The notes under the pieces were generated by a model, which was given only the letters and a program-made list of their open reading frames with translations, made no database searches and was not told the origin of the DNA. 64,000 nt of DNA from Blattamonas nauphoetae. Taxonomy: Eukaryota > Preaxostyla > Oxymonadida. Below are positions 1 to 64,000 of the stretch, piece after piece. Location of the stretch: positions 1-64,000 of the forward strand of contig JARBJD010000309.1 of NCBI GenBank assembly GCA_033064195.1. The letters run 5' to 3'. How positions within the stretch are numbered: the first letter of the stretch is position 1; each line of letters starts with the position of its first letter. The position numbers were made by a program, and so were the translations under genes.

Positions 1-116
1 ATCCATTGGAGATTGAGACAAACCGAGCGAAAGGGATTTTTCTACAAGTGATGAAGTTCCGGATGAGCATTTTACATAGAGGTAATGATCAAGACCACAA
101 CATGGGGATCTCTCAA

Positions 117-200
117 ATGACTTCGTTTTGGAAAAATGACTTGGTCTTAAGTCATGAGAAAAAGTGAAAAGTAAGTCATATGACTTCAAACCAAGTCGTT
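117..200. repeat. End of an unseen inserted element: ATGACTT/AAGTC word cluster
   Basis: The words ATGACTT, GACTTGG and their reverse complements AAGTCAT and CCAAGTC recur at close spacing in both orientations, partly as palindromes (AAGTCATATGACTT near 174-187). The pattern matches the subterminal word clusters of the delimited TIR elements in this window. It abuts the first codons of an NHREM family copy running leftwards, so it is read as the right end of an element whose body lies outside the window. Its exact end and TSD cannot be fixed without the other end. Confidence 0.45.
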
Positions 201-218
201 CCGACTACACTGGTCCAT
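201..218 (-). pseudogene. NHREM family copy 0, first codons only
   Basis: The minus-strand ATG at 218-216 is preceded, reading leftwards, by sequence at 219-270 that closely matches the region upstream of the start of family copy 4 (43203-43265), including CCATGG and a GATCATGCCC-type block. Only a handful of codons follow before the word cluster at 117-200 interrupts them. This is therefore the 5' end of a ninth family member, head to head with copy 1 and cut by an insertion that continues off the window edge. The identification rests on upstream similarity, not on the few residues themselves. Confidence 0.4.
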
Positions 219-376
219 GGTTTTATCATTCGATCATGCCCCTTTGAATGCATGAAACGAACAATCTGGTTTCTTCGCGTATCGGATGAAATATCGGCAT
301 CAAGATCAATAAAGCATCCTGAAGTCGTTCAAAGACGTCTTCAGCTGGACATTTACTTGAAAAGGACAGATTCAAA

Positions 377-390
377 AATGGGACGATCTT
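377..390 (+). promoter_or_regulatory. Conserved pre-start motif of NHREM copy 1
   Basis: AATGGGACGATCTT begins 25 nt before the ATG at 402. It corresponds to AATGGGATGATCCTC, which lies 26-28 nt before the ATG of copies 6, 7 and 8. It is probably a core promoter or initiator, or a translated leader in some copies. Confidence 0.5.
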
Positions 391-1002
391 ACCTCAGATT
401 CATGTCCATCTCGCCCTGCGTGATTCACTCAAGATCCAATCCACCAAATCCACATCTATGTGGTGTTTTCCAACTGTTGATCAGAAAAGCGTGTCTCTTG
501 AAGTCGTACTCTGAACCTGTAATGTCAGAGGAAGACCTTTCAAAAGTGTTCTACGCGCTTCTCGCTTGTGAAAACCAACTATCCTTTTGATAATTCCCTT
601 GAAGACAACGCAGTTCGTGTTATCAAGGTAATAAAACAAAATTATTACGTCTGACACATTTATTCGTTGACGATCTGATCACGTTCTTGTCATCACGACA
701 TTCAACAATCGTTTTTCCAACTCTGAGTACTTAGACATGATCTTCCATCTGTCATCTCACGTTAACAAACGATGTTTTCTGTGGAATGATCTTGTGTCCA
801 AGCTTCTAACAAGCGTTGATCCTCTCCACCTCCCACTGGCAGCTCCACTCAAATATTCACATACAACTCGTTATACTTATCGAAATGTGTCTCCGCGTCA
901 CCATTAATCACCTTTACGGCATGTTACGCAACGAACATACGATCGAGGAGTATGGAAGCAGGGACCTCGTGTTTAACAAAGTTCTTCCTTCGACAGAATA
1001 TC

Positions 1003-1160
1003 GGCATAATCCGACCCCGTGCCCCGTCCAATATTTCAACAGCTGCTCTATAACATTGCACTTCGCAGTGATTCTGGAAGCATACATCTATTTGAGACCG
1101 GGTTTTCGACTTACAGACAAACTAAAAATTACTGTTCGATCAAACTCATTGCATGAAAAC
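1003..1160 (+). repeat. Left TIR of element I1
   Basis: The left terminal inverted repeat of the 11.8-kb element begins GGCATAATCC directly after the TSD. It matches the reverse complement of 12672-12833 with only a few substitutions and small indels up to GCATGAAAAC. Confidence 0.85.
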
Positions 1161-1424
1161 TTCCCTCTTTCAATCAAGGAAAACAAGAATGCATGAATGG
1201 TATTTTTAGAGTAAAATGATCTCATACTGGTCACAAGCTCCACAAACGTGATGACGTAAATCCTCCATCAATCAAGAAATGAAGTGTCTCCTGATCTTTG
1301 TTCATTTCTCTTCATTATTTCAACAGAGAGAAGCGTCTGTTGCGTGATACAAGGTGAGACACTCATTTCACAGTGAATAAGGCGCGATCTTTCTTCGAGA
1401 CAACGATGCCGAAAAGATTAAGAC

Positions 1425-2100
1425 ATGATTGAGGAGATCTTTTGCGATGTCAGACAATCCCAAACTGCGGTCCTTCCGTGTCACTCGCTTGTCCTTGTTG
1501 AGAGTTTTCGATGTTTCCAGTTTGTTTGCTTCCAGCTCCTTCTTTGCATCCTTCTTCTTTTCGAATCTTCACTTTCTTCTCGTTTTCTTGTTAGAGAGAC
1601 CTGTCGTTTGCGTCGTCTGCTGCGATCTCAACTCCAACGAATGTGGGCGAAGTGATTGTCAGAAGAAGAGTAGACAAGGCAGAGGCGAGTCGATGGAAGA
1701 ATGCCACGATGAGATGAAGTGAAGACGGTCTAAACATGAAGGATTGGGTGGATGGTCGAAGCGAGGGGAGTTGCGGATCGGTTGGGAAGGAGGTGGATGG
1801 GAGTGGGAGGGATCGAAATGGTGGAAGCTGGGGAATGTGCTGGTTCGCCAATGAAAGTTGATGAGATGAATTGAAGCAGAGACGAGATGAATGTAAATCT
1901 GAACAGAGGAAGTGACAACGTTGGAAAATAAGAAGGAGAGATGGGAGAATGTGTTGGAGTTGGGGCGAGATTGAGGTGGTCTGAAGATGACGTGAGTTGG
2001 AGGGATCGAGTTGATAAGAGAAGAGATCAGACTCGTCTGGATCAGAAGTGGATGGAGGTTGAAACCATTTTCGAGAGAAAAAGGGAGAGAGGTCGGTCAA
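1425..2100. other. Left interior of I1, no gene recognised
   Basis: Several short ORFs overlap on both strands, all low-complexity (Phe/Ser/Leu-rich on one strand, Arg/Glu-rich on the other). They look like shadows of purine-rich DNA. A proline-rich minus-strand frame (about 2108-2300, SPFPRNPVQIPSPPQTIPIR) probably belongs to the last exon of the gene to the right. Confidence 0.35.
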
Positions 2101-3316
2101 TTCGGCCTTCTAATGGGTATGGTTTGGGGTGGAGAAGGGATTTGGACGGGATTCCTCGGAAAAGGCGATGATGAGAGAACACTCGGGACATCTGGTTCGA
2201 GGGGTTGATTTCCTTCTAGTGTGATCATTTCTTGCTCAGCTTTGAGGATTGGAGGGATCGTCACGGGTGCAGTTCCCGCGATCGCCTAAAATTGCGTTTG
2301 AAGTGCTTTTCGTTCCGACGGGCCTCGGACGTGGAGTTGACTGTGGTGGGGCTGTTTGGCAAGTGTTTTGGCCATTTTGATCCATTTCTCGACCAATCTC
2401 AGAATTGTGTTGAGTCTGTTCAACTGGATGTCATGTTCTGAGAGAGCATCCTCTGCCATGCAGATCTGCTCCTCAGCGATGCGTCCTGATTCTGAGCTTC
2501 CTCCTGCTTCTGTTCAATCTCTCTCATTTTCCTCGCGAGTTCTTCCTGCATCTTCTGATTTCCTTCGAATCTTCTCTGTTGTTTGTCACACTCTCATCGA
2601 GACTTCCACTGCGAATAACTCGAATCAATGCGGTCCGTTCTTGCTTCGGAGAGTGTTTTGTGAGTGATGTACCGAGTGGCTGGGACAGAACTGAACAGTT
2701 TTGGGAAAGAGCATTCGAAAATGATCTGACTGAATTGCTTCGCTTCCGATCAGGTCAATCAGAACGAGAAAGACATCTTCAGATGGGAGGGACACTAGGC
2801 AAGGATTGGAGGTGAACACACAGAATGAACGAGCGAGATTGATGAATGATCAGATGCAGCTCAAGTGCATCGGAGAGCCCTTCTGTGCGCAGGTGTCCAA
2901 ACACCAACTTGTATCGGTGTTGAACAGCTGTCCCTTTCTTCAGCGAGACAGGCAGTTCGTCCAAGAGAGCCCCGATGAGCTGGTTCGTCATTAGTTCAGT
3001 GTCGAAAGAGAAGGCTGTCGATGCAGGCAATCGCAGCTGGAGAAGACACGATGGATTGAGTCATCTGTTCCAGGAAGGGTGAGAATGCCATGATTGATCC
3101 GAGGAGATACGTGAAATGGTGAGATTGATCCGGACCTTCATTCGCAAATCTCTGTCTGAACAACAACGTTCGGAACTTCTATTCACTGATCATTGTAGAT
3201 TTCATGTGGACAACTTTCTTTCTACACATTTCGACCTTCGCCACGATGCGGATGGTCGGGTTCCCAGATGAGGATTTCAGAGTTGAAATGTGACAAAGAA
3301 AGACGATAAAGCAAGC

Positions 3317-3952
3317 TTAGTCTCTACACCCCTTTCCACACAGATCTTGCCCCGTTCGCACCACCTCAATCAGCTTCCCGATGATTCCGGTCGATTCTCG
3401 GTCGCGTCGGTTTGCTTCGCTAATTTCTTCTTTCAGCGTCATCAATTCACGCTCTCCTTGTTTGCTTTCTTTCATCCATCGCACTCTCTCTGCATAGATC
3501 CGAAGCTACTTCTCCAGAAACACCGTTCTTTCCTTCAGCTCCTTCAACTGCACTGCTTGTTCGTCATTCGGATCCAAAGTCTGCGACAATGACCTCAGAC
3601 TCCCCGACGATGCAGACGGCGAGAACTGGCTTGAAGATGAGCCATGCAAATCCGCGTTCACAGGCAGGAGGATCGTGGGCGTCCCAGATCCAGGAAGAGA
3701 ATGACGCCGAGTGAAGACGGGAGAGGTGCTGTGGCTGGACGAATGGGAAGAGGGGCCAGAATGCTGAGCAAAGACCGCAGGACCCGATTCTGGTTCAGCC
3801 GAAGTGTCCTTCGAAGAATGCTCACTATCAAGACGCTTCGGGGTCTGACTGTCGTTCGCATCCGATGCATCCTGCGGGTGCTCTGCTGTTGGTTTGGTCT
3901 CAGCGTCTTCCGCCTTTTGGTTGACGAGATCTTGGATCTCCACATTTTCTGC
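3317..3952 (-). pseudogene. Ser/Pro-rich plus coiled-coil exon with an in-frame TAG
   Basis: It begins after a TTTTCAG acceptor near 3953. The frame reads AENVEIQDLVNQKAEDAETK, a Ser/His/Pro-rich linker, then LKELKERTVFLEK. A TAG codon follows at 3506-3508, and the same frame continues as LRIYAERVRWMKESKQGE... to TAA at 3317-3319. The helical pattern is continuous across the TAG, and Gln would fit there. The stop could be a nonsense mutation in captured cargo or a readthrough codon. Confidence 0.45.
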
Positions 3953-4087
3953 CTGAAAACGATTCACAGGAAAAGCACAAACATTCAACATTTCGAGCGC
4001 ATTCAAGCATTGTCGATTCACATTCGAATGCAATTTTGCAAAAGAGGAAGATAGTTTTGCTGAGACAGCGGATAAATGTCAGAATAA

Positions 4088-4382
4088 TTAGACGATTTTG
4101 GCCTTCTCCAATGTGCGGAGTTGGGTCAACAAACGCATCTGCTCCTTCAACCCCAGCAATTCCGTGTCATCTGGTTTCTCTTCCAGTTTCTTATCCACAC
4201 TCAGCAGCATCTTTCCCAACTTTTCAATTTGAACGGTCATCTCCTCTGATTCTTTTGTTTGTTCCTCAATAACATCACCAAGCGTGTCTTGAACATCGCT
4301 AAGTGTGTCATAATACCAGTCGAGTGAGAGTTCCGATTGTGAGAACGCCGTTTGCGTCGATGTGATTGTCGACAAGATCTGA
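4088..4382 (-). CDS. Acidic coiled-coil exon within I1 cargo gene
   Basis: The exon follows a polypyrimidine tract and CTCAG on the minus strand (about 4383-4387). It encodes an acidic, charged-helix segment (SLDWYYDTLSDVQDTLGD, then IEEQTKESEEMTVQIEK and KKLEEKPDDTELLGLKEQ) that ends at TAA 4088. Heptad-like spacing of Leu/Ile/Val suggests a coiled coil. The neighbouring exon (about 3317-3952) is Ser/Pro-rich, then coiled coil. Function unknown. Confidence 0.45.
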
Positions 4383-5399
4383 GAATAGAAAGACAGACAT
4401 GAAACTCAAAAAGAGAGAAAACTGTTTGAAAAGTGTCCTCAATATCAGATCTTGGCGATTCTTCTTATTGTCCATCACGGTGTCCTCTTCCGCTCGACGA
4501 TCCCAAATCTGCAAATCATGCTTGTTCGTTGGCTCTCGTCCATTCTTCTCTCTTGAACTGCACACTCCCACCCCACTGTGCAATCCGCGCTGCGTTGTGC
4601 ACTCGCATGATCAGCGACAAGCTGTTTTCCAAGTTTCCGACCACAGAAGTGTGTTGAAGGAAGGATGCAGGTTATATGCCAACGTTTCGTTGTCGAACCG
4701 TCCCACCAGCGACGGGAAGACCGAGATGAACGATGGATACAGAATCTAGTCGCGGGGCTCGTGGGGATTTTTGGAGATTCGGGCAACGACCCAAAGAGAA
4801 GAGAATTCAAGAATAGTACCAGAATCTACTGAGTCCGACGACTTCTCAGTGATTTGGCCACACAATGCTTCAATTGCGCGAGTCAGGAGGCTGTGTTGTT
4901 CTTGAAGCACTCCTCTCAGCAACAACGAGAACATGTCGCAAACTGTCACCAGAACTCCCAGAATCGTGAGTGGCTGAGCAGGTTCAGAGGATTCCCTTCC
5001 CATCAGCTGTCTGTTCACATCATTGAAGTCCTTTCTGTCTGAATCTTCCGATCGTGCATCGTGGTGAAGATCGGAGCGTTCATCTCCAGATACTGATGTA
5101 CCTGTTCCAGACACCGAGGAATCATGTTCATGTTGATGAATCGGATGACCCATTCGATCCCCAGCAAACCCAGTAGCTGATACAGTCAGTTGATTTCGTT
5201 AGACGTGAACGCCAGGAATGGGGACTCCAAGTGACCCTATGCCGACATTGTGCTTAATTTGCTTGGAATGAGCTTGAATGACTTGTTTGTTCGTGAAAAC
5301 AGGACAGGGAGTTGGGATCTTGGAAGATGTAGTACCTCGACACAACAAAATGGATCCAAGCGTACGCCTGTGCAATGTAACCACTCGTGTTGCTTTGTT

Positions 5400-7190
5400 C
5401 TTAAATTTCTGCGTCGCCCACTGCGGTGGCGATCACATTGTCTGCTTTCGTTAGATCTGATTATTTTGTTGATTGCAAGTCTCCAAACAGCGACACCATC
5501 CGTTGGCCGAGAGGCACAGGAGGGGCAGTCATGAGTGGTGGCAGCATAGATAGTGGGAGGATGACACAGTTCATCAAATCACGTGAGGGTAGAGTGTTGA
5601 TTGTGATGATTGAGTTTGATGCGTCCATCGCTTGTGAAAGGGTTGATCGGAATAGGTTGAGGTATTGGGAATGGAGTCTTCAGGCCTGTTCAAGGAGGCT
5701 GCGAAGATTCATTGTTCGAAATCTCAGATTGATCACACCCAGATCTCTGTTTTGCTTTGCCTTTGGAATGCATTCCTTCCCATTTCAATCGCATTATCGT
5801 GGTTGAGATGATTGAACAGAGCAGAGAGTGGAGAATAAAATGTGGAGGTGCGCTATTCGATGTTGTTGGAGAGTCGCCTCCAATGCCTACCTTCAAACAG
5901 GAGAGAAGCAGGAATAGTACCTGGAAATAGTGCTGAAAATGATCTAAATGGAGCACACTTGTTCATGTTTGGGCACAGGTTTGTCAGCAGACGCTGTTGA
6001 TTCAACAGATTGGACGATGATACTGATCCTGGCATCTATCTCCGCAAGTTACACAACACGTGAGTCAGGCGAGACAATGAAAAATGTCTTCTCGACAGCC
6101 TGTATTGCTCTTTAATCATCAGAGTGATGAGAATGAGCTTTTTCATTTTTGTGTTGATCGGATCCTTAATTGTAACTGAGATTCAGAAATGATCTTGAGA
6201 TGCTAACTGTGTCTGTTCAGTTCAGATTCAGTTGAAACTATTTTAAAGAACCATTTGGCGTTCTCAAAACTCTCTTAACTGTCTTTGTTTTGATGTTCGA
6301 AGAAAATCACATCCACTTTGAAGTCCCTACTCGTGTTGATCTCTTGAAGGAGGCATTTTTGGACACTATTTCATTTTCCACAATCTCACGAACAAGGTCC
6401 ACTCTGATCTCAGGGAAAATGACCGATTAATGACACGCCGTGCATTGTTGCTTATCTCTTTAGTAGAAACTACGTTCTTTCTTCCTGCTTATCATTCACC
6501 AATTCTATCCAACTTCTCTAGCTCAAGACAAGAAACTCTCTGTGACTCCGTGTGATAACCAGAATGGAATAAAACCCATATAACTTTCAGAATTTGAGGG
6601 AGGATCATTTCTTGTTTTCACTTTTAGCAGTCGATTTGGGTCAGAATTTCAGACATCATTACAAAGTCCGAGGATTCAAATCGAATTTTTTGAGATTATT
6701 GAAAAGTTCGAGAATCCGAATGATAAAACAAGACGAATCCCTCTTGTCAATTGTTTGTCTTATTTCACGAAAACAACGATGAATGATGTCTCACGCGAAT
6801 CTTTGAGAATGGATAATGCCCGTCTCGACTGTGTGATGAGACGAGATTCGACAATAGCTGGAATAACTATTCTCTGATTTCAAACAGTCTCACCCACTTG
6901 TCACCATTGTCAGACTCTTGATACAGATCTGATCGATCACAGCTTTTGATCACAACGTCGAGATCGCTGCTCACTTCACTTCCCTTGGTTCTCAATAGTT
7001 TCGAAATCCATGAGAGCAAGTGAAGCGGAAACAGGAATCAAAGAGTTCTATTTAGCGCTGTTTTGGTCAATTCTCTCTTTTACCCGCCAATTTCACGATC
7101 TCACAAACAATAGAGGCAATTACGGTGGAAATCCTTGTGATGAAATGATCGATTGAATGAGTTCTGACAAAAAATGAGACAGTTATTGAA
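5400..7190. other. Middle of I1, no convincing gene
   Basis: Apart from the short candidate first exon ending near 5920 (MPGSVSS... on the minus strand, start 6035), no ORF here has a protein-like composition. At 7194-7290 the box CCAAAATAGGAGG is followed by the words GATCAGAC, GGTCTG and TGATCA repeated in both orientations. This resembles the subterminal regions of elements I2 and I5. Confidence 0.4.
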
Positions 7191-7386
7191 TCTCCAAAAT
7201 AGGAGGTTGATCAGACCCAAAATTCGTTAGGTCTGTTCAGCTGATCACAACTTTCGCCGTGTGATCAGACTGTTTCTAAGGTCTGCTCAAGACTTTCAGG
7301 TTGAATTCGAATCGAATAGAGCCAAGTTTGGACGTAAGTTTTTATCATGGGGTCGACCATACTTTTTTCTCTTCAAGTCGATCCTC

Positions 7387-8400
7387 ATGGAAATTGATCG
7401 GGAGGCTCCTCAATCTGATTATCTTCCCATTTTTCTCAATTCTGATGCGGCTTGTGAATGGTTTCTATCTCGATACGTCACAAACACTCACATTTGTGGT
7501 AAATGCCGTATTCCAACTCGACTATCACGAAAGAGAGACAGAAATCCTTTTTGGGAATGCTCGAGATGCGGCAGAACACGTTCCGTCCTAACTGGGACAA
7601 CATTTCAACACACAAACCTTGAAATCGGCAAAATTCTCGCAATCTTGTTATTTCTGTGGACAGGTGTGACAGCTCGGCACACCTCGGTTCTTTTGCATGT
7701 TGGAGAAGACACCATTGGGTATTGGCGGAGTTTGATTCGGTGCGTCTGTGTACAAGTCTGGAACGAAAAGCAAGAAATGTTGGGTGGGGAAGGGCGAGTG
7801 GTAGAAATCGACGAGGCAATCTGGAGAAGACGAAAATATCATAGGGGAGAGCAAAGAAACAGATATGGATATTTGGGGAATTGAGAGAAATGAAGGAGGA
7901 AGAAAGGGCAGGAGTTTTGTTACAATAGTCCGGCATCGGAACCAATCAACTTTAATTCCAATTATTCAGCAAAAATTCGACCCGGAACTCTCATTATTAG
8001 CGATGAATGGAAAGCGTACGACTGTTTAAAGGATCTAGGATATACACATCAAACCGTCTGCCATAAGCGCAATTTCGTAGATCCAACCACTGGTGCATGT
8101 ACAAATCACATAGAAAGTATGTGGTCTCAACTGCGAAATTATCTACCTCGTTATGGGGTCAGAAAGCGTTTTTTGATAGATTATTTAGCTCAATGGCTCG
8201 TACGACAACATTCATTGCTAACTTTCGAGGAGGTGGTCGGACTGGTGCTGCACTATAAACCAGACAGGTCGGGAAGCGAAGATGAGTGGAACAGTTCGTC
8301 TGAGGAGATCCCGGAACTGAGGGACATCCAGGCGGACACCAGCGTGGAGGAGGAATCTGATGGGGCCGGCGATGGCGCGTCGGCTTCTGATTATTCATAA
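7387..8400 (+). pseudogene. Merlin (IS1016/ISXO2-like) DDE transposase, two frame slips
   Basis: The ATG at 7387 opens a frame with a zinc-ribbon (CGKC, then CSRC about 24 residues later), followed by GRVVEIDEAIWRRRKYHRG, which holds the first catalytic Asp. Further pieces encode IISDEWKAY (second Asp, about 8000) and CTNHIESMWSQLRNYLP (catalytic Glu, about 8110), then an acidic C-terminus ending TAA 8400. This is the Merlin/IS1016 order and spacing. The frame changes near 7877 (a run of four G) and near 7975 (a run of five A). Each looks like loss of one base in a homopolymer, so the copy is inactive or these are assembly errors. Merlin transposases cut at TIRs and leave 8-9-bp duplications, matching the TSDs seen around I1, I2, I3, I5 and I6. 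Confidence 0.8.
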
Positions 8401-8899
8401 GTCAGAAATTGTATCTCTCTTTTTTTCCTCCTTGTTTATAAGCATTTGCATCTGCCACAACCAACTCGTCACAACCAGCGAAATACCTTTCACTCTTCAA
8501 AAACAGACAACGGGATGCAACATTCTGTTCACTTTTAGTCAACTCGGCATGAATTACTTCAGGATTTGACGTTTGGTCATGTCAGTCCATTCTTCATCCA
8601 CCATTCTCGTCTACCAGCCAAGAAAACAGGACAAATCAAAGTATCATCATTCTCAGGCCTCATACAATTGTATCTTTGCTCCTTGCGACTCTAAAGTTTT
8701 ATTATCATCCTCTATCGCAAGCTGAAATTGTGAACCAGACTTATTCGCAGACACTTGCGAATGATGCGTCAGTGCTTCATCAGCTCATCTCGACAAACTC
8801 AGGAAGCGGCAGCCTCTAGCACAGTGCTCCTCTCACAGGAGGTCTGTCTATTCAGTCAAAAGCACAAGCCTAGCAAATTCATTCCCCAGTCGTAGAATC

Positions 8900-10860
8900 G
8901 AAGAATCTAACTGCTCTGGAATTGGCTCAACTTGACCTCCTCCGTTTTGCAAACGAGCACACAAACAAGATATCGTCGTCTCGGACGTGAGCGGATTTGT
9001 GGGACTTTATGTCAGCAACCGTCCAACGACTGCGAACGGCCGACTTCAGACTGTTTATGCAGACCATCGACAGAATATTCTCGCCGCTCTCGTTTGTGCT
9101 GGCTGGGCGTATGAGAAAGGCCGGACGCGTGCTGATTGCCGGAATCGCAGTCGATCTATCCAGTGTAGAACGGACAGCTGATATCCAGCGCTTTCACTGC
9201 TTTTCAAGATCCCCTTTCTTCATCCCCTTCACAATACCTCAGCCTTGTCCGATAAACGTTCTCACAAGCGCTGACCACATTCAACTCAATCATCCCAATC
9301 AACGCAATTCCCTCATGTGTCCTAACGAACCTTATCATCCTTCAACAATTCGGACCTGTCTCACGCAACACTCACCCTCCTGTTTCTCTCGTTCAATGGA
9401 TACAGCCGCTAATCGGAGATTCTCATTCGACGAAAGAATCGAAACTGACGATAGCGTATGAAGTGGTCACAACAGCACTAGGCAAGACCGAAATCGAAAA
9501 AGTACAACAAGTAACTGTATTGCGCACACTCCAAACCATTCAGAACACTCTCTGCACAGTAATTGGTAGTTGCCTTCCTTGGCATTTCCTTCATGCCGCA
9601 TCATTTGTCTGTAAAGCTCCTGAGTCAGCTAGAAATCAAAAGATTCAAACCGAACACACTTTGACGATGCTAAAACACAGCTGATGAGAAAGGAAACTAC
9701 CAATTTTTTCTCTGCCTCAAGCGATTCTGGGGTTGCGGGATGAACTTCCAGAACCGTCTACCACCATTCAATCAATCATACGTCACAAGAAATACAATCT
9801 TTCGTTGACCATCTTCGTCAATCATCTTCCTCATCCATTTTTGAACTCTTATGCTCATCCTTGTCGCAAATGTTACTCCAGGATTCGTACAATTGGACAA
9901 CCGAAATCACCTCATTTGTATGTCTAGCTTTCTGTCTCGTTTATCAACAGTTCAGAACGAACGTGGGAATAACACCAGATTCTACCGTTCAATACAACAA
10001 CTCTGCTTATCATTTCGCACCGCACAATTCAAGGTCTGTTTCAGCCTCATCTCTCACTGTCATTGCTTCATCTTCTTTGTTCTCAGAAATACATAATGCG
10101 TGGAAGGAGTATCAAGGTTGGGTGTTCAAAAACTTGAAACATGCTGCCAACTGCACCCATCCACCAGGATTCGACGTCTACGGACAACCAATCGTGTTCA
10201 GCATCCATCATTCCCTCATTTTCTTCTTTTCAGTCTATCACTTCAGCCCAAACCACGAGCAGGTTCCCAACGATCCCATTTTCCGTCACATCAAATCAAA
10301 CAGTCTCCATCTCACCTAAAACAATAAGCCCCACAACTGGACAACCAGCAGTCATACACTCTACTTCCTGTTCAACGCAGATCGTTCCAACTTGAAGCCA
10401 ACTTACAGAACGGAGATTATCAACCGCCAAACACCCTTCCAGGTGAAGACACCCACGCATTCTCTCCCAACATGATCGGCGAACAATACTCTTATATCTC
10501 GTCGCGATCCATCTCACAAATCAGGACGTATTCATCAAAGTCGGTGTCACCAACCTGGGAGTTGTCATCTGGTTCCTGTAGAAGTGTCCGAAGCGCTAAT
10601 ACAGCACGCGTACTGCTTCTTTGCCCAACAGTACCAATTTGGTCTGTATCTGCAAATGCATCAGCCCCACCAACAGGCACATCGGATCATCGCTCCCGTG
10701 CACATTGTTCAGGCTGGGATCCTGAGGTGTGTTCTTTTACTAGAAAATATCATTCCTGGCAGCTTCTGAGCCAGCAGTCCTCCATCAAGCTTCACCTCCA
10801 GATGCCAAACATCCCCAAAGTTGCCCACAATGCACGTGAGTCCTCTACCAAGGCAAGACA
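8900..10860 (+). pseudogene. Scattered exon-like pieces of an unidentified gene in I1
   Basis: Several plus-strand stretches have protein-like composition but no continuous frame: ALELAQLDLLRFANEHTN (about 8917), VSLVQWIQPLIGDSHSTKES into VVTTALGKTEIEKVQQVTVL (about 9380-9550), and EITSFVCLAFCLVYQQFRTN (about 9907). They could be exons upstream of the PUF-like piece, or pieces of another captured gene. No domain was recognised. Short introns and decay cannot be told apart here. Confidence 0.3.
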
Positions 10861-10866
10861 TCCCAC

Positions 10867-12627
10867 ATGGACACCATTTTCCCGGTTATCCTCAACAGTG
10901 TTCAGGCTCACATGTCCAGTCTTCTCTATCAGACCAATCCTCCGAGCCCCCATTCTTCAACTCCATCACTAAAACATACGATATCGATGCCTGAATTAAC
11001 GGATTCATCTCCTCGGGCACGACAAATTGATAGCACCCTCGTTCGTTTCATTGAGCAGAATGGAGAATACAATCTAGTCACTGTTTTTACAGAACCGAAT
11101 TCCATCTCTCCATGTCAACAAGATCATGACCATGTGCAGACATTATCAACTCTCAGCCTGACACCGAGAATATTCTCAAGCGACACAGTTGATCCAGACC
11201 GACCACACGCACAAACAACAGGCCATCCCTCGCAAATCGGTCAACCCATCTTTCCAGCCATCCGATCACTTGCGGACACTTCGGAATATCGTTTACAGAT
11301 GCTGGTCATGACTGTTTGATTCATGAGTCTTCACCGATGTCGCTTCAAGCAAAATGGAAGTGACTCTGAAACAACACAAATATTTCCACATCCAACCGAC
11401 GATATGGGCAATGGTGAACGAAACAGGACTCCAACACTCCATCAAATTCAGCCAACAACACTCGCCAATCCTCAACCAACCATTGTTCCTTTGCCAAGCC
11501 TATCGACATCGGAACCGACAGTAACTGCACCAACTGTTGAAAAACGTTTTGTTCCTCGAATCAAGACGGGATCGCATCACCCAAAGCTTGCTACAGCGTC
11601 CCCTTCGACATCCCATCCCCACTCCCAATCTAGTCATTTGCATGATTTATCCACTCCCAAATATGTTTTCCCACCCCAACAAGGATCCACATTCACAACA
11701 CCATATTGCCCGCAAGACACTTCTCACTCTACACTGCAAATCTCCTCTCCACAGCTCACACCCTCTTTCTCGTCAGCTCCAAACACAATATCTTGGCCGC
11801 ATCCAAAAAATACCCTTCAAGTCCCTTTTGTGCACCCTCCGCAACAAATCCCCCAATTTCATCCGCTCGTTATTCCGAAACAAACATCATTTCATGTCAC
11901 TCCGAACTACACCTCTCCAGCGATCTCCATTCTTCACCCTGTGAACGCCCACAACTTTAACGCTCTTCGGACACCAATTGACGTTGATATTCAAGACCCA
12001 TTCCGTTCTTTTTCAGCAGTTGTTGATCAAACCGAAACACTCCTCTCCTCCCAGCAATGGTGCCGATTTTATCAAGAAGTACTCTCAAGCATCGAAGGAC
12101 AGGACAAAGACGGTCGTGGGACGCGGGCAGACATGGTCATTCTCGCAGCGCGTGTGGGAATGTCAGCGGAATCCGTTTCGCTCCTCTCGCTCACTCTCCA
12201 ACTGAGTTTCGCCGAAATTTGGCCGAAATTTGTGTTTTGATGTTCGGATCGCTTTGGACACTTTACCATGCAGATCTTAATCCACCTTTCGAGCAAAGAT
12301 CTTCTCCGCCAATTTGGCAACCTCTTAACAGCATCTACAGCCTTCGAAATCTGTCTCCATCCATTCGGAACGCACTGCATCCAAGCTATGATTGTTCGAG
12401 CCGGAGGAAACACCGATTTGGAGGCACAACTCGGACGTCATCTGTATGGACACGCCTTCCGTGTTTCAAGCGATAAAACAGGAATTCACGTCATTTTGTG
12501 CATTCCTCTTGTTCGTGATCGCTTTTCTATCCTCAGCCTGTTGTTCCCGATACCGCCTTTCTTCATTTTTCGTCACGTCGATATTCTCAACTTTATTCTT
12601 GCTCTGTTTCATTGTATCATCTCATGA
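10867..12627 (+). pseudogene. PUF-like (Pumilio-type) RNA-binding gene fragment in I1
   Basis: One frame stays open from 10867 to 12627 except for TGA at 11317-11319 and 12238-12240. The first two thirds are Pro/Ser/Thr/Gln-rich and low-complexity, as in the N-terminal region of many Pumilio proteins. The end carries two PUF-like repeats: CSDRFGHFTMQILI (about 12241) and FEICLHPFGTHCIQAMI (about 12340). Canonical PUF proteins have eight such repeats binding single RNA bases, so this is at most a truncated module close to the right TIR. The two in-frame TGAs and the missing repeats indicate a non-functional captured fragment, although introns at the TGAs are not excluded. Confidence 0.45.
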
Positions 12628-12671
12628 TTCATATTTGTGATTGTTGGTACTAGAAATTTGTGTAATGGTGT

Positions 12672-12833
12672 GTTTTCATGCAATGAGTTTGATCGAACAG
12701 TAATTTTTTAGTTTGTGTCTGTAAGTCGAAAACCCGGTCTCAAATAGATGTATGCTTCCAGAATCACTGCGAAGTGCAATGTTATAGAGCAGCTGTTGAA
12801 ATATTGGAGGGGGGCACGGGGTCGGATTATGCC
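12672..12833 (-). repeat. Right TIR of element I1
   Basis: Inverted partner of 1003-1160, ending ...GGATTATGCC immediately before the second AGAATATC. Confidence 0.85.
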
Positions 12834-13338
12834 AGAATATCTGTTGTTTCTCGACCAGCACAAACGCTTTCTCAATGAAGACTTGTTAGACACATTCTTG
12901 GATCTTGTGGGTGTGATCGTCCGCATCGGCTCGTTTCATGCTCCCACTTTGGAGTTTCTGCTCTCCCACTGTCTCCAACTGACATTCCCCAGCCATCTCT
13001 CTTTCGTCGAAATTGATGTACGTCGGCTTTCTGCCCTTCAAAACATCAACGTCTTCCCTGAACGTTGGAAAGAGGCTGGCCCAGAAGTGGCCCGATCTGG
13101 GAAGTGCATTTTTCGTACTTTATTGGCCGAAGGCGTCGAAGACGCACTCGAACAAACTCTGAAGATTGATAGAACCGAAATCCGGGGTTTCCAAGTTGTT
13201 TGTGTCAGCCAAGACCTCTCGCATGCGCTGGGAGGGAATGTGAAGTCCAACGGAAACGCTGGTCGAGACAGTGAAACCGATAGTGGTGAAGACAGTGAAA
13301 GCGATGATGAAGACAGCGAAACCAGTGATTGGAGATAA

Positions 13339-13975
13339 TTGAGAAAGGAAAATGCGAGATGAAAGCCACTCAAATAAACTTTTTCTTTGTCACTTCACAC
13401 TTATTCCATTTCGATGAAATCACCATTCAGTGTGCATTGATTCATACGATCGATCGTGCCCTTCGTTGTGATTGGCGAACTCAGTGAAATGTTGTTATCT
13501 CCAAATATGCACGATTTTACGAAATGTCTTCAGAATTGTCATGAAGACGAACAGAAGAATGAACTCAAACAGCATTGACAACGAATATGTTCCAGTCCTG
13601 TGTCTTGCACTTTCGCGGAGAGTTTCTCCGTTGATATCCGCATATGCACAATATACGCCTTCCAATACAATGACCAACCCACGAGAATCTCGCTATTTTG
13701 AATTATATGTGGTGAAGAGTTTGGAGTGTGATTGACGGAAGATGTGCCGATTCATCGTCAACACCCATCCAGAATAGCATCAGTGGATGAAAACTTACTG
13801 TTTCGTGTGTTGTTGGAGAATGAGTGAAAACGTGGAAGAATTGACGAAACAAAAATGATAATGGTAGAACAAGAAGAATGTGAAAAGAAAGTGCTGATGT
13901 GACAAAAAGCAAGATCCCCAAATACGAAAAAATACCTCAGAGAAAGCGGAAATAACTGTGGAAGGGCGGGAATGT
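13339..13975. other. Intergenic, no gene recognised
   Basis: The stretch lies between the 3' end of copy 1 and the conserved block belonging to copy 2. It is AT-rich, with short ORFs of no recognisable character. Confidence 0.4.
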
Positions 13976-14285
13976 GGGGCACATCCCATTTCGGCGAGAT
14001 AAACGAGAAGCGTTTCTGAAATGGTTCGAAAGTCGAAATTGGGAAAGATAATCTGGTCACAATGCATCGTTCGGAAACGCCAATAATTGATTGGAGAGAG
14101 AATGGTTGACGGTGTGACAGTCAACGACAGCCGCGTTGAGAACGACGAACCCAAAAGAGCAGACCGTTTCTGGACGATTGGAGGCGATTGCAGAATCTGT
14201 TCATCTGCACCAGCAATCAGCGCATTCCCAGCATCCGAGGAGAGTCCGCAGAAATGAATGTGGAGCAATTTGAGAGAGGCAACTT
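13976..14285 (-). repeat. Conserved 3' block, copy 2
   Basis: This block of about 300 bp follows the stop codon of NHREM copy 2 (minus strand). It recurs at 44.0, 47.4, 50.4, 52.2 and 61.9 kb, and in part at 24.1-24.3 kb inside I3. Shared landmarks are GATGTTGGGAATGC-type, CCTCCAATCGTCCAG and GACTGTCACATCGTCAACC-type strings and a CCCATTTCGGCGAGATAAACG-type tail. Open frames exist on both strands in several copies, so coding potential is ambiguous. Confidence 0.7.
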
Positions 14286-14310
14286 CGACGCGTCATACGA
14301 GATCCCACCA

Positions 14311-15648
14311 TCACTGTCTTTTCACATTCGATCCCAGTAATTGTGACATTGAGCGACAATCACGAACAATACTGGGACCAAAATGTCCGTTCTTGTTGTT
14401 CAGCAGCTTCTGTTCGAGTGTGTCTTCATAGCCTTCCGAAATCAGAGCTTGCAGCATCAGTTTCCCAGATTGGGCAACTTCGGGACCTTCCGTCTTCCAT
14501 TCTCTGAGTGAATTGTTGATGTCGCCGAGAGTGCTCCAGAGATGTTCACTATTTTCGACGAACGAGAGACTACTTGAGAATGTCATCGCTATCGGTGAGG
14601 AGAGGACATATTCCAATATTGCACGATGATACGGGCCCATTGAAATGTGTGCGCTTAAAAGAATCGTGAATGAGTCCAACAAGTCTTGATTGAGAATAAA
14701 ACGATTTGAGAACAGAAATGTCACAAGTCGAGACGATGGGAGCACGACTTTTTGAAAGACCATTTCACGATGGTTGAATGCGTCGACTGGTTCAGTTATG
14801 CTGAACTCAGCGAGATTAGCTGGATCTGCGAGATAGACGAATTTTCTAATGATCCAGTTGAGACTGTCGAATATCCCTTCATTTCCTGATATTGGCAGTG
14901 TGTGAGGTTGAACAGTCGCTAACACTTTGGTGACGGGATCTGATTCCAAAAGACGATGTCGAACAAAAAACGACGAATTGCATATTGATTCGAAGAGGAA
15001 TGACAACGCTGCCTCAACCACAGCCAAGTGGGGGCATGACAGCAGAGTGACAATACTATCAGCAAAGCCGGAAGGTGATCCGTCTGAAGAGTGAACGAGG
15101 TCAGTCACGAGTTTATCCGCACGATCTTGTTCGAAGCTTACAATTGTTGGACAATTTTGGGAAATTGGAAAATGCCGGAAAAAAGACAAACAAAATGCGA
15201 ACCTTTTCTCCAGCTCCAAATCGTGTCATGTCACAGTACGACCCTTCCATTCGTCGCGATGTTGGGAGTTCTCTGGGAGAACGACAGACCATCAGCAGTT
15301 GATCCCATGTCAGAAAATGTGTTGGACTGTCAGACCTACTGAATTGATCGGCTGAATCAGATTTTGTTGGATAGAGCGTGCTGATGACGAGATGGAGAAG
15401 GAGTTGGTGGATGGGAGGACTCGACTTTGTGGAAGGAAGTTGCTGTTGAGAGTGGTCATCAATCGGCCCAAGAACGCGCATGGAATCAACAAAGTTTCCA
15501 AATTATCAAAATTGTCCAACAACTGTATCGGTTCAAGGCTCTTCAAAAACCAGGTGGCTCTGTCTTCAAGTGCTTTGTCGAATGGGTATTCAGCTTTCAC
15601 GAGGGCAACAAGCGCACAGTAAATGGCTGATTTGTCCTCAAATGACAA
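14311..15648 (-). pseudogene. NHREM family copy 2, with Tc1-like miniature insertion
   Basis: The upstream piece (15648 to 15528) encodes LSFEDKSAIYCALVALVK through FLKSLEP. The downstream piece (15138 to 14311) encodes EQDRADKLVTDLVHSSDG to LGSNVKRQ and ends in TGA. Between them lies a 385-bp TA-flanked insertion, and skipping it plus one TA joins the frames (LEPI-SFEQDRADK). Upstream of 15648 the family sequence continues, but an extra A near 15651-15657 shifts the frame, so the N-terminus is lost as it stands. NHREM is present here as NHREMVFQKVVLPSSR. The C-terminal 300 residues are otherwise intact. Confidence 0.7.
15141..15525. mobile_element. 385-bp Tc1/mariner-type miniature element in copy 2
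   Basis: The ends are inverted: CAATTGTTGGACAATTTTG at 15141 and its near-perfect complement ending CAAAATTGTCCAACAACTG at 15525. TA flanks both ends (15139-15140 and 15526-15527). A TA duplication with CA..TG ends is the Tc1/mariner signature. The interior has no transposase. It is a miniature (MITE-like) non-autonomous copy of a family different from the mariner at 62440. Confidence 0.7.
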
Positions 15649-15659
15649 TTAGATCGGAA

Positions 15660-16396
15660 TTGTGAGCATGAGTTTGGATCGTTTGAGAAGCATGAAATGG
15701 AAACATCAAGTCGTCTTCAAAGGGAAGGCAAGAGAGATCCAGCCCTTTTATTCAATGATTCATCCTGATCTCTGGTTTTTCAGATTCAAGAGAGCTTTCG
15801 ACTGTGAAAGGGGACGATATGTGAAGTGGCTGACGAATCAAACAAAGAGCACGAGAATAAAGTGAGGTGAGAAGTGACGATGTGTGTGACACGGCTGGGT
15901 CTTTCCAGACTCCACAATGAAGAGAACGAGCACGTGTTGTGTGACGGTGAACGAGCAAACAATCAAAATTCGTCTGACGAGGTGAGTCTCAGCGTGTGAC
16001 ACTGCAAACTCGCAATTCTCGAAAGACGCACAACAAAGATAATCTCGTCGACAACACACCACACTCAGAGTGTGAGAGTGGTCGAGTGAGAACAGCCAAA
16101 GAGGGATGCATGGGATGCGGGAGATCGAGTGGAGACTGAAGAGCGAATGAGATGAACAGAAGAAGAGAATGAAGTGAGTGAGAAACGAAGAGGGAAGGGC
16201 GTGAGTGTTTAGGAACGAAGACGAAACGAAGTGAGTGATGTGAGAGACAATCCAATTCTGGCTGTGAAGAGGGGTGCGCGGGTGTCTGAAAAGAGGAAGG
16301 AGGACAGGAAATGTATCTTTGGTAATAGTTTGTGTGAAGTGTGTGTTGAGGCTGTCTGTCGATCACGAATGTGTGAGTGAGATCGAGTTGATGCTA
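15660..16396. other. Intergenic, purine-rich, no gene recognised
   Basis: The plus strand is rich in GAGAG/GTGAG and carries short ORFs only. The stretch holds the upstream side of copy 2 and the 3' flank of the surface-receptor gene. Confidence 0.4.
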
Positions 16397-19181
16397 TCAC
16401 TGAGCAGCGTCGAAGAACACAGCAGAGCCACACGAGAATTCCACAGATTGAAGTTTCTCCTCCATCTCTCCCAGACCAGGACGATCCTTCCCCCGAACTT
16501 GCAGACACGACACAATCACATCACGCAATCCCGAATCTCCAACCAACGACAGTTTCGGCGGAATCCCGGTCTTCAGCTGCCGCGATGCATTCAAAGCATC
16601 CATCTCCCCGAAGGGAACCTGTCCTGTCTCAATCTCGAACAGGACAAGGCCAAGACTAAAAACTGCAGCTGACCCGCTGTCCACCTTCTGTCCCTCTTCC
16701 CCTTCCGACACCACTGTCTCAGGCGCTCGCCACCGCAGCAGCTCGAACTGCTCGTTCTTCCTCTCTCCCTCTGTGTGTGTCAAGTTCTCGTTTCCTTGTC
16801 TATCCTGACATGTCTGTGTGCGCTGTGTCTGCGATCTCGTCTGTCCCATCGTCTCCCCCACATCCAACGCAATCTCCACTTCCCCATCCTCCCCAAACAC
16901 AACACTGTGCGACGAGAACATCGTCAGCACCGACAGTGTCGGGTCCTGTCTGTGCAGTACAACCAGCTTTCGCATGATCTGCTGTGCAACCCCCATCTTG
17001 TCGATCGGCCTCTTCTGCGCCGAGTGCAGTCTGTTGTACAGCGTGTCTCTCACATTCATTGCAACAGACCCACTCTGCTTGCTCAGCACATCTATTGATG
17101 GCTCGTTAGATGATGGGATGATGTTGTCTGTGCTGAGAGGAAAAGACAGTTTCATTTGCTGCAGCTCGTGTTCCGATGCATCAGCTTGTGCCAATCCACC
17201 AATTGATCCTTCAGCAGCAACGATGGACGAATGTGGGAAGATGACTTTTTCGAGTTCTTCCAGCTTTTCGGGTGGGAGGTCGTTCATCTCGGCTTGTTCC
17301 TGTTTCAGCAGCGAGTCCTTCTCTTTCGCTTTCGATGAACGGCGACGAAGAAGAACGATGACGATGATGATCAGAAGGAGTGCCACCACACACCCAGCGA
17401 TCAGCGGGATCATCCACTTCATCGCTTGCTTCATCAGCGCCTTCCGTTCATCCGATTGGCTCGCTTTCACAACAAACCAGTCTGTCGTCCATCCATCTCC
17501 AAACACCAGCGTCCCATTCCATCCAAATGTCCTGTTCAGTTTATCAAGCTCCGACGACGACAGCGACACTGAAATCGATGATTCGTTCTTCCATCCAAAC
17601 TTCGAAGGCGTCAGCTCAATCCGCAATCCTTCCCAACTCGACGAACTCCCAACTTCCGAAATCAACAGAAACAGATTGCACGGAATCAGCATCGATCCAA
17701 CCAAATCAATCGACACCGATTTGTTCTTGTTGGATACACTCTTCGTCTTCCCCACATCCAACTTCGGAACAAACAGACCAGACTGAACGAGTTCCGACCC
17801 TTTCTTCACAACACAATCGTCAGTCGAGATCCACAGCGACTCGCTTTCTTCGTTTGCGCTGCTCTCATCTTCAATCCGCACTTCGCCTGACGAGCAGTGG
17901 ACGTTCTGACGCGCAGAAGTGAATGTCGAGTGACGCACTCCATTCGACAACAGTTTCGTGTTGAAAAGGGAGAGAAGGCTTGCGTTGACAGCGAGGGCGC
18001 CTTGAGAGAGTTGGGAGAAGAAGGATGAATAAATGGTGGTTGGTGTTTCGTTGATTCTGATTAGACCAGTCGTCCACGAACAGAGGAGATCGTCTTCGGC
18101 ATCTGCACCATCATTGTGTGTTGTGGAGATGCCATCGAATGTGCACGAGGTGAGTGTGAAATTCATGCCATCGTCAACTTCTATCAGCACTTCGGGGCTG
18201 AGATTATTTGCTGTCAGATGACTGAACGAGCAGGCGTCGAAGGAGGAGAGGACGAAGGGAGTGGAGCTGAACGAGAGCGGAGGCAGCGCCAGATTCACCA
18301 GCGAGAACGATCCCCCACAAACTGACACAAGTCCACCACTTTCAGAAATCGACGACGACACCCACACGTCGGTCATCTGCACTGTCCCTTTCTTCACCAA
18401 CAACAGCTTCCCATCCGACGACATTCCATTCAAAAGCGACAACGACGAGAATCGTCCCACACTCCCTTCTCCATCCACACAAATCAGTGTCGTGTTGATC
18501 AGTGATGACGAATCTCCTCCACAACTGAACACAATCGAATCCAAAACAAGCACAGAACTCACACACAACAACACTTCCGAAGTGCAATCAACTCCAACAA
18601 CCACCGAGACCCCATCAATCTCCACGTGCTCCCCACTGTCAACCACAAGTCCTCCCGACCCAACAACTGACAGCACTGAACTTCCCACTTTCCCATGAAC
18701 ACGATACTCCGCATTCAGATCAATCACATCAGCGATCTCAACTGTGTTGTGGATGTTTAGCTGCTTCTCTTTCTTCGAGTCTGCCACAAACATCCCGTAT
18801 TCCAGTCCAAGACACCACACTCCCGAATACCCACACTGCACAATCGAATACCCTGACGAACTCACTCCAATCGCCCCAGTGTGAGCAACAAGGTAGAACA
18901 GAAGCGACGCATCCAGCCCGGACTCCCAATCCACACTCTACAGCCACTCTGACTCCATCCCAATCGGACTGTACGATCCAGCAAACCGAGCATCCGACAC
19001 TTTCACCCATTCTGACAGTCTCTTCCCTTCCATCCACACAAAACACGCTTTTCTGTCGGTGTTTGTCTCAGAACCAGCTGATTCTGAATATTGCAGATTG
19101 TTCAGCTTGAAAGATGGAATTTTGGTTGGATCCGAAATCGAGTTGATCGAAATGAAGAAGCCATCTCCATCGCCAGACAGT
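16397..19181 (-). pseudogene. Surface receptor segment C: beta-helix end, membrane span, pseudokinase
   Basis: The segment resumes with LSGDGDGFFISINSISDPTK and reads to TGA at 16397, interrupted only by TAG at 18938-18940 (SEWL-TAG-SVDWESG). Further beta-helix sequence is followed by one strong membrane span (MIPLIAGCVVALLLIIIVIV, about 17360-17420) and a basic RRRSSKAK stop-transfer. The cytoplasmic tail resembles a protein-kinase C-lobe: LRWRAPETV (APE motif), SAAVFSLGLVLFEIETGQVP, and a final RPGLGEMEEKL. HRD and DFG catalytic motifs are not seen, so it is called a pseudokinase. Family context: large beta-helix receptors with kinase-like tails are typical of oxymonad-type genomes. With two insertions and one stop, the gene as assembled cannot give a full-length protein. 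Confidence 0.75.
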
Positions 19182-19189
19182 GTCCACAC

Positions 19190-21167
19190 TTGGCATGTTA
19201 ATTGGATTGGACGTTGCCAATGTTGGACTGGACAATCGACCTCAATTGGACATTCATTTTTAGACTTGCTTCTCTCATCCTCAATTCACTCATTCAATCA
19301 TTTTCACAAAGAAATGACAATAATCACTTAAGAAATAGCGAAATGGAGATAATTTGATCATATTTAGCCAAGTGTGAATCTCGACTTGATCCACCCACCA
19401 TTGGACGTCATTGGACGTGACTGGACATTTCGCTGAAATTTTTTTTCTGAAGTCTACACAATTAGTGCATCCCGTTTATTGAGGTTTTGACGAGTCGGCA
19501 AAATTGGACAGTCCAATGGACTGTCCAGTCCTGGACTGTCCAATCGACACCTATTAAGGGATTGAGTTACATCCTCATCTCAATTACGGTTTGATGTTCA
19601 CATGTCTCTCTAACTTTTTTTGAATACTAGGCGACTTCGTCTCGGTTTTGAAATACCGTGGGGTCATAAATCGCGACGCAAAGTCAACAGATCTAGAATT
19701 CATTCATTCTTCCCCAGACACAACATCTCTCACCCCACGATTGATATCACCATCGAATCTCTATGCTTGAACTCAAATGTGTGAATTTCTCATTCTAAAT
19801 TCTTCTTTTATTCCTTTCTGTTCCAGCCTTCGTTTCGCATCCTTTCCTCAAAGTTCTGCCTCGATGATACGTGACTTTTTCACTGGTGAGATCAACTTAC
19901 TTGAGTTTCTTCAATTTATGATGTGGAATCCGATATTCTCTGTATTCAGGTCGCTTCTGCGGCTATGTCAATCGTTGGGATGATCTGTGTGATCATTTAT
20001 ATCTTCCCTGTTGTCTTAATCAATGTTTGTTTGCTTCTTCTGCTCATTCTTTCAATTCTTCTCTTCTCATAGCAACTGAGATTCATTGCATGATGACTCC
20101 TCACAATGTGGGGGAATGAGTTCTTTTTCATTGGAATATGAATCTCTACTGCTCGTATGCACAGATTCATCCTCTACAGTATGTTCTCTTTCATGTTTTT
20201 CCTCATCTTCCAGATATATTTGTCCAAACGCATTGGTGAGCGCTGACCTGCTCGATCACCATTGATTGTGTTCTGGACACGCCTCTGCTCCTGTTTGGAA
20301 TCATCCGCATATTTCCAAAGAATTGCAGTCAAATGCAAGAATTTGTATTCTGGATACCTTGACGGATATTCACAGCAATTGTGATGATTCTTGGTATCAT
20401 GTTTAGGTCCACTCTCAACCACACCCAAGCCCTCATCTCCACAAGTATCAACGCTGTGTGTGCTCGAACCAATTCATCAGAGAAGTACCGCGTAACTGTC
20501 TTGGCGGAATCAAAAAAGGCTGTCTGTGACTCATCGAACTATTTCTCCAAGGAGTTGGGTTACTGCGGCACAACTCTTCTAACTTCGGGAAACTCAGTGT
20601 CGATGATGATTCTCTTCACCTCTGTGGTTGATGGTCGGGTCAGTATGTCTTTTTGAACGAGATTGTTGTTGACACCTCCGGATGTCCACATTTCTCTTGT
20701 TTGTCATTCCGCATGCCTCATTCATTTTCTTCTCTCTCATTCCAGTTCTTTCCCCGTGTTGGTTATCTGCATCACTCCTCATTGCACATGTTACGATTGT
20801 GGCTGCCCAGCACGTCGTTCACAACAAAGATAAGAATGAATAAACTGCAGCGGCGTTTTTATATTCATGGGAGGAAAGGAACATATCGGCCCAACTAACA
20901 AGATATCAGCAAGAATACGAGATCTCACATCAACAGTACAGATCCTCGCAAAGTTGTAAACTGAAATATCTTTTTCTTTCAATTGGTTTTATTTGGGGTG
21001 CATTTCATGTACACAACGACAAATCGTTCATTTAACAATCCCTGCGGAGAAAATATGTTCGGAGCCAAATAACCAATATCATGGGTCAGATCTCTCATCG
21101 CCCAAATAGGAGACTGGACATTGGACTGGACAATCCCACCTCGACTGGACACAGCTTAACAGGCCAA
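19190..21167. mobile_element. 2.0-kb TIR element I2 inside the receptor gene
   Basis: The ends are inverted, TTGGCATGTTAA versus TTGGCCTGTTAA read inward, flanked by the 8-bp duplication GTCCACAC at 19182-19189 and 21168-21175. Skipping the element and one duplication gives ...ASVWT-LSGDGDG in frame. Both subterminal regions are crowded with TTGGAC, CTGGACA and GTCCA in both orientations (19200-19260, 19400-19550, 21110-21155). The right one adjoins CCCAAATAGGAG (21104-21115). The interior carries plus-strand exons of a small membrane-protein gene. No transposase is present, so it is non-autonomous. The 8-bp TSD is compatible with Merlin. Confidence 0.8.
19800..20890 (+). CDS. Cargo of I2: multi-exon small membrane protein (unidentified)
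   Basis: Plus-strand exon-like pieces are separated by short introns with pyrimidine-rich 3' ends (GTTCCAG near 19827, CTTCCAG near 20212, ATTCCAG near 20743). Recognisable pieces are VASAAMSIVGMICVIIYIF (hydrophobic span, about 19952), MILGIMFRSTLNHTQALIST through SKELGYCGTTLLTSGN (20384-20640), and a final hydrophobic WLSASLLIAHVTIVAAQHVV ending TAA at about 20840. Two or three spans flanking a Cys-containing loop recall tetraspanin-like topology, but no CCG signature was seen. The direction is opposite to the interrupted receptor. It may be a complete captured gene or a fragment. Confidence 0.35.
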
Positions 21168-22875
21168 GTCCACACTGACGCAAGTTCAACTGAGTCCACA
21201 TCAAGCTCCATTCCCTCTTCCATCACACTCTCCAAAACTCCTCCATCTCCTTCCAATCGAACAATCTCAGCGAACACACACGATTTCAATATCAATGATG
21301 AATTCGAATGTTCCATCAGAGCATTCAACGACAGACGGAACGACTTGAACGAGCAGCCATCCACAATCAGAGACGACGAGGCACACCCAACACTGATCAA
21401 CGCATGCTCCAACAACTCCACCGACGACGACTGCACGAACGACAGTGCGGAGAGAGTCAGCGAGCCAGATGACAGCGCAAACTTGCCATTCACTCCAACT
21501 GACACTGTCACACTCTTCGACACAGATGTGAGTGTGGACGGTTGGTTCGCTGTTGTGATGCTCTCGTTGAGAACGAAATCAGAGTCGATGATTGTTTTGT
21601 TGTCTGTGTTTGCCTTTGAGAGTGATGGCTGAACGAGTGAGCAAGGAAGCTGGTTCAGACCACAAAGTGAGTGTGATTCTCCATTTTCGTGAACATGCAC
21701 CGGTCCCGACGATTCGGTGTGAGGATGCCAGAAGAACAGCAGCGAGCTCGATTCATCTGTTGTCGAACTGCTCCCAAACCACTTCTCCTTTTCGTCTGTA
21801 GAGACAAGGCCAGTCGAGGGGAGTGTGGGTTTGATTCCATCCAGACTCCCTCCACTCAGCAGCGACTGAAGTGATGGATGGACAAGAAACAGATTCTGAC
21901 CCTTCCCTTCCGATGAACAACCTGTGAATGTGAGTGCAGTGGGAATCACGAATGATCCTCCAACCATTTCCACAAACAACACTCCTCCATTCCCAGTCGA
22001 CGAACACGACGAGAACGACGACTCGGAGATGGAGAGAGTGTTCCCAGTGTTCAGTGTGGACGAGAACACAGAACCCTTCCCACTCGTTTTCAGATTCGCA
22101 AATGTGCATCCAGCGATGGTCATTGATCCTGTGTCCACAATCGAAAGGAGTGAATCTGATCGTTTGGTTCCCTTTCCATCAAAAGTGAGTTTTGAGAGAG
22201 TCAGAGTGTTCGCTGACACTTCAAACTCTCCACTTTCCCCAACTGCGATCGTTGCAGTCTCATCCGATGGCTTCATTGTGAAGCTCAATGAGAATGTCTC
22301 CTTCTTGACGAGTGAGAGAGATGACACAATCTCCACTTCGAGTGGTGTTGATCCAGAAAGATGTGAGACTGCGGTCGAGAATGACGAGCATCGCAGATGT
22401 GTCCGCCCACATCCTGCACCATCTCTCCCTCCATCCCCAACTGCGATTGTCGGTTGGTTGAATGGCTTCAGATAGTACAGAAGAGACAGCGACGCATATT
22501 CCAAGTCTTCCTTCTCACTTCCATCTTCTCCCCACACAAGGGCATCGTCTTTTGGGGCAACGAGGGTGGAGATCGATCCAGTCCAAGTTGAACCTTTCAG
22601 ATACGATTCGAGCGAGTAACTCTGCAGGAAGATCCACTCGCCCTTCTTTCCCTCTCCACAGCTGATGTCTGCTCCGAAAGTGCTTTGGATGATCAGATTG
22701 GCTGGGTCGTGGTCGAGTGAGGAGGAGACGAACAACGCGCCTCCATTCCCAGACGACGAGCAGGACGAGAACGAGCAGCCAACGATCTCCAACTTGTCTT
22801 CGGACGAGGAGAGAGAGGAATGTACAACACTTCCATCTCCAATTGTGCGACTCACATTCTCAATCGTCGCAGTGT
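21168..22875 (-). CDS. Surface receptor segment B: beta-helix repeats
   Basis: The middle of the receptor gene lies between elements I3 and I2. It encodes DTATIENVSRTIGDGSVVHS, then repeats of the CSFSSCSSSGNGGALFV type, and ends at ...VELASVWT, where I2 enters. Read alone it has no proper start, and its frame runs on into the I2 end and stops at 21095. Repeat composition, codon use and frame are continuous with segments A and C. It has no membrane span and is predicted extracellular. Confidence 0.75.
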
Positions 22876-23003
22876 CCAATTTGCAGACCTTTGATACATG
22901 AGATCAATCAAGCAGAAACTGAGATCGATCGATCTCAGTTCCGGTTTTTGGGACTGAGATCAATGACTTAATTAGGCGTATCTATATTTGTCTCATTGTT
23001 GTG

Positions 23004-23360
23004 TCAAATGGTCAAAATAAGAATCATGAAAAAGCGAAATGGTTGTAGTGAGATAAAATGAACAGTAGAAAGAGAGTAAAACAACTTTAGATTGAAAGAA
23101 ACTCCCCTTTCCCTTTCTTCTTTCCCTGGCGATGGGTGCTTCAAGCTTCGAAGGACATGGTTTCCGTTCATTCCGAGCATCTCTACATAATCTGGTGAGA
23201 TGGTCACTGTGAACTCGCCGCCCTCTTCCATGTTCTGCTCGCCTGGGACGAAATCGATGGACTCGCCTTCAAGATCAACTTTGTCTGCCTTCCGTGGATC
23301 GTTCGGCCTGCGAACAAGCATCTTCTTTCCGTCCTTCACTCGAACGAGCCTCTCCTCCAT
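23004..23360 (-). CDS. Short basic/acidic ORF at the left of I3
   Basis: A 118-aa minus-strand frame reads LVRVKDGKKMLVRRPNDPRK, then VDLEGESIDFVPGEQNMEEG and FTVTISPDYVEMLGMNGNHV. Composition is protein-like with a clear charged core. No start context or family was recognised. It may be the end of a captured gene. The C-terminal 35 residues look like random translation. Confidence 0.3.
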   Translation of the reverse strand: MEERLVRVKDGKKMLVRRPNDPRKADKVDLEGESIDFVPGEQNMEEGGEFTVTISPDYVEMLGMNGNHVLRSLKHPSPGKEERERGVSFNLKLFYSLSTVHFISLQPFRFFMILILTI

Positions 23361-23469
23361 CCCATCTCCCTGTTCGCCTCACGTCCCACCCAGCCCGCCC
23401 ATCAGCTCTTTCGGATTTCTTAGAACGATGGAACCAGCAGCTGAGACAGTTGTGAGGTAATTGGGATCG

Positions 23470-24060
23470 ATTATGAGTTCGTATTCCTTCGTCTGGTTGT
23501 GTTGGAAGTGATGAACGACCAAAACGCCAGTGCGGAATCCAATTCCAGCAGAGGAACGAGATGGTTGGCCATTCCAGTTCTGATTGTGCCAGCGGAGTTC
23601 TGGAGTCTATTCTGTCGTTTGGAGTGGAATGGACGGCGATCTGAAGAGAGTGACGACAGTGTTGAGAAGAGAGCTCGTTTGGAGGTGTGTTGGCGTGATG
23701 GAGTTCCTCATCGTCTGAAAAGCGATTCAACGCATGCACAGTCCAAAGGACAAGAAATCGTGCGATCATTGAGTCGTCCAAAAGCGATATCTGGACAGCG
23801 CCTCGTTGGTTTCTCCAATCCTTCCTTTCCAGTCAGTGACGATCCAAAGTGGCCATTTTCCATAATCGACATCAGATCGGTATTTGCGAGATCTGTTGAC
23901 CCTCCGTTTCGCTTCGGAATGTGTGCTCGCTGTAGAACGGCCGTTATCAGTTGCGGAACGAGTTGCTCCATCTCTGACGATGGAACATGCAGAGCAAACC
24001 CCGTGATTATCAATAAGTCGTCCGGAGTTGCTTTGATTCGTCGATTTCTGGATGGTGTTT
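23470..24060 (-). pseudogene. Cargo of I3: SSEMEQL-type gene fragment
   Basis: The minus strand encodes FALHVPSSEMEQLVPQLITA, DLANTDLMSIMENGHFGS and, after a stop near 23708, TPSRQHTSKRALFSTLSS and HLVPLLELDSALAFWSFITS. The same residues occur in the same order at 47.9-48.4 kb (SSSEMEQLVAQLVPAV; HLVPLLELDSALVFSSFITS), and the motif SSEMEQL recurs near 52.68 kb. This defines a second small repeated gene or exon family linked to NHREM copies. Function unknown. Confidence 0.5.
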
Positions 24061-24139
24061 GCGGTTTGGTTGCAGGAACGAGAATAAAGATTCAGAGGAT
24101 AGCCAACTGGCGTGATGATCCTGAATCAAATCGTGGATG

Positions 24140-24300
24140 ACTCCGAACGGCTGAAATGCGGTGCGCATCCCATTTCGACGAAATAAACGAGATGTGATTC
24201 GGAGATGTCAAAAAGTCGAGATTGGGAAAGACAATTTGGTCACAGTGCATCGTTCAGGGATGTAAGGAATAGTGTGGAGAGAGGACGGTTGACGATGTGA
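24140..24300 (-). repeat. Partial conserved 3' block inside I3
   Basis: CCCATTTCGACGAAATAAACG, a TCGAGATTGGGAAAGACAA-type string and a GTTGACGATGTGA-type string match the block found after the stop codon of NHREM copies. This shows that the cargo of I3 came from an NHREM locus. Confidence 0.6.
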
Positions 24301-24577
24301 AATAATCGTCGAGAAATGGTAGAGGAGATCATTTGTGGAGGAATTAAGAAATTTTGTGAAGAACAAGCGTGATTCATCCAGTTCTTCAATCGGATCGGGG
24401 TGAAGAGTTATTGTGGGACGATTCATCTCAAGATTTCGATGAATGTTCATGTAAACACAATTCAACACGGATAGTGGGGCTTTTACCTCGTTATTTTGAG
24501 TTTTATGATAATGTGAACACTAGTTATTTTCTGAGATCAAAAAAGCTGAGATCGATGAGATCAGTCTCAAAGGTCTG

Positions 24578-27500
24578 CCAATTTGAGAGTGCCTCCTGTT
24601 TGAGTGAGAAGAGCTGAGGACGACGAAAAGCGAACAGTGAAATCTAACACGGTTCCAGACAGTGTGAGCGTCCCATCTTCAATTGAGAACAGCGACGCTG
24701 AGTGGGTGGCAGACGAAGGGTTCGTGATCGAGACAGAGTCGGAGAGTGACAGCGTGCTACCTTTCACAACAAACAGTGGATGCGTGAGCGATGAGGGATG
24801 TGTGACGCCGATCGACGACAAAGTGAGAGAGCCAACTGCTACAACGAACTGGCCATCCGATCCAAAAATGAGTGATTGTGGAGATGATGAAGATGACGAG
24901 ATCCACGCACCTGTGGTCGGAGGGGAGAGAGCAGTTGAGAGAGTGATCTCAGAGCTGAGAGTGAGTGTTGTCTTTACATCTGTGAGCAGAGACCAGCTGA
25001 AATCGAGTGACGAACAAGGAAGACGCTCCTGACCACACTTTCCATGATCCCAGAACCCTTCCGACACAAACAGCGCTCCACACGTGTGACCATACAAATG
25101 ATACCCAAACGGCCCGATGTTCGTCGCGTTTGTCGAATCTGACCCAAACACCTGTTCCAACTTCGATTTCGTCAGCGACACGTCGTTCGTTCCAATCAGA
25201 CTCGCCCAGTCATTTGTCACAACTGCTCCCGCATTCTCTCCCTCCAGATACACTTCATGACTTCCAGTCGTCCCAGCTGTGATGATCGACACACTCTTCA
25301 TCACAACATCCCCAGATGAGAACGATGGGCGAGAGATGAACACACTTCTTCCCTTTCCAGACGAGTCACAGTTGCTCGATGTGAACGAAACTGATGACAG
25401 GGAAAGTGTCCCAGTCGTTGTCGAGTGGATCACCGATCCTGATCCTCCATTTGAGATCGAATCGAATGACATCGACGAGAGAGACAGCGCAGCGGTTTTC
25501 GTGACAGAGAACACACTGCTCGCGGAGTCGAGTGCGAGAGATGGGACGGCAAGCGATGTGATCACTGTCGATCCGCCACTCAGAACGAACAGAGAAGCCG
25601 AACGCTCTGTGGCTGAGTGTGTCAGAGTCGTTCCTGATTCAATCTTCAGACTCCCAGATGTCACTTCGAACAGTGGAGAGGAAGGGGACACCAATTTCAT
25701 CGTGTTTGTTCCACTCAGCTCCAACGACCCTCCACAAACTGATCCAAACGAGACAGGAATGTCGGTTTCTCCATTCCCGACTGTGCAATCGGACACAACG
25801 ATCTTTCCGAACGACACAGAAATGGCCTGCTGTGTTTGCATAGAGGCGAAGAGGATGGTCAGTGAGGAAAGTGCTAAGACAGAATCGGTTGAGGAAGTTG
25901 TGAACAGCCCCGTTTTCGAGAGTGTGATTGTGTTTCCAGTGATCGTCGCTTTGTGTCCACCACACGAAAAAAGCGTCGATTGGTCAAGTGCCGTTTGGAG
26001 TTCGAGCGTGATCGGATTCAGCTTTCCTTCTGTTTTCGAGCCATTCGCTGCCAGTCGGGTCTGAACTGTGCTCAGTGATGAACAGGGATACACAGAGAAG
26101 CCACACAGCTCCCCATCTGTTCCACTCGAATTCACATATCCAGTCGAACCCACTTCAGCCAGGAACAGCACAAGAGGAACAGAATCCGATTTGTTCCCGG
26201 TGTTCCAGCCTCGATGCTTGTCCACCAGCGTTGCTGTTGGAGTCAGTGGGAATGGCGAGAGAAAGGCCATGCTTGTTTCGGTGATGGCAGCAGCCTGCGA
26301 CGGTGTTTCCACAAACACTGCAGATCCACTCCCAGTCGCTGAACATGACTCGAATGACGTCCCTGCTTCCAGAGCGAATGAACCTGTCGAAGAGAGCACA
26401 ATCGACAGAGCTCCTCCCTTCCCAGACGACGAGCACAATTTGAACGTCGTGGATGCAACAGTCAGTTTCGATCCTGCTCCCAGCTGAGCCACAATCACTC
26501 CACCATCTCCTGAAGACGACATTGACTCGAACGAGCTGCTTGTGATCGACACAATCTGGTCGCTGTCTCCACTCGTCCTCAGAAACGCTCCTCCTCCGCA
26601 TCCTGTCTGCGAGATCGTTTTGAACGAACTCTCAGACACAGACAGCGTCGATGCTCCTTCCATGTTGATCACACTCGCTACAGTCAATGTGAGTGACGAC
26701 AAAGACACAGTGTGCAATTTGAGTGTGGCTGAAGTGACTTTCATGAAATCTTTCGTCAACGCTGTTGTCGACACTGTGAAATCGACTTCAATCAACACGA
26801 TCTCCCCACTCGACACTTCCACGAAACTGATCGGAGTGGAAGACATGTCAATGGCGAGCCGTCTGATCAACACATTCCTCGAAACAGAGCACGAAAAGAA
26901 GGGCGAGGTCGAGTCAGCTGGTGCTGTAAGTTTTTGATGAACATTCTCGAAATCAATTGGAGCGAGAAAGATCAAGTTCGTATTGTCATCTTTCGTCGAA
27001 GAAACGCTATTCTTGGCTGAAGGAGGAAGGAAGCATCCTGTGGAGTCGATGAGAGGGAGGGGGGTTGTAAAAGAACCGAACATCCAGACACCGACGTCGG
27101 GAGTGTGACCCCAAAACGTGGGCTGATGAAGATCATGAGTCCACTCGAATTTATTCGCATAAATTGTGGTGGACGTCACTGCATAAATGAATAGCAAGAT
27201 TGAAGCAGTGTAATCGGGAACCAGGCTCGTTTGATGGTTCTGGATGAGATTGTTTGACACATGAGTTGTTCCAAGTACAATGATCAGACAATCGCAGCGA
27301 TTGCAGGAATCGAACGTGGTAAAAGTGTTGTTGTTCACAATCTGGCTTGAACGAGCGTTGTTCGTATGACAATTTGAATCTTTCCCATCAGCCTTGCACG
27401 AAGTGCAGGTATTTTCATAAAACTGCAGCTCCTCCTGAAATGGTTGAGAACAGAACGCTCCACCAAAACCACCTGCTTGACAACCCGTAAACGAATTGTG

Positions 27501-28562
27501 GTGGACGTACGTGGCTGTATTCTCAGTATAAATTGTCCCTCCATTCCCGACGCAAAAACAGGATTGAAACTGACAGTTTTGAATTGTGCATTGTCCCGGG
27601 GTTGGAGGTCGGCAAAATATTGCGCCCCCAAAGGAATTCGACTGGTCTTCTTGTCTGCATCCCGAGAAGAGGCTGTTTTGGATGGTGATATCTGATGAAC
27701 CGGTGCGATATGAAGTGGTGCAGCCCTCATCGGGGCATGTGTAATCAGCGTTGGAGTGTGTTGTGTTGAGGAAGGTGTTGTTGGAGAAGAGGAAGGACCC
27801 GCCGAGGTTGATGTCGTTCGTCACTGTCCCGTAGAACACTCCATCCACATGCTCGGTCTTTGTGTTCAGCAATCTCGTCGTTCCTGTTGCAGTCGCCAGA
27901 TGTGGGTGCATGGCGGGCGAATTCGAGGTGATGTTGCCGAAAGAGCACGATTGCACCAAAACTGATTCTGTTTGTCGGTTTGCCACAATCGGGGAAGTAT
28001 CTGAATGGTGTCCATCTTCAAGAACTGTTGATACCAGACTCACAGTTCCGCTTGAGTGTTGATTGTCCACAAGAAGAGGAAGAATCGTCACTTCTGAAGA
28101 TCGACGAAGAATCAGCTTTTCCAACACAATCTCCGAATTCCACGAAAAGATCAAGTGGGCAGTGGAATTGACTTCGATGGCTGTCCCAGAGAGGTGAACT
28201 GACGAATCTGAAGCGTGCATCGCTTGGTGAATCGGGAAAAGTGTCGTCGATGTCAGCTCAAAGGTGGTGTTCACAACTGAGAATATGAACAGATCATTCT
28301 CGTTTGCACACATGATATGTGTTTGTGGAGATCCTAACAGGCTTATCTGACCTCTTAGTGACTCTTTTGAGGCAATATATGGAATGGCATCAAGCACGAT
28401 GGGACGGGTATCGTTAGACCTTTTGTCAGATGCAAGAACAGAACTGAGGGAGATAGGTGAGGTGGATCGACAGGTGGTGCCGAGTAAAATCAAGAATGTG
28501 ATCATTGCTCGATCAGAAATGATGTGCCCTTTCTTTATCCAATTCACTCTTGATTCAGTCAT
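24578..28562 (-). CDS. Surface receptor segment A: signal peptide and beta-helix repeats
   Basis: This is the 5' part of a 2825-codon gene that continues at 22875-21168 and 19181-16397. The first Met (28562) is followed 19 codons later by MITFLILLGTTCRS, a good signal peptide, so 28505 may be the true start. The body consists of degenerate Ser/Thr/Gly-rich repeats with the recurrent motif S-S-x-G-x-G-G (SSSGDGGVIV, SSSGKGGALS), typical of right-handed parallel beta-helix (pectin-lyase-like) proteins on the cell surface. The middle section has a Cys-rich stretch (about 27.3-27.8 kb). The segment ends at GGTLKL, where element I3 enters. In transcript order, GGTLKL joins DTATIENVSR of segment B exactly if I3 and one TSD copy are skipped. 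Ligand unknown. Confidence 0.75.
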
Positions 28563-29570
28563 TTCACCTTTTTGATTGAAAGACGAAGGATCATTGGATA
28601 GAAGTTAACACCAGCATTCATGATATATACTGGCCTGACCGAGCCTTTCGGCTCGGTCAGTGTCACCTCTGAATAGTTCTAAGGGTTAGATCAACATGTC
28701 ACTCATCAATGAGGTTGAAGACCTTTAGATTGTCTCAATACCGACAGCGCTGTAAAAAAATAGTCTTGGAATGTGTGGAAAGACTAACTGAAGAGCGAAT
28801 AGTTGTACTGTGAATTTATGAGGAAAAATCAGGTCCTAGACACTTCTTGACTCAAAAAGGCAGCGGGCCTGCAAACCAGTTCCTCGTTGTTCATTCTCGA
28901 TTGCCCATTTTGATCAACTTGTTTGTCTTGTCCTCTCCCATGGCCTCTCTGTCCTCCACATCATCAAGGATCCTTCTTCGGTTAATATGTTGCGAACAGC
29001 GTGAATTGGTCAAACATACTCACATTCGAATTTGTCAGTGAGTGTGAGGAGTGTTATGAAGGAGTGGAGGGTGAGCTGTGTTCTCGTATCGTGCTTCTTC
29101 GTCTCCTGGTCCGCAGCCTCACCTCATCTCTTCATCTCTTCGCCCATCCACGTTACTCGGAAATAGGTCATCAAAAGCATCCAAGCCTTTCCCTTCACCT
29201 CGTCCAGCATCCACCCCTCGCATGTCAACCCCAGCTCCTTCATGATTGTCCCTGTTCCCCCTTCCAACCGGTAGAGCACATCAGCCACGGCAAGATTGGG
29301 GCAGAACGAGCACATCGAGTGCAGTAAGTCCCACTTTTGGGCCGGAAGTGTGGAGATTTGAAGACGTACAGCGCATGATGGCACAAGGTGGAAAGTGTGG
29401 TGGGACTCGCGCAAAATTGTTTTCAAGAAGCCCAAAAGAACATGCAGCTGCTGTTTATACAACTCCAAATCTCATTTCTTCTGGTACTTCCCTCGCAGCT
29501 CGTCGATCGTCGCTTTCGGTGGTGAGAGTCGAAAAATACCCTCTTGCAAGAATTTCTCTTGTACGTCCAG

Positions 29571-30526
29571 TTATTTGATCAGTTGTGACACTGTGTCATT
29601 CACAGTCGTTGGAATATTCGTTTTTGAGTTTGCCATCTCCTCCAAAACCCATATGTCGGAGAGGAAGCTGTGGTCATACGCTATCCCTCCTGAAATCACA
29701 AAACGAACCATCGGCGTCCCCACATCAATCGAGGCCACTTTTGGAATCGCTGCAGGTGCGACAAGGTGGAATTCGGAGCTCATGAACGGAGTGAAGAGAT
29801 TTCCTGTCACAGCTGGGATGGACAGAGGAAATGCTGTGAACGAGATCGCTTGAAGTGCAGAGGGGATGAATTGTGTGCACGCTGAGTGGAAATGGCGGGG
29901 TTGGGGAGTCGACGATTCCGTTGTCACAATCGACCAAGAATGCTGGGTGAAGGAGTGAGCTCACAGCTTGTTCTCTGCCCTTTCCGATGTCCGACCTCCA
30001 AAAAGCAATCATCGAGCGAGACACAGACGAATATACAGCCACATGCGAGCAGATCGGCGGTGTTGGTTCTTTCCAGGTGTCAGGAAGGTCCAGGTTGGCT
30101 TCGCGATATCCGGTGAAGATAAATCATTCAGTCTGTTCCGATTCATCCCTCAAACACACATATTGTTGCGTTCTCCACAACCGGGTGAAGAAAATGTGAT
30201 GTTGACTGTGATCCCTCTGTATTCACAAATTGTCACACAAGCGTCTCCGAATCCAAAATAAACAAGTCGTCTGTGGGGACTGTTTCACCGGCTTGGAGGG
30301 ACATGTCACCGAAAATGAACCTGACAATGACAAGAAGAAGAAAAGCAGAGAAATTATCAGAATAAGAAAGGAAAAGATGAGAATGAATAGTGAAACGGTA
30401 CAAATGGAATACTACAGACGTAATCATCCATCTTTTTGTCCCAGGTCTGACCCGTATGCCACACGATGGGTGGAGGGATGTCTCCACTCGTTTTCTGTTC
30501 TCTCGATTCCAACTTATCCAAATCAA
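29571..30526 (-). pseudogene. Kelch-repeat gene fragments in I6
   Basis: Two kelch-type blades are visible on the minus strand: RFIFGDMSLQAGETVPTDDL followed by FILDSETLV (about 30233-30330), and VRFVISGGIAYDHSFLSDIW followed by VLEE (about 29620-29690). Kelch blades form beta-propellers for protein binding, usually five to seven per protein. Between the blades lie Pro/Ser-rich sequence and frame changes consistent with introns (T/C-rich AG ends), or decay. A further minus-strand frame at 29124-29468 may be the 3' part. The complete exon structure could not be established. It is captured cargo, or a gene co-inserted with I6. Confidence 0.45.
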
Positions 30527-31500
30527 GTGTGAAGAGTGTGTTTGTCACCTCCTGGTCAAAAGATACGCATTGCCATCCAAAAAATGATTCCCTCACTTTT
30601 GATTGCGCTTGAACCGATTATGGAAAACTGAATCATCAAACACAATTCATAACAATCAAATGGGAATGGTTGGGAACATAAAAAGAATGAGTTCACACCT
30701 GGGAAGGGAGAGAGGAAGATGTTTCGGGACTGCTTTGGTGATTTGGTGAGGAGTTGGATATGAACGACGATGGTGGATAGAGACGACATGGGAAATCGAA
30801 ACAATGTTGAGAGGTGTCTTGATAACATCCAAAAGAGCAAGAGGAGCACCAGACATGTAAATGTGAGGAAATGGATTCTGTGAGGTTTGATCATCCCATT
30901 GAAAACAACATTGTTCATCTTTCTCGAACCTGTGACCTCAATTGTCCGAAACCGTCCAGCTCTGTCATGAAAACACCATCAATGATCATTTGAGAAAATA
31001 TTGTGACTTTGTGACATGGAAAATGGTGAAGATCATCCTGTGATCTCACCCATATTTCGAATTTCCCCGGTCACTGACCGTCAGTACTTTTTGGAAAAAA
31101 GTGACCGGTCACCCCCGGTTAGGGAGGAGCAATTGTCCGGACAAGGTGAGGCGCTGTCCGTCCTCGGACAGCGCCTAATTAGGAGACCCCCACTGGTAAG
31201 TTTTGAAGAAGGGCATGATCTACGTTGACAGGTGAGAATTGACTCAACTCAAGAATTTAATCTCTTAACATGAATAATATGTTGTTCTTCAGACAGTACT
31301 GTAATGTGTTTCTTCTGTAAACAGTTCGAAATCGACCTGTGCTCATGACTCGAAGTTGAAAGAGAAAATGATGATGGAAGACTTGAACAGGATGTGAATG
31401 ATGAGAGAGAGGAAAGGAAGGAAGAGAAAGAAGATGGGATCCAACGTCTTGCAGTCTTTGATCAAAGAATTGACATTTCCAAACAACTATCTTTGAGAGC

Positions 31501-33869
31501 CTATTCGCAATATGAAATTCTGAAGAAGCGAGACATTGACATGGCAGACACGAAGGATTGGGGAGAGGACAAGGCAGACTGGATGACATTCGCGTCGAAC
31601 TGGTTGGGGTCGGAGAGAGAAGTCAAGTTGAGGACGATTTGAACGAGCGAGGAGACTCCAGCGCTCTGCACGAACAAGTTGAGAGCAGATGGTCGTGGAA
31701 TGAGTGTGAGTGAAGTGTGGTCCAGAATGTGTGTGGATCGGCTGTGGAGAAGGGAAGTATGGACTGGAATGATCTGACATTCCACCAACTGCGAGACGTA
31801 CGGCGAGTCGAAGATTGTGTCGTTCAACTTGGCTGTGTCGAGTGTTGGGAAGGTGTTCGCAGTGAACGATTGGATGAGCGAGGGCGGGAGGAGGAGGACG
31901 AAGAAGGACGAGAGGAGGTTGATCATCACGTCATGTTCCGTCTGCGACAGATTTGGGAATCTCTGTTTGTTTTTGTTGATTTGGTTGATCAGCGAATGAA
32001 ACTCCGACGCGTACGGCCTCACAAGCTCGTTCTTTGCTGGTCTAAGAGCCATCGGTGGCTCGTGTGCCTGAGGGACAGATGGAGTGGGCTGTTGAGGGGT
32101 TGTCAAGATGCACCTTCGGCAACACTTGACTCGAGCTGGTCGTTCGTGACGATGTTTCTTTGCCGCTGAATGTTGATGTCTTCGATCTTGTCCTGCTTCT
32201 CACGCAGAGTGAGGAGGGTCTCTTGTTGGATGGCCGCGTGAATATCGTCCTTCTCTTTCAACTCTCTGTCCCGCTCTGAAAGGAGGAGATCCTGCTGCTT
32301 CTGCCACGTTTGGATGACCGAGTTCTGTTGGCAGATCTGAGCGAGTGGGTGAGATGAGCACTGTGCGAGAGTGTTCTTGATCGTCCAAACTTTCTTCCTG
32401 ACGTCTCAAGATACGCTTCGTTCCGCTGCTGTGTCTCTTCCACAATCTGACTGTGATTCTTGTCCAGTAGGTTGGTCAGAACTGTCGTCTCCGCGTAGTC
32501 CAAATCACCCAAATCCAGATCGTCCGAATGGATTTCACGGATGTCCTCGTCCTTCGAGATCCAGACAGCTTTCTTCTGCTTCTTCCTCTTCTTTCTGTCT
32601 CGCGAATTCAGACTCGACGAGTGCGAATCGTCATCGAACAACAATCTATCCTCAAACAACCCTTTCTCGTCGGCATCCTGTCGCATGATGGTCGACAGCT
32701 TGAGGATTGTCTCCTGAATGATGTCGTCCTGCTTCTGCAGCGCGTCTTGTTGTTTCGTCAGCTTGTTCACTTTCTCCTGCAGTCCTTCGTTGTTCTCTTC
32801 AAGATCTCTGTTTGTTTCTTCAAGTTGTTGGATGGTCTGCTTCAGAGCGCTATTCGTGTTGTGCAGAGTGACCAAGTGTTGTCCTGTTTCTGGTGTGACC
32901 TTGTTCCTGTCAAAAGCACGAGCTTTCTCCTTCAGCTCTCTCTTCTCTTTCTTCACCATCTCAAACTCCGTCTCTAGTTCCGCCTTCTTCTGTTGAGCGT
33001 TCTCGCCCTGCATGGACAGGATCTGCGTCTCCTGATGCGAGTTTGTTTTCTTCAGATTTGCTTTCTCTCGCTGCCCTTTCTCGTTCTTTTCGACAAGCTG
33101 ACTGATTTCTGTTCTGGCTCTGTGGAGTTGTTGTGATGTCCGCTCCAAATCTTCGACGAGCATCCCAAATTGAGCATTGGTTTGTGATTCTTTCTTCTGG
33201 TTCGATTCCTGATCAGCACTGAGCTTGCCTGTTCGAGAGGAGAGAGGCGACGAACGGTGTGACCTGTTCTCATTCTTCAACTTCTCCAATTCCTTCCTCC
33301 CTCAGCCATTGTCTTCTCTTTCTGCTTCATCTGATGATCTCGCTCTCGCATCCGCTCCTCTTTCGTTGGCTTCTCGTCGAAATCCTCTTTCACTGCGACT
33401 CGTTCAGTTTTCGCAATGCGAGCTTCATGTTTCAATTGCTCGATCTCCATTCTGAGATCAGCAACAGTCTCTTCAATATTCATGTTATCCTCCTTCTGGT
33501 TCTGGTTTTCGAAGCAGATTGAAACGATCAGCTCTTTCTGCCGTTTAGTGAGAGGGTCCTGCGAAGAGAATACATCGGATTGTTCAGCTGATCCAACATC
33601 GAGTCCTCATTCTCGAAAGATGGTGAGGGCACAGTCCCATCCGACGACAGATCCCGCCTTCGATGCGACGAGTCCGGGTGTGGTGTTGGCCGTCGTTTAC
33701 GGCGAGCGAAGGTCATTTCGAATCTCGAGTCGTCTTCTTTGAAGGGTATGGGACAATAATGTTCGGCCACTTCTTCACGGAACGTAACACAGTCTACAAG
33801 ATCGAAAGAGACGATCAGAGAAAAACTTTCGTGTGATTCGTCCGTCGGAGTGAGGTAGAAAAGAGACAT
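31501..33869 (-). pseudogene. Coiled-coil protein gene in I6
   Basis: The minus strand starts at ATG 33869 (MSLFYLTPTDESHESFSLIV). It continues through NIEETVADLRMEIEQLKHEA (33480-33280), a long coiled coil ELEKLKNENRSHRSS... with QLEETNRDLEENNEGLQEKV (33289-32400), then SERDRELKEKDDIHAAIQQE (about 32270-32150). It ends with a hydrophobic helical region (32106-31501, TAG). Frame changes occur near 33285 (a one-base slip fits better than an intron) and near 32400 and 32110. The sequence resembles structural coiled-coil proteins of flagellates, but no named family is claimed. As assembled it is broken or has several unresolved small introns. Confidence 0.5.
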
Positions 33870-34670
33870 GATTAAATCGTTGAGAGAGGATGTGTAATCA
33901 AGGTTCTAAGGCAAAACAGTCATCAGATTCCTCATGATCTTTGATAAATCGGAATTCCGGCTTGTTTGGAGGAGTGGAGCAGTATTTATCGACTAAAGAA
34001 GAGAAATATGCGATTAAGATGTCAAAACAATGGAGAGGCAAACCTATTGTGTGAATTTTTCAGGTTTCAATGCAATTGAATGTCAAAGATAGCATGGAGA
34101 AGAGTGAATATTGAATCGAGAAGATCTCCGCTTATTTTCATTCAATGCAAATAAAAAATGATTGAGAGCAAGACAAAAGAGGTTTTGACCGATCATCGAC
34201 ATTCAAATTGTGATGGAATTGGCTCTGAGAGAAAATGTACGACGAAGACAAATTGAGATGGGGAGGACGATCCGGACATGTCCAGGACAGGACAGTTTTG
34301 TCCGTTTTCAACTGATCATCATTCGATGGTGAAGAAATTTAGATGATTCCGTTTTTCAACAAAAGAGCGGATGTCCAAGATCGGACAAGCTTGGACATTT
34401 CTGCAATTAATGGGTCATTTTGTCCGAATTCTCAGTACGTGTTTTTTTCTCAGTTTAAATCACAAAATCTGAATAATTACATCATTTTAGACGCATTGAT
34501 GATATAAATTTGAGGATTGAACAGCTCTTTGGGTCACATGAAACACTTCTTTTTTGCTTGGACTTGTGCTCTGTCCGATGTCCGAGGAGAACGACGTTTT
34601 GTCCGTCCGTTGCTCATCATTACCCCCGGTCAGGCCAGTATATCATGATACGAAGTGGGACTAAAGAGTA

Positions 34671-35028
34671 TCATTTATAAGTCTTCACTATCGACTGCTC
34701 TTTGTTTCGCGTCTCCAGAAGCTGAACAAAAAACTCTATCTGCGCTTTCACCGATTCCACCTCTTTCCGACGCGTCAGGTGCTCCTGACGCTCCGCTCGC
34801 TGCTTTCTCACCTCGTCCTCCAGTGTCGCCACGGGCGTCAGCAGATAATCAACAACTCGTGTGTTCGGCATGTGCTCGGCCACAAGATCGGGGAAGGACG
34901 AAGGAGAGATGGTGGAGAGGGAGATGGCTGGAGGAGAGGGAGAGTGAGGAAGAAAGGAAGGCAGACTGGGTGGCGTGTTGGGTGGGGGCGGAGGGAGCAC
35001 TGAGTGGCGTGGTTCGAGTGAACAAGTC
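34671..35028 (-). pseudogene. C-terminal exon fragment of unknown gene abutting NHREM copy 4
   Basis: A minus-strand frame runs from the break in copy 4 (after NEDLF at 35029) through a Pro/Ser-rich stretch into a charged helix (VVDYLLTPVATLEDEVRKQR, KAQIEFFVQLLETRNKEQSI) and ends TAA at 34671. The helical part is protein-like. The join to NHREM sequence is abrupt and without an obvious TIR, so it marks an older rearrangement that removed the C-terminal third of copy 4. Confidence 0.4.
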
Positions 35029-35118
35029 TTCATTGAGGATGTACCGATTTGAGATCAGAAATGTCACAAATTGAGACGATGGGAGCACGACCTTCTGGAA
35101 ATCATTTCACGGTGGTTG

Positions 35119-38100
35119 TTGTAACAAACCGAGGTTCCTCTGATATTGAGAAGTGGTCCGAAGTAAGGGATTCGGTCCAAATAGGACCAATGAGAACAAG
35201 AACACTTCAAAACTTAGAAGATTCTGGTCACCTTACATTTTCCAATCATCAGGGCGAACCCATGAAGAAAGGGTCAGTCGCGATGCGACGAAAGAGGAAA
35301 CAAAAACTATTATATGCTTGCAACAGAAAATCCCCAACGGAGAGCAAAAAACTGTTGCAAGTCTTTGTAAAGAGAGTTCCAAAGGGAACTGGTAAACTGG
35401 CCCCCTGCCCCTCGCGGCTTGTGGTAGCAGGTCATCAAGAGGAACCTCGGTTTGTTACAAGCACCGCCCTTCCAGTAGGTGCTGTTCAAACCTCGGTCCC
35501 TCTGATATTGAGACTTGAAAGGAACAGAAAGAAAATAAGTGATAGATGAGCTGAAAAGAAAAAGCATCCATTATCTTGGGTTTCACTCTTTGGACCATGC
35601 TCGTCAGAGAGACCGTGACTCCCTTCGAAAGGGCTGCCACAGGCCGCAGAGTAGTCTTGATTACGTGGTTGACGAGAAATGTATGGCGGTATCGCAGTTC
35701 TGACATCTGTAGCCTTCTGATCAGACTCATTCTGGTCGGTGTACTGTCGCCGTGAAGCATCGAGAAGAGACGATTCATCGCAGGTTGATGTTTATCCAAC
35801 ATATTTCTCGGTGTGTACTCGATGAGTGTGGGTGAAAGCGTTTGGAGGCTTGGTCCCATTCGGACTCGAGTCTCGAGTCAGCAGCTGTTGGAGCGAGAGA
35901 GTCGTTCAGTACTCATTGCATGAGGTGCGATATATTGCAGGTAATCCGATAGATGTGACCATGCAAGCCCTTTCTCGTTGTTTCCAGGTTCGGTTGCTAA
36001 GTCGATGGTTGGATCCGTTGTTTTCAGGACTGTCCCTTCAGAGTGATGTCGTTTCCTTGTTCCCAATCTGTCGCGACTTCAGTGAGTGAATTCAGGAAAA
36101 AAACTGACGCGGCCGCTCGTTTGGATGCCCAAGATCGTCGTCCGTTGACTGTGAGATTGGTGAAGTTTGTGTTCGTCATTTGAACGAAACAGATCGCTGT
36201 TTGTCTTCTTCCGATAACCTTAGAGGTGATGAATACATCTCCCCTTCAATGGAGGTTCTTTCCCTGTCCGTTGATTGTATGGGGAGTACTTGTGGTCGAG
36301 TCCTTCTTCCCGAATTTCAGCTGCAGTGGAACGGCTTCGAATAGTGACAAGTCGCCAACCATTGTGATTTTCACAGTTCACCCGTTTCCATCGAATTGGT
36401 AGAGTCAGCATTTATTGACAACAGGTGAGACACTGTGCCTTCGCAAAGGTGACGGGCGAATTCGCTGCTAGTTCGTCGTGGTGGACGAGAAATTCTTCTT
36501 CTATCATCTGACCGTCCAGTTATTCGAACCGAGATCACGCGTGTGTTCTTCGAAGGCGTAATGATCTTTGTGGACGAGTACGTCTTCCCCAAGTTTAGTC
36601 GAATAGACTTTGTTGTTGAATGATGCGTCGTGGTGATTGGACAAGCTTGGTCTGTCCACTGCGATCGTCAAAGTGGACTCAGTCATAATACTAGACACCA
36701 TTTCTTCCCTCGAATGAAGCTGAGCAAGACGGTGAGCGAACGATCATGTCTCGGATAATTACTGTCCATACATGATCAAGTCGAATGCTTCATGAGTCTG
36801 CTTGATACCCCCGATGTGTTCAGTGCCAAACAATATGATGACAGTTCGCCTATTGTCACTGCGACTAACCGCAGTCTTTGACAAGGATATCGTTCACTAC
36901 TCTCTCAAACGACCATGATAATGCCACGGAGATATTTGTCCTGACATGTACAAGGTTCCACAGATGAGAGCGGTGAGATGATATGGGCGAGAGGGTGAGG
37001 GCGATTGATAGTTCGTCGGGCTTGAACAGAAATGGTTTGTGACGGAACGAGAGTTCTTTTAGATCCGAGTAATTACCGGTGCGGCGAGTTGGAGTTCTCT
37101 TTGGAGCAGAGAAGCCCCTTTGGGTCAGAAAGGAGTCTCACTGCTGTGAACCGTTGAACGCAGATGAGCAGACGTCCTTCACATGAACCCCTCAGAAGTA
37201 CCTCTTATTGAATAAGAGTTCAGTTGAATGACTCTGTCGAAATCAGAGAGTCCTTGGCAAACACCTTGTCATCTTTCTGAATCGAAACGTCGACTGATTT
37301 GTTGTTGATGGTTACGCAATGTATTTATTTGGTTCCTTCGTTCCCTGTCAGATTGGGAGATCTTTCGTGATGAAGATGGATGAATTGCTTTTCCCTCCAT
37401 GTTCAGACGCTGCCATAACACTTCATTGAAGCACGACTGGAGAATTCTCACTGCACTGTGGAGAACAGCTGCCACTGCCGTCTCCATGCTGCCATCATCG
37501 ATGACGGGGAACACTGATCGAGCTTCGAGATGGAGAGGTCAAAGATGGGTGACAACTTCGCTCGCTACATCTTTGTCCTCCATCGATAGTCTGAATCGCG
37601 GCAACTGGAACTTGAGTTGCGTGGCGACCTGCTTCCAGATCTGTCCGACCTTGACTGGCTCAGAGGGACGCCATTGGAACTGTTTTGTTTAACTCAGCCA
37701 GATTTGATTGGGATTGGTACAGGAGTCTCCCCGTTGGAGCGAATGCAATTTGGTTGTCTGAGGTCGGCTCCTCAAGTGAGGCAGTCAGATTGTGAAATAG
37801 GACGAGCGGTTGGTCAGTCGTTGATGTGAAGTCTGAGTCTGGTATCGGCTTCAACGATGGAAAAATCTCCAGATCTTGTCAGAGTCAGCCATTCTGACCG
37901 CGATTTAGGTCCTCGAGAACAAGCCAGCGCTGAAAATCAGGGAGGGGTATCAATTCGTCTATTCGCCCAGTGAATGTTTTCGTGGAGCAACGCTACTTCG
38001 TGCTCTTCCTCCTTTGACGATGATGCATCTGCGGGGTCAAAAATGCTGGGAGGGTAATGATGTTCTTTAGTTGTACCGAATGAGGACTGCTCATTGAGTC

Positions 38101-39777
38101 TGGTTGGTCGTAAGAGACTCTTCGTGACGAAAGGCGACCGATCTGTGTCCTAGAAGCGCTTGATGTCCAGTCGAGTCCGGGATTCTCTAAAACGAGGATC
38201 CCTTTTGCTTTAAGCTCCCTGCCAACAATTGATGCCAGATATTGCTGCCTTTGTCGGATTGAGGGAATTTTTCCTCACGAGGTGCGGCTCAAGGGCGCGA
38301 AATGAATCTGTTTGTAACTTGGTTGATCTGGGTGTTATTTTTCCGGAAAGAGTGTTCGCATCGGTGAAACACCATGCCGACGAAGTGGAATTGGTTATTA
38401 GGAAGGTTCTAGCGTGACCGGAACGTGAGCTTTGAACATCTCCGATTCGTCGAAGATGACCTGTCCACTCCACATAAAAGACTCTCTATTTGCTGAACAA
38501 TCATCAATGTTTCGCATGTTTCCTCCATTGCTGAGGATCTTGTTTGTTCCCATGGCAGCTCAGACCACTTTGATGCTGAATCACGCATGATATGTGTGGG
38601 CACTTCTGGAGTCCTAGCCAATCGAATTCCTGACCGTGTGTGGAGTCAAATAGTATAGAGGTTGTAAAAGTCGATATCTGCCGCACAATTGTTTGGGAAT
38701 CAATGTCTTGATTCCATGGTTCGGATGATGACCCTCGACGTGTGACGCGGCTGTATACACCCCGCTTTCATTTCATAGGTTATGGAGATCGACCCCTAGT
38801 CGTTGCTTTCTTGCTGTATACGGTTAATCTCTCCTCAGATTGAGTCGACATGCGTCTAGGCGTCTCGAATGGTCTAACTCAATATTGTTCTGGCTTGAAC
38901 GTGTTAAGTGACCCAGCAGGTGTTTCTGGACACCTCGTACACTGTCAGAGGTGTTGCTTGAGTGAAGGTCTTGGTTTGGAAACTCCGGACCGTTGGAAAA
39001 GTTGGGCTGTGCTGATGTCGCGAATAAAGGATTGGTCAAGCATAGATCCAACAAAAGGCTAATATTTCAATATCTTAGAAACATTTTTCCTCCTCTACTC
39101 ATTCATATCAGCAGGTTTTTCCGCATGTTCGTCATGCCTGGAATCGGACGTTGCGTCCGATAGATAAGTGAACTCCGAAGTGCCGGAGTTGAATGTAAAC
39201 TTGTTGTTCTTTTCGTATCTTCAACCCTTCCTCCTTCAAAATGAATCTGAACGCATTTGAGATGAATTGGATGATCATCTTTGTCTTCATCATTTTCACT
39301 GCAAGTCCGTCAAAGAAGGGAGGTTTCGCCCAGGAAGGAGGACTATCCTGGTGAAAGGAGGCATATACATCGTCAGAAGGGAGACTTGTTGATTCTGAAG
39401 AATTTTGTGATCAAGTCTTTGGAAAGCCGCCTGGAAGGTTGTTACTTCGAGCTTTTGCCTCATTGGGGCGAAATAGTGGATTGATAATGAGTGCGAGATA
39501 ATTGGAGGGCTGGAGAAACGAGAAACGAGGATTGAACCGGTTGAATCCTCGATTCGTTTGTCATAAAAATGTGAATCGATTCTACGTCTCGTAGGTCACC
39601 TACATCTTGTCGGAGAGCTTCTTGCGGAATTTCGACAAAGAGTAACGTGAAGGAGGAAGGAAATTTCTGAAGTGTTCATAATCATTGTGTTCATCTTGGA
39701 CCGAATCCCTTACTTCGGACCACTTCTCAATATCAGAGGGACCGAGGTTTGAACAGCACCTACTGGAAGGGCGGTGC
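35119..39777 (-). mobile_element. Probable DIRS-like (tyrosine-recombinase) retroelement fossil I4
   Basis: The 4.66-kb insertion lies in copy 4 with no target-site duplication. Its ends are inverted copies over about 100 bp (about 35119-35215 and 39660-39777). Near one end, at about 35439-35513, is an internal copy of the two termini joined head to tail (junction between 35460 and 35461). Inverted terminal repeats plus an internal copy of the terminal junction and absence of a TSD are the structural signature of DIRS-type retrotransposons. The position of the junction copy implies minus orientation. The body has no long ORF and looks broken many times, and no reverse-transcriptase motif could be recognised. 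It is probably old, although the host junctions are clean. Confidence 0.5.
35439..35513. repeat. Internal terminal-junction copy of I4
   Basis: GGTTTGTTACAA (the outer left end of I4) is directly followed by GCACCGCCC (its outer right end) and then by about 50 bp of the right terminal repeat. Such a junction copy is expected for an internal complementary region used in circular replication of DIRS elements. Confidence 0.6.
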
Positions 39778-40257
39778 AATATGTCGACAGCTGCAGTGAT
39801 GCCAAGCAGGTTGAGAGATGATGGATCTGCGAGGTAGAGGCTATAGTGAACAGTCGAGATAAGATTTTTGAAGTTCGCTTCATTTCCAGCGATTGGAAGT
39901 GTGTGTGGTTGAACAGTTGCCAAGACGGTGCTGATGAGATCTGTCTCCACGAGATGATGTCGAACAACAAACGACGAAGACAATGAGATATTCCGGAGAA
40001 ACGACATCGTTGCCTCAACCACCGTCGAGTGGGGAGATGACAGCAAAACGACGATGCTGTCGATAAAGCCGGAAGGTGATCCGTTTGAAGAGGGGACGAG
40101 GTCGGTCACGAGCTTGTCTGCAAGAGTTTCGTCCCATTTCGGTTCGAGGCCCTTCAAAAATTGGGCAGCTCTGTCTTGTAGTATGTTGTTAAATGGGTAG
40201 TCAGCTTTCACGAGGGCAACAAGCGAATTGTAAATCGCTGATTTGTCAGCAAACAGC

Positions 40258-43071
40258 GAGCTGTCCAAAATTTTGGACACCTTTGATCTCTTTTCCAGAA
40301 AAGTGGACACCTGTCAAAGGTGTCCAAAATTTTGGATCAATTTTTGAAAAAATTCCCAGGATTTGGACACCCCCAGATTCTGGACACCTGTCTGCCAAAA
40401 TAGGAGGTTAGGTGTCCAAAATTCTGGATTTTTGGAAAAGCCTGAAAACCAATCAGAAAAGAGTTCATGAGACACAAAACCCAATAAACGAGGAAAAATG
40501 AACTACAAAAACCGTCCTAGACAGAGGAAGGGAAAGATCATGACGAAAGAAAAAAAGAAAGAATAGAAGAAGAAAAGAGCAAGATGGTGGAAGAAAGAAA
40601 GTAGAAATAGGGAGTGGAATGGTCAAGGCGTTGATGGAAAAGGACAGCACGTAGGTAGAGGTGAAAAGAGAGGGTAGTCAATAAAAGGTAATGGACAGCA
40701 TGATTAGAGGGTACATAAGAGAAGGTCAGAACAAAAGTGGAAGAGCAAACTCGTGATAAAGTGATTGCGCGATGAAGTGGTGACTTTTGCCATATTGCCG
40801 GCTCACTTGTCACACTGTCGATCACAACCACAGTCCTACAAACACAACAATCCGCAATCGCAAACAGAACAAAGAATAATGAGGGAAGACGTGAACAAAG
40901 CGGAGAATGCACACATCACATCATTCTTTCGTGTAAGACGAGAAATCACATTTTCAAACGTATTCCCGATTTCAACACGGATTTAATCCCCCAGCGATGA
41001 ACAATTCCGCATGAACAGCATCCCTCCATCCTTCAGGAACACGTGCATCAGCTGCCCTGCGTCGGACAGCCATTCCAGCAGCGACGATATCGTTCGTTCA
41101 TCAAGTCTTCTTCCTGCAAACCCATTCCGCTCCAGGAACGCCGCCGAAAGCGTGTTCCATTCTGCAAGTATTGCAGTCAGCTCGTCCGCACAGATCGCTG
41201 GTTGTTGAACAAATGCCTCTGAGAAGATCGACTGCACTGAATCACGACATCGAGCAGGTGAAATCACATGGCAGCATGAGAAGGGAAAGAAAAGAGAAAC
41301 GCCTTGCATAAGCCTCCTCAACTGGGTGTGTGAGGGAGAACGAAAATGATCGTCGAAAGTACGAGAATTAGTTGATACCACAGGCATGCATCAAACTACA
41401 CCCAAACACATAAGCAAGATCAAAGACAAGAGAACAGGTGACAGATGAGAGAGGAGCACACATCCGTTTGAAGAAGCGCAGAATGGATTGAGCGTGTCTG
41501 ACAACTCAATTCCTTCAGAAGGAGATTGTATTTTTCCCCAGCAACCAAAGTGTCCGCACGGAACGATCAGGCAGGGAGCTCACGAGGAAGCGATAAGGCA
41601 GTTGGGCTTCGCTTGAGGTGAGCGTTGCAGGTAAAAAGATGAATGGGCTGGGAATCAAGTACGAAGGCGAGAAGGGCGGTTTCTGTATTCTCCGAGAAGG
41701 AGGCAATAGCGGTGAAGGTGCGTGTTAGTTCCTGTAGGCGGGCGAGATCACAGAAGAAAGATAAAACATAAAGTATGGTGAACCATGATCTAAGATGATC
41801 ACAAAGAAAATAACGATGTTCATGAAATTATCCAAGAAACAACAAAAAAACCAAGGCGAACTCAGGCTTAGAAAGGACGATTTGACACCCAATCGAAATT
41901 TCCGGATGATCAGACTCATTCTCGCATTGGCACATCAACGCACACGGATTTTCTGTATCAAGGCTTCGGACAATATTTGCAACAAACAGTACGATCAATG
42001 TTTCCATCAAATCACAGATTGATTCAAAATTCTGAAAATAACACGGAATCAAGACAGAAGCACATACTGATTCTTCTACCGACCCTGGGTGCGGTGCCAA
42101 TTGGGAGGAGCATCGTGTTTTGATGATTACGTTTACGATAACCAGCTGCCACATAGGATGTTCTCCAACTGTTGACTGTCTCTGAACTTCTATTGGTGTG
42201 TCGATCAGCCACTGCCCACATCTCTGGTTGTATTGGATCGTGTTGGTGAGAATATAAAGCCATTTTCGATTCAACCCTTCAGCTGTCGTTCGATAAGTTG
42301 CATTCTCGAGTTTAGTCCTTCACGCCCCCAGTCCCATGCACTTCTTCCTTCATGTCCATTTCGGCGATCTGGCATAAACAAGAATGGATTGGCAGTATGT
42401 CTGTCGTCTGATCGGAACCAGTAGCTTAAATTTTTCTGAGATTGAGCTGTAATTTTTGGTCGGCCGCGAAGAAATGTGATGGCGAGGAGATTGAAGCTAG
42501 AACCTGAGATTTGGGGGAGAGAATGGAGAGAGATTGAGACGAAAGCGGAGAATGCGATTGTTCACGTACTCACTTTATCACGAGTTTGCTCTTCCACTTT
42601 TGTTCTGACCTTCTCTTATGTACCCTCTAATCATGCTGTCCATTACCTTTTATTGACTACCCTCTCTTTCACCTCTACCTACGTGCTGTCCTTTTCCATC
42701 AACGCCTTGACCATTCCACTCCCTATTTCTACTTTCTTTCTTCCACCATCTTGCTCTTTTCTTCTTCTATTCTTTCTTTTTCTTTCGTCATGATCTTTCC
42801 CTTCCTCTGTCTAGGACGGTTTTGTAGTTCATTTTCCTCGTTTATTGGGTTTTGTGTCTCATGAACTCTTTTCTGATTGGTTTTCAGGCTTTTCCAAAAA
42901 TCCAGAATTTTGGACACCTAACCTCCTATTTTGGCAGACAGGTGTCCAGAATCTGGGGGTGTCCAAATCCTGGGAATTTTTTAAATTACAGGTGTCCATT
43001 TCTGCGTTTTTTCGACAAGTGTCCACTTTTCTGGAAAAGAGATCAAAGGTGTCCAAAATTTTGGACAGCTC
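40258..43071. mobile_element. 2.8-kb element I5 with TIRs of about 500 bp
   Basis: The inverted arms at about 40258-40760 and 42568-43071 start GAGCTGTCCAAAATTTTGG. They are flanked by the 9-bp duplication GCAAACAGC (40249-40257 and 43072-43080). Each arm begins with the words GTGTCCAAAA, TTTTGGACAC and GGACACCT in both orientations, then CCAAAATAGGAGGTTAGG, then a longer nearly identical stretch. In one short part (about 40308-40350 versus its partner) the arms differ strongly, as if the word array had turned over. The interior holds minus-strand host-like exons and no transposase. Long TIRs and a 9-bp TSD also fit Mutator-like elements. Confidence 0.8.
40985..42274 (-). pseudogene. Cargo of I5: exons of an unidentified gene
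   Basis: The clearest piece is a terminal exon (about 41245-40985). It encodes VQSIFSEAFVQQPAICADEL, FLERNGFAGRRLDERTISSL and LEWLSDAGQLMHVFLKDGGM, ends TAA, and follows an ATTCAG acceptor at about 41240. Upstream pieces (about 41700-41560, 42270-41830) are also minus strand, with frames consistent with introns. The helical, leucine-rich exon suggests a HEAT/ARM-type or vesicle-traffic protein, but no family is claimed. It appears to be the 3' part of a gene captured between the TIRs. Confidence 0.4.
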
Positions 43072-43975
43072 GCAAACAGCAATGTCAACTTTGGATCGAA
43101 CATTAGGAAATGTTCTTGTTCCGGGATGACCATCCGCGATAAGTCGCTACCATGGGATACACTATTGATATGAGAGAGTTCTACTTGACTATACAAGGTT
43201 TCCATGGTTTTATGAGTTCGATCATGCCCTTTGAATGGATGAAACGAAATAATCGTTGCATGATACACGAACCATTCCACGAAATGTTATCAATACGAAT
43301 AGATTAAACGATCCAATCATCAATGACAACAAATAAGTGCCTATCTGGCAAGTTGTTCTTTCTTCGATTGTTTCTGAGTCGACGTTCACACATCCAGTCT
43401 GTTCTCCTTTCAACAGCAGACAGCAAAGCAGGTGAATCCAGATCCTTCAAAATGTGGACGAGAGACACTTCGGAGTCTGAATGACAGAAGAAGAGAGGCG
43501 AAGATTCGCAACCATTTCGACGACATCAGAACAGCATGTGTGTTCGGAAATGGCATGCTGAAACAATAAAATAGAAATTGTGATTCATTTAAGTGTGATA
43601 TCGTTCAGTTCAGTGGATGAGAAGGTGTGATGTGAGAGGCCAGAAGAAGTATCACCAAAACAGGGGACGGGCAAAATGAATCAATTGTTGGCCACCAGAC
43701 ATTGACTGAACATCAACGAATGATGGAGTGGGGATGACAAACTCGTGGTTTCGTCATGAGGTGATGATCAACGATTCTTCATCACGAATGAACCAGTTTG
43801 CACAACAAGGACCAAAATCCTGTTGGTATGCTGTTAAGAAGAGAATGAGATAAAATGATGATGGAAAGATGAGGCAAATGAAGAGGAAGATGGAGAAAGA
43901 CCAAAACATTGAAAAGGCCGATGGAAGGAAAATAAAATGATCGAAATAGCAGAATACACCTCAAACAGATCGTGT

Positions 43976-44310
43976 CTGGCTGTGGAAGGGTTGAAATGTG
44001 GACTACATCCCATTTCGACGAGATAAACGAGAAATGGTTCAGAGATGGCCAAAAGTCGAGATTGGGAAAGATAATCTGGTCACAATGCATCGGTGAGGGA
44101 CGCAAGGAATTGTTTGGAGAGAGGACGGTTGACGATGCGACAGTCAAAGACAGCCGCGTTGAGAACGACCAACCCAAAACAGCAATCAATGTCTGGACGA
44201 TTGGAGGCGATCTCAGAATCTGTTCGTCTGCACCAGCAATCAAAGCATTCCCAACATCCGAGGAGAGTCCACAGAAAGCATTGTGGAGTCATTCGAGAGA
44301 GGCAACTTCG
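43976..44310 (-). repeat. Conserved 3' block, copy 3
   Basis: Same block as at 13976-14285, directly after the stop codon of NHREM copy 3 on the minus strand. Confidence 0.7.
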
Positions 44311-44315
44311 ACGCG

Positions 44316-46299
44316 TCAATGAAATTGCCACCATTCTAGCCTTTTCGCGTTCGATCCCAGTATTTGGGAGATCGAGGGGCAATAATTGACAATGACGGGG
44401 CCCCAATTTCCGCCCTTGTCGTATTTCATCATCTGTTCGAGTGTGTCTTCGAAGCATTCCGAAAACAGAGCTTGTATCATCCGTTTTGCTGATTGTGCCA
44501 CTTCTGGGCCTTCGTTCTTCCATTCACTCAGTGAACTATTGATGGCGCTGAGAGTATCCATGAGACGACAATCGTCTTCGACAAAGGATAGATAACTTGA
44601 GAATGCCATCGCAATCGGAGAAGTGACAACAAACTCCAATGTTGGATGATGAAATGGACTGATTTCAAGGAGTTTCCACAGAAGAATCGTGAAAGAGCGA
44701 AATAAGTCTTCATTGAGGACGGGTCGATTTGAGATCAGAAATGTCTGAAAAGGAGACGACGGGATCACGACCTTCTGAAAGATCATTTCACGATGGTTGT
44801 ATTTGTCCATAGATGCAATGATGCCAAGCTCTCTGAGATAATACGAATCTGCGAGTCTGAGGCAATAGAAAACAGTCGAGATGAGATTGTCGATGATCGT
44901 TTCATTTTCTGAAATTGGCAGTGTGTGAGGTTGAAAAAATGCGATCATTTTGATGACGAGATCTGACTCCACGAGACGACATCGAATTGCAGGTGATGCA
45001 TGTATTCAGCCATGGACAAAAGTTTACGGGCACCCTTGTTCGCGTTTATGAACAATCACTTTTTTCTAGTTTTTTAACAAACACTTCAAAACAATGAAAG
45101 AATGTTATTTCTCTAATATATTGCAATAATAGTCTGTTGAAGTGAAAAACATGGTGAGAGATTGAAGAGACCTGGGATGAAAATTATGTGGCGGCAACCT
45201 ACACTGCTCTCCTCTTTCAGGGAGAGGAGAAGTGATCAGTGGAGTGAGTTTCTCCCATGAAAACGATCAGTCTCCTCTCCTCATAGAGATACAGTTGGAG
45301 ATGTGATGAAAATGAGTGAAAATTTGTTTCGTGATCTCCCCTCTACTAGACTTGTCGACACACCAAACACTCCCTCTGATCATCAGAGTGTGGATTCCGT
45401 CTCCACCCAATGGATTCCAGTCATTAGCTGTTCGTACGAAGGTTGACGAACATGACACGATCGAAGTCTCTCTACAACTCATCACAAATAAGCAAATGAA
45501 ATCATTATCTTCGTTCGCAAGAGCATTGGGAGTGTTTGGTGTGTCGACAAGGCTAGTAGAGGGGAGATCACGAAACAAATTTTCACTCATTTTCATCACA
45601 TCTCCAACTGTATCTCTATGAGGAGAGGAGACTGATCGTTTTCATGGGAGAAACTCACTCCACTGATCACTTCTCCTCTCCCTGAAAGAGGAGAGCAGTG
45701 TAGGTTGCCGCCACATAATTTTCATCCCAGGTCTCTTCAATCTCTCACCATGTTTTTCACTTCAACAGACTATTATTGCAATATATTAGAGAAATAACAT
45801 TCTTTCATTGTTTTGAAGTGTTTGTTAAAAAACTAGAAAAAAGTGATTGTTCATAAACGCGAACAAGGGTGCCCGTAAACTTTTGTCCGTGACTGATTGT
45901 GGTTTTGTAGAGGAACGACAGCGCTGCTGCAACCATCGTCGAGTGGGGAGTTGACAGTAGTGTGAGAATGCTCCCAACAAAGCCAGAAGGTGATCCATCT
46001 GAAGAGTGAACGAGGTCTGTGACGAGTTTCGTCGTATATTCACGGTCGCAAAATGGTTCGAGGATCTTCAAGAATTGGACGGCTCTGTCTTGAAGTTCGA
46101 GGTCGAATGGATATTCCACTTCCACAAGGGCAACAAGCGAGCGGTAAATGGTTGATTTGTTCTCAAACGACAATCTCGAGTATAGACCGAATGACAGGAA
46201 AGGTTCACATTCTGGGACGAATGTCCGTTCGGAATCGGGAGAGAGTTGAGAAAGGAGAGTTCCAGCTCTCATCTGGATCACACGGGGCTTGATTGTCAT
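44316..46299 (-). pseudogene. NHREM family copy 3, split by a fold-back element
   Basis: Coding pieces are 46299-45899 (MTIKPRVIQMRAGTLLSQ to ALSFLYKTT) and 45006-44316 (SPAIRCRLVESDLVIKM to LGSNAKRLEWWQFH, TGA). Removing 45007-45895 and one ATT leaves 1092 nt, an exact multiple of three, and joins LYKTTIHASPAIRC as in paralogues. The NHREM motif is present (YNHREMIFQKVVIPSSPF). It is head to head with copy 5; the two start codons are 41 bp apart. Apart from the insertion the copy looks intact (363 aa). Confidence 0.75.
45007..45895. mobile_element. 889-bp near-perfect fold-back element
   Basis: The arms 45007-45374 and 45528-45895 (368 bp each) are inverted copies differing at only about three positions. 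They enclose a loop of about 153 bp. The ends read CAG(C/T)CA(T/C)GGACAAAAG and continue TTTACGGGCACCC, resembling Tc1-type TIRs. The flanks are ATT at 45004-45006 and 45896-45898, a 3-bp duplication or an altered TA. There is no transposase. Such a hairpin is unstable in cloning and can block polymerases. The near identity of the arms implies recent origin or ongoing arm conversion. Confidence 0.85.
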
Positions 46300-46340
46300 T
46301 GAATCTCAATAACAATGGGAAGATCCTCATCGCAGAATCG
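46300..46340. promoter_or_regulatory. 41-bp divergent start region of copies 3 and 5
   Basis: Copy 3 starts at 46299 (minus) and copy 5 at 46341 (plus). The pre-start motif AATGGGAAGATCCTC lies at 46314-46328, 27 nt before the copy 5 ATG. Any promoter must overlap coding DNA of one partner or be bidirectional. Confidence 0.45.
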
Positions 46341-47402
46341 ATGGCAACAACAACACATTCAATGAACACATCCACTGATGCCCCTCTGAATTGTCCACAA
46401 GAATCAACTTCAATTGTCATCCATTTGCATGAACCATTCCTCAAATTCGATCCCACTTCAGATTTGTCATTCGAAGACCAATCAAAGATTTACTGCTCGC
46501 TTGTTGCCCTCGTGAAAGCCAAGTGCCCACTTGACGATGCCCTTCAAGAAAGAGCCGTCCGATTTCTGAAGAGCCTCCGACCGGAGTGGGGCGAAGATCT
46601 TGCAGCGAAACTCATCACTGAACTCGTTCCCTCAACAGCCGGATCGCCTTCTGGCTTTATTGATAGTATTATCACTCTTCTGTCGTCTCCACATTCGATA
46701 TTGAGGGCAGCAGCGTTGTCGTTCGTTCGACAAGCAACAGTAGTCTCATCAACAGAAATTCGATGTCTTCTTATGGAATCAGATCTCGTCAGCAAAGTAT
46801 TAACGTCTGTTCATCTTCACACCCCGCCTATCGCAGGAACTGAAACAATATTCAACAATCTCATCAGAATCGTCTGAAATTGTGTCGATCCCGCATTTCC
46901 ATTCTCTGTGCGTGCACTTGGAATCACTACTGCTGTTGACGAATCCAACCATCGTGAAATGATTTTTCAGAAGGTCGTCCTTCCATCGTCTCAATTTGTG
47001 ACATTTCTGATCTCAAATCGATATACTCTCGATGAAAAGTTGTTCGATTCCTTCATGTTTCTGTTGACCACACAAATTCGAATAAGCTCATTTCATCGTC
47101 CAACATTGGATTTTGTTCTCGCATCTCCGATTGCGATGGCTTTCTCAAGTTGTCTCTCGATCGTCGACAATGATTATCGCCTCGGCGCGAATATCTCCAA
47201 AATCAACCGTTCACTCAGAGAATGGACTGAAGAAGGACAAGAAGTGGTCCAATCTTCGAAACAGATGCTGCAAGCACTGTTTTCGGAAGGCTTCAAAGAC
47301 ACACTCGAACAAATGATGAAACATGACAAAAGTGCATATTATGGTCTCCGTGTTGTTGAAGAGTGTTACCTTCTCTCACAGGAACTGGGATCGAATGTGT
47401 GA
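46341..47402 (+). pseudogene. NHREM family copy 5, one nonsense codon
   Basis: The ATG at 46341 (MATTTHSMNTSTDAPLNC) agrees with the conserved family start. The frame is open for 353 codons to TGA at 47402 except TGA at 46875-46877 (FNNLIRIV-stop-NCVDPAFPF). Paralogues have Arg, Asn or Asp there (IIVRDCLFL), and CGA to TGA is one transition. The NHREM motif is SNHREMIFQKVVLPSSQF. No element is inserted. It is a recently inactivated copy unless the stop is an assembly error. Confidence 0.75.
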
Positions 47403-47429
47403 GAATATCACAAGTTGCTCCTCAAATGA

Positions 47430-47760
47430 CACATCGAAGCCGCCTCTCTCGAATGACTCCAAAATGATTTCTGCGGACTCTCCTCGGATGTTGGGAATGC
47501 GATGATTGCTGGTGCAGATGAACAGATTCTGGGATCGCCTCCAATCGTCCAGAAATGGTTCGCTCTTTTGGGTTGGTCGTTCTCGACGCGGCTGTCTTTG
47601 ACTGTCACATCGTCAACCGTCCTCTCTCCACACAATTCCTTGCGTCCCTGAACGATGCATTATGACCTGATTATCTTTCCCAATCTCGACTTTTGGACCA
47701 TCTCTAAAACTCGTCTCGTTTATCTCGTCGAAATGGGATGTGCCCCACATTCCCGCCCTC
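47430..47760 (+). repeat. Conserved 3' block, copy 5
   Basis: Same block as after copies 2, 3, 6, 7 and 8, in the sense orientation of copy 5. Confidence 0.7.
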
Positions 47761-47789
47761 CTACAGCCATCCCCGTTTTCTTCTGTGAT

Positions 47790-48790
47790 CATCACGCCGG
47801 TTGACTATCCCCTCACTCGTTATTCTCGTTCCTGAAACCGATCCCAGACAGCCATCCAAAATCAAAGAATACACACAACTCCCGACGACTCTATTTCTCA
47901 ACACCATGTTTTCTCTGCATTGTTCGTCGTCAGAGATGGAACAACTTGTTGCGCAACTGGTTCCTGCCGTTCAACCGTAATCTCACATTCAGAGGCGACG
48001 AAGCTTGTCAACAGAGCCCAAAATCCGCTCTGATGTCGATTCTGGACAACATCCAAGTTGGTTTGCCAATCAACGGATAAGAAGGAATGGCTCAACCCAC
48101 AAAGCGCTGTTCAGATGTCGCTTTTGGAAGGCTGAATGATCGCCCGATTTCTCGCCCTTTGGACTGTGCATGCGTTGAATCGCTTTTCCGACGATGCGGA
48201 ACTCCATCACGCCAACACTCCTCCAAACGAGCTCTCTTCTCAACACTGTCGTCACTCTCTTCAGATCGCCGTCAATTCCACTCCAAACGACAGGATGGAC
48301 TCCACAACGCCGCTGGCACAATCCAAACTGGAATTCTCAGCCATCTCGTTCCTCTGCTGGAATTGGATTCTGCGCTGGTGTTTTCGTCGTTCATCACTTC
48401 CAACACAGTCAGACGAGTTTGGAGTTGCACTGTTGTCATTTTCTGATGTTGATCCATTCTTCGATGGAACACGGTTGGATTGGCCTGCCCTTCTTCTGTC
48501 CTGCTGACTCAATTTCTTGCTTTTCTGAGCACGAATTCTTTTTCACTGAACTGGGCGGTATCGATCTTGATCAAAACCCAACTCGCGCCCAACTGTTTCA
48601 ATATGCCATTTTCGGACGAATTTTGCCCTTGTCATGTCTTTGCCATGAACGAGAATCGTCACCTCTTTTTGTCCATCCATCGCGCTCGCATCTCTCCACC
48701 ATCCACAATTCGAAAGTATTGGCTTCACCTGCGTTGATTGTTGGTTTGGGAATTGATTCTTGTTCGGATGCGGACATTGAATGAGAACTA
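47790..48790 (+). pseudogene. SSEMEQL-type gene remnant downstream of copy 5
   Basis: Coding-like pieces are LFLNTMFSLHCSSSEMEQLV (about 47892), a middle part close to the I3 cargo (48110-48420; HLVPLLELDSALVFSSFITS) and a tail IDLDQNPTRAQLFQYAIFGR (about 48560). They fall in different frames. Shorter homologous sequence occurs at 52.55-52.72 kb. The segment behaves as a second repeated unit 3' of NHREM genes. No function was recognised. Confidence 0.45.
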
Positions 48791-48934
48791 CTCGACGAAA
48801 GTCCAACATGCCAGGCCGAAAGATATTCGTTGCCAGTGATGGCTCATTTCATTCTTCTCTCAATCTTCATTTTATTTCTTCAAACAATGCGATAATTGTG
48901 CGTGAAGTTTCCTGAGAATGAGTGATTATCGACC

Positions 48935-48949
48935 AATGGGATGATCCTC
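48935..48949 (+). promoter_or_regulatory. Pre-start motif of NHREM copy 6
   Basis: AATGGGATGATCCTC, 26 nt before the ATG at 48961. It contains ATG-GGA-TGA, a two-codon upstream ORF out of frame with the gene. Confidence 0.5.
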
Positions 48950-48960
48950 TCCTCTTTTCA

Positions 48961-50365
48961 ATGGAAAATGAAACAGTTTCTTTCAAAGCTTCTAACGATA
49001 CCTTATCGACTGACTCTCAGAAATCACCTTTGATTATCAAGTTTAAGGAGGAACCTTTCCTGTCCTTCGACGAAAACTCAGAATTGTCGTTCTCTGAGAA
49101 ATCAACCATTTACCGTTCTCTTGTTGCTCTTGTGAAAGCTGATTACCCGTTGAACAATGCCCTTGAAGACAAAGCTGCCAAATTTTTGAAGATCCTCGAA
49201 CCAAAATGGAGGGATGAACAGTTTGCGAACATACAGGGTGAGCCAAAAGTAACCTTCTCTAGGGGCCGATCAAAGCCTTTTTCGACAAAAGTTAAAAAAG
49301 AGAGTTTCAAGACGTGAAATATGAAGAGAGTGATCATTAAAGCTTAACTGAATTCTCGTTCGTTTTTTGTCAGAAATCGGGACATGCGAACGATCTGACT
49401 TCATTCGTACACTGCACTGAAGTTGATTAGAAAGAAATCAGTGAATGAGGTGGTGAGCAAACAGTATAGCGACAACGATCTCTATTTGATGTTTGTTTTC
49501 GAAAAGATGACATAAAAACACAATTGTGGGATGAAGGTTACTTTTGGCTCACCCTGTACTCGTCACTGACCTCGTTCACTCTTCAGACGGATCGTGTGCT
49601 GGCTTTATTTCGAGCATTCTGACTCTGGTGTCATCTCCCCACTCGATGATAGTCATGGCAGCGTTGTCGTTCCTCAACAAAACAATGAAAGTTGTGTCAC
49701 CTGCAATTCGATGTCCTCTCGCGGAATCGGATCTCATTTCCAATGTCTTAGAAACCATTCAACCTCACACACTACCCATTTCACAAAAAGAAACCATTAT
49801 CGCCCATCTCATCCAAATCATCGACGATTGTATCCTGCTTGCGCTTCCATTTTCTCTCGAACAACTTGGCATCACTGATACAGTCGACGAATACAACCAT
49901 CGTGAAATGATCTTTCAGAAGATCGTTCTTCCATCATCTCAATTTTTCATCTTTCTGATCTCAAATCGGTATAGTCTCAGACAGGCCTTGTTGGACTCAT
50001 TCATGGAGCTATTAGCCGTACTCCTTCGAATGTGCCCATTTCATCGTCCAACGTTGGAATATGTTCTCGCATCTCCGATTGCGATGGCATTCTCAAGTTG
50101 TCTTTCGATCGTCGAAAATGATGAACATATTGTTGTTTCTCTCCTCCACATCCACTGTTTGGTGGGAGCTTGCTTGACAGAAGGTGTTGAATTTGTCAAA
50201 TGTGGGAAACGGATGATGCAAGCTCTGTTTTCGGAAGGCTTCGAAGACACACTCGAACAGATGATCAAATTCGACAAAGATACAAATTGTGGTCATGGTG
50301 TTGAAAAATCTTGTCGCTCCATCTCGAAATTGCTGGGATCGAATATGGAATTCACTGGCTGGTGA
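48961..50365 (+). pseudogene. NHREM family copy 6, split by a mariner miniature element
   Basis: The first piece, 48961-49233, encodes MENETVSFKASNDTLSTDSQ to LEPKWRDEQFANI. The second, 49559-50365, encodes LVTDLVHSSDGSCAGFISSI to LLGSNMEFTGW, TGA. Skipping 49234-49556 and one TA leaves 1080 nt and joins FANI-LVTDLVHSS in frame, as in paralogues (AKLVTDLVPSS). NHREM is present (YNHREMIFQKIVLPSSQF). With the element in place translation runs into the insert and stops at 49317. Apart from the insertion the gene is intact at 359 aa, so the event is recent. Confidence 0.8.
49234..49556. mobile_element. 323-bp mariner-derived miniature element in copy 6
   Basis: The perfect inverted ends CAGGGTGAGCCAAAAG... 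span about 23 bp and are flanked by TA at 49232-49233 and 49557-49558. Interior strings match the mariner at 62440-63756 on both sides of its transposase: an AACTGAATTCTCGTTCG-type string near the 3' coding end and CATGCGAACGATC around the transposase start. It is an internally deleted relative of that family with slightly different termini (GAGCC versus GATTC). Confidence 0.85.
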
Positions 50366-50389
50366 GATCTCAAATGACGCTTCGACACT

Positions 50390-50705
50390 ACCTCTCTCGA
50401 ATGACTCCACAATCATTTCTGCAGACTCTCCTCGGATGTTGGGAATGCAGTGATTGCTGGTGCCGACGAACAGATTCTGGGATCGCCTCCAATCGTCCAG
50501 AAATGGATTGCTCTTTTGGGTTCGTTGTTCTCAACGCGACTGTCTTTGACTGTCACATCGTCAACCGTCCTCTCTTCAATCAATTCCTTGCGTCCCTGAA
50601 CGGCACATTGTGACCTGGTTATCTTTCCCATTCTCGACTTTTAACCCTGTCAGAAACGCTTCTCGTTTATCTCGCCGAAATGGAATGTGCCCCACATTCC
50701 CACCA
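50390..50705 (+). repeat. Conserved 3' block, copy 6
   Basis: Same block, in the sense orientation of copy 6. Confidence 0.7.
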
Positions 50706-51069
50706 TTCTCCAGCCATCCACAATCTGTTTGAGGTGTGTTCTGATGTTTTATTCTTTTTCTGTTGATGCCCTCGGCTGGTTCATCACTCTTTGTTCTCAC
50801 CCCATTGGTCTGTTCGATCATCGCAGTGTTTTTCGATAAAACTCTCACGATACTGTTTAGGAATTCCTCTTAATGCATATATTTCCATGTCTCAACAGTT
50901 GTTTGGGCTCCATATTTGGCACGCTTCGTCACGTGCGAGTTCTCTGCAAGTCCATCGAACTTGCTCGTTATATCGAATGACTCATTTGATTCTGTTCTTC
51001 TTTGATTCTTTTCACTGACCAATTCATGTTTGGTGCAATTTGATTGTTCCGACTCAGTTCGTGACCCAA
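50706..51069. other. Intergenic between copies 6 and 7
   Basis: No gene recognised. The stretch carries the upstream region of copy 7. Confidence 0.4.
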
Positions 51070-51084
51070 AATGGGATGATCCTC
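51070..51084 (+). promoter_or_regulatory. Pre-start motif of NHREM copy 7
   Basis: AATGGGATGATCCTC, 28 nt before the ATG at 51098. Here the spacing is two bases longer than in copies 6 and 8, so the motif is not in frame with the gene. This argues that it acts as DNA or leader RNA rather than as coding sequence. Confidence 0.55.
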
Positions 51085-51097
51085 CTACGTTTGTTCA

Positions 51098-52171
51098 ATG
51101 CAAGCAGAACTTTCTCGTTCGAAAACATCTTCTGATGCCTCTTTGAATCATTCACCGAATTCATCTCCGATTGTTAAGCCTGAAGAAGAGCCTTTCCTGA
51201 ATATCGTTCACAAATCAGAATTATCGTTTGAGGAGAAATCAGCAATTTACTGTTCGCTTGTTTCCCTCGTTAAAGAGGAATATCCATTCGACAAAACTCT
51301 CCAAGACAGAGCTGCCCAGTTTTTGAAAATCCTCGAGCCGAAATTGGGCGAATTCCATTTTCCAGCAAAACTCGTCACAGACCTCGTTCCCTCTTCAGCC
51401 GGATCACCTTCTGGCTTTGTTGAGAGTATTTTCATTCTGCTGTCGTCTCACCACTCGACTGTAGTCGTAGCAGCGTTGTCATTCCTCCACCAAACAGCAG
51501 TAGAATCATCACGCCACCTTCTATGTCGTCTCGTGGAATCAGATCTCGTCACCAACGTCTTCACGTCTATTCAACCACACACCCTGATAATTCCAGGAAA
51601 CGAAACGATGTTCAACCGTCAAGTCGACATCATCAACTTTCTCGCAAATCTAGCACTTCCGAGATCTCTCGAAGAACTTGGCATTACTGCCACAGTCGAC
51701 ACACTCAACCATCGTGAAATGATCTTTCGGAAGGTCGTCCTTCCATCGTCTGAATTTGTGACATTTCTGATCTCAAATCGATGTTTCCTCAATGGAGATG
51801 TGTTGAGCTCCTTCATGTCTCTATTAGCAACACTCCTTCGAATCGGCCCATTTCATCGTCCAACATTGGAAATTGTTCTCACATCTCCGATTGTGATGGC
51901 ATTTTCATGTTGTCTCTCGTGCGTCGAAGATGATTCATTCAAATGGCGTCGTTTCACCATCTTCTACTTTGCGCTTCAAGAATGGAAAAGAGCAGGCCCA
52001 GAAGTGTCCCAATCTGGAATACGGATGATGCAAGCTCTGTTTTCGGAAGGCTTCGAAGACACTCTCGAACTGATGGTAATCCGCAATGAAAGCGGAAATT
52101 ATGGCCGCGTTCTTGTCAATGACTACCTGAATATCTCACAACAGCTGGGATTGAATGCGAAAAGACTGTGA
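51098..52171 (+). CDS. NHREM family copy 7, intact (357 aa)
   Basis: An uninterrupted family member from ATG 51098 (MQAELSRSKTSSDASLNH) to TGA 52171. There is no signal peptide or membrane span. Landmarks in order: EPFLNIVHKSELSFEEKSAI (about 31-50), LVSLVKEEYPF (about 52-62), LVTDLVPSSAGSPSGFVESI (about 88-107), LNHREMIFRKVVLPSSEFVT (about 204-223), FLISNRCFLNGDVLSSFMSL, FHRPTLEIVLTSPIVMAF, and MMQALFSEGFEDTLELM near the C-terminus. The alternation of Leu-rich amphipathic helices suggests an alpha-solenoid (HEAT/ARM-like) fold. Family membership is certain within the window; function is unknown. Confidence 0.85.
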   Translation: MQAELSRSKTSSDASLNHSPNSSPIVKPEEEPFLNIVHKSELSFEEKSAIYCSLVSLVKEEYPFDKTLQDRAAQFLKILEPKLGEFHFPAKLVTDLVPSSAGSPSGFVESIFILLSSHHSTVVVAALSFLHQTAVESSRHLLCRLVESDLVTNVFTSIQPHTLIIPGNETMFNRQVDIINFLANLALPRSLEELGITATVDTLNHREMIFRKVVLPSSEFVTFLISNRCFLNGDVLSSFMSLLATLLRIGPFHRPTLEIVLTSPIVMAFSCCLSCVEDDSFKWRRFTIFYFALQEWKRAGPEVSQSGIRMMQALFSEGFEDTLELMVIRNESGNYGRVLVNDYLNISQQLGLNAKRL

Positions 52172-52189
52172 CCGATTGAGATCTGAAGC

Positions 52190-52505
52190 GACACTTCGAA
52201 GCCGCCTCTCTCGAACGGCTAACACTGATTTCTGCGGGCTCTCCTCGGATGTTGGGAATGCTGTTATTGCTGGTGCGGAAGAACAGATTGTGGGATGGCC
52301 TCCAATCGTCCAGAAATTGTTTGCTCTTTTGGGTTGGTCGTTCTCGACGCGGCTGTCTTTGACTGTCACATCGTCAACCGTCCTCTCTCCAAACAATTCC
52401 TTGTGTCCCTGAACGATGCATTGTGACCTGATTATCTTTCCCAATCTCGACTTTTGAACATCTCCAAAACAATTCTCGTTTATCTCGTTGAAATGGGATG
52501 CACCC
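52190..52505 (+). repeat. Conserved 3' block, copy 7
   Basis: Same block, in the sense orientation of copy 7. Confidence 0.7.
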
Positions 52506-52549
52506 ATCATTCAATCCGTTCCACAGCCATCCACTATTGGTTCTCTGAT

Positions 52550-53095
52550 CATCAAGCCAGTTGAATATCCTCTCACTCATTATTCTCGTTCCTTCAACCG
52601 ATCCCAAACAGCCATCCAAAATCAAAGAACACAATCGACTCCAGCCGACTCTGTTTGTCCTCACCTGGTTTGTTCTGCCTGGTCCATCGTCAGAGATGGA
52701 ACAACTTCAGTCATTCCGGCTTCCGGTATTTGGTTCTCATTTTTTTCAAAGAAAGGGTTGATCTCAATTTGTCCGCGAATTTTAGAAAAATAAACAATTA
52801 GAGCAGTGAGTGACATTGATATGATCACACGAGATGGTTGTTTGTTCCTCAATTTCAATTTCTTCCTGCTGAAGACGGTGTGGAGACTGGTCAACCGGAC
52901 TCAAGTTGAAATTATGGATTGAACTCAATCTGAACTCATTAACGATTGCTTTATTTTCATTTTAGCATCACTTGTTCAATAATTACTGGCCTTTCCTGCT
53001 GTTTGATTGAAGAATGATAAATAGAAATGGAATTGAAAGCTCGTTCTCATTGATCACCCCTTTCTTGTTTTTTTTAAGAACCAAATACCGGAAGC
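52550..53095. other. Short SSEMEQL remnant, then intergenic
   Basis: About 52555-52710 repeats the beginning of the unit seen at 47.8 kb (FVLPGPSSEMEQL). The similarity then stops, and the rest is AT-rich without recognisable genes. GAAGCCGGAATGAC-like text occurs near 52715 (reverse complement: CCGGAAGC-type) and at 53090-53104, a short repeat straddling the stretch. Confidence 0.35.
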
Positions 53096-53099
53096 CGGA

Positions 53100-54287
53100 A
53101 TGACTGTTGTTGATCAACAGGTTGCAGTCGTTCAACAGCGCGCTCACATTCTGAAGCGAAAGGGAACATTTTTTATTTTCACTTCACAGTGAGCCTTTCT
53201 TCCACAGTTTCTTTTGATAATTCATTTTGATGTTCATTTCATGTAAAGGTGAAGATCTTCCCCACAACGTCTGTATCTCTCTGAACTGTTCATTCAAGAA
53301 ATGGCGACACATTCAGTCTCCCTCATTATTCATATCATTTTTCCTGTAATATATCCTTTCTTCAGGAATTGGAGCACAACCGAATGTACGGTTCTCGAAA
53401 GCATATTGATCGAGATTTCACACCATCTGGAAACTAGTGTGGCTTCTCTCATTTTCGTAAGTTCCAATATCTCAGTCCTGTTGGTTCAATCCGGACGTAT
53501 GATCCCCAGAGACACCGCGAAGCCACATGGCCAACAATTCGAACATTCCCCCAAGCAAATCGTCTGTTTAACAATTATCTGCCTTTTTTTAGCACTCCTC
53601 GATGTGTCACTCATCATTATTTCTATTTTTTTCAAACTTTCGCTCCTTTTTACCTCTTCATATGCTCTCCTTTTCTCTCCTCACAGGAACCAGTAATCAC
53701 ACTGATTCTGTCGAACGTGAGCTGGGACCCAAAATTCGAGCACCAGCGCCAGTTGCAAAAGCGGTTGATTTGGAAAGAGAGATGGGAGCAAAGCGGGGAG
53801 GTGTGCTTATTCTTTCTTTCAACGATCAAAGTCACGAATGCTCGAAACGGCATCCCGTGCCGACGAGGCGGAGACAAAGCATATGGAACAGTGGAATACT
53901 CTCCCGGGTTTTATCAACAGCCCTCTCTTCCTTCGAGAGTTCCAGTTTTCGAGTTTGATCTTGTCGCTTTTGGCAATTAAGGCATTTTCTCTCTGTTTCA
54001 GCAAAACTATGAATATGACATCTTCACTACATCCATCTTCTGCACTTGCAACGGCTGTTATTTCGGCCCCAAACCGAAATTGGGTCGAAGAAGAAAAAGA
54101 ACGACAAAAACAGGAAGAATTGGAGAAAGCTCGGAAAGAAGTTGAAGAATTGAATAAATGGGCCTTTGATGAGAAAAGGAAGGAAGAATCGAAGAAATTG
54201 AAAGAAGCTGCAAAGAAGGACGAGACTGAAGGAAAAGAACGCGTCCAAAGTGCCACAAAGAAAGGCAAGAAGGCTAAAGCCAAGTGA
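53100..54287 (+). CDS. Small multi-exon coiled-coil protein, unidentified
   Basis: Exon-like pieces: ATG 53100 with MTVVDQQVAVVQQRAHILKR; after TTCTTCAG (53358-53365) LEHNRMYGSRKHIDRDFTPS; then SVERELGPKIRAPAPVAKAV continuing DLEREMGAKRGG (about 53705-53800). Next is METASRADEAETK-like sequence with KHMEQWNTLP (about 53840-53905). After TTTCAG (about 53996-54001) the last exon has VEEEKERQKQEELEKARKEV, EELNKWAFDEKRKEESKKLK and a Lys-rich tail KKGKKAKAK, TGA 54287. The last exon is strongly predicted as coiled coil. Exon borders other than the acceptors are provisional. Function unknown. It lies 255 bp upstream of the ASPM-like gene in the same orientation, and no mobile element is inserted. 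Confidence 0.5.
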
Positions 54288-54541
54288 GACAGCTCCTCTT
54301 TGTTGTGTTCATCTGAAATTTAGTATTTGAGTCTTGTTTTCATCATTTCCATTTCATACCCTTCTTGATTGTCTGAGCAGTCGTGTCATCTTTTCTCTGC
54401 TATCGCATTCTTATCTCCCGTCAATGCTCTACACACAGTGACGATGAGAGAGGGAGAAGTGAGTTTCGAAGTAACGAATCAGACTCAGGTCATTTCAAAG
54501 AATGATTTTTGATCCACCCAAAAATTACTTTTTCTATTTGA

Positions 54542-57500
54542 ATGAACGCAGCATTTCAAGCGATTGCGGTATGATTTCACATTCCAGATCATATAAAATT
54601 CTCTTTAAATCGAATTCACCTCCTTGATTTTAGACACCAACGTGTCATAGAACGTACAAAGAGAATCTTCCAGATTCAACTCCCAATCGTCTTTTCACTG
54701 ATCAAAAGGATAATATTCTTGAAAATGATAACCAGCTTTCTGCAACTCCAAAACCTAGCAGTGATGATATCCAAGTTCTCGATTTCACAACAAGATTAGA
54801 GCAGACAGTCGTCAGAAAGTTCAATTCAATCCTCTCCCCATTTTCTCCCGATTCATGGACAAAAGTCATTTCTCCCTCACTTCTTCCGCCAAATTCAGCT
54901 GGTCTCTGGAGTCCTATTATCTCCGAACCTTTCATCTCACTGAGAAACGAATACGACAAATTCATGACGCTTTTTGATCGGAACAGACTGAAGCTATCAA
55001 ACACTCTAAGCATTCCAACAAACGCCCAACTGAAAAACCGACTTAGCTCGCTTTTCGGTTCAAATTATGATCCTCTCTGGCTCTCAATCGGGATGATCTG
55101 GATTCTGCAAAAGCCGATCGGTCAGAAGAAGAAATCTGGATGTGTAAAGATCCCTGATAAAGCTACTCTTCAGAGCATACTAAAAGAGGCATTCCCGTCT
55201 CAAGAAAAAGCTATCACTCCATATCTGAAGAAACTCTTGTTCTTGCCAGTATTTCTTGATCACCTCCACGCTATGCAACAATCTCACCCAACATCCTCGG
55301 AAAATGGGGAGATCTCGCCTTCAACAGAACTCGGCGTCAACAGACCACTCTTATTTCAGGCCTCTTCCACTCAAAAATCATCTCGCGAAATTTTGGATAT
55401 TCTAGGCCAAAATTTGCTGGTCGGGACGGCTTCTCTTTCCCGGCAATTGAAGACAGACAGATTGGAAGTGAAATATGGGCAAACAGCGCATGATGAATAT
55501 GATTGTTGCGTGCGGTTGGCTAGCCTCGACTTTTGCGACGGTGCGCGATTAGCAAAGCTTGTCGACACACTCCGAAGTGAGCTCCGATCAGAAAATGTCC
55601 AACACACGCCGCTATTTCCAACATTAACCCTTCCAGCGACATCACAAGCACAAAAAAAGCGAAACATCCAGATTGTTCTGGACAGCCTCCAGAAAGACGA
55701 ATCTCGCCCGTATTCTTCTGAGTTCGAGACCACTCTCGTTGACGAGCTTCAGTCACTTTTTGAGGCAACGACACCGTCTGAACAGACCATAACGAGAGGA
55801 CCTGCGGACAGGATGGATCTGTCGTGGGTGCAAACCGACGAGATCGTTGTTGGGCATCGTCAAAAAACGCTTGCTCTATGCATCCGAATCATGTTTTATT
55901 TTGATCGAGAAATATCGTGGTTTGCACATGCTGAAGACACGACGGATGGATCGGCCCCGATCATGCCCAAAAACAACAAGGAAGCAGCTTCCCTGGTCGC
56001 GTCATGGGTAAGAAACCATATTTCATCTCTTCTCGCACCATCGCCTGCACAAACGCCCCTCCTTGACATTCTGCATTCTGGGCAGCTGGTTTGTCAGCTC
56101 ATCCATATCCACCTTCCAGAGCTCATCCCTCTGTACAAAATGAACTCGATATGGCTTCAAGAAGGATCGTCTGCATTCAATTCCCTCGATTCTCTCTCGT
56201 ATTCGGAGAAATTGAAGATAAGACAAATTGAGGGACGGATCACAAAAGTCGGATGGTGGGAAATGGCCCGCAATAGTCTTCGTCGAATGGGCGGTGTTGG
56301 AGACGTAGTTGATGAATGTGCCCTCCTCTGGGCCCACCACGATCCATCCGCAAACACTCCATTTCGTCTCCCTCCAGCTCTCCTCTCGTCATCCATTCTG
56401 TACACCTTCAACCGACTCTCGTCGCTGTCTCGCACTGTCTGCCAAACACATCACGCCGCAGTTGTTATTCAGTCCGCGTGGCGAGGGTGGAGGGAGCGAC
56501 ATGCGGCGGGAGAGAGGAGAGAAGGGATGATGGGAGGAGTTGAGAAGCGTGTCTGGTTGGATGCATCCAAAGTTGCAGTCCGAGTTCCAAAAGTGAGTGA
56601 AGAGGAAGAGGAGGATGATGAATGCGATTCAGAACACGATGAATGCGATTCAGAGCACGATGAACGCATGCTGAAGGATGAAATCACAGAACAACACGAT
56701 GTCGGTTCTGATTTGGAAGCTGACCATGAACAGAACACGCAGAGAGATGAAGAAAGAATTACGAACGAACAGATCGACACTGTAGTCAATGAACAAGACA
56801 TAAGAGAGGAAGAACATGAACAGATCATGCAAAGAGATGAGACAAAAGAAGACAAAGAGGACATCTGGCAATGCGAAGGAGAACATGGCACTGAACAACA
56901 GAAACAGATATCTTTCGAAGGAGAAGATGCCACTTGCGAAGGTCGTCTCGAAGATGAGGAGGAACTGACACCAAGCGAGACAAACGTGTGTTCTGACGAT
57001 GGAAACAATGATCCCAAAATGAAAGAGGAAGAAAATGAACAGATTTTGGATCGGAAGGAAATGTCGGACACGAAAATCGAATCAGATGCCGTTTCAGCCT
57101 CCCATCTCCTTTCACAACCTGTCGAGACGTGTTCGCTCCATCCATCACACTCGAACACATCCCAATCACCCGAATCCACTCCCACTCGCCTCCCCACCAC
57201 ACCATCCACTCCAACCCAATCTCCAATCAACTCAGCCATCTCCGAACTTCTCTCAGCCCTCTCCCAGCCTTCCTCTCCAACCGACCCAACCGACGGAAAC
57301 ATCGACAGCGACGATGAATCAGACGACTCTGAATCATCGACATCCAAACCACAACACCAACACTCTCACCAACCATCGATTCTTGAGAAAGCACAAAGGC
57401 CTCCATGCGTGCGAAAGATCCGATTTTCAGAATCGAACAGTTCGGAAGAGAAGGCGTTTGGCGCTCTCCATTCGTCACCTTATCCATTTGTGAAGATCGC

Positions 57501-59709
57501 TGTGCTTGCTGATTCGAATGGGGAAGATGTGAAAGAAGAGAAAAAGAACCGAAAGGAAGGAAATGTGACATTCTCACTTCCGACTCGCTCAACACCTGAA
57601 CATGGATTCCTGCCTCTCCACTCATCACCATATCCATTTTCGAAGAAATCCGAGCTTTCTTCAGAATTTCAGGAGAAAGCGACAAAACACGAAAATGTGG
57701 TCAAATTTGATGTTCCAAAGCCAGCCAAGCAGAACTCGTTTGTCTCGCTTCATTCTTCGCCGTATCCGTTCGCGAAGAATGCGTCGATTGTGAGGGATGG
57801 AGAGGAAGACCAAGACAGCAGCGGATATGTGTTGGAACAGAATCCAAGTTTTATTCTGGGAACACCACAGAAACCCATAAGAGAGGCAGAACTGGTCCAA
57901 GCTCAACCAGATGAACACGAATCGCGAAAGGAAGAAAATAAAGAGAAGAAGAAGCGAGTTCGATTTGCGATGGACACCGAAGAGAAGAGGGAAGAGATTG
58001 AACAGAGCAAGAAGCACTCGTCTCCATATCCATTCGCACGTCAGGCAGAAAAGAAGGAGAGATTGGAAGACGATCTGGTTGACGAGGAACTTGACGTGAA
58101 GAACGAACGAAGCGAATGGAAGAGACAGAAAAATGGAAAAACGAAACAGAACAAGACACAGACGAGTTCGCTTCCACTCACTCCTTCTTCTCCGTTCCTT
58201 CTCGCATCTCCACAACAAGACGATTCTCAACTGCCTTCACAAACACCAGCCCATCCGGACAACACCGTTGACGACACTTTCTTCGTTCTTTCGCCAGAAA
58301 GCGAGATCGATGCGGATGGAAAATGGATGTTGAAGAGGCTGAAGGGGAATAAAGAGGAAAGCGAAGAATGGGGAAGAGGGGGACGACGGGTGACGTATCT
58401 GGAGAGTCCGACGAGATGGTTGGATGAGGAGGAGGGAGAGGGGAAGGAGGAAGATGGTGGATTGTGTGATGGGGAGGGGTTGGCGAGAGGCACATGGAAG
58501 AATGAGAAGAATTCTGAGTGTGGGGAGTCTGAGGAGATTGTGGTTGGTCAGAAACGATCACTTTCGGAAGCATTCCCAGACGAACACACTTCTGCCAAGA
58601 AAGAGCGGCGATTGGGTGAAGAGGACGGACACACTCAATCACAATCTGGGCGTCAATTGAAGCAAAGAGCAATCAGACCAACTGACAGAAATCCACCGCA
58701 GAACACGAAAAAGTTGATTGACGAGAGAGAAGAGGAGCAGAGACACGAACTGGAGATACAAGTGGCTCGTCGAAAGAAAGAGAGAGAGGAGAGGAAACAG
58801 GAACGACAGCGAGCGATCGCAGCCAAACGCGAACAATCGCTTCCTCAACTGACAGCATCAGAAGCACACCAAGTCGACCACGATCTCAAACTCGCCATTC
58901 CCTCCCTCTCGCCCACCCTCCCCTCCCGCTCCTCACTCCCCTCAGATTCCACACCTCAACACAATCGCTTGTCTGTTCCTTCGTCAGTGTCAGCGCGTGT
59001 GTCGATGATGATTCCGTCAGACTCGCCATCTTCCACACGACGATCGGTCCATCCACTCAGTTACTTGTCACACCCATCACTCGCCCTCGCTTTGCGTGGA
59101 ACAGTCGCGTTGGAGACGCTGTGTCGATTGTCACAAGAATGGCAGCGAGTGGGGATTGAATCGGGATGCTTCAGATTGTTGTTGGAGCTGCTTCAGACGT
59201 CGAATAATTCGATTGGAAGCTGGGAACTCATTGTACATGGATTGGAGGTGATTGAGATGATTGTCGAGACTGAAACACGGACAGAAATGAGCGATTTGTG
59301 GAGAAGAATGGATTTGGAGAGAAAGGAACGAGAAGATGAGATGGCAGACGAGGATGATATCATCGATGAAACGGAAAAAGGAGAGAAAATGACGAAAACA
59401 GAACAATCCAGTCGAAATCTCTTCTTCACTGCTCTCCACGAAGTGCTTCGTGTTAGTTCAACAAAACAGGATGTGATGAAGAGAGTTCTGACAGTTTTGG
59501 TTCGAGTTCTTCAAAATGAAAAGAGTGACGAGACTGGGAATCGAACAATGGATGCAGACGAGAAGTGGAATCAGCGAAGACTTGAAAGAACGTTGGACGT
59601 GATCGGAAAGAAGGCCAACGGGAAGAAAAATCAAACAGAAATTGAGAAAGCTATTGAAAGACTGTGTCGTCAGGGAAAAGCACTTTTGAACACGAATGGA
59701 ACGAAATAG
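54542..59709 (+). CDS. ASPM/Asp-like spindle protein: CH, IQ and armadillo-like regions
   Basis: The first exon is 27 nt (54542-54568, MNAAFQAIA), followed by a 65-nt GTATGA...TTTTAG intron (54569-54633) and one long exon to TAG 59709; total 1700 aa. The start and intron were chosen because they extend the frame upstream of the internal Met at 54964 without stops. Around residues 420-580 there is calponin-homology-like sequence (LALCIRIMFYFDREISWFAH; LLDILHSGQLVCQLIHIHLP). An IQ motif follows at about 614-636 (AAVVIQSAWRGWRERHAAGE), as in ASPM/abnormal spindle, which organises spindle poles. A long acidic, disordered middle holds four SSPYPF motifs. A Lys/Arg/Glu helix (about 1360-1410) precedes an armadillo-like end (HPSLALALRGTVALETLCRL, about 1487). 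Other CH-IQ proteins are possible; the single IQ motif and the order of domains favour ASPM. Confidence 0.6.
54569..54633 (+). other. 65-nt spliceosomal intron
   Basis: GTATGA at the 5' end and CTTGATTTTAG at the 3' end. Removing it joins the 9-codon first exon to the long ASPM-like exon in frame. Confidence 0.6.
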
Positions 59710-59929
59710 AATGAATTGCAATGAAGAATGGGGACGATTTCTTACTTTTGTTTCCTAATTTGGGCGATTCTGAATGAAAACTTGTTTTACACTAATGTGC
59801 GTCACCAAAAATTATTTTTTGCCCAATTACCGTTCACCTGTGTAATAGACAGAAAACAGGAAAATTAGTGGAATTAAAGTTCGATCGCGTTCGATATCGT
59901 CATTTTTTGTTGAAGACAATTGTGCACAC

Positions 59930-60663
59930 TTTTTATCACAGAACAAGTTCAAAAAGAGATAAATGATGGAAAACGAAGGAAAAAGCTCATTCTGTGTGAA
60001 AGAACCAACACAAGGTCATCTATTGGAGAAAAAGTCACAAACTGTTCGAGGAGACATATTCAACAGACTTGATAAGATTAGTCTTGGAAATTTCAGAAAG
60101 TATCCGGACGATGCGGTTTGTGATAAATTGTGAAGGAAAAACGAGCATGAGAGGAACTGTAGCAGTGGGAGGAAGATCGAAAAGAGTGAATCGAATTTGA
60201 CGGTTTACAACGAGAAATTGCTGAAACAAAAGGAGAAATAGAGCGAAAACAGTCCAAAACGTTCAATCATGCGATTCTTGAGAGATCCTTATGGCTCCTG
60301 AGATTTGATTTGCGACGAGACAAAAAAGTGCTGAGTTTCAGCACATGAGAACAAAAAACAATACATACAGTCTGATCTACATCCAATACGCTGGTTGAGA
60401 CGGGTCGGATCATCTAGATTCATAATCAAATAAAGTTGGATGGTGAGAAGGAGCCTGAACTTTGAATCGGAAAGATATCACGCGAGAATGAAGAAAAGTT
60501 GAATATCAAACCTTTATGATGTCGATAGTGGCTGGACCTGTGAACTGGGAGGATTTCTGGGAGATCTTCAACTTCAAGACGAAAGGGAGACGCATGCAAG
60601 TTTTGATTTAGAATCGCCCATTTTGACACTTCACTCATCGAACTTTCTTGCAACTCGATCCTT
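59930..60663 (-). CDS. Unidentified small multi-exon gene, minus strand
   Basis: Two exon-like pieces: about 60625-60515, with an open frame reading VLKLKISQKSSQFTGPATID followed by a GT donor after CATAAAG; and about 60218-60040 after TTTCAG (QFLVVNRQIRFTLFDLPPTA, TNRIVRILSEISKTNLIKSV). Composition is protein-like, with alternating hydrophobic residues. Start and full exon structure were not resolved. It lies convergent to the ASPM-like gene. Confidence 0.35.
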
Positions 60664-60754
60664 AACCGAAACAATAAGAATCATCTCCTCCCACGGACGT
60701 GTTTGAAGGAGGATAGTTTAAAAAACAAACGATCGAATCCAATGTGGAAGAGAC

Positions 60755-60769
60755 AATGGGATGATCCTC
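60755..60769 (+). promoter_or_regulatory. Pre-start motif of NHREM copy 8
   Basis: AATGGGATGATCCTC, 26 nt before the ATG at 60781. Confidence 0.5.
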
Positions 60770-60780
60770 TTCGCTTCTCA

Positions 60781-61854
60781 ATGGAAGAGATAACACTTGC
60801 AACAAACGCTTCCCTTGATGCCAATCTGAATCATTCACGTGATTATCATTCAACTGTGGAACCATTGCAAGAACCATTCCTATATTTCGATGAGTACACA
60901 GAATTGTCATTTGAGGACAAATCAACCATCTACTGTTCACTTCTTAATCTTGTGAAAGCTGACTACCCTTTTGACGATGCCCTTCAGGACAAAGCTATCC
61001 GATTCTTGAAGATCCTCGGACCGCAACGGGGTAGACAAGATCAGGCTAATCAACTGGTCACTGACCTCGTTCCCTCTTCAGCAGGATCGCATGCTGGCTT
61101 TGTTGAGAGCATTCTGACTCTGTTATCTTCTCCACACTCGAATGTGGTTGCAGCAGCGTTGTCATTCCTGTATCGTATCACAGCTTCCTCATCAACTGAA
61201 ATTCGATGTCGTCTCGTGGAGTCTGATCTGATCAGCAAAGTGTTAGCAACTTTTCGACCTCACACAATGTCAATCGCTAGAAATGAAGCGATCATCGACG
61301 ACCTAAACATTATCGTCAGAGATTGCCTCTTCCTCGCGGATCCATACTATCTCAGAGAACTTAGCATCACTGCAGCATTCAGCCAATTCACCCATCGTGA
61401 AATGATCTTTCAGAAGGTCGTGCTCCCATTGTCTCAATATGTGGCATTTCTGATCTCAAATCGACTCTTCCTCAATGAAGACTTGCTCGACTCATTCATG
61501 TCTCTATTAACCGTACTCTTTCAAATCGGTCCGTTTCATCGTCCAACATTGGATTTTGTTGTCGCATCTCCGATTGTGATGGCATTCTCAAGTTGTCTCT
61601 CGTTCGTCGAAGATGAGAGTACTCTCTGGTTCATTCTCAGGGACATTGCACAATCACTCGGAGAATGTACTGAATACGGCCCAGAAGTGGTCCAATCTGC
61701 AAAACGGATGATGCAAGCTCTGTTTTCGGAAGGCTTCGAAGACACACTCGAACAGATGCTGATGAACGACAAGGACGAATATTCTGGTTTCTGTCTTGTT
61801 CGTGATTGTCACGATTTCACACAATTGCTGGGATCGAATGTGGAAAAGCTTTAA
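60781..61854 (+). CDS. NHREM family copy 8, intact (357 aa)
   Basis: The conserved start MEEITLATNASLDANLNH at 60781 is preferred over the upstream in-frame Met at 60703, because family similarity and the pre-start motif place the leader before 60781. It ends TAA 61854. Its length of 357 aa is identical to copy 7. Landmarks: EPFLYFDEYTELSFEDKSTI, LVTDLVPSSAGSHAGFVESI, THREMIFQKVVLPLSQY (Thr replaces Asn of NHREM), FHRPTLDFVVASPIVMAFSS, MMQALFSEGFEDTLEQML. Predicted all-helical and soluble. With copy 7 it is one of only two copies in the window without any visible lesion. Confidence 0.85.
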   Translation: MEEITLATNASLDANLNHSRDYHSTVEPLQEPFLYFDEYTELSFEDKSTIYCSLLNLVKADYPFDDALQDKAIRFLKILGPQRGRQDQANQLVTDLVPSSAGSHAGFVESILTLLSSPHSNVVAAALSFLYRITASSSTEIRCRLVESDLISKVLATFRPHTMSIARNEAIIDDLNIIVRDCLFLADPYYLRELSITAAFSQFTHREMIFQKVVLPLSQYVAFLISNRLFLNEDLLDSFMSLLTVLFQIGPFHRPTLDFVVASPIVMAFSSCLSFVEDESTLWFILRDIAQSLGECTEYGPEVVQSAKRMMQALFSEGFEDTLEQMLMNDKDEYSGFCLVRDCHDFTQLLGSNVEKL

Positions 61855-61869
61855 CGAGGCATCTCAAAT

Positions 61870-62200
61870 GACGCTTCGACACTACCTCTCTCGAATGACT
61901 CCAGAATGATTTCTGCGGACACTCCTCGGATGTTGGGAATGCACTGATTGCTGGTGCCGACGAACAGATTCTGGGATCGCCTCCAATCGTCCAGAAATGG
62001 TCTGCTCTTTTGGGTTGGTCGTTCTCATCGCGACTGTCTTTGACTGTCACATCGTCAACCGTCCTCTCTCCAAACAATTCCTTGTGTCCCTGAACGATGC
62101 ATTGTGACCAGATTATCTTTCCCAATCTCGACTTTGAACCATCTTTAAATCACTTCTCGTTCATCTCGTCCAACTGGGATGTGCCCCACATTTCAGCTCT
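61870..62200 (+). repeat. Conserved 3' block, copy 8
   Basis: Same block, in the sense orientation of copy 8. Confidence 0.7.
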
Positions 62201-62439
62201 TCCACAGCCACCCACGATCTGTTTGAGGAGTGTCTCATTGTTTTTGAGATTCCTGGTTTGTGCCATCCACTCATTGTTCTGTTTTCCTTATTCACGCTCC
62301 ATCTGTCAGTCCAATCATTTTCTCCCTTTCCTGATCTCTCTAATCTACATTTCAGTGTCTCTGGATGTACTTGATGCCAATATCGAACGGACAAGTGTTT
62401 GATTCATGTTCTGAAGTGGAACAAACTATCGGGGTGATA

Positions 62440-63756
62440 CAGGGTGATTCAGAAGTTATTGCTTCCTGAGGGTCCGATCGACATCATTTTTGGAAAATGT
62501 GAAAAATGAGAGTTTCAAGAGGTGAAATTGGTATTAAATTACAATTAAACTTCAACGGAATTGCCTTCTCGTTCAAGACACTTTCTACAGCGGCTGACGA
62601 CACTTCGACAAACATCTTGGATTTTCTCTTGTGAGAGAGACGCCACAGCCTCTCGAATCATCTGTTCTAGTTCTTGAAGTGTTCTGGGATCTTGGATGTA
62701 AACTTGTTCTGATATCTCGTTCCATAGCCAGAAGTCACAGGGTGTCAAGTCTGGACTTCTGGCTGGCCAAGGGTTTGCTCCGTTTTTTCCAATCCATCGT
62801 CCAGGCAGCTTTTGATTCAGAAACTCGACTGTTTCGTTGGCGGTATGTGCTGGGGCACCGTCCTGCATCAGCCAGGAGGTGCCTTCTGGGTCGAGTTCTC
62901 TGCGGACAGGAAAGAATTCACGCTGCAACATTTGCCGGTATTTATCCTGGGTCATTGTGCCGTCGTAAATAATAGGTCCAACCAAGCCAAGACTTGAGAT
63001 CGCGCACCAGATGTTTAAACCACGTCGAGAGTTTGGTATCTCGACGTGGTAGTGGGGATTGGTTCTAGAATAGTAATAGCGGTTGTGTCGGTTTACTGTC
63101 TGATCGAGGGTAAACCTCGATTCGTCGGAGTACCATACTTGATCGACGAAGAGCGGATCGTTTTCATTCTTGGTAAGAAACCATTGGCAGAACTGTCTCC
63201 GTTGACCATAATCTTGGTCGAATAAAAAATGGGATGATTGGAGCCGATAAGGAGTAAAGCCAAGTGACTGTATGATTCGTTGCGTCGATCCGTACGACAT
63301 GCGAAGATTTGGCATTCTTTGCCTTATTGACTGGGTTGGACTGGTTTGGACGTCACGCTCAACACGCTCACGAATCGCTGGAGTATTTACTGTCCTTGGT
63401 CGACCCGATCTTGCGCGGTCGGCTGTCCCTCCTGTGTCTTGGAATCGTCGGACAAGCGCACGGATCGTCCGACGATCTGGACGATGAGGGAGCTCCCATT
63501 TCTGTAGAACTAACGTCACATCGTGGTGACGATACCACAAATCGATTGCATGTACCCGTTCGTCTTTAGACAGACGTCGGGGCATGCGAACGATCGTGTG
63601 TCGTTCGCAGACTGTACAGTGTCTGAGGGGAAAGAAAACATTTACAAAGATGGTGGAGAAACCGTTGGGTGATGATGATTCACGGTTGTTGTTGCTTGAT
63701 GGATTGACGGAGAAAAAATACAATTGTGGGGAGACAATTAATTCTGAATCACCCTG
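62440..63756. mobile_element. Complete mariner element (DD41D type)
   Basis: A 1317-bp element with inverted ends CAGGGTGATTCAGAA (15 bp perfect, about 26 bp imperfect), flanked by TA at 62438-62439 and 63757-63758. It encodes one uninterrupted transposase on the minus strand. It lies in intergenic DNA downstream of copy 8. Mariners of this catalytic type are common in arthropods, so transfer from an insect host gut environment is conceivable (inference). Confidence 0.9.
62545..63585 (-). CDS. Mariner transposase, 346 aa, DD41D
   Basis: Start Met at 63585 (MPRRLSKDERVHAIDLWYRH); an in-frame extension upstream overlaps the TIR and is not used. Two N-terminal helix-turn-helix units (about 1-110, with the linker SGRPRTV) bind the TIRs. 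Catalytic residues: Asp in VWYSDESRFT, Asp in LMQDGAPAHT, and the final Asp in SPDLTPCDFWLW. Forty-one residues separate the second and third Asp, against 34 in classical mariner, so this is the DD41D (rosa/VISITOR-like) group. Frame and motifs are complete and end at TAA 62545. It appears potentially active in cis and could also move the miniature element at 49234. Confidence 0.9.
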   Translation of the reverse strand: MPRRLSKDERVHAIDLWYRHHDVTLVLQKWELPHRPDRRTIRALVRRFQDTGGTADRARSGRPRTVNTPAIRERVERDVQTSPTQSIRQRMPNLRMSYGSTQRIIQSLGFTPYRLQSSHFLFDQDYGQRRQFCQWFLTKNENDPLFVDQVWYSDESRFTLDQTVNRHNRYYYSRTNPHYHVEIPNSRRGLNIWCAISSLGLVGPIIYDGTMTQDKYRQMLQREFFPVRRELDPEGTSWLMQDGAPAHTANETVEFLNQKLPGRWIGKNGANPWPARSPDLTPCDFWLWNEISEQVYIQDPRTLQELEQMIREAVASLSQEKIQDVCRSVVSRCRKCLEREGNSVEV

Positions 63757-63758
63757 TA

Positions 63759-64000
63759 CTAAAAACTTGCTCTCCACCTATAGCCGTATAGAAAGGAGAA
63801 CGGCGGAATATGAGTCAAGTTGCATTATGTACATATGAAGGACCAGGGATAGCAGTCTAAGGATTGTTAATAGATGCACAATTCATGCTGATCTCTCCGC
63901 CCGGGAAAAGTCAGTGCACTTCCTGAACTTCACTCAGATTTTACTCATCCATCTCACATTTTTTCGTATTTTACTCACTTTTTTGGACCGTCTGAGATTA
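63759..64000. other. Right edge, no gene recognised
   Basis: AT-rich DNA to the right of the mariner. No ORF of note and no clear element end. Confidence 0.4.

Follow-up and report, generated by a model that had tools for sequence, protein, structure and literature searches.

Gene-splitting inserts with rejoinable reading frames in the oxymonad Blattamonas nauphoetae are most probably recently multiplied transposons of several families

The internal eliminated sequences (IESs) of ciliates derive from transposons, lie within reading frames and leave the frame restored when they are omitted; those of Paramecium are described as unique-copy, mostly shorter than 150 bp and equally frequent inside and outside genes (PMC3464196). 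Introners can come from transposons with target-site duplications (TSDs) and terminal inverted repeats, non-autonomous elements of this kind being described as multiplying and landing in genes (PMC9860276). In the anaerobic protist Trichomonas vaginalis, Tvmar1 is described as a recently amplified Tc1/mariner family, with insertions into reading frames in a genome of large gene families (PMC4021607). A literature search on oxymonad introners matched Daphnia work only, and ‘transposable’ and its longer forms are absent from the main text of the B. nauphoetae genome paper.

We analysed a stretch of 64,000 nt (the window) from B. nauphoetae, an oxymonad gut flagellate. It holds eight inserts of 323–11,831 bp within coding sequence, distributed over six genes, with two inserts each in a receptor-like gene and in NHREM-C; by count and description, these match the eight proposed in an earlier sequence-only reading. 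The features are as follows.

441..13338, plus strand: NHREM-A, a degenerate copy split by I-A, with family similarity on either side of the junction in the joined frame
1003..12833: insert I-A, 11,831 bp, with ~160-bp inverted ends that are 97% alike and the 8-bp TSD AGAATATC
14317..15650, minus strand: NHREM-B, a 5′-truncated copy split by element B
15141..15525: element B, a 385-bp miniature element, TA TSD
16397..28604, minus strand: receptor-like gene interrupted by R1 and R2; part of a kinase domain is present
19190..21167: insert R1, 1,978 bp, ends TTGGC..GCCAA, 8-bp TSD GTCCACAC
22884..24577: insert R2, 1,694 bp, 8-bp TSD CCAATTTG
35017..43200, minus strand: NHREM-C, split by C1 and C2, with a 1-nt deletion and the 3′ part missing
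35119..39777: insert C2, 4,659 bp, no TSD
40258..43071: insert C1, 2,814 bp, with ~500-bp inverted ends and the 9-bp TSD GCAAACAGC
44316..46305, minus strand: NHREM-D, otherwise intact, split by fold-back D
45007..45895: fold-back element D, 889 bp, CAG..CTG ends, 3-bp TSD ATT
46338..47402, plus strand: NHREM-E, a comparison copy without an insert, one in-frame stop
48922..50365, plus strand: NHREM-F, otherwise intact, split by element F
49234..49556: element F, a 323-bp miniature element, TA TSD
51080..52171, plus strand: NHREM-G, an intact comparison copy
60607..61854, plus strand: NHREM-H, an intact comparison copy
62440..63756, minus strand: mariner-type element lying outside genes, flanked by TA at either end and containing a long open frame for a transposase

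Once the insert and one TSD copy are omitted, all eight junctions read on in the host frame into paralogue-like residues, as had been claimed, except that C2 has no TSD copy to omit. Each of the eight inserts brings an in-frame stop within 8–213 nt, and the split genes are therefore broken as they stand. A rejoinable frame alone is the expected outcome, because insertion with a TSD leaves one by itself. Target duplications across the eight inserts measure 0, 2, 3, 8 or 9 bp. A reading of fold-back D as lacking a TSD was rejected, the search for duplications of at least 5 bp having missed the 3-bp TSD shown by its relatives; likewise, 35119–35460 was rejected as a unit apart from C2, since copies in the genome hold both as one unit.

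Relatives elsewhere in the genome were found for seven of the eight inserts, which are all those covered by the search. The case for I-A as an insert rests on the exact 8-bp TSD and the 97% alike inverted ends; it contains an IS1595-type transposase domain. Element F gave 91 candidates, of which 40 were scored and 36 were full length at 99–100% identity; all 30 fetched copies were identical. For element B, 11 of 40 scored copies (from 123 candidates) were full length at 100%. The R1 end was found at ~100% in 40/40 scored copies, and the C2 end at 99–100% in 11/40. C1 and D have few close copies, most relatives being 74–95% alike, and for R2 a single long match was near-identical; not every insert is therefore part of a large burst. 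TSDs recur at other copies of F (30/30, TA), B (28/30, TA), R1 (7/10) and D (7/8), and the 9-bp TSD of C1 at 4/4 fetched pairs, two of which are one duplicated site. One copy of F is nested in its own twin, which rejoins letter for letter where there is no gene, and an empty site with one TA lies in a duplicated region at ~99% identity. The R1 site is uninterrupted at 15 receptor-like places (three were read, gapless), where empty sites with one target copy stand at 82–93% identity, and the R2 site at 13 places (two were read, gapless). R2 also contains a stretch of NHREM 3′ flank.

F and B combine inverted terminal repeats with a short non-coding body and many copies. They resemble mariner-type MITEs in their TA target, inverted ends, shortness and many near-identical copies, but no transposase of the same family was identified for them; the mariner-type element in the window shares part of the F ends, its end sequence starting like that of F (CAGGGTGA) and its ends being 65–77% like those of F over parts only. 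In C1, the inverted ends are long and the target duplication measures 9 bp, both of them Mutator-like features, and two frames inside it gave no Pfam match; we considered C1 as a Mutator-like element without filing it as a member. An Rfam search of the window at gathering thresholds gave no match.

The claim that the junctions show no extra damage does not extend to whole genes, four of the six having further lesions. The receptor-like gene has an in-frame TAG at 18938–18940, where its relatives (two proteins and three DNA paralogues) have Trp. NHREM-C has its 1-nt deletion ~18 nt from the C2 junction, and a search for its C-terminal third found no match beyond those already belonging to another copy. 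In NHREM-B, the first ~47 residues were not found and a stop lies just upstream of the first family residue, and the joined NHREM-A gene is interrupted by three in-frame stops and changes frame once, although it may contain undetected introns. Only NHREM-D and NHREM-F are free of lesions apart from the insert. Between split and intact NHREM copies, dN/dS is 0.49–0.72, against 0.54 among intact ones; relaxed selection is thus not indicated, in a measure too coarse for dating it.

When 54 distinct F and B sites were compared with nearby TA sites, no bias towards open frames was found (p 0.24 and 0.56, pooled 0.78), and a coding-sequence preference of the inserts was rejected. Where an open run of 300 nt or more flanks the site on each side, frame phase is kept in 12/12 cases (three each for F, young B, other B and R1). 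We rejected phase as a sign of selection or as a clock, because insertion with a TSD predicts it and because many of the other B copies resemble young subfamilies of their own, with equal scores.

The proposal that the inserts are tolerated because they are removed from DNA or RNA is not supported: five TSD lengths and unlike ends were found, no border offers a canonical splice pair, no rejoined gene model is among those listed and most genes would stay broken after removal. At the DNA level, inserts would be kept in one genome form and cut precisely from the working DNA, as ciliate IESs are. The locally exact frames at 8/8 junctions and the two TA-bordered inserts are compatible with this, as is the absence of depletion of insert sites in open frames, which is the same for Paramecium IESs as described (PMC3464196). 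But to excise inserts whose ends differ and whose borders measure 0, 2, 3, 8 and 9 bp would take several cutting systems, 4/6 genes would still be broken after excision, and the inserts are present in the sequenced DNA, with no excised form seen. Oxymonads are not known to have two nuclear forms. The uniform TA borders of IESs are found at two of the eight inserts only, the others having 0, 3, 8 or 9 bp; and whereas the Paramecium account describes short, unique-copy sequences, the inserts here are long and seven of the eight have relatives in the genome. We consider DNA-level removal extremely unlikely.

In favour of splicing of the inserts from transcripts in the manner of introners, a related oxymonad is described as having about two spliceosomal introns per gene, and introners may originate in transposons with TSDs and terminal inverted repeats (PMC9860276); NHREM-D and NHREM-F would then yield full-length proteins. 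Against it, and in agreement with the earlier remark that GT..AG does not fit, no GT-AG, GC-AG or AT-AC pair occurs at any equivalent border register of the eight inserts, so splicing at the insert borders was rejected. The rejoined F, D and B products (394, 385 and 369 bits) are absent among the best 120 of 209 matches, of which the lowest scores 330 bits, below all three, and the receptor gene model P0121 begins after both inserts and the TAG stop. The gene preference of some introner families was likewise not seen at the 54 F and B sites. RNA-level removal is in our judgement highly improbable, and insert-free transcripts of NHREM-D and NHREM-F at least, by a non-canonical TSD-guided removal, are likewise improbable; if real, they would mean that young transposons of different classes are tolerated in genes without GT-AG splicing. 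An assembly error, or presence of the inserts in only some cells or one haplotype, also seems very unlikely: identical repeats are prone to misassembly and heterozygosity is invisible in a single assembly, but misassembly does not make exact target duplications site after site, as at 30/30 F copies. Polymorphism between cells would fit a burst of transposition.

We conclude with high confidence that the inserts are ordinary transposons, that they represent several unrelated families, most of them very recently amplified, and that the split genes are simply broken. Directly shown are the ends and TSDs of the elements, how many copies exist and how alike they are, the empty sites in paralogues and the other lesions. 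The earlier suggestion of a burst with little decay stands in its first half, given the near-identical copies, nesting and empty sites, but not in its second, decay outside the junctions being common (4/6 genes). Their recent spread through the B. nauphoetae genome would have reached genes and other DNA alike, and the genes hit in the window would be members of large redundant families that were decaying anyway. With each insertion, except that of C2, a short stretch of target (2, 3, 8 or 9 bp) would be duplicated; leaving out the insert together with one of the two copies then simply regenerates the earlier sequence, and because the insertions would be recent, the junctions are nearly unmutated and the genes look cleanly cut. 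Redundancy may be the reason such hits are tolerated, and the cell appears not to remove the inserts. A close parallel is Tvmar1, likewise a recent DNA transposon amplification in an anaerobic protist; in B. nauphoetae, by contrast with the Tvmar1 account, several unrelated families act together, two of the elements, F and B, being short with a non-coding body.

In our view this settles the suggestive pattern of rejoinable frames: it very probably reflects a burst in which several transposon families of an oxymonad multiplied recently. A general caution follows. When an insertion with a TSD is young, a perfectly rejoinable frame is to be expected by default, and it is no evidence that excision or splicing takes place. 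For timing transposition in an anaerobic protist, the identical copies would offer a good system together with the nested copy and the empty site at 99% identity.

The oxymonad Blattamonas nauphoetae is a gut flagellate, and the interrupted genes considered here belong to two of its families: NHREM, a name that the sequence-only reading took from the motif NHREMIF, with eight members in the window (A to H), and a receptor-like family. NHREM has no accepted Pfam match, the one weak match (E = 0.0065) lying under its cut-off; those relatives of the window's NHREM proteins that carry a name are B. nauphoetae gene models. Eight coding inserts, with two genes hit twice, had been described without coordinates; by count and description they fit the eight inserts that we find in six genes, listed here with their target duplications (TSDs) and the remaining gene copies.

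Inserts and host genes in the window

I-A: 1003–12833, 11,831 bp, in NHREM-A; inverted ends 97% alike; TSD AGAATATC
B: 385 bp, in NHREM-B; TSD TA
R1: 1,978 bp, in the receptor gene; TSD GTCCACAC
R2: 22884–24577, 1,694 bp, in the receptor gene; TSD CCAATTTG
C1: 2,814 bp, in NHREM-C; TSD GCAAACAGC
C2: 35119–39777, 4,659 bp, in NHREM-C; no TSD
D: 889-bp fold-back, in NHREM-D; TSD ATT
F: 323 bp, in NHREM-F; TSD TA
Receptor-like gene: 28604 to 16397, minus strand; partial kinase domain
NHREM-E: no insert, one in-frame stop
NHREM-G and NHREM-H: intact copies

Omitting each insert together with one TSD copy restores paralogue-like residues at all eight junctions, except that at C2, which has no TSD, the insert alone is omitted; the proposed rule of rejoining through one TSD copy therefore holds at seven inserts and fails at the eighth. 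Because an in-frame stop is met 8–213 nt into each of them, the inserts are not simply read through. The further claim, of no extra damage at the junction, stands for the residues that meet there; over the whole gene it falls for four of the six, which have other lesions. Once rejoined, the receptor frame spans about 2,840 codons and contains just one internal stop (18938–18940), at which two protein relatives and three close DNA paralogues (92–94% alike) have tryptophan. NHREM-C has one nucleotide deleted about 18 nt past the C2 junction, and its C-terminal third was not found in the window, where all good matches belong to other copies. NHREM-B is without its first ~47 residues, and NHREM-A, once joined, changes frame once and has three in-frame stops, with undetected introns possible. 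Judged by their sequence, these four genes look defective even without inserts; NHREM-D and NHREM-F are the exceptions, being otherwise undamaged.

Copies elsewhere in the genome were searched for seven of the eight inserts (all but I-A) by scoring at most about 40 top candidates per element, so that the counts are lower bounds. For F (best 40 of 91 candidates), 36 copies are full length at 99–100%, one is at 98% and three shorter ones are at 97–100%; the 30 fetched from these 40 are all identical. All 40 scored for R1 (last 418 bp as query, best 40 of 216) match at about 100%. For B (best 40 of 123), 11 are full length at 100%, one is partial at 100% and the others lie at 90–96%, and for C2 (first part as query, best 40 of 177), 11 lie at 99–100%, 14 at 95–98% and 15 at 82–83%. 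C1 and D, each searched with one arm, have few close copies, most relatives being at 74–95%, and R2 has one place at 100% across 1,181 of its 1,694 bases, the others being partial and of lower identity. Given these identities, five of the eight insert families are not equally young, and the claim of a burst is carried by F, R1, B and C2.

The TSDs recur at these other copies: TA flanks F in 30 of 30 and B in 28 of 30, and R1 has an exact 8-bp TSD in 7 of 10 (one more has a mismatch, and in two one end was not located). An exact 3-bp repeat adjoins CAG...CTG in 7 of 8 D relatives, scored by eye, the eighth sequence being incomplete; all four C1 pairs have a TSD, two of these pairs representing a single duplicated site. 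C2 has none in the window copy, nor in any of the three copies, out of six fetched, in which we could place the right end.

Some features of individual elements stand apart. At 11.8 kb, I-A is unusually long for its 8-bp TSD. TGA codons break the frame of the IS1595-type transposase domain that it contains; it also has a weak match to PUF repeats and two stretches (5405–5674 and 9225–9494) that are inverted to each other and partly similar. The outer ends of C2 are unlike each other, one being repeated internally, and its compound end is common to at least 25 copies (95–100% over its first part). About 810 bp within R2 are 82% like the DNA that flanks NHREM genes on the 3′ side, which would fit capture of host DNA by a transposon; partial R2 relatives elsewhere have additional DNA in the middle. 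Outside genes, close behind NHREM-H, a mariner-type element (62440–63756) has TA on either side, a long open transposase frame and ends that partly resemble those of F. Downstream of NHREM-G and outside the NHREM frames, 52699–53115 has 39-bp inverted ends (92%) 339 bp apart and is possibly another miniature element.

Two readings had been offered: a recent burst of transposition with little decay, or tolerance of inserts through their removal from DNA or RNA. The burst is supported by the near-identical copies of F, R1, B and C2, by nesting and by empty sites. At one other place with element copies (L019), F is nested in another F, and subtracting the inner copy and one TA restores the outer element letter for letter; as no gene lies there, perfect rejoining needs neither selection nor removal. 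L014 holds an empty counterpart, with one TA, of a B-type site that is occupied in L044 and L049; the match is at about 99%. The joined R1 site is crossed by 15 of 18 matches at 82–93% (two of the remaining three come from the split window copy itself, one for each half, and the third is weak, at 67%), and the three of these 15 that we read are gapless with a single GTCCACAC. The R2 site is spanned by 13 of 40 matches (each covering at least about 390 of 400 bases, at 77–90%), gapless in the two read. Near-identical flanks with the element in every member (L012/L013, L053/L054 and L062/L063/L068) indicate regions that were duplicated together with their inserts.

Removal is not supported, and the strongest argument against it is that it would leave four of the six genes non-working. 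The earlier statement that GT..AG does not fit is confirmed, all equivalent borders of the eight inserts lacking a canonical splice pair (borders only). The rejoined proteins would reach 394 (F), 385 (D) and 369 bits (B), and they are absent from the best 120 of 209 gene-model hits (floor 330 bits). The public model P0005 (BLNAU_20882, 49559–52171) covers only the post-insert part of NHREM-F, joined to NHREM-G, a fusion that is probably a prediction artefact; the receptor model P0121 begins beyond both inserts and the internal stop. Such models, which drew on RNA-seq hints according to the excerpt of their publication used here, are weak evidence on removal. Nor did the insertion sites show a significant preference for open frames. 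Of 60 fetched F and B sites, four were duplicates and two lacked detected ends; at the other 54, all distinct (29 for F, 25 for B), we measured the longest open frame running across the rejoined site and set it against those at other TA sites nearby. Medians were 234 versus 297 nt for F (p = 0.24) and 591 versus 402 nt for B (p = 0.56; pooled, p = 0.78), and 858 versus 843 at R1 sites (8 of 10 copies measurable). This absence alone does not argue out removal, because Paramecium IESs are, in the portion of the source consulted, likewise as frequent within genes as outside (PMC3464196). Taken together, a small remainder is left to removal, in NHREM-D and NHREM-F.

The closest known parallel to a burst of transposition, from the sections used here, is Tvmar1 of Trichomonas vaginalis, a mariner that amplified recently and whose sites are polymorphic; one of its insertions into a reading frame is accompanied by loss of expression (PMC4021607). 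IESs (PMC3464196) and introners (PMC9860276), as the consulted parts describe them, look similar, but the window inserts did not show the features tested. Within NHREM, a stop falls inside the match in 14 of 114 scored candidates, some perhaps terminal only, as is one of two in NHREM-E. With 3,099 first-look candidates in the genome search, this family is very large, and at least 15 places resemble the receptor gene, so gene-family redundancy is likely the reason that such insertions persist.
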